This document shows, in pieces, positions 1 through 34,976 of a DNA stretch of 34,976 nt. How positions within the stretch are numbered: position 1 is the first letter of the stretch; every line of letters starts with the position of its first letter. The position numbers and the translations under genes were made by a program. The stretch comes from a virus. Under the pieces are notes generated by a model. It was not told the origin of the DNA, searched no databases, and was given only the letters and a program-made list of their open reading frames with translations. The DNA is taken from the IMG/VR virus record IMGVR_UViG_3300030389_003065, positions 1 through 34,976 of that record. One strand, 5' to 3'.

Positions 1-826
1 CAATTTTATTATTATCTACTAATGTAGCATTTTGTGAATAAAAACTTTTGTCTATAATAAAGTTAGAAGTTACAGGTGCAGTTTTAAATACACTTTGTTT
101 AAGTGATATTCCCTGTGTACCAGAACCTGCTTGTGCTATTGTTTGTTTAAAGGCAACATATTTTCTGTCCGGCTCTAAATCTCTATAAAAGTAAAAAGTA
201 GGAGAACTTACTTCTACAAAATTACCATTTCTATCTTCTGAATCTTTAGCCTTTCCATAATCGGAAGAAGTCGGGTCTGTATCAATTTCTTGTAATAACC
301 CATAACCTACTGCTACTACTGTATCTACATTTTTACCACTACCATCTATATCAGGTCCTTGATAAATAGATATTTTAACACCATATGCAATATTTTCTTT
401 TAATGCTGGTGTAAAATCTATATTAGTTTTAGTACCTTCATATGTAGATATATCTGTAACTTTAGCAACATGATGTGTTTTAGGGCTATCTGCGTTAATA
501 ACTACAAAATAATCATGTATTAAATTAACACCGTAACTCTCTACTGTTGAACCGGAAGGATGGTATCTATTTAACACATCTCCTAGTGCCATATTAGCAG
601 CCATATCTCCACTACCAATTACATTTACATCGTGGATTTCATAACAATTAATATAATTAACATGTGCGTCATTACTACCATTACCATCTGTATCAACAAA
701 ACTACTTTCTTGATTTTTAGTTACTAATCGTGGATTAATTGATGTATTAGTATTAAATGCACTTGGGGTAGTAGCAAAATCAGTATGCGAAACACCTTCA
801 TTTAATACAAATAATTCATTAGCCAT
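1..826 (-). CDS. Virion/distal tail protein, 3' part cut by window edge
   Basis: An open frame starts at the ATG at 826 and runs off the left edge after 275 residues without a stop. It begins MANELFVLNEG. The ribosome binding site is GAAGG, 8 bases before the ATG. The start lies inside the end of the next gene upstream (8-base overlap). The visible part is rich in Thr, Ser, Asn and beta-forming residues, with no membrane segment and no motif I can name. As the third gene after the tape measure, it is most likely a baseplate, tail-tip or fibre protein; this rests on position only. Confidence 0.75.
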   Translation of the reverse strand, partial: MANELFVLNEGVSHTDFATTPSAFNTNTSINPRLVTKNQESSFVDTDGNGSNDAHVNYINCYEIHDVNVIGSGDMAANMALGDVLNRYHPSGSTVESYGVNLIHDYFVVINADSPKTHHVAKVTDISTYEGTKTNIDFTPALKENIAYGVKISIYQGPDIDGSGKNVDTVVAVGYGLLQEIDTDPTSSDYGKAKDSEDRNGNFVEVSSPTFYFYRDLEPDRKYVAFKQTIAQAGSGTQGISLKQSVFKTAPVTSNFIIDKSFYSQNATLVDNNKI

Positions 827-1868
827 TTAAATTACCTTCCTCAAAATCTATGTATAGTAATAACTTTTTAAATGATGGTGATAGTGTGTTAATATTTGTA
901 AATGTAGACATAGCGATTGATGATATTGCTATTTCGTGATACTCTCCAAAAAACTGCGACTTTCTTTTTTCTTGTGCAGAACCTGTGGGGTCTTGTCCTA
1001 AATAAATATCTGAAGGGTCAAATTTAAATTTACCTCCTGAGCCATGTAATCCAGCCTTTACAATATTTCCGTTATGTGTAATAATCATACTTTTGCTTGG
1101 TGCATCATAACTTACAGAAATATGATGAGGAACTTCTGTATAAATAGCATCTCTTCTAATTGGTGTAAATGCATGGGTAAAAGTGGTTCCTATATTTTGT
1201 ACTGTTATCAAACCACTCCCTGTATTAATACTTTGAACAGTGCCTAAGTCATTATTATTTTCATCATAGACTCGCATTCCTTCTGCATAAGCCGCATGTT
1301 TATTTGTTACAAAAGAATTAGGGTTAGGACTATCAGTAGAAGTTTTAACAGTAGAAATTGTATCATAACTTAAATTTACATTTGCTCTTTCTGCATAAGG
1401 CTCGTGGTTATTAAATAAAAATTTATCTGTATTAGAAAAAACTTGTCTTACAACAGGCGAAGTAGTAATAACTTTATCTGATGTAATTGTTGTAGTAGTG
1501 CTTCCTATTTTAAGTGTAAACGAAATAGAATATTCTGCCGGATTTCTTTTTCTTATACTATTTTCATTATTAAGTGTAACTTTAATATTTGCATTTTTAA
1601 GTAATGTCATAGCCGAATTTACTCTTTCAGCAACAGGGAAGTAATCTTCATTTTCTTTTAAAGTTTTAACATCAAACATATTATGGTCAGAATCTCCATT
1701 TACATCATAAGGCGTAACAATCATTTCAGCAGTAAAACTTCCTTCATTAGCCCATATTCCGGTAGGCTCACTTGCCACGGCTTGTGAATAATCAATATTA
1801 ACAAAGCCATTACAAAATGCAGGAAATTGTAAAGATTTTCTATCTTCTGAATATACACTAAATGACAT
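819..1868 (-). CDS. LamG/concanavalin-like domain protein, probable tail or receptor-binding protein
   Basis: 349 residues. The C-terminal part (about 245-345) has the alternating pattern of a LamG/concanavalin A-like jelly roll: HISVSYD, then MIITHNGNIV, then IYLGQD, then FFGEYHEIAIS. The last of these is the typical final strand of such domains. The N-terminal half also looks beta-rich (SFTAEMIVTPYDV, a common opening of the same fold). LamG-like domains in virions usually bind glycans or other surface ligands. The gene overlaps its upstream neighbour by one base and its downstream neighbour by eight, within the distal tail block. Fold assignment is by eye; the role in host recognition is inferred. 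Confidence 0.65.
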   Translation of the reverse strand: MSFSVYSEDRKSLQFPAFCNGFVNIDYSQAVASEPTGIWANEGSFTAEMIVTPYDVNGDSDHNMFDVKTLKENEDYFPVAERVNSAMTLLKNANIKVTLNNENSIRKRNPAEYSISFTLKIGSTTTTITSDKVITTSPVVRQVFSNTDKFLFNNHEPYAERANVNLSYDTISTVKTSTDSPNPNSFVTNKHAAYAEGMRVYDENNNDLGTVQSINTGSGLITVQNIGTTFTHAFTPIRRDAIYTEVPHHISVSYDAPSKSMIITHNGNIVKAGLHGSGGKFKFDPSDIYLGQDPTGSAQEKRKSQFFGEYHEIAISSIAMSTFTNINTLSPSFKKLLLYIDFEEGNLNG

Positions 1869-2587
1869 TATCTTCCACTTCCTAACGGTACTAGTGCTAC
1901 TTCAAATGTTAAATTAAAAGTAATAAAAGGTTGCCCACCTACAATATTAGTGCCAAATTGCTGAATAAAACCTTCTACACCTTTTCCTGCATTACTTCCT
2001 GTTACGGGGTCTGGAAAATTAGCGGCTCTAAGAGAATTTTCTTGGTCTACTGTACGGGAGGCAAATGTAAATGGAACTAAAGGTAATTCATCTATGGGGG
2101 TTTCTGGCGTAGTGCCAGCATGTAAAGCATAATTATTATTTACCCTTGAAGGAATTAGAATAGTTAATTCACCAATATTTTGTTGACTTTGTATGAAAGA
2201 AGAATCTACTGAAGAATGTAATAACTGGGCTACTTCATGAGCGGTCATTTTAACGCTATATTGATTATCATCACTATCTATTTTAGTAATTACTTGTTCT
2301 GTAATAATTCCACTTATAGAAATACTTTTAGTAGCCATACCTAAATCAATTGCTAATGTAGTGGATTCACCTGTAATCGCACCGCTAAATGGTAGGGGAA
2401 AAGAAGGAACTGTTCTGTTTGTATTAATATCTATTGTTTCTGCTTTTAATGCTATTCTATTAGCGTTAAAAGGTGCAGAATTATTTAAATCATTTCTAGA
2501 TTTAAAATTTAAAAATACAAAAGTATCAGCCGCAGTAGTAAGACCTCTTGCTACATTATCTAAAATTGTCTGTGTTGTGTATGTCAT
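1868..2587 (-). CDS. Tail-tip/baseplate-type protein, unassigned
   Basis: 239 residues, directly after the tape measure gene (4-base gap). It has no membrane segment. Residues about 60-105 (FSGAITGES, then KSISISGIITEQ) resemble the opening beta-barrel of tail-tube-like and baseplate hub proteins, in which short strands alternate with Gly-rich turns. The C-terminal third includes GVEGFIQQFGTNIVGGQPFITFNLTF split across several strands and ends with VALVPLGSGR. Genes in this position in tailed viruses usually encode distal tail or baseplate hub proteins. That analogy is the only functional support. Confidence 0.55.
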   Translation of the reverse strand: MTYTTQTILDNVARGLTTAADTFVFLNFKSRNDLNNSAPFNANRIALKAETIDINTNRTVPSFPLPFSGAITGESTTLAIDLGMATKSISISGIITEQVITKIDSDDNQYSVKMTAHEVAQLLHSSVDSSFIQSQQNIGELTILIPSRVNNNYALHAGTTPETPIDELPLVPFTFASRTVDQENSLRAANFPDPVTGSNAGKGVEGFIQQFGTNIVGGQPFITFNLTFEVALVPLGSGR

Positions 2588-2591
2588 TTAA

Positions 2592-4502
2592 TCACGCCCT
2601 ATATCCTGCTGAACCAAATTGATTCATTTGCCTATTAATTTTTTGCCCTATTTTGCGAGCAATTTCATTTAATTCTGTATCAGAAGCACCAACTCTTCCG
2701 TTAACTTGAACTGTAATATTATTACCCATTCTACCTCTCGATTGTACGGCTGGGGTTATAAAAGAATTTGTAGGTAAAGAAAGTATTTCAGGTCCTGCTT
2801 CACCAACTAAATAATTACCACTTTTATTTACTCTACCACCACCTGCTTTACCATCTAACATACCTCCAATTGTATATCCACCAATATAACCTAAACCTCC
2901 ACCAATTAATGCACCTGCTATTATTCCTAATGGACCACCAGCCGCACCAATCATAGCACCTTTACCTGCACCCAATAAAGCACCTGTTCCTGAAGCAAAT
3001 TGAGTTACTCCTTTCCCCAAAAATTTAACTGCATCTACAAATACTTGTCCTATTACTTGTCCTAAATCAAATAATAGGGCAGGAAGTCCTGCAAGTATCA
3101 TAGCAGGTAAAGATAAAACTACTCCTACAAATAATTGACTAAAACCTATAATTATATCTTTTATTCCTTTTATAACTCTATCTATATCTCCTGTAAATAA
3201 ACCATAAAATAAATTAAATATTCCACTGAAAAATTGCTTAAACCCTTCTATTGCTACCGTAATTACTTCTATTACTACTGAAAATAGTTTATTATTTTTA
3301 ACTTTTTCAAAGAAGTCTACTGCTCGCCCAATTATTCCTGATTGAATAATTGCGAATATAACTAAACTAATACCTAAGAATCCTAACGCTATTTTTCCAA
3401 ATACTACTAACCCTTCTTTTACATACCTCATTAATAACTTTCTATTCATTGGTTTACCTAACCATTTAATAGTCGTAATAGTTTTTGCAATTAGTGGAAA
3501 TGATTTAATATATTTTGTAACATATTCAGATAAACCTTTAATGATTTCATCTCTAGTTTTTGATGTATCTTGCTCAAATACATCTTCTTCTGCTAATACA
3601 TTAAAACCGACTCTTACTCCTTCTTTTTCGGCTACCATATCTTTAGTACCCCTAGCAGTATCTCTTGCTAATGTTTGTCTTTCTATTTCTTTATCTAATT
3701 CTTTTATTTTTTCATTAAATTCATTTATTTTATTTCTAAATAGGTCTTTAACTATATCGGATTCATCTTCTTTTGGGTTGTTTAAGAATAATTCGTAATC
3801 TCTTTCATCAACTAATTTGTCTCTTTGTTCTTCAAAATACAATAGTCTTTCTTGTGCTTCTTCCTCTTGTTCTCTAAAATATAAAACCTTTTCTAAACTT
3901 TTCATATTTCCAGCAGAAACTTTTTCAAATAAATGTGCATATTTATCTTCATTTCTAATTCTTTCTCCAACTGCTCTAGATAACCTAAGTTCAGCATCTA
4001 TATTTTCTACTAAAGTATTTTGATAAGCCTTTTGATATTTTATTCTTGCTTCCTCAGCACCTAATTGTGCTTTAAGTACAGTATAATAAGCATCACCTTC
4101 TAAAGTAATCTGTTCTGTTATACTAAGACTGTCTTTTTGTAATAGTTCAAAAACCCTAAAAGCCTCATTTCTAACCTTACTTTGGTCTCTAATAGTTTTA
4201 GCAATTTTACTTTCTGCCTGTATTTGCTCTTTTTGTTTCTTTTCTACATACTGCATATATACTGCAACTGCACGAATTTTATTTTGCAAAGACCAAAAAC
4301 CGGGAAATATACCTGATGAAAAACGACTTACTGCATTCCATAGACTACTAGATGAACCTGTTGTAGCAAAAGATTGAAAGGATTTTAATAGACTATCAGA
4401 TACTTGTTGAGTACCTTCCATTAAATCATTAAGGCTACCAAGCCCATCTTTCATTTCTTCTAAGTCTTTAATTAAACTTGTAATTTGCTCAGAATCTGCC
4501 AC
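2592..4502 (-). CDS. Tape measure protein
   Basis: 636 residues from a GTG start at 4502, with GGTG 7 bases upstream. Such proteins set tail length and are ejected ahead of the DNA. The order of parts fits the family. A helical, charged N-terminal region (about 1-330) shows long coiled-coil stretches. Several hydrophobic segments follow (about 365-400 and 425-545), including a Gly/Ala-rich membrane-like stretch with GAGKGAMIGAAGG and IIAGALIGGGLGYIGG. The C-terminal signature GGGRVNKSGNYLVGEAGPE with downstream SFITPAV is very common in phage tape measures. Its place right after the frameshifted tail chaperone confirms the call. It is fairly short, which suggests a short-to-medium tail. Confidence 0.92.
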   Translation of the reverse strand: MADSEQITSLIKDLEEMKDGLGSLNDLMEGTQQVSDSLLKSFQSFATTGSSSSLWNAVSRFSSGIFPGFWSLQNKIRAVAVYMQYVEKKQKEQIQAESKIAKTIRDQSKVRNEAFRVFELLQKDSLSITEQITLEGDAYYTVLKAQLGAEEARIKYQKAYQNTLVENIDAELRLSRAVGERIRNEDKYAHLFEKVSAGNMKSLEKVLYFREQEEEAQERLLYFEEQRDKLVDERDYELFLNNPKEDESDIVKDLFRNKINEFNEKIKELDKEIERQTLARDTARGTKDMVAEKEGVRVGFNVLAEEDVFEQDTSKTRDEIIKGLSEYVTKYIKSFPLIAKTITTIKWLGKPMNRKLLMRYVKEGLVVFGKIALGFLGISLVIFAIIQSGIIGRAVDFFEKVKNNKLFSVVIEVITVAIEGFKQFFSGIFNLFYGLFTGDIDRVIKGIKDIIIGFSQLFVGVVLSLPAMILAGLPALLFDLGQVIGQVFVDAVKFLGKGVTQFASGTGALLGAGKGAMIGAAGGPLGIIAGALIGGGLGYIGGYTIGGMLDGKAGGGRVNKSGNYLVGEAGPEILSLPTNSFITPAVQSRGRMGNNITVQVNGRVGASDTELNEIARKIGQKINRQMNQFGSAGYRA

Positions 4503-5063
4503 TATTTTTCACCTTATCATATTCTTCTGACTCTAACTTTTTTTGTACCATAAAAATGGATATTAAGTCACTTACCAATGAATGAGGCATTTGGTACACC
4601 TCGGCTGGACTAATATGTAATTCCTTTGCCAAGATATATAAACTTATCCTAGATGCGACTTTAGGATTAGAAATTTTTCCCCCTTTCAGGGCTTTTCTAT
4701 ATTCGCTTTTAAATCTTCATCCCCCATTTGTATGGCAAATGGGTCGGGTAATATTTCCTTAATTTGTCTGCCAACATAAGGATTTAGTTTTAAAATTTCA
4801 ATTGTAGATAAAGCAGGTTCTGTTTTTTCAACAAACGCTTCCCACAAATATCTAAATAGAGCATCCATTTCTAACGCTACATCATTTGTAGTAGTATTAA
4901 TATTAATTAGTTTGGCTTGCGCTTTTTCTAATTGTAGGAATGTTGGTTCCTTAATCCACACTTTTAGATATTCTTCGCTATCGGGTGCTACTCTAACATA
5001 ATGTAGTGTGCTATCGCTAACTGCAAATAAGGCTGATTTATTACTAACTGTTTTTTTCTGCAT
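4489..5063 (-). CDS. Tail assembly chaperone, long form made by -1 frameshift
   Basis: The long product reads codons 1-119 of the gene starting at 5063, slips back one base on the heptamer at 4707-4713, and continues for 72 codons to a TGA at 4489-4491, giving 191 residues. The second part (begins SEYRKALKGGK, contains LAKELHISPAEVYQMPHSLV) has no ATG of its own at its beginning and fills the gap before the tape measure gene. It overlaps that gene's start by 14 bases. This two-frame arrangement immediately before the tape measure is the hallmark of gpG/gpGT-type tail chaperones of long-tailed phages. The HISPAEVYQMP segment resembles the C-terminal part of such chaperones. The start at 5063 has the strong site GGGAGG. 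Confidence 0.85.
4686..5063 (-). CDS. Tail assembly chaperone, short form (no frameshift)
   Basis: 125 residues, ending at the zero-frame TGA at 4686-4688. The ATG at 5063 follows GGGAGG by 7 bases. The protein is soluble, with a beta-rich first part (LHYVRVAPDSEEYLKVWIKE) and a helical remainder (LQLEKAQAKL, DALFRYLWEAFVEKTEP). That layout is seen in the G-type tail chaperones, which bind the tape measure while the tube polymerises around it. Most ribosomes would make this form. The frameshifted long form would be the minor product, by analogy with lambda. It lies between the tail tube and tape measure genes. Confidence 0.85.
   Translation of the reverse strand: MQKKTVSNKSALFAVSDSTLHYVRVAPDSEEYLKVWIKEPTFLQLEKAQAKLININTTTNDVALEMDALFRYLWEAFVEKTEPALSTIEILKLNPYVGRQIKEILPDPFAIQMGDEDLKANIEKP
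4707..4713 (-). promoter_or_regulatory. Programmed -1 frameshift slippery site T TTA AAA
   Basis: On the minus strand the heptamer reads TTTAAAA. It fits X XXY YYZ exactly and is in register: zero-frame codons 118 (TTA, Leu) and 119 (AAA, Lys). A one-base slip leads into 72 more sense codons, whereas the zero frame stops 18 bases past the site. The run AAGGGGGAAAAATTT lies just downstream, but I see no obvious strong hairpin. Confidence 0.82.
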
Positions 5064-5074
5064 ATTCGTACCTC

Positions 5075-5087
5075 CCTACTATGTAGG
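5075..5087 (-). other. Small hairpin in the leader of the tail chaperone gene
   Basis: On the minus strand CCTAC-ATA-GTAGG forms a 5-bp stem with a 3-base loop inside the 58-base gap between the tail tube and chaperone genes. Its 3' arm runs into the GGGAGG ribosome binding site, so it could modulate access to it. The stem is short and may be chance. Confidence 0.3.
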
Positions 5088-5121
5088 AATATGTATAACT
5101 TGTTGGCTAGGGTTATAATAA

Positions 5122-7218
5122 TTACCCTTGAATAACCCAATAGGTTGTCTCTTCTGCTTTTTCTAGAACCAATGGTTCAATAGTCCATGTAACTACAATT
5201 GGAGAATTGTCATTAGTTAGTGGGAAATCAGCAGATTTAACCATGTAATCCCTAAAGTGCAACTCAAGTTTTTCGTTATTATCCTTGAAGAAATTTAATT
5301 TAAGTAGTGAATCAGTACCTGTAAGGGCAGTAGAAGTATCATTTCTTAGTTCATCAAATACTGCTGAATCAGTTACTAAACCTGTAAATTGTAATTCATA
5401 GGTTCTTTGTCCTGTTACCATAGACTTAATTCTTTTATTTGTACGGCCAATAAATCTCTTATCCATCAGACCGTTGTTAATTGTAAGTGTACAGTTTTGA
5501 ATACGAATATATTCATTACCGAACATTTCAATAGTTCCACCGCTAAAGAAATATGGAGTCATTAGCCCCGTATTTAGAGATGTAGTTCCCCCAACACGAG
5601 AACCATAGTTAACGAAATCTTGAACATCTGTTTTATTGTTAAATGTTTCATAATTTGTAGGTGCAATTACGGTAGTTTTTGTCATTAGAGAAAGGTCTGT
5701 TTTAATTTCCTGCCCTTCGTCTGCGGTTATTGTCATTGTATTAACTTGACAACCCGGATATATTTTTGTATAAACTGCTTGTTTTGACGCATCAACGGCT
5801 ACAGTAGCATTTTGTGAACCTTTCTTTAGTGTATATTCAAGAGCAAACGATGGCAATTCTTCTCCATTATGTTCTAAATATCTATATGTAATTAAATCCC
5901 CTGCACCTGTACCTACCTTTGCTATGCCTGTTTCATCATCTACACCTTTTCTAATAGGTGGACAAACCTTGTTTCCTTCAACACGGTAAAATCTATCATC
6001 AGTAGTATCAGTTGTAGTATCAAGAATAAAATTGGTTCCTGTTTGACCTGTAGTAAGGAAAAACTTATCATTAGAATCTGAATCCATAGTTACGGATGCT
6101 TCACTTCCTACTGAAGTTATTTTCTTATCTCCTAATGCATAATATAAGAAACTAAAGTTATTAGCAAACAAATTAATACTCCCACCATCTGTGGATTCTG
6201 CACCCTTAAATTGATAAATATAATTGCGTGTTCCCGAAGAAGCAAGATTTAATTGTTTCATTTCTACACTTGTAGTAGGTACTGTAATAGAATCTGCAAG
6301 TCCAATCCAAGTATCTGATAATAGTCTTGGGTTAGCACCCGAAGCGGGTACAGTAGCACCAGCAGTAGTTACTGTTAATTCAATAGTCGAAGTATTAGCA
6401 GTATCTAAACTATCAATAGCGGAATCAGCCAAACCATCATCGGTTCCCGGAGTTCTTGTAATAGCACCGCCATATACATTAGTTAAAACAAGTTTATCAC
6501 CATTTCTTGTAGCAGTAAAATCTGATAGAGAATCTCCATCTCCTTCATCAGTATCTACTAAGTTAATTGCGGCAATAGCGGCATCAATATATTCTTCAGC
6601 AGTAGTTAATTCAGAACTAGAAATATCAACTGTAATATCATATTCTGTCTGTGCCAATAAAGAAGCCGCATTAGCAAATGAACCATCAGAAGTAAAGAAA
6701 ATACCTGCATCCCTTTCAGTTCCACCATCTGCATCCAATACTCCAAATATAATTCCTACATCATTATAATCTCCTTTTGTATCTGATTTAAATTGTACAC
6801 TAAGAACTTGTGCAGTATGAGTAGTGCTACCACCCGACCCTTTAACTGCGGGTATAGGAGAACCAAATTGTCTTAAAACGCCATAATAGTCTGAAGGTGT
6901 TCCTGATACTGAAGGGTTTAAATCAGTAGTAATTTCATCACTTAGAGTGTTGGCAACTGTAATTGTAGTTCCGTCATTAGAAATAACAACTGTTTTATCA
7001 ATAAATGAATTATCCGAATCTTTGTATATTTCTAGTACACAACCAACATACAAATTTTCTACTAATGTAAAATGCTCTCGAAATTTAGCATTTAAAGTTA
7101 TTTGTCTATTTCCGCTAACTTCTGCTATACTAGCAAAAGTACCTAAGAAAATTTCTTGTTCAGGTATCATTGATACCATCGCCCCGGAATCCATCCATAT
7201 TTCATTATTTACTGCCAT
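5122..7218 (-). CDS. Major tail tube protein, enlarged by inserted domains
   Basis: 698 residues, from the ATG at 7218 with GGTG 7 bases upstream. The C-terminal 110 residues show the usual tail-tube pattern: YELQFTGLVTDSAVFDELRND, a short loop, LLKLNFFKD, LELHFRDYMVKSADFPLTND and SPIVVTWTIEPL. The N-terminal part (EIFLGTFASIAEVSGNRQI) also looks like a tube strand. In between is a large insertion (about 120-300) rich in Asp, Thr and Ala (AEEYIDAAIAAINLVD, then DGDSLSDFTATRNGDKLVLT). It resembles surface-decoration modules found in sheath and tube proteins. Position between tail terminator and tail chaperone fits. A typical simple tube subunit is two to three times shorter. I see no separate sheath gene in the window. 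Confidence 0.75.
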   Translation of the reverse strand: MAVNNEIWMDSGAMVSMIPEQEIFLGTFASIAEVSGNRQITLNAKFREHFTLVENLYVGCVLEIYKDSDNSFIDKTVVISNDGTTITVANTLSDEITTDLNPSVSGTPSDYYGVLRQFGSPIPAVKGSGGSTTHTAQVLSVQFKSDTKGDYNDVGIIFGVLDADGGTERDAGIFFTSDGSFANAASLLAQTEYDITVDISSSELTTAEEYIDAAIAAINLVDTDEGDGDSLSDFTATRNGDKLVLTNVYGGAITRTPGTDDGLADSAIDSLDTANTSTIELTVTTAGATVPASGANPRLLSDTWIGLADSITVPTTSVEMKQLNLASSGTRNYIYQFKGAESTDGGSINLFANNFSFLYYALGDKKITSVGSEASVTMDSDSNDKFFLTTGQTGTNFILDTTTDTTDDRFYRVEGNKVCPPIRKGVDDETGIAKVGTGAGDLITYRYLEHNGEELPSFALEYTLKKGSQNATVAVDASKQAVYTKIYPGCQVNTMTITADEGQEIKTDLSLMTKTTVIAPTNYETFNNKTDVQDFVNYGSRVGGTTSLNTGLMTPYFFSGGTIEMFGNEYIRIQNCTLTINNGLMDKRFIGRTNKRIKSMVTGQRTYELQFTGLVTDSAVFDELRNDTSTALTGTDSLLKLNFFKDNNEKLELHFRDYMVKSADFPLTNDNSPIVVTWTIEPLVLEKAEETTYWVIQG

Positions 7219-7233
7219 TTTTTAACACCTTAC

Positions 7234-7839
7234 TTACAAACTTACTGCGTGTCTTTTTAAAGTTACTCCAACTTTATATCCAAAAATTCTTGCTCTTTTG
7301 TCGTTACTCTCGGTTCTATTCCCAAAAACTATGTGAGAAATATTTTCTTCCAATGTACCAACTGTTCTTAACCAGCCCCTCCGCCTTTGTTCTAATAGGA
7401 ACCTTAATATTTTATAAAGGTTTTCTATTCTATCTCTTCCGAATGTATCTCCCGAAGGAGTTATTCTAACACTGTCATTTTTTCTTCTATCATCTTGTTT
7501 AGTTCTAATACTAACTGACATATCATAAGTTTCATTTCTAACGGACCAATCACGAGTAGGATAATCTATTGTTTGTCCATTTTCCATAACTACAATTAAG
7601 TCCATAGAATTAGTAATTCCATCTACGGTAGTTTCTGAGGCTTGACTAATTCTAACTCTATTTCCTCCCCTACCGGGTTTTGTAGTATTTCGTGTAGATG
7701 CCATAGAGCGAATATCCATAATTTGTGGATGAACTCTATGTTCTGCGGGAATTGTATGTCCATTGGCAAGCATAGTAGTTATTGCGCTATCCCAATTTTC
7801 TTCAATTAGATTAACTAAAAATGTAACTTCATCTGTCAA
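7234..7839 (-). CDS. Tail terminator/tail completion protein (putative)
   Basis: 201 residues from a TTG start at 7839. The ribosome binding site GGAGG lies 7 bases before it, and the TTG overlaps the TGA of the upstream gene (TTGA). No ATG lies near in this frame. The sequence starts with a helix (LVNLIEENWDSAITTML) and then has a beta-rich core (TVDGITNSMDLIVVMENGQ, then YDMSVSIRTKQDDRR). A helix with many Arg (LYKILRFLLEQRRRGW) and a closing strand (YKVGVTLKRHAVSL) follow. This alpha/beta pattern and its place between connector and tail tube fit tail terminator or neck proteins. No signature residue proves it. Confidence 0.55.
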   Translation of the reverse strand: MTDEVTFLVNLIEENWDSAITTMLANGHTIPAEHRVHPQIMDIRSMASTRNTTKPGRGGNRVRISQASETTVDGITNSMDLIVVMENGQTIDYPTRDWSVRNETYDMSVSIRTKQDDRRKNDSVRITPSGDTFGRDRIENLYKILRFLLEQRRRGWLRTVGTLEENISHIVFGNRTESNDKRARIFGYKVGVTLKRHAVSL

Positions 7840-8042
7840 TCAAAAGCCTCCTTTATTCTTTTTCTTAATGCCGCCATTATTTCCTGTTCTATAACCCGTT
7901 CCATAATTTCATCGGACATTCTTTCGCCTAGTAATTCTTCAGATAATTCTTCTAGGTCTTGATTTTGTTTAATTATATTTTTAACCGTACTATCATATTC
8001 TTCAAGTGCCAAATCTAACTTTCTGATAATACTTCTAAACAT
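7836..8042 (-). CDS. Small helical protein in the head-tail joining block
   Basis: 68 residues, strongly charged and almost entirely helical (LALEEYDSTVKNIIKQ, then LEELSEELLGERMSDEIMER). The ATG at 8042 follows AGTG by 5 bases. It overlaps the TTG start of the tail completion gene by 4 bases, so translation of the two is probably coupled. Function is not recognisable. Its position suggests a small neck or adaptor subunit. Confidence 0.6.
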   Translation of the reverse strand: MFRSIIRKLDLALEEYDSTVKNIIKQNQDLEELSEELLGERMSDEIMERVIEQEIMAALRKRIKEAFD

Positions 8043-8046
8043 ATAA

Positions 8047-8730
8047 TCACTGTGGTTTTTTTCTTAATCTGTTAATACTTGAATTTGCATCACTAGGAAC
8101 AGGGGTAGGTTTTGTGCCACCATCCCTTGATTTTACTGAATTTTTATAACCATCTCCTGAACTTAAATTTTTAACCCTAAAATTTAATTTTTCTTCATCA
8201 CTTGAACTCATACTTGCTACCCTTGCTACTGCTAATGGTCCTAATTTTTCCACATCTTTTCGTGCTTCTTCTTCTTCTTCTTGTATTTCAAGTTCAGATT
8301 CTATTTCCTTTTCACCTTTTTCCATATTTTCTGCTAGAGTTTTACCTGTTTGTATAGCAGTACCCGTAAGAGCGGCCGCTAATGGTGCAACATTTTCAAT
8401 ATTAGAATCTTCTTTCCATTGTTGTTTAAAAGTTTCTAACATTTGTTTTAAACTATAACCCTTAATTGTAATAATTTTGCCACTACCAGAACTTTCTTGA
8501 TAATTAAATACATAGACTCCTTCGGGATTTAATTGAGGTCTTGAATCATATAAAATTTGATATTGTCTATTATTATACTTTACTGTCATTTTAACAATTT
8601 CTCTATAAGTTCTACCCCTTCCTCTTGTCTTTGCAGATTCATCTTTTATTTCCCCTCCACCTATATGATTTATTATACCATTCATAAATCCTCTAGGTGT
8701 CATCATTTTTAATATTTCTTTCCAACTCAT
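8047..8730 (-). CDS. MSWKEILK-tagged protein in the connector region
   Basis: 227 residues when started at the ATG at 8730, which is 6 bases after AGTG and one base after the previous stop. A GTG nine bases upstream would add three residues but lies inside the ribosome binding site. It begins MSWKEILKMM, the shared N-terminal peptide of this genome, and is the only tagged gene inside the head-tail block. Residues about 45-95 form a beta-rich part (REIVKMTVKYNNRQYQILYD, then VYVFNYQESS, GKIITIKGYSL). An acidic coiled region (KEIESELEIQEEEEEARKD) and a low-complexity Ser/Lys-rich tail follow. No known family recognised. It may sit inside the capsid near the portal (inference). Confidence 0.7.
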   Translation of the reverse strand: MSWKEILKMMTPRGFMNGIINHIGGGEIKDESAKTRGRGRTYREIVKMTVKYNNRQYQILYDSRPQLNPEGVYVFNYQESSGSGKIITIKGYSLKQMLETFKQQWKEDSNIENVAPLAAALTGTAIQTGKTLAENMEKGEKEIESELEIQEEEEEARKDVEKLGPLAVARVASMSSSDEEKLNFRVKNLSSGDGYKNSVKSRDGGTKPTPVPSDANSSINRLRKKPQ

Positions 8731-8731
8731 T

Positions 8732-9808
8732 TTAATCACTATCCAAATAATATACTATTCTTTTCTTCATTGTTAAAATCTTATCTATATCAGTTTTATA
8801 TGAATCATATTTAGACTTTAAATCTAAACCACTTGTGCTATCATCTCCTAATAATACATAAGAATCGTCTGCCGCTATAATTTCACAAGCAACAAGTTTT
8901 GTAGCCGCATCTTCAATAACTGCTGGAACCCTTGTACTGCCAAAAGAATATGTAACTTTAATTGAATGTTTTGTATGGTAGGGATATTCTGAACGGAAAA
9001 ATATATCTGATGTATCTTTCATATCCCACCAATCACCATTTCTATCATAAGTTTCTTTATCTGTAAAGTCTGTTTTACTAATACCGCTTCCCGATACTGC
9101 AATAGTACAATTAGAACCATCAGAACCCGGCAATAGAGAAACTACTGTAATTGTCTCATCTTCTTCTAAATTTGCGTAGAAAAAATTAGAAATATTTTTA
9201 CTATTGCCACTATCTTTCAATACTTTACTTGCGGTTGCACCTGTAAATGGTGCTGTTAAAACGGGGGGTTGCTCATTGATTAAATAACAAATTTCTTGTG
9301 CGGTGCTTCTTTTTCCTAATGTTTTATTAAAATTACCATTACCTGTGCCTTGTGATAAAGTCCAAGTAAGACCACCAGCAGTAAGAGTTATAGATGTAAC
9401 ATTTGTAAAATCAGATATTGTAATTGTTGATACGGCACTTGCTATATCTTCATATATAGAGCCATCCCAAATAGCAATACGAATTACCTTTCTTAAATCT
9501 TCATGGTGTAATCTTATTTTTCCTCTATAATCATCATAAAAATTGTAGGTGGAATAATCTAATTTAAAATCATGAAACTCATTTTCTACTATATTTTCTC
9601 TCCATGAACAGTTTGTAACTTCGTCAATATAATCTTCACATCTACGAATAATATCTCCTATTTCAGATTTAGTAGGAGAAGTAGAAGAAGTAAAATCAGA
9701 AATACCTAATAAAGCGGCTACTTTAACTCCCGTTGTATAAGAACCATTTGCTTCTGAATAATCTACTATGTTTAAAGCAGAATCAGATGGGGTAAATATC
9801 TTAACCAT
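8732..9808 (-). CDS. Head-tail connector (adaptor) protein with inserted beta domain
   Basis: 358 residues. The N-terminal part is the usual gp6-like adaptor helix set: VAALLGISDFT, then EIGDIIRRCEDYIDEVTN. It continues with the conserved FHDFKLDYSTYNFYDDYRG, and the C-terminal helices include VIEDAATKLVACEIIAADD. Between them (about 120-245) is an inserted beta-rich segment (SITLTAGGLTWTLSQG, then STAQEICYLINEQ, then ITVVSLLPGSDGSNCTIAVS). Simple adaptors of this type are roughly half as long. The ATG at 9808 follows GAGTG by 7 bases, and the stop lies one base before the next ATG. Role: the ring between portal and tail. Confidence 0.72.
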   Translation of the reverse strand: MVKIFTPSDSALNIVDYSEANGSYTTGVKVAALLGISDFTSSTSPTKSEIGDIIRRCEDYIDEVTNCSWRENIVENEFHDFKLDYSTYNFYDDYRGKIRLHHEDLRKVIRIAIWDGSIYEDIASAVSTITISDFTNVTSITLTAGGLTWTLSQGTGNGNFNKTLGKRSTAQEICYLINEQPPVLTAPFTGATASKVLKDSGNSKNISNFFYANLEEDETITVVSLLPGSDGSNCTIAVSGSGISKTDFTDKETYDRNGDWWDMKDTSDIFFRSEYPYHTKHSIKVTYSFGSTRVPAVIEDAATKLVACEIIAADDSYVLLGDDSTSGLDLKSKYDSYKTDIDKILTMKKRIVYYLDSD

Positions 9809-9810
9809 AA

Positions 9811-12471
9811 TTATACACTCTCGTCTAAGTTTATTAACTTTTTTCTAATATTATTATAAAATTCTCTTCTTTTACTATTTGTTGCTTTTCCAGAACTAAT
9901 TCTTTTTCCTCCGTAAAATGGAATATTAGTAGTTCCTAATTGTTGCATACCCCTTCTAACAACTGCTCTTGGAGAAGTAGCACTAGATACAGTTAATCTA
10001 TTTATTCCAGTAACTATATATTTTATTTCTAAATCTAAATCCATACCTATTGGTGTAAAGGTTAATTGATAAGTAAAAGAAATTTCTCCTTGATTTCTAG
10101 GGTCTGCTACATCTGTACCATTTGCCATACGGCTTAAATTTTCATATAAACCGTTTCTTAACAAAATACCCTTTATATCATTTTTATCTAAAGTTTCATT
10201 TAAAGCCCCTTCATTTTGTATTTCTTTAAATTTACCTAATAGAGATTCACGCAATTTTATCATTTTTGAACTATCTTCTAAAGCATTTATATCTTCTTCG
10301 TAGTCTTTTTGATTTACTTCTATATCATAAATAGAACCAACATCATTCATATCATCAATAAATCTATTAATTAAATCTTTTAATTCATCACTATCTATTG
10401 GTAATATTCTATTTCTTATTTGTGTTCTTAAAACCTGTCTTAATTCATCTAATGCATCTAAAATAATTTCATCTTCTTCATTAGTTTTGGCCTCATTTTT
10501 ATCTTCTATTGTCATTCCTGAAAAATCAGTGGTCTGTATTCCACTAACTTTATTTTCATCTTCTTCTTCTTCTTCAGTAAATTCTTCTATATCCGGAGTT
10601 TCTTGAGCCTTAAATTTTTCGTCTATTTCGTCATTCCATTCTTCAAAATAATCTACTACTTTTTTTAATTCATCTAAATATTTTTGGTATTTATTTGGAC
10701 TTTCACCATTGAATCTAATTTTTATTAATTCATCTACAAAAATATCGTTATCTTTATTATTAATTTCCTGTAATACTTCTAAATTGATATTTTCTTTTAC
10801 CTGTTCTGTCCACTTTTCCTTTTCTATCATTTTTAGAAAATCATCAAATGCTTCTTTGTATTCTTCAATTCTTCCAAAAATAGAACTTTCAATATTTTGT
10901 CTTTGTTTTTCAGAAGTTTTTCTAGTGCGAGTATTTAAATTTGATTTAATACTTGCCGCTTGAGTTATGAGACTGTTTCGTTTTGCTAATTCTTTAATTT
11001 TAGGGTCTGCCGCTTTATTAATAGTAAAACTTTGCTTCAGATTTATGACTTTTTTTCTTTGCGGTTTATCAGTAACATAAGCATCCCCTACATTCCATTC
11101 CGGAATTAAGTTAAAATCAAATCGGGGTGTAGTACCTTTTACAGTAATTCCTTTTCGATTACTAGTTATATTTATATTGTCATCTCCTTTCGCATCTCTT
11201 TTTCTAAATTTAGTGCTTTCCATTCCTCTTTTAAATGCAAGTAAAGTTTCAACCTTAATATCTGATTGAATTACTTCACCCCTTTCTCTTCTTTTTGCTG
11301 TAACTCTAATTTTATCTAATTGTGTCTGTAAAAAACCTACAAGTTCAGGAGGTAATGTTTTAGTGATAGACTTTTTTAATGCCTTAACTACAATAGCAAC
11401 TGCTTTATCTTGTGGTAATAAACCTAAAACTTGTAAATAATCTTCATCATCCTTTTTAAAAGTTTTTACAGGTTCGCCATCTTTATTTAATTTTAATTTT
11501 ATTCCTTCTTGTTGTAGTATTTTTATTTCTTCTTCTGTAAGTTCTATATCATCTACAAAGTTAAGAATGTTTTCAAAACGGAATCCCGCAATATTATTTC
11601 TTCTTACCATAGGGGGGCTTGTTACAATCGGGTTTCCATCAGAATCTACACCCATTGAAGGAATACTAAATCCCCATCTCAAAACTTTTTCCGGTTCTTG
11701 ACTACCCGAAATCCACTCTAATATATTACCGCCTGTGGGTAGCATTCTTTTTAAGTAATCTATCTGCCCTTGTACAAGAGTTTTTTCAGCAATTGCTTCA
11801 TTTACATAATTTTTAACATCTACTTTATCTTTATCTTCTTTACCTTGATTTATAAATACAGATATTTCATCAATTAAGTCACTAGCAATACCAGCCTTTT
11901 CTCCTGTAATTAAATTTCTGATAAAACCGTATTCTCCAATAAGATAACCCATGTCATCATCATCAATATCTATGGTTGTATAAAATCTTGAAGCCCTGTC
12001 ATTCAATACTTCCTGTAAAGTTATTTTTTTTCTTTCTTCTCTTTTTTCTGAAAAAGCGGCTAAACGATTAATATAAGATTGTATATATTCTTTATCTTCT
12101 TCGCTAAGAACTTCTTTCTTTCTTGCTTCTAAAATTTTTATTTGTTGTCTTATAGAATCAAGTATTTCTGCATCAGAAACTATGTCTTTTTGGTTTTTAC
12201 CAGCAAAAACTACATCTTTAGTAAACTCATTTATATCTAATTCTTTTAAATCTTTAAATGCTTGGCGATTTATCTTATCAAAAACTGCATCATCATAACC
12301 TACAAGACCTCTTACACCACTATGATTTTTTACAAGCCACGGAATAAAAGTTCTTGGTAAAGAACCTCTAATGTATTCCTTCATTAAATCTAACGCTAAC
12401 GCTTTATTATATGTAGTATTATCATTAGCAATTGGAGTATTTGCCCCTAATCGAGGAACATTAGTTTCCAT
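9811..12471 (-). CDS. Large unrecognised protein of the head module (886 aa)
   Basis: 886 residues, start ATG at 12471 with GAGGTG 6 bases upstream. It is highly charged and mostly helical. Acidic, low-complexity stretches occur around 640-680 (EEFTEEEEEDENK, then NEEDEIILDALDELRQVL). A more ordered C-terminal part (about 800-880) has beta strands (ISFTYQLTFTPIGMDLDLEIKY split over two strands) and a basic end (KRREFYNNIRKKL). No catalytic motif, membrane segment or known domain is visible. It sits between small capsid proteins and the connector. Candidates are an internal or injected protein or a minor head protein; position alone supports this. Three other large unrecognised proteins (542, 835 and 545 residues) in the packaging region have a similar composition, without clear shared motifs. 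Confidence 0.65.
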   Translation of the reverse strand: METNVPRLGANTPIANDNTTYNKALALDLMKEYIRGSLPRTFIPWLVKNHSGVRGLVGYDDAVFDKINRQAFKDLKELDINEFTKDVVFAGKNQKDIVSDAEILDSIRQQIKILEARKKEVLSEEDKEYIQSYINRLAAFSEKREERKKITLQEVLNDRASRFYTTIDIDDDDMGYLIGEYGFIRNLITGEKAGIASDLIDEISVFINQGKEDKDKVDVKNYVNEAIAEKTLVQGQIDYLKRMLPTGGNILEWISGSQEPEKVLRWGFSIPSMGVDSDGNPIVTSPPMVRRNNIAGFRFENILNFVDDIELTEEEIKILQQEGIKLKLNKDGEPVKTFKKDDEDYLQVLGLLPQDKAVAIVVKALKKSITKTLPPELVGFLQTQLDKIRVTAKRRERGEVIQSDIKVETLLAFKRGMESTKFRKRDAKGDDNINITSNRKGITVKGTTPRFDFNLIPEWNVGDAYVTDKPQRKKVINLKQSFTINKAADPKIKELAKRNSLITQAASIKSNLNTRTRKTSEKQRQNIESSIFGRIEEYKEAFDDFLKMIEKEKWTEQVKENINLEVLQEINNKDNDIFVDELIKIRFNGESPNKYQKYLDELKKVVDYFEEWNDEIDEKFKAQETPDIEEFTEEEEEDENKVSGIQTTDFSGMTIEDKNEAKTNEEDEIILDALDELRQVLRTQIRNRILPIDSDELKDLINRFIDDMNDVGSIYDIEVNQKDYEEDINALEDSSKMIKLRESLLGKFKEIQNEGALNETLDKNDIKGILLRNGLYENLSRMANGTDVADPRNQGEISFTYQLTFTPIGMDLDLEIKYIVTGINRLTVSSATSPRAVVRRGMQQLGTTNIPFYGGKRISSGKATNSKRREFYNNIRKKLINLDESV

Positions 12472-12481
12472 GTACTACACC

Positions 12482-12757
12482 TCAACCGTGTAGTATATAA
12501 ACTTCTAAGTTAGTCCAAGCGGCACATTCTACTCTAAGTCCATCTTTACAAACAATATTTAAACTTCTGTATAGAGTTGAACCTTCTGATACTGCAAATT
12601 CAGCAATTTGATTTGTAGCACTTGTAGCGTCATAAATTTTAATATTATTAGTTGTAGAAACTCCTGAAGCACCCACAATTAGAATACCGTAAAATAAAGA
12701 ACTTGTGCTACTAATAGTAGTATTTGCTGATGAAATTTTTGTTGACCTATATTGCAT
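12482..12757 (-). CDS. Small beta-rich capsid-associated protein (putative decoration protein)
   Basis: 91 residues. Alternating hydrophobic and small residues predict one compact beta domain (TSSLFYGILIVGASGVS, then NIKIYDATSA, then LRVECAAWTNLEVYILHG). This pattern, with a strand reading IKIYDATSA, is common in small proteins next to capsid genes of aquatic tailed viruses. Start ATG at 12757 with AAGG 7 bases upstream. It lies in the cluster of small genes just after the major capsid gene. A decoration or head-fibre role is likely but unproven. Confidence 0.6.
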   Translation of the reverse strand: MQYRSTKISSANTTISSTSSLFYGILIVGASGVSTTNNIKIYDATSATNQIAEFAVSEGSTLYRSLNIVCKDGLRVECAAWTNLEVYILHG

Positions 12758-12802
12758 ATTAATCCCTTCTATATTAAGTGAGTAAGACTACCCTAATAAA
12801 GT

Positions 12803-13117
12803 TTATTCTTCTTCATCAAGTGATAAAACTATCTCAAGAAGTTTAGACTTATTATCTAACTTTTTAAACGGTATTGCTAATGATGTAAGATAATCTTGCA
12901 ATTGCCGCTTAGTCATTGAAGAATAATCAAGAGTTTCTTCTTCTTCTACTGAAGTAGAAACAGGAGGGGGCGAACCCCCATCCTGCTTCTTTTCAAAATT
13001 TGCGCTTTTACCACAAATTGCATTTGCTACATCATCAGAAACTTCATACCAATATCCACGCTGGAAAAGTAATCCTAATGTAGATACTGTTGGTCCATTG
13101 TTTCTAATTTGCACCAT
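12803..13117 (-). CDS. Small head-region protein with C-terminal HeH/SAP-like helix-extended-helix
   Basis: 104 residues, ATG at 13117 with GAGGTG 6 bases upstream. The N-terminal half is a small beta-type segment (TVSTLGLLFQRGYWYEVSDD). A Pro/Ser/Glu linker follows. The last 40 residues (MTKRQLQDYLTSLAIPFKKL, then NKSKLLEIVLSL) match the helix-extended-helix pattern of SAP/LEM/HeH-like DNA- or protein-binding modules, as also seen in Rho N-termini and phage capsid-linked proteins. Such modules can bind DNA, so it may contact the packaged genome, or may link to capsid. Both are inferences. Confidence 0.6.
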   Translation of the reverse strand: MVQIRNNGPTVSTLGLLFQRGYWYEVSDDVANAICGKSANFEKKQDGGSPPPVSTSVEEEETLDYSSMTKRQLQDYLTSLAIPFKKLDNKSKLLEIVLSLDEEE

Positions 13118-13127
13118 TTATTTCACC

Positions 13128-13475
13128 TCAAATTAGGCCCCAAACACGAACTCTTACTGAACCCACATTTACATCGGTTGTTGTAGATGCGCTACCCAAA
13201 TCATCAGCATAATGCAATTTAAATGATGATGCTGATTCATAAGCCCCTGTTTCCGCAGTAATTACAGGTTGAATCACATAATGATTCGGATTTTCTGCCC
13301 CTGTTACTACTACACAAGAAATAGTCGCTAATCCACATTCTGCCGCAGTTACTGTTACTCCACCTGAAGGCAAGTTAGTATTGTCAATGCAAACATCAAC
13401 TACATATTCATGACCCATAACTCTAGGTCCAGTAAAACCATGATGGTCTGCCAATAGTGTTATTGTATGTGTCAT
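13128..13475 (-). CDS. Capsid decoration/stabilising protein (putative)
   Basis: 115 residues, directly after the major capsid gene; start ATG at 13475 with GAGGTG 6 bases before it. Almost all beta-strand with turns (VMGHEYVVDVCIDNTNLPSG, then CGLATISCVVVTGAENPNHY), ending VGSVRVRVWGLI. It is soluble and has four Cys. Small beta proteins in this position commonly cement capsid lattices. No direct motif confirms it. Confidence 0.6.
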   Translation of the reverse strand: MTHTITLLADHHGFTGPRVMGHEYVVDVCIDNTNLPSGGVTVTAAECGLATISCVVVTGAENPNHYVIQPVITAETGAYESASSFKLHYADDLGSASTTTDVNVGSVRVRVWGLI

Positions 13476-13485
13476 TCAATACACC

Positions 13486-14691
13486 TCATTGTAGGTCAAT
13501 AATCTTTCCTTGTCCACGGAAGTATGTACACATAGTTTCAGCAACAGTTCTGTAAAGTCCACGGTGTCCTAGTTTGCCATGTCCAAATACTTCTCCTGTA
13601 TGCATTCCAGCCTCGAAATATTCAGTAGGCTTCATAGTGCATAGGAAAAGATGGTCTGTATCTAGGATTAATATATCACTTAGACCAGCACCGCCATTTG
13701 GCATATCCTTACAAGGAATGATAGGAATATCGTGGTAAGTAGCGACCTTAAATCCTACTTCTCTACCTTTTACTCCCTTAATTCCATTATGTGTAGGAAC
13801 TACTTCTGTTCTACCCATAAATCTCTCCTGTGCTTGTAGCAATTCTCCCAAAGTTTGAATTGTATCATATCCTGTTAGAATAACTTTAGGGTCTCCACCA
13901 CGAGCATTCAAGTTTCTTAGAGCAGTATTTAGTATATTTACTGTCAATGCTCTATCGGTTCCTGAATTAGAATCAACATATGCCTCCAAATAAGGTGTAT
14001 CAGATGTGTGCCTTGTTTGACCATACAATTTTAGAATGTTTGCATTGTTTGAAAGTCCGTTGCTTTCTGCAAATGTTGAAACAATCTTGTATAGAGATAT
14101 TAAAGAGTTATCTTCAGTAGTATAGGAAGATGCCGCTAGTCCTGTTGAAGATAGGTCAGTAATAACCATCTTGTTCATAGCCTCAGCGTGTGAAACTCCT
14201 ACTTCTTCTCTATATGTAGCCAAAATATCACCAATACCGTCATCCATTCCACCCATTAACTGTGCAATTTCGCTTACTTCGTAAGTATGTGCAATAGTCT
14301 TAGGAGATACATGTAGTACATCGTATGTTGGATTAATTTCAGTAATTCCCGAAATACTTTGATTTTCAGGAACTCCACCCAAATTATCCAAATCAGCAAC
14401 AGTAAATACATCTGTTCCTCCACCTAGAGAACGAGAAGTTAGGATTCTCCAACCACTGTTATTCCACGGCTTCTTAGGAAGCATACTTAGTGCATTAATT
14501 TCTCGGTTAATTAGAGACCAAACTTTTTGTCCGTATATAAGGTTGTAAAGTCCTTTGTTACCAAGAGCAGGGGAACCGGGGTTATCGTGTACTGAATGAA
14601 TACCAGTAGTAGCCTTCAATAGTTGGTCACTACCACTAACTCCGTATGTTGCTCTTTCTAAATCTTCAATAGTTTTAAAATATCCTGTCAT
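13486..14691 (-). CDS. HK97-fold major capsid protein
   Basis: 401 residues. The ATG at 14691 is preferred: GAGGTG lies 6 bases before it and overlaps the stop of the protease gene. A longer frame from 14736 would add 15 residues but has no such site and would overlap the protease gene by 35 bases. HK97-like features include an N-terminal helix region followed by an extended stretch (WRILTSRSLGGGTDVF). The spine/P-domain region contains EVSEIAQLMGGMDD and EEVGVSHAEAMNK, and the A-domain region contains GDPKVILTGYDTIQTLGELL. The closing strands are YFEAGMHTGEVFGHGKLGHRG and an end with Thr/Tyr-rich strands. The place right after a protease-scaffold gene and before small beta proteins is decisive. 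It forms the icosahedral shell. Confidence 0.85.
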   Translation of the reverse strand: MTGYFKTIEDLERATYGVSGSDQLLKATTGIHSVHDNPGSPALGNKGLYNLIYGQKVWSLINREINALSMLPKKPWNNSGWRILTSRSLGGGTDVFTVADLDNLGGVPENQSISGITEINPTYDVLHVSPKTIAHTYEVSEIAQLMGGMDDGIGDILATYREEVGVSHAEAMNKMVITDLSSTGLAASSYTTEDNSLISLYKIVSTFAESNGLSNNANILKLYGQTRHTSDTPYLEAYVDSNSGTDRALTVNILNTALRNLNARGGDPKVILTGYDTIQTLGELLQAQERFMGRTEVVPTHNGIKGVKGREVGFKVATYHDIPIIPCKDMPNGGAGLSDILILDTDHLFLCTMKPTEYFEAGMHTGEVFGHGKLGHRGLYRTVAETMCTYFRGQGKIIDLQ

Positions 14692-14701
14692 GTTATTCAC
14701 C

Positions 14702-15898
14702 TCAAATGTTCTCCCTAATAAATTGATGCGCTTCATTCCAAGACATGTTACTTACATCCACATCAACAGTAGCAGGTTCGTTAGTAACTACATCTGCTGA
14801 CTTTGCGATGGTTGTTGTTTCCATAGACTTGCGTAGTTCCGCAATCTCATTTTTCAATTCGCTAATAACTGAACGAGAATCAAAGTTAGATTTAGCAATT
14901 TCATCTGCCTCCATCTTTAGTTCTTCATTATAGCGGGACTCAAACTGTTCCTTAATTAGGTCATACGCACGAGCCTCTTCTTTTTCTGCTTTAAATTGAG
15001 CATATGCTTTTGCTAGATTTTCTTCGCTTAGGTCAAGAGTACTAATTTCCTCTCCCTTTTGCTCGATAAATGTATCGTAATCTAGAGAATCAAATTCAGC
15101 ATCAGACTTGTATGACATATCTTCTTCATCCATCATATCAAGGTCCTCTCCCTCTTTTGCTTCTTCCATCATTTCTTCATCCATTTTATCTTCATCTTCT
15201 TTCATTCTTTCCATAGCCATACTCTCAACCAATTCAGTTGGAGTGTCCATATCCTCTATTTCATCTTTTGCCTCTTTTCTAACGGTGTTTAGATGACCTT
15301 TTAATTCAGCCATAACATCATTAAATTCAGACAACGCCTTTTCAATTTCTTCCGACATTTTTTTATCCTCCTTTACAATATTAAATTTTGCTTCCGGATT
15401 TATTCCTTCTTCACAAATAGTAATTTCATGTAATTCAAGTTTATCTATTTCCTTGTAACTACCAACATCAGAATCATAACGATTAGTTTTACTAATTGCT
15501 TGACCTCCAATACTGAAAGAACGCAAATTTCCTCTACGAATATCTCTCGCAACCTCTTTTGCTTTCTCTATGTCATTTCTTAATTTTATCACTACAAAAA
15601 AACCTGTATCATCAACGCCTGTTTTGAGGACTTTTCCATTGGAATCTGACCATTGGTTAATTACTTCACCAACCTGTACATTAGAATGTGTAATCATTAC
15701 ATTTCTATATCTATCGTCTTTCATAAATTTATCTGCGGCCTCTTTAATAGCACCTAATGTTATTTTATCATTCTGCTTATCTACAACATCTACTGAAGCA
15801 TAACCAGCAATAACTAAATCTTTTTCAGATTTAAGAATTACAAATTCTCCACCATCAGTTGCGGAACTACCAAACATAGGCGTTTCTAACTGCATCAT
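14702..15898 (-). CDS. Prohead protease fused to scaffold domain
   Basis: 398 residues. The N-terminal 175 residues are a caudoviral prohead protease: AGYASVDVVDKQNDKI, catalytic His in VMITHSNVQVGEVI (H71), catalytic Ser in LRSFSIGG (S127 or S129), and LELHEITICEEGINPEA. The rest is an acidic, Met/Glu-rich coiled coil (about 180-370), as in scaffold domains that guide capsid assembly and are then degraded. The final 20 residues hold MSWNEAHQFIREN, like the N-terminal peptide found on many small proteins here. Start ATGATG at 15898/15895. A TATA-like box lies 20 bases upstream, so the message may be leaderless or nearly so; GAAGG is 2-5 bases before the two ATGs. Confidence 0.88.
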   Translation of the reverse strand: MMQLETPMFGSSATDGGEFVILKSEKDLVIAGYASVDVVDKQNDKITLGAIKEAADKFMKDDRYRNVMITHSNVQVGEVINQWSDSNGKVLKTGVDDTGFFVVIKLRNDIEKAKEVARDIRRGNLRSFSIGGQAISKTNRYDSDVGSYKEIDKLELHEITICEEGINPEAKFNIVKEDKKMSEEIEKALSEFNDVMAELKGHLNTVRKEAKDEIEDMDTPTELVESMAMERMKEDEDKMDEEMMEEAKEGEDLDMMDEEDMSYKSDAEFDSLDYDTFIEQKGEEISTLDLSEENLAKAYAQFKAEKEEARAYDLIKEQFESRYNEELKMEADEIAKSNFDSRSVISELKNEIAELRKSMETTTIAKSADVVTNEPATVDVDVSNMSWNEAHQFIRENI

Positions 15899-15918
15899 AA
15901 CCTTCTTTTATACTTGAC

Positions 15919-15926
15919 TATATAAA
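15919..15926 (-). promoter_or_regulatory. Archaeal-type TATA box before the protease-capsid operon
   Basis: The minus strand reads TTTATATA within the 71-base AT-rich gap 15899-15969, the main non-coding gap in the window. Archaeal transcription starts about 20-25 bases past such a box, which falls on or near the protease start codon at 15898. This suggests a separate promoter for head and tail genes. In a genome this AT-rich the box could arise by chance. Confidence 0.5.
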
Positions 15927-15944
15927 TATAACTGCAATTTCAAT

Positions 15945-15950
15945 AAAAAA
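15945..15950 (-). terminator. Possible oligo-T terminator of the upstream small-gene block
   Basis: The minus strand has TTTTTT 20 bases past the stop of the 66-residue gene, without a strong hairpin. Archaeal termination often needs only a T run. Signal is weak given the base composition. Confidence 0.3.
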
Positions 15951-15969
15951 TTAATTTATTTTTATCTTT

Positions 15970-16170
15970 TTAATTTAATTCTCGACCTAATATTCTCATG
16001 GCTAATGAACCTTCTCTTGTTCTTTTATTGTCGTTTTTTTTATCTGTAAGAGTTCTGATTAATGCCCTTGCTTTAGATTTAGAGGACAGGGGTTTCTTAT
16101 TCATCTTCTCTCCTGTTGTTTTATTATAAACATCATAGCCCCGTTTGCCTAATCTAAATTCGTATGTCAT
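15970..16170 (-). CDS. Small basic protein (66 aa)
   Basis: 66 residues, rich in Lys and Arg (RLGKRGYDVYNKTTGEKMNK, then SKSKARALIRTLTDKK). The ATG at 16170 follows AAGGAG and overlaps the previous stop by 4 bases. YDVYNKTTGEK looks like a short beta hairpin; a basic helix comes after it. It may bind DNA or RNA, but no family is recognised. It is the last gene of the small-gene block and lacks the shared MxW peptide. Confidence 0.6.
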   Translation of the reverse strand: MTYEFRLGKRGYDVYNKTTGEKMNKKPLSSKSKARALIRTLTDKKNDNKRTREGSLAMRILGRELN

Positions 16171-16319
16171 TCTTTTCTCTCCTTACAACCGCAGGGCGTA
16201 GTCTTATCTTTACACTTTTTACAAGGTGGTTTTTTACCATATGTTGTATTATACAAAGCCGGAGTAAATGCCGGACTTGTAGTTAATGTAGGTTCTTTTA
16301 TTATATTCCACCAACTCAT
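16167..16319 (-). CDS. MSWWNIIK-tagged mini-protein with Cys cluster (50 aa)
   Basis: 50 residues, ATG at 16319, with 4-base overlaps (ATGA) at both ends. It begins MSWWNIIKEP, the shared peptide. A Thr/Pro/Ala-rich linker follows, then a C-terminal cluster CKKCKDKTTPCGCKERK with four Cys (CxxC and CxC) that could bind zinc. Function unknown. The perfect overlaps on both sides and the tag argue that it is real. Confidence 0.7.
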   Translation of the reverse strand: MSWWNIIKEPTLTTSPAFTPALYNTTYGKKPPCKKCKDKTTPCGCKERKE

Positions 16320-17059
16320 AAATTTAACCCCCTTATATATTTTACTATATTTAGTACATCATCCATACTTTCTTCATCACCAAATCCTATAATATAAGTA
16401 CCGCCTCTATTATTAGAAATTTTTGTATCTAATGTTTTATTAGCAATATTATGATTAGGAAAATTTATATCTCCATATTCAAGGGGGTCTAGTTTTAATA
16501 ACTCTATATAATTATCATTTAAAACTTTTAATATTTTTTCTCTAATACTATGTATTGTTCTAAGTCTATAATCTTTTCTAACATTAATAAAGGCCCTCAT
16601 ATTTTTATATTTATGACTAGGTTTATTATATAATTCTACCCAATCTGATACTACTTTAGGTTTATCATAGCCATAATAATCAATTAATATTGGGATATAT
16701 TTATTTGAATCTGCAAATATATCAATATTCATGTCCTCAAGCCGTATAATATCATTACCATCATCCCTCTCTATAATTTCTCCCCTAATTACTAAATCAA
16801 AATTTATTTGTGTAACATCACTAAAAATACCAGTAACGCCTCCCCACTTGAATCTGTTTGATTCAGGGAAGTAAGTTGCCCTTAATTCATTTAATGTTTT
16901 TAAATTACCTAAATTAACATCAAAATTAGAAACTCTTCTCCCATATATCTCATTTCTTTTTTTTCTATCTTCTGCTATATCTTCAATTTCTTCTTCAGTT
17001 TGAAATTCAACGGGAGTATATGGTCCTTTTATATTTTTTAATATAGTCCACCATATCAC
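16316..17059 (-). CDS. MIWWTILK-tagged protein (247 aa)
   Basis: 247 residues from a GTG at 17059, which overlaps the previous stop (GTGA) and has GGAGG 7 bases upstream. It begins MIWWTILKNI, a form of the shared peptide. The rest mixes helices and strands (ITQINFDLVIRGEII-like stretch near 85-100; later NVRKDYRLRTIHSIREKIL). It has no membrane segment and no motif I recognise. Calls such as nuclease or structural protein cannot be supported. Confidence 0.65.
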   Translation of the reverse strand: MIWWTILKNIKGPYTPVEFQTEEEIEDIAEDRKKRNEIYGRRVSNFDVNLGNLKTLNELRATYFPESNRFKWGGVTGIFSDVTQINFDLVIRGEIIERDDGNDIIRLEDMNIDIFADSNKYIPILIDYYGYDKPKVVSDWVELYNKPSHKYKNMRAFINVRKDYRLRTIHSIREKILKVLNDNYIELLKLDPLEYGDINFPNHNIANKTLDTKISNNRGGTYIIGFGDEESMDDVLNIVKYIRGLNL

Positions 17060-17208
17060 TCTTCTTCCTCCAAAGTTAGTATCTTCATAATTTTTTCTAC
17101 TAATGTAGGTTCATTCATTAGTCTAGAAACTACATAATCTATATCTCTCTCCATTTCCGGAGTTAAATTTTCTCTAACTTTAATCTTTAGTATATTTTCC
17201 CAATTCAT
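17056..17208 (-). CDS. MNWENILK-tagged mini-protein (50 aa)
   Basis: 50 residues from the ATG at 17208, preceded by the near-perfect ribosome binding site AAGGAGG. It overlaps the upstream stop (ATGA) and the downstream GTG start. It begins MNWENILKIK and continues as one or two acidic helices (LTPEMERDIDYVVSRLM, then LVEKIMKILTLEEEE). It is little more than the tag plus a helix. It may be a minimal cargo or an assembly factor (inference). Confidence 0.7.
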   Translation of the reverse strand: MNWENILKIKVRENLTPEMERDIDYVVSRLMNEPTLVEKIMKILTLEEEE

Positions 17209-17330
17209 TTCTTTTTCCTCCTTTTATGGTTTGGTTTGTTAGGTCGTCTTTTTTCTCCCTTTTGACTTGGTTCTCCTTTTTTTCTTTTAATTGGATTTCG
17301 TATTTTATTTTTATTTGGCAATTGAATCAC
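17205..17330 (-). CDS. Very basic mini-protein (41 aa)
   Basis: 41 residues from a GTG at 17330 that overlaps the previous stop (GTGA). It ends with an ATGA overlap into the next gene. About half of the residues are Lys or Arg (IRNPIKRKKGEPSQKGEKRR, then HKRRKKK), like a nucleic-acid-condensing tail. The two exact overlaps support translation. It has no MxW peptide. The same stretch also encodes the ribosome binding site of the next gene, so a non-coding spacer cannot be excluded. Confidence 0.5.
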   Translation of the reverse strand: MIQLPNKNKIRNPIKRKKGEPSQKGEKRRPNKPNHKRRKKK

Positions 17331-17590
17331 GGACTACCCTTTCTTCTTTTGTAAGTTTTACAAGCGGCACAAGTAGGTCTACATCTTCTTTTTCTACCTT
17401 TAGATGCATCTTTTCTACCACAAGGTTTAGGTCCACCTTTATCATTACAGGTTCCACAAGCAATCCAACCTCTTTGTGTTTTACCACCTTTTTCTTTTCC
17501 ACCCCTTCTTGAAAACCACCCATGTAAGCCTTCATCTTTTTCTCTTTTAAAGTTATCTCCCTTTTTACGAAGAATATCTTGCCATGTCAT
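17327..17590 (-). CDS. MTWQDILR-tagged Cys-rich basic protein (87 aa)
   Basis: 87 residues. It begins MTWQDILRKK, then LHGWFSRRGG, then a Cys-rich basic core: GWIACGTCNDKGGPKPCGRK and RCRPTCAACKTYKRR. Six Cys spaced in pairs suggest zinc binding. I recall similar small proteins (WFS...GW...C...CGR...CRPT) in many tailed-virus genomes from water, but the function is unknown and the family name uncertain to me. ATG at 17590 overlaps the stop of the phosphatase gene (ATGA). Another frame (17311-17535) is a shadow. Confidence 0.75.
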   Translation of the reverse strand: MTWQDILRKKGDNFKREKDEGLHGWFSRRGGKEKGGKTQRGWIACGTCNDKGGPKPCGRKDASKGRKRRCRPTCAACKTYKRRKGSP

Positions 17591-18354
17591 TCTAATTCCT
17601 CCTTCAATATTCTAATAACATCTCTAACCATTTCCTTAATACTTTGTAAGTCAATAGGTTTTTCTTCTAACTTTTTTAATAACTCTTCGTAATAAAATAG
17701 TGCTTGTTGAATCATTATAATTAATTCAGATACTTCCATGTCACCCTTTGCATCTTTCCTCCAATCATGTTTTTTAATTTTTAAATAAGCATCTGCTATT
17801 ATTAGACCAACTTTTTTTCCTGCTTTTACATCACTAGGAAAATGATTACCCATTTGTATTCTTGACATACCTATTTTTTCTGCCATGCTATCTAATTCTT
17901 TTTGCTTTTTGGGATATTTATTTCCTAAAACTTTTGCTAAGGCATACGCTTCTGCGGCATGACCACTTGGAAAAGAAGGTGTATCATCTGTATCAGTTAC
18001 TGAATCTATTTTATTAGTTATTTCATAAGGTCTTGGTCTACCATATTTCATTTTAAGTTTAATAACAAATATATCTGCATCTTGTATAAACTTTTTCCAA
18101 TCTGATTCTTTTTCTCCTACAATATCTAACATTAACTTATGATGATTTTTATCATAATCTTTAGTTTCTTTTTCAGTCAATTTAGAGTTTTTCATAATTT
18201 TTATCACTTTTGGTAATTCTTTTTCATTATTAGGATAAGTCATTTTAGGAAACTTTGCATTAAAAGAAGGAGTTTTATTGAGTAGTTTTTTCTTGTTTGT
18301 AGATAAACTATTTACCCACTTAGATTTACTCGCTTTTAAAACTTGTTCCCACAT
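17587..18354 (-). CDS. Soluble PAP2-type phosphatase with N-terminal MWEQVLK peptide
   Basis: 255 residues from the ATG at 18354, 6 bases after AGTG. A GTG three codons upstream is the alternative, and residue numbers here use it. All three motifs of the PAP2/vanadium haloperoxidase family are present: KX6RP in KLKMKYGRPRP (R109-P110 or R111-P112), PSGH at 132-135, and SRx5Hx3D (S167, R168, H174, D178). The family removes phosphate from lipids, polyprenyl-diphosphates or small molecules. Unlike most lipid phosphatases it shows no membrane segments, so a soluble substrate is likely. The first residues MWEQVLKASK match the shared peptide. It sits in the tagged-gene cluster, so it may be carried in the virion. 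Confidence 0.8.
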   Translation of the reverse strand: MWEQVLKASKSKWVNSLSTNKKKLLNKTPSFNAKFPKMTYPNNEKELPKVIKIMKNSKLTEKETKDYDKNHHKLMLDIVGEKESDWKKFIQDADIFVIKLKMKYGRPRPYEITNKIDSVTDTDDTPSFPSGHAAEAYALAKVLGNKYPKKQKELDSMAEKIGMSRIQMGNHFPSDVKAGKKVGLIIADAYLKIKKHDWRKDAKGDMEVSELIIMIQQALFYYEELLKKLEEKPIDLQSIKEMVRDVIRILKEELE

Positions 18355-18359
18355 AGTAA

Positions 18360-18533
18360 TCACTTTTTCTTTTTAGATTTGTTACCCCAATTTTTAGCAC
18401 CAACTTTACGACAACGAACTAAAGCCCCCGATGCATATGCTGAAGGCCATTTTTTATATCTTCTTCTTACTTTGTAATAACAGGCATCTCTTTTTGCTTT
18501 CTTTTTTCTTTTAAGAATATCTTGCCACTTAAT
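18360..18533 (-). CDS. KWQDILK-tagged basic protein with AUU start (57 aa)
   Basis: 57 residues. The frame has no ATG. The GTG at 18542 lies inside the ribosome binding site GAGGTG, so the likely start is the ATT at 18533, exactly 6 bases after GAGGTG, the same spacing as in neighbouring genes. From there the protein reads (M)KWQDILKRKK, the shared peptide. The body, CYYKVRRRYKKWPSAYASG followed by ALVRCRKVGAKNWG, is a small basic Cys-containing domain that I recall as widespread in aquatic tailed viruses and of unknown function. The end overlaps the phosphatase upstream region. Confidence 0.75.
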   Translation of the reverse strand: MKWQDILKRKKKAKRDACYYKVRRRYKKWPSAYASGALVRCRKVGAKNWGNKSKKKK

Positions 18534-18543
18534 AAAAACCACC

Positions 18544-18861
18544 TCACAAATTATTTAATGTTCTATCAACAATTGCCATTACCTTTTCGCCAACCGTGTA
18601 CCAATTTACATCATCTAATGAATAGCCATCTCCTATAAACTTATTCATCCAATCCATATCTGTTTTAACTGCTATTTTTCCATTTCTCCATACTCTAGCA
18701 AAAGATTCTCTTACACTTTTTTCATCAACAGGTAAGCCTAAACGCTTTTGCATAAAGGTCATACTTTCTATACTCGATGGGATAGTTACTTCTAAATTTG
18801 GTAATATTATTTCTAATAAAGCCGTTGTTGGTTCTAATTTTAATATTTTTTTCCAACTCAC
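18544..18861 (-). CDS. MSWKKILK-tagged protein (105 aa)
   Basis: 105 residues from a GTG at 18861 with GGAGG 7 bases upstream and a GTGA overlap with the previous stop. Begins MSWKKILKLE. The rest is a single small soluble domain (ALLEIILPNLEVTIPSSIES, then SVRESFARVWRNGKIAVKTD). No family recognised. The GTG start places the tag at the very N-terminus, as in its neighbours. Confidence 0.7.
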   Translation of the reverse strand: MSWKKILKLEPTTALLEIILPNLEVTIPSSIESMTFMQKRLGLPVDEKSVRESFARVWRNGKIAVKTDMDWMNKFIGDGYSLDDVNWYTVGEKVMAIVDRTLNNL

Positions 18862-19580
18862 TCTAATTCCTCCCTATCTTCTAAACGCTCGCGCAAGATA
18901 CTTACATTTTTTCCTTTTGCTTTAGTATATTTGTGTGTCTCTCTTATTTTAGATTCATTAAAATTTGTAACTGATACAATTTTTCCACGAGTAGGTAACC
19001 AATTGCTCATCTGAATTAGGAATAGACGGAGGGAAGGTAAAACAGGTTTTATATTTTTTGATAACATAATAAAATCATCTATTGTGCATTCATATACAGT
19101 AATCGAAAATAGTTCAGTAAATATTCTAATAGTACCCGTTTTTTCAGGTGTCATCAACAATGAGCGATAATTTACTGGACTATAATTTACATTATAGGTT
19201 ATGCAATTAAATTTCATTAAGTTAGGATAGATAGAGTCAAAGATTCTGACTTGTTTTTTATGTTGTATATATACATCTTTACTATTTAAAAAAGACTTTA
19301 CATTACTTGGAACTTTATAACTAGTTATTATTTTTGCACCTGCTGTTACAAAGTTATTAATAAATGTTGATTCTTTAAAATTATAAAGTGAAATGTTCTT
19401 ATTAAAATCTCTTTTGATAGTAATTCTCCTTGACGCAGGTATTTTTGAACCAAGCCAAATTTCTCTACCACATAGTTTTATAATTTGATTAATAATACCC
19501 CCTCTTTTATAATCCTTTACAAATTTAATAGACCTTTCTACTACATTTTCATCAATTTTAATTATACTAAACCAATCCAT
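18858..19580 (-). CDS. MDWFSIIK-tagged protein (240 aa)
   Basis: 240 residues from the ATG at 19580, one base after the ligase stop, with GGGGG 6 bases upstream. A longer frame from 19613 would run into the ligase gene and lacks a site. Begins MDWFSIIKID. The body is mixed alpha/beta and basic (GREIWLGSKIPASRRITIKR, then ITSYKVPSNVKSFLNS, VRIFDSIYPNLMKFNCI). It ends with an Arg/Glu-rich helix (VSILRERLEDREELE). No catalytic motif recognised. Confidence 0.65.
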   Translation of the reverse strand: MDWFSIIKIDENVVERSIKFVKDYKRGGIINQIIKLCGREIWLGSKIPASRRITIKRDFNKNISLYNFKESTFINNFVTAGAKIITSYKVPSNVKSFLNSKDVYIQHKKQVRIFDSIYPNLMKFNCITYNVNYSPVNYRSLLMTPEKTGTIRIFTELFSITVYECTIDDFIMLSKNIKPVLPSLRLFLIQMSNWLPTRGKIVSVTNFNESKIRETHKYTKAKGKNVSILRERLEDREELE

Positions 19581-19581
19581 A

Positions 19582-21690
19582 CTAGGCCCCCAATTTAGCA
19601 TACTTATCTTCATTAATATTTATTAACCCTTCATCGCTAGATTTAGGTGCAGGTTTGGTTTCATATCCTGTCCATGCCAACCACATTTTTTTATCATCTA
19701 CCGGCAAAACTCTAAAGTGCATTTTACCTTTAGTTTCTGGACCGTCTAAAAGATATTCATGATAACCATGTCGGTTAGCACCAAAAGATAAATTACCCCT
19801 TTCTAATAATTTTTCTTTATCCGGATTGTTTGTAACGATAGCAGGGTATTTACCTGCTTCACCTAATAAGTCATAAATTTCTTCCTCATCTTTAACATCA
19901 ATATCCCACGACATTTCATTGTCTCTATATTTAATTACAAAACTAAAACTATCATCTTCCCCCATCCAAATTTCAAACTTACCTTTTGGTTTTTCTTCTT
20001 TATTAATTATCTTATCATCAATAGAAAACTTTTTACTTCTTTTTTCATACATTATACCGTAGGCTTCTCCACCTTCCCTTAATCTATTTAGTACACCCTG
20101 TTCTATATTACTACCAAATAATCTATTTGTTAAACCAGCATCATGCTCTTTAATCTTTTTAGATAATGTTTCTACATTAGCGGGTCCTTCTTTTAATATT
20201 TGTTGAATAAAGGTAAAAAAGCGACCATTATCTTTACCATAAGCAACCTTTAGTTCTTTTTTCCAAATATCTAAATCGGCTTCCGCATTTTTAGACATTA
20301 AATTATTTTCTGAAAAACCGTGAAAAGTAAAACCGTCTAAATTTATTTCTCCCTTTAATATAGCCGTACCATGTATTCCATCTGTAATAGTATAAGATTT
20401 AGTAAGTGCTTCTATTTTATAATCTGCTAAACTCTTTTTACCATCCTTTGTTAAAAATTCAAGTGTAACGAGTTTATCCGGCTGAACAGTTTCAGGTTTT
20501 TCTACTAGATTGGCATTATATAAACTAAATCCCTTCTTTGTATTGCCTTGCACTTCATCAACCTTTACACGAATAATATCTCCTTCGGATGCAGATATTT
20601 TTGTATTTGTTGTTTTTCCGACATTCATATAAAAATCATTTTCAAGTTTTTGTGCTTTTGGTATATCTTCTTCAACCGGACCCACCCCAACAATATAATT
20701 TACTGTTCCATTTTTATTTTCCTTAACTTCTAAAACTATTACATCTAGGTCTACAAATTTTTTCCACTTAATCCATTTAGGGTTTTTCTTTTTACCAATT
20801 ACATAAGAAGATTTAGAATCTTTAATTACAACACCTTCACTTGTAGGATTTTTCATTATTTCTTTTGCGTATTCTTCTATTTCTTCTAAAGAGTCGGCAT
20901 CTCTAGTATTCTTTTTATTTGGGAATACTAAATATTCGTCAGATAGTGATGAAAAATTCTGCATCATTATCTGCATTCTTTCTTCTAATTTTTTAGTTAC
21001 AATAGAATCATCTTCAAAATGTAGTATATCAAAAACTTGAATTTTTATTTCTGCACCATCAGAATCAGAATCTTTTTTATTTACATGTGCTAAAGTATCT
21101 GCTCTAACTAAAGGTTCGTCATCTTTATATAAAATAGCCTCCCCGTCTAAAATACAGTTTGGAAACTCTTTCTTTTCTAAAATTTTTACTGCCTTACCCA
21201 TTTTATCTGTAATGTCTTTCCCATTAAAAGAATATATAGTAACTTTATTTTTAAATTTATGAAGTTGAACTCTTAGTCCATCATATTTTTCTTGCACTAT
21301 ATATTCTCCGGTAAATCCATTAATCTCTTTCATATCATCTATCTCAAATATGCGATACATTGGTTTATTAGGCACAATAAACTTATTTTGCTTATCTTCT
21401 TTAATTATAGGTTTGGATATTTTACCCGTTATAATTGAATATAATATTTTTGCATTTTTATTCTTAGGGTCTAAAGTTTTGTCAGAATGTAAAACACTTG
21501 GGTCTATATCAGGAAATTTAGCGGCCATCATAGGGTCCTCTAAAATTTTTTGTAATTGCCTAATTAAACCCTTCCAATCTTCTTCATATTTAGAATTATC
21601 AATTGCCTTTAAATATCCAAGACCCATCATGTTACGAAATGAGTCTACATTTTTATTTATACTATCAAAAGGTATTTCAAAGGGGTTAAT
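19582..21690 (-). CDS. ATP-dependent DNA ligase with extra C-terminal domains
   Basis: Joins DNA nicks using ATP. Numbering from the first ATG (21630): motif I EKYDGLR with nucleotide-binding K115, motif III LDGEA (E154), motif IV SEGVVIK (255-260), motif V KWIKWK (275-280), then an OB fold with DIIRVKVDEVQGN. Beyond about 390 come a beta segment (HGTAILKGEINLDGFTFHG), a winged-helix-like part (VETLSKKIKEHDAGLTNRLF), and an end domain (HGYHEYLLDG, MHFRVLPVDDKKMWLAWTGY) I cannot name. The ATG at 21630 lacks a ribosome binding site. An in-frame ATT at 21690, 5 bases after GGGGGTG, adds 20 residues and is the likelier start, giving 702. Lying between portal and protease genes, it may act on packaged or entering DNA. 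Confidence 0.85.
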   Translation of the reverse strand: MNPFEIPFDSINKNVDSFRNMMGLGYLKAIDNSKYEEDWKGLIRQLQKILEDPMMAAKFPDIDPSVLHSDKTLDPKNKNAKILYSIITGKISKPIIKEDKQNKFIVPNKPMYRIFEIDDMKEINGFTGEYIVQEKYDGLRVQLHKFKNKVTIYSFNGKDITDKMGKAVKILEKKEFPNCILDGEAILYKDDEPLVRADTLAHVNKKDSDSDGAEIKIQVFDILHFEDDSIVTKKLEERMQIMMQNFSSLSDEYLVFPNKKNTRDADSLEEIEEYAKEIMKNPTSEGVVIKDSKSSYVIGKKKNPKWIKWKKFVDLDVIVLEVKENKNGTVNYIVGVGPVEEDIPKAQKLENDFYMNVGKTTNTKISASEGDIIRVKVDEVQGNTKKGFSLYNANLVEKPETVQPDKLVTLEFLTKDGKKSLADYKIEALTKSYTITDGIHGTAILKGEINLDGFTFHGFSENNLMSKNAEADLDIWKKELKVAYGKDNGRFFTFIQQILKEGPANVETLSKKIKEHDAGLTNRLFGSNIEQGVLNRLREGGEAYGIMYEKRSKKFSIDDKIINKEEKPKGKFEIWMGEDDSFSFVIKYRDNEMSWDIDVKDEEEIYDLLGEAGKYPAIVTNNPDKEKLLERGNLSFGANRHGYHEYLLDGPETKGKMHFRVLPVDDKKMWLAWTGYETKPAPKSSDEGLININEDKYAKLGA

Positions 21691-21701
21691 AAAATCACCC
21701 C

Positions 21702-22121
21702 CTAAAACTGTTCATCTATTGGGGTTTGTACATCTTTTTGGTCCACACTTACTGTATTTTTCATTTTATTGTACAACTGTAAAACTTTTTCTAAAGCCTG
21801 TTCCATTTCTTTATCTTGAGAATCCTCCGGTTCTTCCATTGATTCGACTGGCGCATCTTCTTCTTTATAAATAAGATTTGTAGGCAATAGTTTTTTTCTT
21901 TGTTGCTTGGCAACCTGAATAGGTTTATTGGAGTTTTGACCCACAGTTTGTAAATTTAATGTGCCTTTTTTCTTAGCGTTACCAGCACCATCTTCTACCT
22001 TTTCAGGAACTCCAAGTGCATTACTAATAAGATAAATTTGCTCGTTAAGTCTTGTAAGTAAGGTGGTAATTCTATTTCCATCTAGTTCTTCTATTGCATT
22101 GTCTACTTCATATTTTGCCAT
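21702..22121 (-). CDS. Unrecognised acidic protein (139 aa)
   Basis: 139 residues, ATG at 22121 after GGGGG. It has a helical N-terminus (ELDGNRITTLLTRLNEQIYL), a basic, low-complexity middle (NAKKKGTLNLQTVGQNSN, then QQRKKLLP) and an acidic C-terminal half with a helix (EMEQALEKVLQLYNKMKN). The design (two helices joined by a flexible linker) resembles small assembly or adaptor proteins. Nothing more can be said from sequence. Confidence 0.6.
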   Translation of the reverse strand: MAKYEVDNAIEELDGNRITTLLTRLNEQIYLISNALGVPEKVEDGAGNAKKKGTLNLQTVGQNSNKPIQVAKQQRKKLLPTNLIYKEEDAPVESMEEPEDSQDKEMEQALEKVLQLYNKMKNTVSVDQKDVQTPIDEQF

Positions 22122-22123
22122 TT

Positions 22124-22357
22124 TTATTCCCCCGTTAATCCTTTTACTAATTCATCTAATTGTGACCAATCCATCTTTGATATTACATTAGAATCCGGCA
22201 TTTGTGATGTAGGTGTTCTATGGGGTCTTTGACCTTCCACCTTCACTAATCCCGACTTCATTAAAATATTATCTTGATTATAAACTGTATTCTCTAATTC
22301 TTGTATTCTCTCTACCAGCATTTTTAGCAAAGTAGTTAATTCTTCATATTCAGTCAT
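22124..22357 (-). CDS. Small coiled-coil protein with C-terminal MDW segment (77 aa)
   Basis: 77 residues, ATG at 22357 with GGAGG upstream and a 4-base overlap with the previous gene. It starts with a leucine-heptad helix (LTTLLKMLVERIQELENTVY), continues with a linker, and ends MDWSQLDELVKGLTGE. That end aligns without gaps with the MSWNEAHQFIREN end of the protease-scaffold protein. Function unknown; probably a helical oligomer. Confidence 0.6.
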   Translation of the reverse strand: MTEYEELTTLLKMLVERIQELENTVYNQDNILMKSGLVKVEGQRPHRTPTSQMPDSNVISKMDWSQLDELVKGLTGE

Positions 22358-23991
22358 TCTTCTTCATCCTCCGGATATACTCTTTCTCTTATTTTTTCGT
22401 ATAAATTTTCATACCTTTTTCTAAGTGATGCCAAAACCTTCACAAGTTTTAAATTTTCTTCATCTAAATTTTCTAACTCGCCTGTATTACCTTCTACCTC
22501 GTCTAGTATATTTATAAGTTTTCCTAATTTTAAATATTCTTCTCCAAAATATTCGGTTGGGTCTGCATCCTGTAAATATGTTTTTACCTTTCTTTTATCT
22601 TTTTCACTTAAATTATCAATAGACTTTAGCATAGTTTTATCTAAAGCAATTTTATTATAACCTATTTTAGAAATAATCGCTCTTAGTAAAAAATAACCCA
22701 CTGTCTTACCGCCAGCCGGTTGGTCTAAAACATTTATAACCGCATCTCTAATAACAGTATTTTCTGTTTGGGGTCTATGTGCTACAATTTTTCCTAAAGC
22801 ATCTAGTTTCATTCTAGTAACATTACTAATATCATTTAATATATCTTCATTAGTCTCTTTAATTAATCTTCGATTAGTTTCTTCTCCTGAAATCGAAGTA
22901 ATATTTTTAGTAACTGCACCTTTTAATTCTGATAAATCTTTATAAATACTATCATAATAATCTTCAATAGTAACCCCTTGTAAATATTGGTCTTGAGTTC
23001 CCTCTAATCTTTTTCTAATATATTTTACAAAATCTCTATTTACTTCTTCGGGTGTACCGTATTCTGTAAATTTTTCAAAACCTAAAATATCTAATCTTTG
23101 TTTAATGTCTACTTGTGAAATTTTAGCCAAACTTATTTCTGCTACTTTATTGTCAATTTGAATTGGTTTATTTAAAGGTTCATCTTCATCATCTCTAATT
23201 CTTAAAAATAAATTTGATGCTTCGCCCCTACCCCTAATTTGAACCGCCCTATAATTTATAGGTCTTTTTCTACCTTTACTAGAAGGTCTAGCATTTTTAA
23301 TCGTAGTAACATCATTAAGTCTTATGAATAATTTTCTTGGACCCGATTCTAAATCCTCTTCTTTTTTATATTTATCAGAAATTTTTGCTATTTCTTCTAA
23401 ACTTTCGTTTTTAAATATATCTTTTAACTTATTCATTTCCTGATTAGTCACATAGCCCCACACTTCTTCTACATATTTAGGGTCAATTTCTTTATCACTA
23501 TTTAGCATAAGAAGTCTAACAAATCTAGTTTTATCATCAGGAGTAACTTTTCTATCTCCATAGGATATTAAATTACTTCTGTTAAGTCTATCATATTCTT
23601 CTTTTGTATAAATTATTTTTTTAGGTCGTAGTAATTTATTTATATATGCTCGAAATTCAGTAAGAGGACCTTCTAAAACTCTTTGAAAGTTAGGTCGTAA
23701 TCTATCAATTTCGGGTAATTCACCCTCGGCTCGTCTTTTATTTGTTTCTTGCCATTCTTTGTATTTTTTTCTAACAGTAAATGCTATATTTTTGTCACTT
23801 AAATTTGTATTTGCTACCCCTTTAACTTCTTGTACTATTAGTTTATCTAACTCTTGTTCAGTTTTACGGTTTTCTTTTAAATTATCATATTTCATTTTAG
23901 CCTTACTATAAACTTCTCTATAAGATTCTAAATCATGTATAAACCTTCCTTGTCTATTTTCATACCCAAAAGGAAAGTTATCTTCAGTCAT
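22354..23991 (-). CDS. Large unrecognised helical protein downstream of portal (545 aa)
   Basis: 545 residues from the ATG at 23991, 7 bases after GAGG. A TTG six bases upstream touches the site and is less likely. It is highly charged and mostly helical throughout (YSKAKMKYDNLKENRKTEQE, then IRKRLEGTQDQYLQG). A short beta-like central part (RPINYRAVQIRGRGEASNLF) and an acidic end (RERVYPEDEEE) are also seen. No catalytic or membrane motif. In many tailed viruses a minor head protein follows the portal, and this gene has that position. No sequence match to known minor head proteins is apparent to me. Confidence 0.6.
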   Translation of the reverse strand: MTEDNFPFGYENRQGRFIHDLESYREVYSKAKMKYDNLKENRKTEQELDKLIVQEVKGVANTNLSDKNIAFTVRKKYKEWQETNKRRAEGELPEIDRLRPNFQRVLEGPLTEFRAYINKLLRPKKIIYTKEEYDRLNRSNLISYGDRKVTPDDKTRFVRLLMLNSDKEIDPKYVEEVWGYVTNQEMNKLKDIFKNESLEEIAKISDKYKKEEDLESGPRKLFIRLNDVTTIKNARPSSKGRKRPINYRAVQIRGRGEASNLFLRIRDDEDEPLNKPIQIDNKVAEISLAKISQVDIKQRLDILGFEKFTEYGTPEEVNRDFVKYIRKRLEGTQDQYLQGVTIEDYYDSIYKDLSELKGAVTKNITSISGEETNRRLIKETNEDILNDISNVTRMKLDALGKIVAHRPQTENTVIRDAVINVLDQPAGGKTVGYFLLRAIISKIGYNKIALDKTMLKSIDNLSEKDKRKVKTYLQDADPTEYFGEEYLKLGKLINILDEVEGNTGELENLDEENLKLVKVLASLRKRYENLYEKIRERVYPEDEEE

Positions 23992-23993
23992 AT

Positions 23994-24209
23994 TCAAACC
24001 TCACGCCACTTATTATTACCTTTTTTTCCACCTGTAATTACACCGGGAATATTTACATCCTTTTCAAAGTTAGCCGGAGGAAGTTCAGGAATAGGTGGGC
24101 AAAGATTAACAGTTTCTGCTTCTTTCTTTACCGGCCTATCTGCCTTTTTCTCAGCGTTTTCTAAAGCCTTTCGTGCTTGTTCTAATTTTCTTCTTACTAT
24201 ATCACTCAT
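23994..24209 (-). CDS. Small helical, Pro-rich protein (71 aa)
   Basis: 71 residues, ATG at 24209 overlapping the portal stop by one base. An N-terminal basic/alanine helix (VRRKLEQARKALENAEKKAD) is followed by a Pro-rich segment (CPPIPELPPANFEKD) and a Gly/Lys tail. No family recognised. Tight coupling to the portal gene suggests a portal-associated or early assembly role (inference). Confidence 0.6.
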   Translation of the reverse strand: MSDIVRRKLEQARKALENAEKKADRPVKKEAETVNLCPPIPELPPANFEKDVNIPGVITGGKKGNNKWREV

Positions 24210-25822
24210 TATCCTACTCTCCTTTCTGTTCTTCTATCTACATTATTATTAGCCGCTTGTGCTGGTAGTCCTGTATTTCTTTGTGGAGGACCAACACTCA
24301 TTGACGGTTTATTTCTCGTCATGGCTTCTTCTGCAATTTGTCCTAATTGTGAAGCATCTACATTTGTACCTGCATAGGGGTCAGTTTCTAAAGGTTTATC
24401 TTCTTCTCCCCCTTGCTCTACATCTACATCTACTTCCTGTTTAGGTGGGAATTTTTTATACACAAAGTTTCCTTCTTCATCCATGTCCACTTCAAATCCT
24501 AAGTTTTTAATTTGAGTAGCCATGTTAATTTCAATTTCTCTCCTTCTCAATCTAGCAATATTATCTTCTTCTTCACTTCTTAGTAATTCTATTTTCCAAT
24601 CTGTGATACCAAATTGCTTCATTAAGAATGGGAACATGTATTTATTATACACATTTTGAGCCATTTCAACTGCCCTATTTGTAACAAGAATTTGCATACC
24701 TTCATTATTAAGACCACCTGAAGCACCTGAATCAGCCATAAATATTTTACTTACCCCATAAAATGCACTAATTCTATCACGCAAATCTTCCTTAACTGCT
24801 ATGTAATCCATTTCTTTTAGAGTGTTCATAAATGGAACCCATTCAACTGAACCTTTTGAAGCACCTTCAGTTTCAATACCCATAATAGGAATATAATGTG
24901 GGTCTTTTTCTAATTTTTCTTTTACACCTTTCCAATATTTAACTAATGACTCCATATTATTTGTCTGTACTGCTAATAACCCTCTAGGGGTGCGAGCCTT
25001 TGTATAACTTGTGCTAACATATGACTCCATAGCAGTTAGTGTGTAAATATTATTCCATAGCGTAATAACAGGAGGATGACCGTATAATCTAGTAGGACTG
25101 TATTTACTTAAATGCACTACTTCACCAACTATAAAGTATTGGTCTTTACCATTAACTCTATTTACAAACTCAATAGGGTGAAGGCAACTTCCACATTCAG
25201 GACATTTATCAAATACATCATCACTAACATAATCTCTATGTGTAATACAAGTATATCTTGAAAAGCCTCTATCTCCATGTTCGTCTGTTTCTATATACAT
25301 TGTAGTAGGGTCGCCTCTATAAATTTCATTTATTTTACTAAGATTAATTTTACCCGTTTCATCTATATAGTAATCCTTTACCATGATTAAATAACCATCA
25401 TCTATGATATTAAAATCAGTTTCAATTTCTTTTAAAACATCTATAAACATTTGATGTGCATCATTTACATAGCCATCAAAAAATGATTCGGCATAATTTT
25501 TTTGACTAAATGAAGGTTTGCGTAAATCAGTAGATTGACAGTTCATACATTGGTCTACCTGCTTATGGTGTTCATAACCGCAATTATTACACTTTAACTC
25601 AAATGCCTTTTTCCATCTAAATCCCCTTCTAAATATTTCAGTTTTTAATTGAACTAAACAAGACCTAACAATAGTAGAATTTTTAGCAGTATCATATAAA
25701 ACTCTACCAGCCATATGTTGAGGGTATCTTCTCTCCTGTATTCCTAAATTGTAAATTTCCTTTTCAACAGGAACGGGCGTTTTGCGTCTTACTAAATTTT
25801 TAACTCTATCTCTTATTCCCAT
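24209..25822 (-). CDS. Portal protein with two Zn-ribbon-like insertions
   Basis: 537 residues, ATG at 25822 after GGAGG. Portal features include the N-terminal helical part, the wing (VLKEIETDFNIIDDGYLIMV), and IVGEVVHLSKYSPTRLYGHPP followed by a stem-like helix with MESYVSTSYTKART. The crown-side region DRISAFYGVSKIFMADSG followed by GMQILVTNRAVEMAQ matches the usual 'FGVPP...' segment. Unusual are two metal-ligand sets: C78, C81, C92, C95 and C192, H195, C207, C210. The C-terminal 90 residues are acidic then Gln/Asn-rich. The dodecameric ring is the DNA gate and nucleates the capsid. It lies two genes after the terminase, as expected. Confidence 0.87.
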   Translation of the reverse strand: MGIRDRVKNLVRRKTPVPVEKEIYNLGIQERRYPQHMAGRVLYDTAKNSTIVRSCLVQLKTEIFRRGFRWKKAFELKCNNCGYEHHKQVDQCMNCQSTDLRKPSFSQKNYAESFFDGYVNDAHQMFIDVLKEIETDFNIIDDGYLIMVKDYYIDETGKINLSKINEIYRGDPTTMYIETDEHGDRGFSRYTCITHRDYVSDDVFDKCPECGSCLHPIEFVNRVNGKDQYFIVGEVVHLSKYSPTRLYGHPPVITLWNNIYTLTAMESYVSTSYTKARTPRGLLAVQTNNMESLVKYWKGVKEKLEKDPHYIPIMGIETEGASKGSVEWVPFMNTLKEMDYIAVKEDLRDRISAFYGVSKIFMADSGASGGLNNEGMQILVTNRAVEMAQNVYNKYMFPFLMKQFGITDWKIELLRSEEEDNIARLRRREIEINMATQIKNLGFEVDMDEEGNFVYKKFPPKQEVDVDVEQGGEEDKPLETDPYAGTNVDASQLGQIAEEAMTRNKPSMSVGPPQRNTGLPAQAANNNVDRRTERRVG

Positions 25823-25823
25823 A

Positions 25824-27191
25824 TTAATCCTCCTTTACTATTGAATCCAATTCATCCATATATGACATTTTACAATTTATTTTATACTTTGCTATATCTT
25901 CTTCATTAATTCCGTATTTGTCAAACTCCCATTTATTTCTAGCGTCTTTCCAATTTTCATACTTTATCAACTTGAATATCTCTCCGACTCTATCTTTAGC
26001 CCACGCTTCCCGTTTATAATTCTTTTTAATTCTGATAGCCTCTATAAGTAATTTTCCCTGTTCCTGCTTCATTCGTAAATGTGGAATACACTTATCTAAT
26101 AACTTAATTATATCATCTTGTTTATAAAAATTTAGCCTATGTTGACTTCTATTATTTTCTCCTACCTTTTGGTCTAAGTGTAGGCGACCAATTTTTAATT
26201 CCTTTTCTAACTCTTGGAAAAAAGCCTTACCCCTTTTACCTGTTGCGACCATTCCTATTCTTGGTGAATAAGAAGAATCCATAGTAATATATCCATCCGA
26301 ATCAATAAATCCAGCGATATAAGAATAAAGGTCTTTTTTAATGTTATCGCTAAGTAAATAATATTCTCCATCTACATTTGTAATATCAAGTTTTTTTAGC
26401 ATTTTAGAAATTGTTTGGGGTGTAGTAGAATCGTGATAAATTTTTGGTAATATAGCATGTAGTCTGTTACTTGTAATGCCGGGTTCAGCACATACAGATT
26501 TAACTATTATATCATTTAGATTATCTTGCTTTGATTTTCTGATTGATTGGTGGGAAATCTCTTTTAGAATATTTCTAATCTCTTTTTTAGAATTTTTAAC
26601 TACTGAAGAATAATTACAATACTCTTGTCCATATTCCATTCCTGTTTTCATAACATCAGCCTCCCACATATTTTTTAGATGATTTACAATACTCTTTCTC
26701 GTATCTCCGTCTTTAATATATTCTAACTTGCGTAGCATTTTAACATCAGGAGTTAGCATTTTAAGAGGCTTTTGGTACGGTGCAACCCAATAAATAGATT
26801 TAATGCAACTATCTAAATAAATTGTATAAGCGTTAATTAAATGGTCTACTGTTTTACTAATCTTATCTCTAGCATCACCCTTGAGTTTTCTTCGCATGAC
26901 TCTAAGTTCTTTTGTAAGTTCAGGAATAGTTTTATTGTCAATAATTGGTTCTGTTGGTAAACCTGTAATCATGGCTCTCGCATCAGTAAGATTTACAGAA
27001 TATACTTTAGAAATATCTTTAATAATTTCTGTTTCATCTCCCATTTGATAACCAAGCCAATCTTGTAATTTTATAGAATCTGCTAATTCTTTTTTCTTTC
27101 TTTCTGCTTCTTCTCTAGCCGCTTCTAATTCATTTAATTTTTGTCTAAGAGTTTCTACACTAATTTCTTCTTCTTTAAAAATTAACTCCAT
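25824..27191 (-). CDS. Winged-helix protein with C-terminal LAGLIDADG endonuclease-like domain
   Basis: 455 residues from the ATG at 27191 (GGAGGTG 6 bases upstream); the GTG three codons earlier lies next to that site. Three parts are visible. A coiled-coil and helical N-terminus (LRQKLNELEAAREEAERKKK) runs to about 210. A winged-helix-like part follows (about 230-290: KSVCAEPGITSNRLHAI, TISKMLKKL, VDGEYYLL). Then comes one LAGLIDADG-type unit starting YIAGFIDSDGYITM (about 290-410), with RLHLDQKVGENNRSQHRLNF. A single motif usually implies a homodimer. It could be a homing enzyme joined to a terminase-linked protein, or a small-terminase-like DNA binder. The gene overlaps terL by 17 bases. 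Confidence 0.65.
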   Translation of the reverse strand: MELIFKEEEISVETLRQKLNELEAAREEAERKKKELADSIKLQDWLGYQMGDETEIIKDISKVYSVNLTDARAMITGLPTEPIIDNKTIPELTKELRVMRRKLKGDARDKISKTVDHLINAYTIYLDSCIKSIYWVAPYQKPLKMLTPDVKMLRKLEYIKDGDTRKSIVNHLKNMWEADVMKTGMEYGQEYCNYSSVVKNSKKEIRNILKEISHQSIRKSKQDNLNDIIVKSVCAEPGITSNRLHAILPKIYHDSTTPQTISKMLKKLDITNVDGEYYLLSDNIKKDLYSYIAGFIDSDGYITMDSSYSPRIGMVATGKRGKAFFQELEKELKIGRLHLDQKVGENNRSQHRLNFYKQDDIIKLLDKCIPHLRMKQEQGKLLIEAIRIKKNYKREAWAKDRVGEIFKLIKYENWKDARNKWEFDKYGINEEDIAKYKINCKMSYMDELDSIVKED

Positions 27192-28596
27192 ATATTCCAC
27201 CTCCTATATTTGGTGTCGCTGAAACTAAAGCGTTCCCCCATAGCCCTTCTTCATCTACATCAATAAAGGCATCGTTAAAAGACTTTGTGGCGTGATTTGC
27301 TAATGCTAGTGCAATAACACAATCATCATGTGCGCCTAAACCTTCAATTTTTCCTGCCGGACTAATACCAAATGCTTCAAGTTCTTGAATAATTGCGTTA
27401 CTTACACCCTTAGCCGCATCATCAGCATATGGAAATATAATCTTATCGTTTTCTAAATTCATCTGCAAGTTAAGAATTATTTCTTCTTTCTTTTTTCTAC
27501 TCATTGTAAAATCCCTCACAGGAAAATCTGAAATATCACGCAACTCCATACTAAATGATTTAGCAAAGGTGTTGGTTTCAATCATAACTACTTCAGGTTT
27601 AAATCTTTCGCATAAATCACTAATTCTTAATATGTGATTTCTAAAATCTACATTTTTTTCTCTGACCATATGAACTACTTTTTTATTCATATCTTCGTCT
27701 ACCTCTATAACAATCATAACGGTGTAGTCTCCATCTGCTGATAAAGAAGGGTCGTAACCAATATAATATTTCATATTCTCCTTGCCCCTCCATAACAATT
27801 TTTCTGTTCTATCTTTAGATTTATCAATATGTTCTTTTGAAAATAACATTGTGTTAGATGAAATTGGTATGCATAAATATTCACGAGTAAATTTAGAAGA
27901 ACCTATTTCTTTTCTTCTTCTCTCTAAAGAATCTATATCCCACCTATTAGGCCAAAGTGCCTCTCCATGTTGATTAATTGCTGGATAACGATTAACACTA
28001 TATTGACTATTTTCTTCTAATTCAGCAAATATATCTGTATATGTAAAGGGAGTTCCTACCATTCTTAAAGAAGCAGAATGGTGAAGTGTAGGTATCATAT
28101 CACCCCAAAACCAATCAGTAACTCTTTGTATAGCGGCCATTGTAAATTCTTTCATAGGGTCATCAATAATAATTTCTTGAGGGTGTAATCCACGAATTTG
28201 TGAACCAACAGAACGCTCAAGTATTTCATTACCATTTGTTAATCTCATAGAACCTACCGCCCATCCCGACTTAGGTTTATATTTTCTTAGTGCTGGAATA
28301 TTTGTGAACATGCGGTCTATATCTTTCATGTGAACCATTGTCTGTTTTTGGTTAGAAGATATGTATAACATTTGATATGGAGGCTCTTGAAATATTAATT
28401 GATATACTGCCCATGCGTGAAAGAATACAGATTTACCGTGGTCTCTAGAACATATAATTACAGTTCTTTGTGTTGAATTTACAAGGTCTAACCATTGTTG
28501 ATGAAAGTCTGCTAAGTCATATCCTAAAACATTTTCAAAAAAATATGGAAAATTACCTTTAGACATTTTCATGTCCATTTCAGTTATAAGGTCCAT
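27175..28596 (-). CDS. terL: Terminase large subunit
   Basis: 473 residues. DNA packaging motor and nuclease. ATPase motifs are Walker A-like SRDHGKS (50-56) and Walker B EIIIDDP with D145 and D146; a coupling motif is visible in RMVGTPF (178-184). Nuclease residues of the RNase H-like domain are D282 (YIGYDPSLSADGD), E340 (VVMIETNTF) and D424/D425 (GAHDDCVIALAL). The ATG at 28596 overlaps the previous stop by one base. No intein or intron is seen. The next gene starts inside its end. Confidence 0.95.
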   Translation of the reverse strand: MDLITEMDMKMSKGNFPYFFENVLGYDLADFHQQWLDLVNSTQRTVIICSRDHGKSVFFHAWAVYQLIFQEPPYQMLYISSNQKQTMVHMKDIDRMFTNIPALRKYKPKSGWAVGSMRLTNGNEILERSVGSQIRGLHPQEIIIDDPMKEFTMAAIQRVTDWFWGDMIPTLHHSASLRMVGTPFTYTDIFAELEENSQYSVNRYPAINQHGEALWPNRWDIDSLERRRKEIGSSKFTREYLCIPISSNTMLFSKEHIDKSKDRTEKLLWRGKENMKYYIGYDPSLSADGDYTVMIVIEVDEDMNKKVVHMVREKNVDFRNHILRISDLCERFKPEVVMIETNTFAKSFSMELRDISDFPVRDFTMSRKKKEEIILNLQMNLENDKIIFPYADDAAKGVSNAIIQELEAFGISPAGKIEGLGAHDDCVIALALANHATKSFNDAFIDVDEEGLWGNALVSATPNIGGGIYGVNF

Positions 28597-31103
28597 TACC
28601 TAAACATCCCCTTAACTTTATATATTATTTCTTCGCTAACTCCAAAAGATTTTGATATTGTATTAAATGAACTAGTAGACTCTACTATACCTTCTATGTC
28701 TTTAGCAAATATATCAATTTTATCTTCTTTTTTAATCATGTTAGAAATAAATTCAATATCATCTATATCTTCTAATAACAAATGACCTATGTATATTTGT
28801 TCACCTTTTGCTATTTTTAAAGTATCTAGAGCAGAAATATAAGCCTTAGATATAGACATATTTTCTATTTCATCAGGTTGTTGTAGTCGTCTATTACTTC
28901 TTAACTCATTTTTTAAACGATTTAATTCACGATGGAATTTTTCTTTCTTAGCGTAGTCCATGAAATCTTTATCATCTAAAATTTCATATATTGCATCTAA
29001 CCCCCTTTGGGGTGTAACATTACTGTATTTAGATAAGGGTTCTCTTTTAAATTCTATTTCTTCTATTTCTTCGTCTGTCAAATTATTTCTATCAGCGATT
29101 TCGTATAACTCTCTACCTAATAGGTCTTGATATATTTTAGTACTTTTTTGTTTTGCTTTTCTACCCGTACCTTCACTAAAACTAAATTGTATATTTACAA
29201 GAGAATCTAAAGCATCCTCAAATATTTTAATAACATCTGCACTTATACCTAGTCTACTACCTTTTTTAATTTCTCTCGACCACTTTTTGATATTTACTAA
29301 ATCTTGCTCATCAATATCTACACTACCAAATCTTCGTAGGCGAGACTTTACTCTAGATATGGGCTTACCTTTTTTCTTATCAATAATAGATTTAAAAGAT
29401 TGATACTCGGATGATTTAGTAAAATTAGGAGAATCTTTATCGTAAAAATAAGTAGGGTCCATACTTGTAAAATAATAATCTTCAATTGCTTCCAAAACTT
29501 GTATATAGTCATCTTCCATTTTTGCTTCCATGCCCGGAATTGAGGGTAAATCTCCACCCACAATTGCTGCCCCTGTTTCTCTTTTACCATATTGAGTCCA
29601 TTCATTATAAATATAGTTAGTTTGAGTTCTTAATTTTGTTAAAGTGGCGAGTGACTTAAAAAAGTTTTTAGCATCTTTATTTATTTGTTCAACAAACTTA
29701 CCATAATCATTAAATGTCTTTACATTTTTTTCAGCCACTAAAACTATTTGCTCTACATTTCGAGTTTCTTCAGTCATAGAACCTGTTTGTTCGTCATAAT
29801 TTATAGTGGTAAGACTATCAGAAAGTCTATTTTCTTCTATATTTAAATTATAATATTCATATACAAATGTTATGTTCCCATAAATTCTATCTACAACATT
29901 AACACTATCTAAATCGTCAAGAATACTAAATGCATATTGGTCTAATGTTACAATATCATCTTGAATTTCATTTACAAAATTATCAATATCGTCAATAAGA
30001 TTATTTAAAGCCTCACCAAATTCCATATTTGATATTTCTGCCATAATCTTTTCTTTTACCTTTTCCATAGATTCGGCACTCATTAGTAAATCTTGCTTGC
30101 CATAAATTGAAAAAGCAGTTAATGGGTCTATCGTTTTTTGCACTTGTTGTATTTCTGTTTCTAATTCTAGTGCATCGTCTGTGGCGGCTTCTAAAGTGGT
30201 ATCTTCTATTTCTATTTGTGGTGCATCTAATTCTCTACCTTCAGCATCCCTAGTTCTTTCTGTTGGTTTTAAATCTTTAACCCTTTTACCAAATCTCCTT
30301 TGATATTCTTCCATATCCTCGGTGCTAAGTTTAGCAAATTCTGTTACAAATACATTTGCTAATTCAAGAGCAGACACATCATCTTCTGCTTGTGATTTTA
30401 TTCCCGGCCTTGATAATACAGTTATGTAATTAGGTAAGCGAGTATTAGTAAATGCCTCTTTTGTTTTATTTGTAATATCTTCTAAACTTTCTGATGTAAA
30501 TAAATTTGAACCAAGAACTATATTATTTAAAATTTCCAATAAACCTGTCCATCTTTCTCTATAAACTTCTGACCAATATTTATATATTTCTTTTCTATTC
30601 TCCGGTGATTCAATATCGTATTTTCTAATAAAACTTCTAATAGAATTTATGGCTACATTACTTGGAGTTTTAGGTTGCTCGGTATATTCAGGGCCTAATA
30701 TTTCATCTACTATAACTTCCATTCCTCTAATGAAATTTTTATCATTAATATATTTTCTACCAAATTCATACATATCTACAAAGTCTGAATCGGGGTCTTT
30801 ATCAAAATTTTCTGAATAACTTAAACCAGTTTTAGCGGCAGGTTGTAAGGTAGTTCCAAATAAAATATTTGCTTCATCTAATTTATTATTGTAGTTAGCA
30901 CGAGTTATATTTGGGTTTGTTTGAGAAAATATAGTATTTTCATTTAGAATAATAGAACCTTCTAGGCTTAATAAAACTAATATTTTTAAACCATCCTCTC
31001 TAATCTGCCCCTCAAATTTATTTATTACCCTTCTTGGAGATTGGTTATTTATAGCCTTTAGTAATTCATCTTGTTTTTCTGCTTCTAAATTTTCAAAACT
31101 CAT
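28596..31103 (-). CDS. Large unrecognised protein next to terminase (835 aa)
   Basis: 835 residues, ATG at 31103 with GAGG upstream and a 4-base overlap with the previous gene. It is acidic and mostly helical, with many short Asp/Glu-rich segments (IEDTTLEAATDDALELETE, NLIDDIDNFVNEIQDDI). A basic part is near 600-640 (KKKGKPISRVKSRLRRFG). It has no membrane segment and no recognised domain. It begins MSFENLEAEKQ, which lacks the Trp of the shared peptide. Composition resembles that of the 886-, 545- and 542-residue proteins. Possible roles are an internal virion or minor head protein; unproven. Confidence 0.65.
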   Translation of the reverse strand: MSFENLEAEKQDELLKAINNQSPRRVINKFEGQIREDGLKILVLLSLEGSIILNENTIFSQTNPNITRANYNNKLDEANILFGTTLQPAAKTGLSYSENFDKDPDSDFVDMYEFGRKYINDKNFIRGMEVIVDEILGPEYTEQPKTPSNVAINSIRSFIRKYDIESPENRKEIYKYWSEVYRERWTGLLEILNNIVLGSNLFTSESLEDITNKTKEAFTNTRLPNYITVLSRPGIKSQAEDDVSALELANVFVTEFAKLSTEDMEEYQRRFGKRVKDLKPTERTRDAEGRELDAPQIEIEDTTLEAATDDALELETEIQQVQKTIDPLTAFSIYGKQDLLMSAESMEKVKEKIMAEISNMEFGEALNNLIDDIDNFVNEIQDDIVTLDQYAFSILDDLDSVNVVDRIYGNITFVYEYYNLNIEENRLSDSLTTINYDEQTGSMTEETRNVEQIVLVAEKNVKTFNDYGKFVEQINKDAKNFFKSLATLTKLRTQTNYIYNEWTQYGKRETGAAIVGGDLPSIPGMEAKMEDDYIQVLEAIEDYYFTSMDPTYFYDKDSPNFTKSSEYQSFKSIIDKKKGKPISRVKSRLRRFGSVDIDEQDLVNIKKWSREIKKGSRLGISADVIKIFEDALDSLVNIQFSFSEGTGRKAKQKSTKIYQDLLGRELYEIADRNNLTDEEIEEIEFKREPLSKYSNVTPQRGLDAIYEILDDKDFMDYAKKEKFHRELNRLKNELRSNRRLQQPDEIENMSISKAYISALDTLKIAKGEQIYIGHLLLEDIDDIEFISNMIKKEDKIDIFAKDIEGIVESTSSFNTISKSFGVSEEIIYKVKGMFR

Positions 31104-32728
31104 TCGCCTTCCTCCCTATAATCCATCCACTTATTTTCTATTAACCATTCATCTACATGCTTGCGGCCCTTTCTAGGTATTCTATTAGATTTGGACCTTA
31201 AATCAATCGGGTCTAACATACCAAAGCATCTGTTTAGTTCTGATGCAACTGCGGTTTGAATTTCTATTACTGCATCGTCTAACTTATTGTCAATTTCTTT
31301 AGACTTAGAAATAAACTTCTTTATATCTTCTTCTGTAAGACTTCTAGCCCTACCCCTTAAATTTAAATTATCATCAAAATTTAATAGTTCATCTGCGTCT
31401 GATAATAAATCAGTTAATTTAGTGGCCCCATCTATAAGATTTAGTTTTTTCATTAATACTACAATATTTTTAATTCCGTTAGCCGCACCTTCTATTGTAT
31501 CTTCAGTAATAGACTCAAAAGATTGACCTATTTGATAAATAGGAGTTTCTTCTAATAAAGCATTGTATAATATTGTAAGACCACTAAGACTTGTAATTGA
31601 ACTTATTTCATCTCTTAAATTTTTATTAAAAAGTCTGATATTAAATTCTGATAAACTACCCCCTACCTGCCTACTTCTAAGGTATCTTTCAAAACCTCTT
31701 TGAGCATCGGACCCATCAGTTCTAATTAATTTTAAACCCTCCCTCATGTTTCTAGTTTTATATTCGTCTTGTGTTTCTTCGGGATTTTTATCTACCCATT
31801 CTTTTTGATTAGCATAATCTTGCATATATCCCTGTTCCATAGCAAGTCCAACTCCCCTTTTAGTTTTTGAACCCGGCTTAAATTGTGTCATTTGTGTAAC
31901 AGTTTGAATCAAATCATTTGATTTATTTGCCTTGAGAACGGGAACAAGCATTCTGTAAGGTCTAGTAGTTCCCAATTCTAAATTATTAAGTAGATAAGAA
32001 TCACCCGCAATATTTTTACATATGGCTAAAACATCACGAATATTCTGTTCGCTACTTCTTTTCATATGTCTAATTAGTCTAGCCTCATTATAAAATTCAT
32101 AGCCTATAAAATCAAGTTCCGGAGTTTCGTCTAATAAAAATGGTTTTAATAAATTTCCCGATTCTGAAATTAACTCATCAAATGTGGTTTTATATTGATT
32201 AAATCTTTGAGTAAATTGTTTTTTATCTTGATTAATATTACTAATTAGAATATCTAAATCTACTTCGAGAGACTTTTTTCTACCCAAGTTACTGTGAACA
32301 TACCTTACAGTATTTAAAAATGCCAACGGATTCCCGTTCAAAAATTGGTCATATGTATTTTGTGCATTTTCAGCCGCCCAAGATTTTAACCCACCATTAA
32401 TAGGAATTACATCCCCTATTTTTTTATCAGTATCATAAAGTAAGTTATTTAAATTATCATGTATTCCTCTATTTTCTTCAAGTAAGGTATCTAAAAATTC
32501 TATCAATTCTTCAATATATTCTTCAGCCTTTTCCTCATTACGGTTCCCCCCACCCCTACGAAATAATATTTCGTAAAGATTACCAGTTTTATCTTTTAGT
32601 TTTTTAACAATGCCTATTAATTGTCCATGCGTAGAAGGGGTTAATTCTGCATCTTCTAAGTCACCTAATTTAACTCCCCTTCTTGTAACAGTGCTACGAA
32701 GAGCATCTTGCCAATTAGTAACTCTCAT
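31100..32728 (-). CDS. NWQDALR-tagged large protein (542 aa)
   Basis: 542 residues, ATG at 32728 after GAGGG. Starts MRVTNWQDALRSTV, a form of the shared peptide displaced by three residues. The rest is mainly helical (YIEELIEFLDTLLEENRGIH, LNLRGRARSLTEEDIKKF) with some Gly/Arg-rich loops (FRRGGGNRNEE). No known domain. It is the largest tagged protein. If the tag directs proteins into the prohead, it would be a major internal protein (inference). Confidence 0.65.
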   Translation of the reverse strand: MRVTNWQDALRSTVTRRGVKLGDLEDAELTPSTHGQLIGIVKKLKDKTGNLYEILFRRGGGNRNEEKAEEYIEELIEFLDTLLEENRGIHDNLNNLLYDTDKKIGDVIPINGGLKSWAAENAQNTYDQFLNGNPLAFLNTVRYVHSNLGRKKSLEVDLDILISNINQDKKQFTQRFNQYKTTFDELISESGNLLKPFLLDETPELDFIGYEFYNEARLIRHMKRSSEQNIRDVLAICKNIAGDSYLLNNLELGTTRPYRMLVPVLKANKSNDLIQTVTQMTQFKPGSKTKRGVGLAMEQGYMQDYANQKEWVDKNPEETQDEYKTRNMREGLKLIRTDGSDAQRGFERYLRSRQVGGSLSEFNIRLFNKNLRDEISSITSLSGLTILYNALLEETPIYQIGQSFESITEDTIEGAANGIKNIVVLMKKLNLIDGATKLTDLLSDADELLNFDDNLNLRGRARSLTEEDIKKFISKSKEIDNKLDDAVIEIQTAVASELNRCFGMLDPIDLRSKSNRIPRKGRKHVDEWLIENKWMDYREEGE

Positions 32729-32738
32729 TTATATTCCC

Positions 32739-32939
32739 TCACAATAGGGAATTAATTAATACGGCCACCGCTACAAGAGAAGGTAGGGCAACTAGGATTG
32801 CCTTCTTATATTTCTTAATTAGTGCAAGAACTTTCTTTTCCTGTGCTTCACTAATGACTCCTAAATCCTCTAGTACTTCGGTAGCATCTTCTAGTACATC
32901 TGCTACATCTTCAATTTTTTCTTCTGTTTTCTTTGCCAT
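32739..32939 (-). CDS. Small single-helix membrane protein (66 aa)
   Basis: 66 residues, ATG at 32939 with GGTG 7 bases before it. The N-terminal 45 residues are acidic then basic and helical (DVADVLEDATEVLEDLG, then KKVLALIKKYKKA). The last 20 (ILVALPSLVAVAVLINSLL) form one membrane segment, so it is tail-anchored. It could be a membrane-active virion protein or a lysis factor; neither is established. Confidence 0.65.
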   Translation of the reverse strand: MAKKTEEKIEDVADVLEDATEVLEDLGVISEAQEKKVLALIKKYKKAILVALPSLVAVAVLINSLL

Positions 32940-32958
32940 TTTAATTCACCTTATTTTA

Positions 32959-33273
32959 TTAAGCAGGAACTATTTCAAAATCAGCCACTTTTGTAGAGGG
33001 GTCGCCTCTTTGTTGTGCCATTTGTGCAATAGTTCCTTTAATCGGAATATCTCCATCATATTCTGTTCCTTGCATAGACATATTTTTAGCAATAACAAAA
33101 TCTTTCAAATGATAAAATGCTTCAGCCTTACCATCAGAAGTAATAGACCCACCCCTACCTCCTTGTTGTAGGCCGACTGTTTTTTCTCCAAATACTTCAG
33201 GTGTATAACCTGCTAATGGCGGTGTAGTTCTTACTGTATATCCCTGTTGTTTTAATATATCTTTCCATCCCAT
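32959..33273 (-). CDS. MGWKDILK-tagged protein (104 aa)
   Basis: 104 residues from the ATG at 33273, 6 bases after GGTG. A GTG nine bases upstream is part of that site and would wrongly add three residues. Begins MGWKDILKQQ. The body is a small soluble domain (AGYTPEVFGEKTVGLQQGG, then KAEAFYHLKDFVIAKN, ending STKVADFEIVPA) with no known family. Confidence 0.7.
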   Translation of the reverse strand: MGWKDILKQQGYTVRTTPPLAGYTPEVFGEKTVGLQQGGRGGSITSDGKAEAFYHLKDFVIAKNMSMQGTEYDGDIPIKGTIAQMAQQRGDPSTKVADFEIVPA

Positions 33274-33285
33274 TTTATTCACCTT

Positions 33286-33672
33286 TTACTTATTTCTAAT
33301 GTATAAATCATCCCCTATTGCTGTACCTGTTAATTGGGTAGTGTAGCCTTCTTTATCATACAATTCTTTTATTGTATTAAGAATAAGACTACTATCGCCA
33401 CCTAATCTTTTTACATCATCAGTGCCAATACTGTACTTACCATACTTGATTCCCTGCGCCTGTAATTCATCAAACTTACTGTCACGAGTATATGCCAATC
33501 CAACACTAAGTAATATGCGAGAATTTGCCCCTAAGCCCTGAGTATATTTTGTAAATGCTGGTTCAATCTGTTCTTTTTCAAAGGCTATAATTTTTTGTTT
33601 AAAATCCTCATCTCTACTCGTAGCCACATTCATTGGCATTGGCATCTTTCTTAATGTATTTTTCCATGACAT
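33286..33672 (-). CDS. MSWKNTLR-tagged protein (128 aa)
   Basis: 128 residues from the ATG at 33672, 6 bases after GGTG and one base after the previous stop. The upstream in-frame GTG (33681) lies inside the ribosome binding site. Begins MSWKNTLRKM, followed by a Met/Pro linker, and then an alpha/beta domain (KIIAFEKEQIEPAFTKYTQ, then YSIGTDDVKRLGGDSSLILN, ending TAIGDDLYIRNK). No known family. Confidence 0.7.
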   Translation of the reverse strand: MSWKNTLRKMPMPMNVATSRDEDFKQKIIAFEKEQIEPAFTKYTQGLGANSRILLSVGLAYTRDSKFDELQAQGIKYGKYSIGTDDVKRLGGDSSLILNTIKELYDKEGYTTQLTGTAIGDDLYIRNK

Positions 33673-33673
33673 A

Positions 33674-33811
33674 TTATTCACCCTTTATATTTTTAATATA
33701 TTCTCTAATTCTTTTTGCTTGACTTGTATGAAGTTTAACAGCCTTATCTAATTCATTTGCTATTTTTTCTAATTCGGATATATCCTGTTTTAAAATAGAT
33801 TCCCATTTCAT
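33674..33811 (-). CDS. MKWESILK-tagged mini-protein (45 aa)
   Basis: 45 residues from the ATG at 33811, overlapping the upstream stop (ATGA). Begins MKWESILKQD and continues as a single amphipathic helix (ISELEKIANELDKAVKLHTS, then AKRIREYIKNIKGE). It is little more than the shared peptide plus a helix, like the 50-residue gene at 17056-17208. The GGTG for the next gene lies in its last codons. Confidence 0.7.
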   Translation of the reverse strand: MKWESILKQDISELEKIANELDKAVKLHTSQAKRIREYIKNIKGE

Positions 33812-34215
33812 TTGCCATCCTCCCTAACAGGCTTTAATGTTGCTAACTTTGGCTCACCCTTATTAGGGTTTCGTTCCATATCAACTCTATGGTCATTATC
33901 TTGTTGCTCTAATTTCATTCTATGTTGATGCTCTTTGGTATCTTCTAAACGCAAATGTTCTAATTGTATTGGCATATCTGCAACTTCATTTGCCTGTTCT
34001 GCTTCCCAAGTTCTTAATAGAGTATTAAAAGCAGGGGCGGCTACACCTCCAATAATTGCTATTAGAGCAATAAATCCATCAAGATTTGTAAGTACAACAT
34101 CGGGCTTTGTGATACCTGTATATACTACTGCCGCACAAGCCAAAAGCCATAGATAAATCGCTGGCAATACTGTTTTTGATACTAGTTTATCGTTGAAACT
34201 CTTTTTTCCATTCAT
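33808..34215 (-). CDS. Two-helix membrane protein, holin-like (135 aa)
   Basis: 135 residues, ATG at 34215 with GGTG 7 bases upstream. Two membrane segments are at about 16-36 (LPAIYLWLLACAAVVYTGI) and 45-64 (LDGFIALIAIIGGVAAPAF), followed by a long charged cytoplasmic tail (LEHLRLEDTKEHQHRMKLEQ). Short hairpin membrane proteins of this kind are often holins or membrane-active virion proteins. No lysin gene is visible nearby, so the role remains open. Confidence 0.65.
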   Translation of the reverse strand: MNGKKSFNDKLVSKTVLPAIYLWLLACAAVVYTGITKPDVVLTNLDGFIALIAIIGGVAAPAFNTLLRTWEAEQANEVADMPIQLEHLRLEDTKEHQHRMKLEQQDNDHRVDMERNPNKGEPKLATLKPVREDGK

Positions 34216-34319
34216 TTTTTTTCACCTGTAAGTAAATCCTTTCCTGCTTTTTTTTCTGCTTTGTCTAGTTCTTTTGATTTTACATCAAACCATGAATCCA
34301 ATAATGCACATCTAGTCAT
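34212..34319 (-). CDS. Mini-protein with degenerate tag-like segment (35 aa)
   Basis: 35 residues from the ATG at 34319, which lies inside the end of the previous gene (8-base overlap), with GAGGG upstream. Ends with an ATGA overlap into the two-helix protein. Contains LLDSWFDVKSKELDK, in which SWFDVKSK loosely resembles the shared peptide. Overlap geometry supports it. Size makes it uncertain. Confidence 0.45.
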   Translation of the reverse strand: MTRCALLDSWFDVKSKELDKAEKKAGKDLLTGEKK

Positions 34320-34620
34320 CCTTCTTTTCCCTCAATTCCTTCAAGTCCTTTTCATCTATTTTATCTTTTGGTTCAGCCAATTCAGCAATCTTCTTTTGTT
34401 TCGCTGAAAGTTTTTCTATATCAGGTTCATGTGTATAAAGGTCGCCATGTTTATGTTCAAATAACTTACCTCTTTCCTTCATATTAGAAACAGTTTCTTT
34501 AATCTTCTTTTTACTAGCAATATCCTTTAAATTTTTCATACCTAATGCACCGCCCTCGGACTCTACCTCATCAAGTATTTCTTCTTCAATATCTTTTTTT
34601 AATAAATCAAACCAACTCAT
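34312..34620 (-). CDS. MSWFDLLK-tagged helical protein (102 aa)
   Basis: 102 residues, ATG at 34620. Begins MSWFDLLKKD. The middle resembles a small winged-helix: LKDIASKKKIKETVSNMKER, then LFEHKHGDLYTHEPDIEKL. The C-terminus is a charged helix ending in Lys/Asp. A DNA- or protein-binding role is possible. No family assigned. Confidence 0.7.
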   Translation of the reverse strand: MSWFDLLKKDIEEEILDEVESEGGALGMKNLKDIASKKKIKETVSNMKERGKLFEHKHGDLYTHEPDIEKLSAKQKKIAELAEPKDKIDEKDLKELREKKDD

Positions 34621-34629
34621 GCTAATTCC

Positions 34630-34932
34630 TCATACATCTCTAAAACTATTAATTATTTTAACATAGGCATCTCTTACGCCATTTCTTCTTGTAAATAGGG
34701 TCTGTAAGTTAAGTAGTTCGTTTTTACTCTTAATATTATCGGTTTCTTTTCCACTATCTATATCTTCTTTGTTTCTGGCTATAATTTTATCATATTCTTG
34801 TTGGAATTTTATCATATTTTGTTTTAATTCTGGAAAACTATTATTAACAAAATAAATTAAATTTTCAAGTCTTTCAGAAAGAGTGTTACCCATAGGCATA
34901 AAATCTGCTTTTAATATATTTTTCCAACTCAT
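34630..34932 (-). CDS. MSWKNILK-tagged helical protein (100 aa)
   Basis: 100 residues from the ATG at 34932, 8 bases after GGAG. A longer frame (start at 34971) would overlap the preceding gene's end and lacks a site. Begins MSWKNILKAD, then two to three helices (LSERLENLIYFVNNSFPELK, NMIKFQQEYDKIIARN, KNELLNLQTLFTRR). No known family. Confidence 0.7.
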   Translation of the reverse strand: MSWKNILKADFMPMGNTLSERLENLIYFVNNSFPELKQNMIKFQQEYDKIIARNKEDIDSGKETDNIKSKNELLNLQTLFTRRNGVRDAYVKIINSFRDV

Positions 34933-34976
34933 GCTAATTTCTCCGCAACATCTTGTCGTATCTCTGCCCATACTTC
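34929..34976 (-). CDS. C-terminal end of an upstream gene, cut by the window edge
   Basis: The last 15 codons before a TGA at 34929-34931 read EVWAEIRQDVAEKLA. The stop overlaps the next ATG (ATGA), as elsewhere in this operon. Too short to identify. Confidence 0.55.
   Translation of the reverse strand, partial: EVWAEIRQDVAEKLA

Follow-up and report, generated by a model that had tools for sequence, protein, structure and literature searches.

A Trp-centred N-terminal tag on late proteins of magroviruses, a probable signal for loading cargo into the prohead

The DNA analysed here, referred to as the window, comprises bases 1-34,976 of a virus record with 48,952 bases, and the contig as a whole is a 49-kb fragment of a virus genome with a G+C content of 31.7%. 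Related marine contigs, 88-96 kb long, have their genes arranged in two opposed clusters, one for replication and one for the virion; a family B polymerase (PolB) is present in one of these relatives, and the nearest named relatives are the haloarchaeal Druskaviridae. The Magrovirales, uncultured tailed viruses of the Poseidoniales, archaea that abound in the ocean, have been described as having genomes of ~90-100 kb with ~31% G+C in which the clusters for replication and for the virion oppose each other, and as encoding a family B polymerase and head genes related to those of Druskaviridae (PMC10768690). The G+C content, the opposed clusters, the PolB of the relative and the Druskaviridae matches all fit this description, and the contig belongs to this order. 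The packaging and head genes, like all genes of the window given coordinates below, are on the (-) strand: the large terminase (27175..28596; phrog_38, E 8.7e-54), the portal protein (24209..25822; phrog_18178, E 7e-65), a protein downstream of the portal that is untagged here but whose family is tagged in 3 of 13 genomes (22354..23997), a 77-aa core-like protein (22124..22357), an S78 prohead protease that continues into a scaffold-like C-terminus (14702..15898; Pfam PF04586) and an SU10-type major capsid protein (13486..14736; Pfam PF17236).

Eleven genes of the window, each starting at its higher coordinate, begin strictly with M-x-W-x-x-[ILV]-[ILV]-[KR], which we call the tag. Four of them encode proteins of 100 aa (MSWKNILKADFMPMG; 34630..34932), 102 aa (MSWFDLLKKDIEE; 34312..34620, with tagged homologs in two other genomes), 45 aa (MKWESILKQD; 33674..33811) and 104 aa (MGWKDILKQQ; 32959..33273). 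Six more, located between the portal and protease genes, encode a protein of 240 aa (MDWFSIIKID; 18858..19580), one of 105 aa with a GTG start ((M)SWKKILKLE; 18544..18861), a homolog of which is tagged MWNNILRKED elsewhere, a Cys-rich basic protein of 87 aa (MTWQDILRKK; 17327..17590), proteins of 50 aa (MNWENILKIK; 17056..17208) and 247 aa ((M)IWWTILKNI; 16316..17059), and a Cys-rich protein of 50 aa (MSWWNIIKEP; 16167..16319). The last, of 227 aa (MSWKEILKMM; 8047..8730), lies between the capsid/neck-side genes and the tail genes. Close variants are found on four other genes. One starts MSWKNTLR (MSWKNTLRKMPMPMN; 33286..33672) and has two homologs with the strict tag; a 542-aa protein is a weaker match that starts MRVTNWQDALR (MRVTNWQDALRS; 31100..32728); a basic 60-aa protein carries the tag near its start, from 18533 (...FIKWQDILKRK; ...FIKWQDILKRKKK; 18360..18542), where its homologs start MWEDILKKK and MSWEDILKR; and a PAP2-family phosphatase, also with tagged homologs, starts MWEQVLKASK (17587..18354; Pfam PF01569, E 1.6e-14). 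The count of about fifteen tagged proteins in an earlier note on this DNA corresponds to these eleven and four, but is an undercount for the virus because the window cuts the contig, and ~15 further tagged genes lie between 34,000 and 48,952. That the terminase, portal, capsid and tail genes lack the motif, as the same note had stated, was confirmed when their starts and that of the protease were checked.

With M-x-W-x-x-[ILVMF][ILVMF][KR] at the start codon as the strict pattern for per-gene matches, the motif stands exactly at residue 3 in 24 of the 69 contig genes against 0.010 expected (binomial p ~2e-74), the background rate of W..hh[KR] being 50 per 340,217 residues of the same proteins with the first 14 residues excluded. 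Across 13 magrovirus genomes, Trp occupies residue 3 in 14.6% of 1,661 genes compared to ~1-2% at later positions, and each genome encodes 9-28 tagged proteins. The late (virion-morphogenesis) strand carries all of them, with 217 of its 991 genes tagged as opposed to 0 of 670 on the replication strand (Fisher 5e-54). A degenerate 24-base tag pattern matched in 29 of 31 related records, almost always on a single strand only, and the reversed pattern gave zero matches. Chance or start-codon selection as the origin of the motif is ruled out by the background rates and the empty opposite strand. In the tag logo, the Trp that defines it is followed by a variable residue, a position rich in D or N, I (78%), L (77%) and K (98%), whereupon conservation stops sharply; across 118 tagged representatives, the conserved positions are M, W and K only.

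It might be supposed that late genes share such a start for reasons of translation or of their mRNA, as the tag sits at the start codon and behind Shine-Dalgarno-like sites, a G-rich stretch being present 7-10 nt upstream of most strict tag starts in the window. Yet 164 tags comprise 155 distinct 24-mers in which I, L and K are written with synonymous codons, so that conservation is at the level of the protein; internal and shifted tags are also found, and untagged late genes are equally common in the same operons. The codon diversity rules out a translation signal, and we give this explanation as a whole next to no chance.

What follows the tag is varied and for the most part unfamiliar. Searches of Pfam and PHROGs with the 118 tagged representatives named few and left most with no known match; the annotated bodies include PAP2, GNAT, a DUF6782/SprT-like metallopeptidase, a SUKH-like protein and Cys-rich basic proteins, in line with the PAP2 phosphatase and Cys-rich basic domains reported in the earlier note. 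The structure model of a cargo protein at 36,127 of the contig (pLDDT 79.7) has an ADP-ribosyltransferase (ART) fold, and its Foldseek and VIA-align matches are to the ART superfamily, the best being KptA/Tpt1 with Z 9.9. The modelled fold is therefore that of the ART superfamily, with enzyme activity as a prediction. A search for relatives of this protein yielded two contigs only. Tagged genes are also the most genome-specific class (51%, vs 29% and 22%), as expected for arms-race cargo.

Clustering of the 217 tagged proteins with their first 14 residues removed gave 139 sequence families, 101 of them singletons. The bodies are thus mostly unrelated, as the earlier note had claimed, except for small paralogous groups: four tagged proteins of ~225 aa each in this contig, including the 247-aa protein at 16316..17059, and seven tandem tagged genes in another virus that share ~35 N-terminal residues. 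Taken by themselves, these paralog sets would suit a history in which all tagged proteins are diverged descendants of one ancestor, the N-terminus being merely the best conserved part and having no targeting role. We consider this very improbable, as several unrelated folds (PAP2, ART, GNAT, metallopeptidase-like) are already observed among the bodies, as are the many singletons, and conservation ends abruptly past K8. Furthermore, the ART domain is found directly behind the tag in two viruses, whereas in a third it comes last in a tagged protein that also contains a GNAT domain.

The tag is closely tied to one virus order. When 84,980 prokaryote genomes (257 Gb) were scanned, there were 33 matches to the strong consensus MSW[KE][DN]ILK, mostly in very short frames and none in a record titled Poseidoniales; the virtual absence from cells refers to this consensus. 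In this form, the motif is not equally common on cellular proteins; had it been, the earlier note would have regarded its interpretation as refuted. In the viral collection, at least 120 stretches match the tag, and its position was start-like in 89 of 97 inspected. When nothing but the tag was used for retrieval, 37 of the 50 records obtained contain the magrovirus protease and 4 more the portal; the remaining ones either hold other magrovirus genes, if they have multiple tags, or have one tag match each, and every contig retrieved in this way with at least two tags is a magrovirus. In these retrievals, the tag tracks the magrovirus head gene set, which is what the earlier note had suggested looking for in related viral genomes. 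A second virus lineage with the tag was considered and rejected, as the contigs in which no protease was detected are magrovirus fragments or have a single chance match. The pattern was absent from HVTV-1, HCTV-1 and T4 in a pattern search, and a search of the archaeal-virus literature found no such tag described.

The genes for packaging and for the head have clusters of tagged genes next to them, which in the window lie between portal and protease. In the 13 genomes, 113 of 360 genes in the block from upstream of the terminase to the capsid are tagged, and 0 of 83 in the tail module. The late strand also encodes tail proteins, and strand alone is thus no proof of a role in the head. It is conceivable, though rather unlikely in our view, that the tag docks late proteins not on the prohead but elsewhere, on a structure made by the virus or belonging to the host (membrane, S-layer and virus factory are examples): a W/I/L face with a flanking Lys is also plausible as a membrane- or partner-binding helix, and co-expression with late genes would result in the same strand. 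It is the absence of tags from the tail module and the adjacency to packaging and head genes, including the portal-protease interval, that argue against docking elsewhere. A few tagged genes sit downstream of the tail module, which speaks against the prohead reading.

The end of the tag also bears on this question. Of the conserved hydrophobic-hydrophobic-Lys triplets, 9 are in head families and only 1 is in another family (p 3e-5), and when all third residues were compared no other hh-X triplet was significantly enriched in head proteins; such selective conservation again counts against a destination outside the prohead. In the capsid protein, the candidate cleavage motif is QLLK|A, in a Gly/Ser-rich linker of variable length within the N-arm, and the linker Lys is invariant in 86 of 86 homologs, the next residue being A, S, G or Q. 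In contrast to the capsid Lys, which is followed by small residues, K8 of the tags is followed by a wide variety, a point against the proposed mechanism. Judging from the alignments, the hh-K conservation suggests a candidate prohead-protease site resembling the end of the tag. Since the triplet is selective for head proteins and the capsid Lys is invariant, we propose that capsid, core and cargo might be cut after [IL]-[LM]-K; the S78 protease of HK97 likewise cuts its capsid protein after Lys. The 77-aa core-like protein has an invariant ILMKSG. A conserved FVILK also precedes the protease domain of the S78 protease itself; it is a beta strand in a low-confidence structure model and may therefore have a structural role rather than being cut. 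Some post-portal proteins retain the Trp and [IL]LK at altered spacing, which would fit a division into a docking part and a processing part.

The protease-scaffold ends in a Trp helix (NMSWNEAHQFIREN) whose motif is kept in 88 of 91 homologs, and the 77-aa core-like protein, which is profile-related to the protease C-terminus, ends in KMDWSQLDELV; both of these tag-like helices (MSWxEI and MDWxxI) could mark a common docking site, but the resemblance is suggestive only. The match of the tag to the scaffold C-terminus at first seemed decisive but was discarded as such, because an unbiased ranking on the W..I core over 13,659 columns of 54 families took away most of its force, placing it 3rd and 6th, behind two replication-strand families. 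It is an attractive but tentative idea, and one we think somewhat more apt to be wrong than right, that a single Trp-helix address operates throughout head assembly, C-terminal on the scaffold-protease and core and N-terminal on cargo, that a single protease processes capsid, core and cargo alike by cutting after [IL]-L-K, and that the scaffold docking site has thereby become an open loading port. If so, any late gene that gained eight codons would become an injected effector.

Taken together, the most probable interpretation (about 0.73 by our estimate) is that magroviruses use M-x-W-x-x-[IL]-L-K as a modular signal for targeting to the prohead and that the cargo bearing it is docked, probably cleaved, carried in the head and delivered. 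A short helix would present W3, I6 and L7 on one side and in this way attach late proteins to the prohead's inner core or shell ahead of DNA packaging; the viral S78 prohead protease would probably then cut after [IL]-L-K, so that the cargo is set free within the head, and the 9-28 tagged proteins of each virus would exit together with the genome and do their work in the archaeal cell just infected. The earlier note had proposed just such a T4-like, modular prohead-loading tag, a proposal that is partly supported here and remains the best-supported reading of a motif that is restricted to the virion strand, tracks the head gene set, is nearly absent from cells and related viruses, and is borne by fast-changing, enzyme-bearing cargo, a pattern from which we infer that the tagged proteins are docked, cleaved, contained in the virion and delivered to the cell. 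Magroviruses have been described among the most abundant marine viruses, and to our knowledge nothing is known about the means by which they subvert the archaea they infect. Should the tag indeed be a head-loading address, a plain text search would reveal the proteins that an entire order of uncultured viruses injects, >100 mostly unknown families at 9-28 proteins per genome, and an eight-residue handle for loading proteins into particles would be at hand.

The closest parallel is the capsid-targeting sequence (CTS) of T4 (IPI-III, Alt), which like the tag is a short peptide shared by the N-termini of fast-evolving proteins that have nothing else in common. For packaging of IPIII, its first ten residues are enough, with residues 4 and 7 responsible for targeting and 8 and 10 for processing, and Alt, an injected ADP-ribosyltransferase, enters the T4 core via a removable N-terminal propeptide (PMC9026906). 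In its sequence layout, the tag matches this arrangement, with aromatic or hydrophobic residues three apart followed by putative processing residues (W3 and I6, then L7-K8); T4, like magroviruses, has a prohead protease and core proteins encoded between portal and capsid genes, and Alt shares the ART fold with one magrovirus cargo protein. However, the sequences are unrelated, as the T4 CTS (MKTFKEFTS in IPI, MELITELFDE in Alt) has an [LI]-x-E site cut after Glu whereas the tag is Trp-centred, ends in Lys and is carried by 9-28 cargo genes per genome, and magroviruses are archaeal viruses of another order than T4, in which the tag pattern does not occur. In phage P1, DarB likewise carries a head-loading signal for injected proteins at its N-terminus, but the signal is longer than nine residues and no consensus has been reported for the Dar N-termini (PMC9024508). 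The ejection proteins of SPN3US and phiKZ have N-terminal propeptides cut by the prohead protease, as might be the case for the tag, but these are mostly >100 residues long, are cut at A/S-x-E and have no single short common tag (PMC5694885). Nearer relatives, the Druskaviridae HVTV-1 and HCTV-1, have homologous portal, protease and capsid proteins (27-32% identity) but neither the tag nor the tagged small genes. The tag is real, very strong and order-specific, and is best understood as an address for prohead loading, CTS-like in its working but not a CTS member by sequence; if this is correct, the capsid-targeting principle of T4 extends to archaeal viruses through what would seem to be an independent invention on a much larger scale.

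The tag, the N-terminal M-x-W-x-x-[IL]-L-K of otherwise unrelated late proteins, heads seven genes that lie in tandem in another virus (L134:3832-9600), and these share the longer start MxWxxILKNIQISSQRTxSxxYVxPDE, past which the proteins have diverged too far for kinship to be recognised. They are apparently a cargo set multiplying in place.

Similar motifs also occur away from the N-terminus. Proteins of family f56, encoded by late genes adjoining that for terminase in four related viruses (G009, G010, G016 and G018), carry KAW[DE]I[IL]K[GN]R at their C-terminal end or close to it, with the spacing from the Trp to the hydrophobic pair one residue shorter than in the tag; this is possibly a C-terminal form of it. 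A 149-aa protein encoded on the minus strand of the contig beyond the window (L002:11266-11715) has the tag-like ISWKDILKGKR at about residue 45; the internal cases described here come from this contig and from relatives in G010, G012 and G013. In a second family LKWQE[IV]LK lies about 70 residues from the protein start, and in a third (fam3) a small tagged gene is joined as a fusion to its neighbour's C-terminus. The tag may also function internally, or may mark internal starts.

Just beyond the window's end, the contig (34,934-35,056; L002 about 935-1057) repeats the opening 23 codons of the tagged gene at 34,620 beside a stretch of N, the reading frame there beginning MSWFDLLKKDIEEEILDEVESEG. 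This is a gap from scaffolding, one end of which is duplicated, and at the edge of the window it is probably an artefact of assembly.

Among the head genes, the portal protein (24209-25822, minus strand) contains a zinc-ribbon-like segment whose four cysteines, C78, C81, C92 and C95, are invariant in the alignment of its relatives. An ATP-dependent DNA ligase (19582-21630, minus strand) lies inside the head cluster, with the post-portal protein on one side and the prohead protease on the other, an unexpected place for such an enzyme; it does so in all 13 magrovirus genomes compared, and the replication strand of most of them encodes a second ligase.
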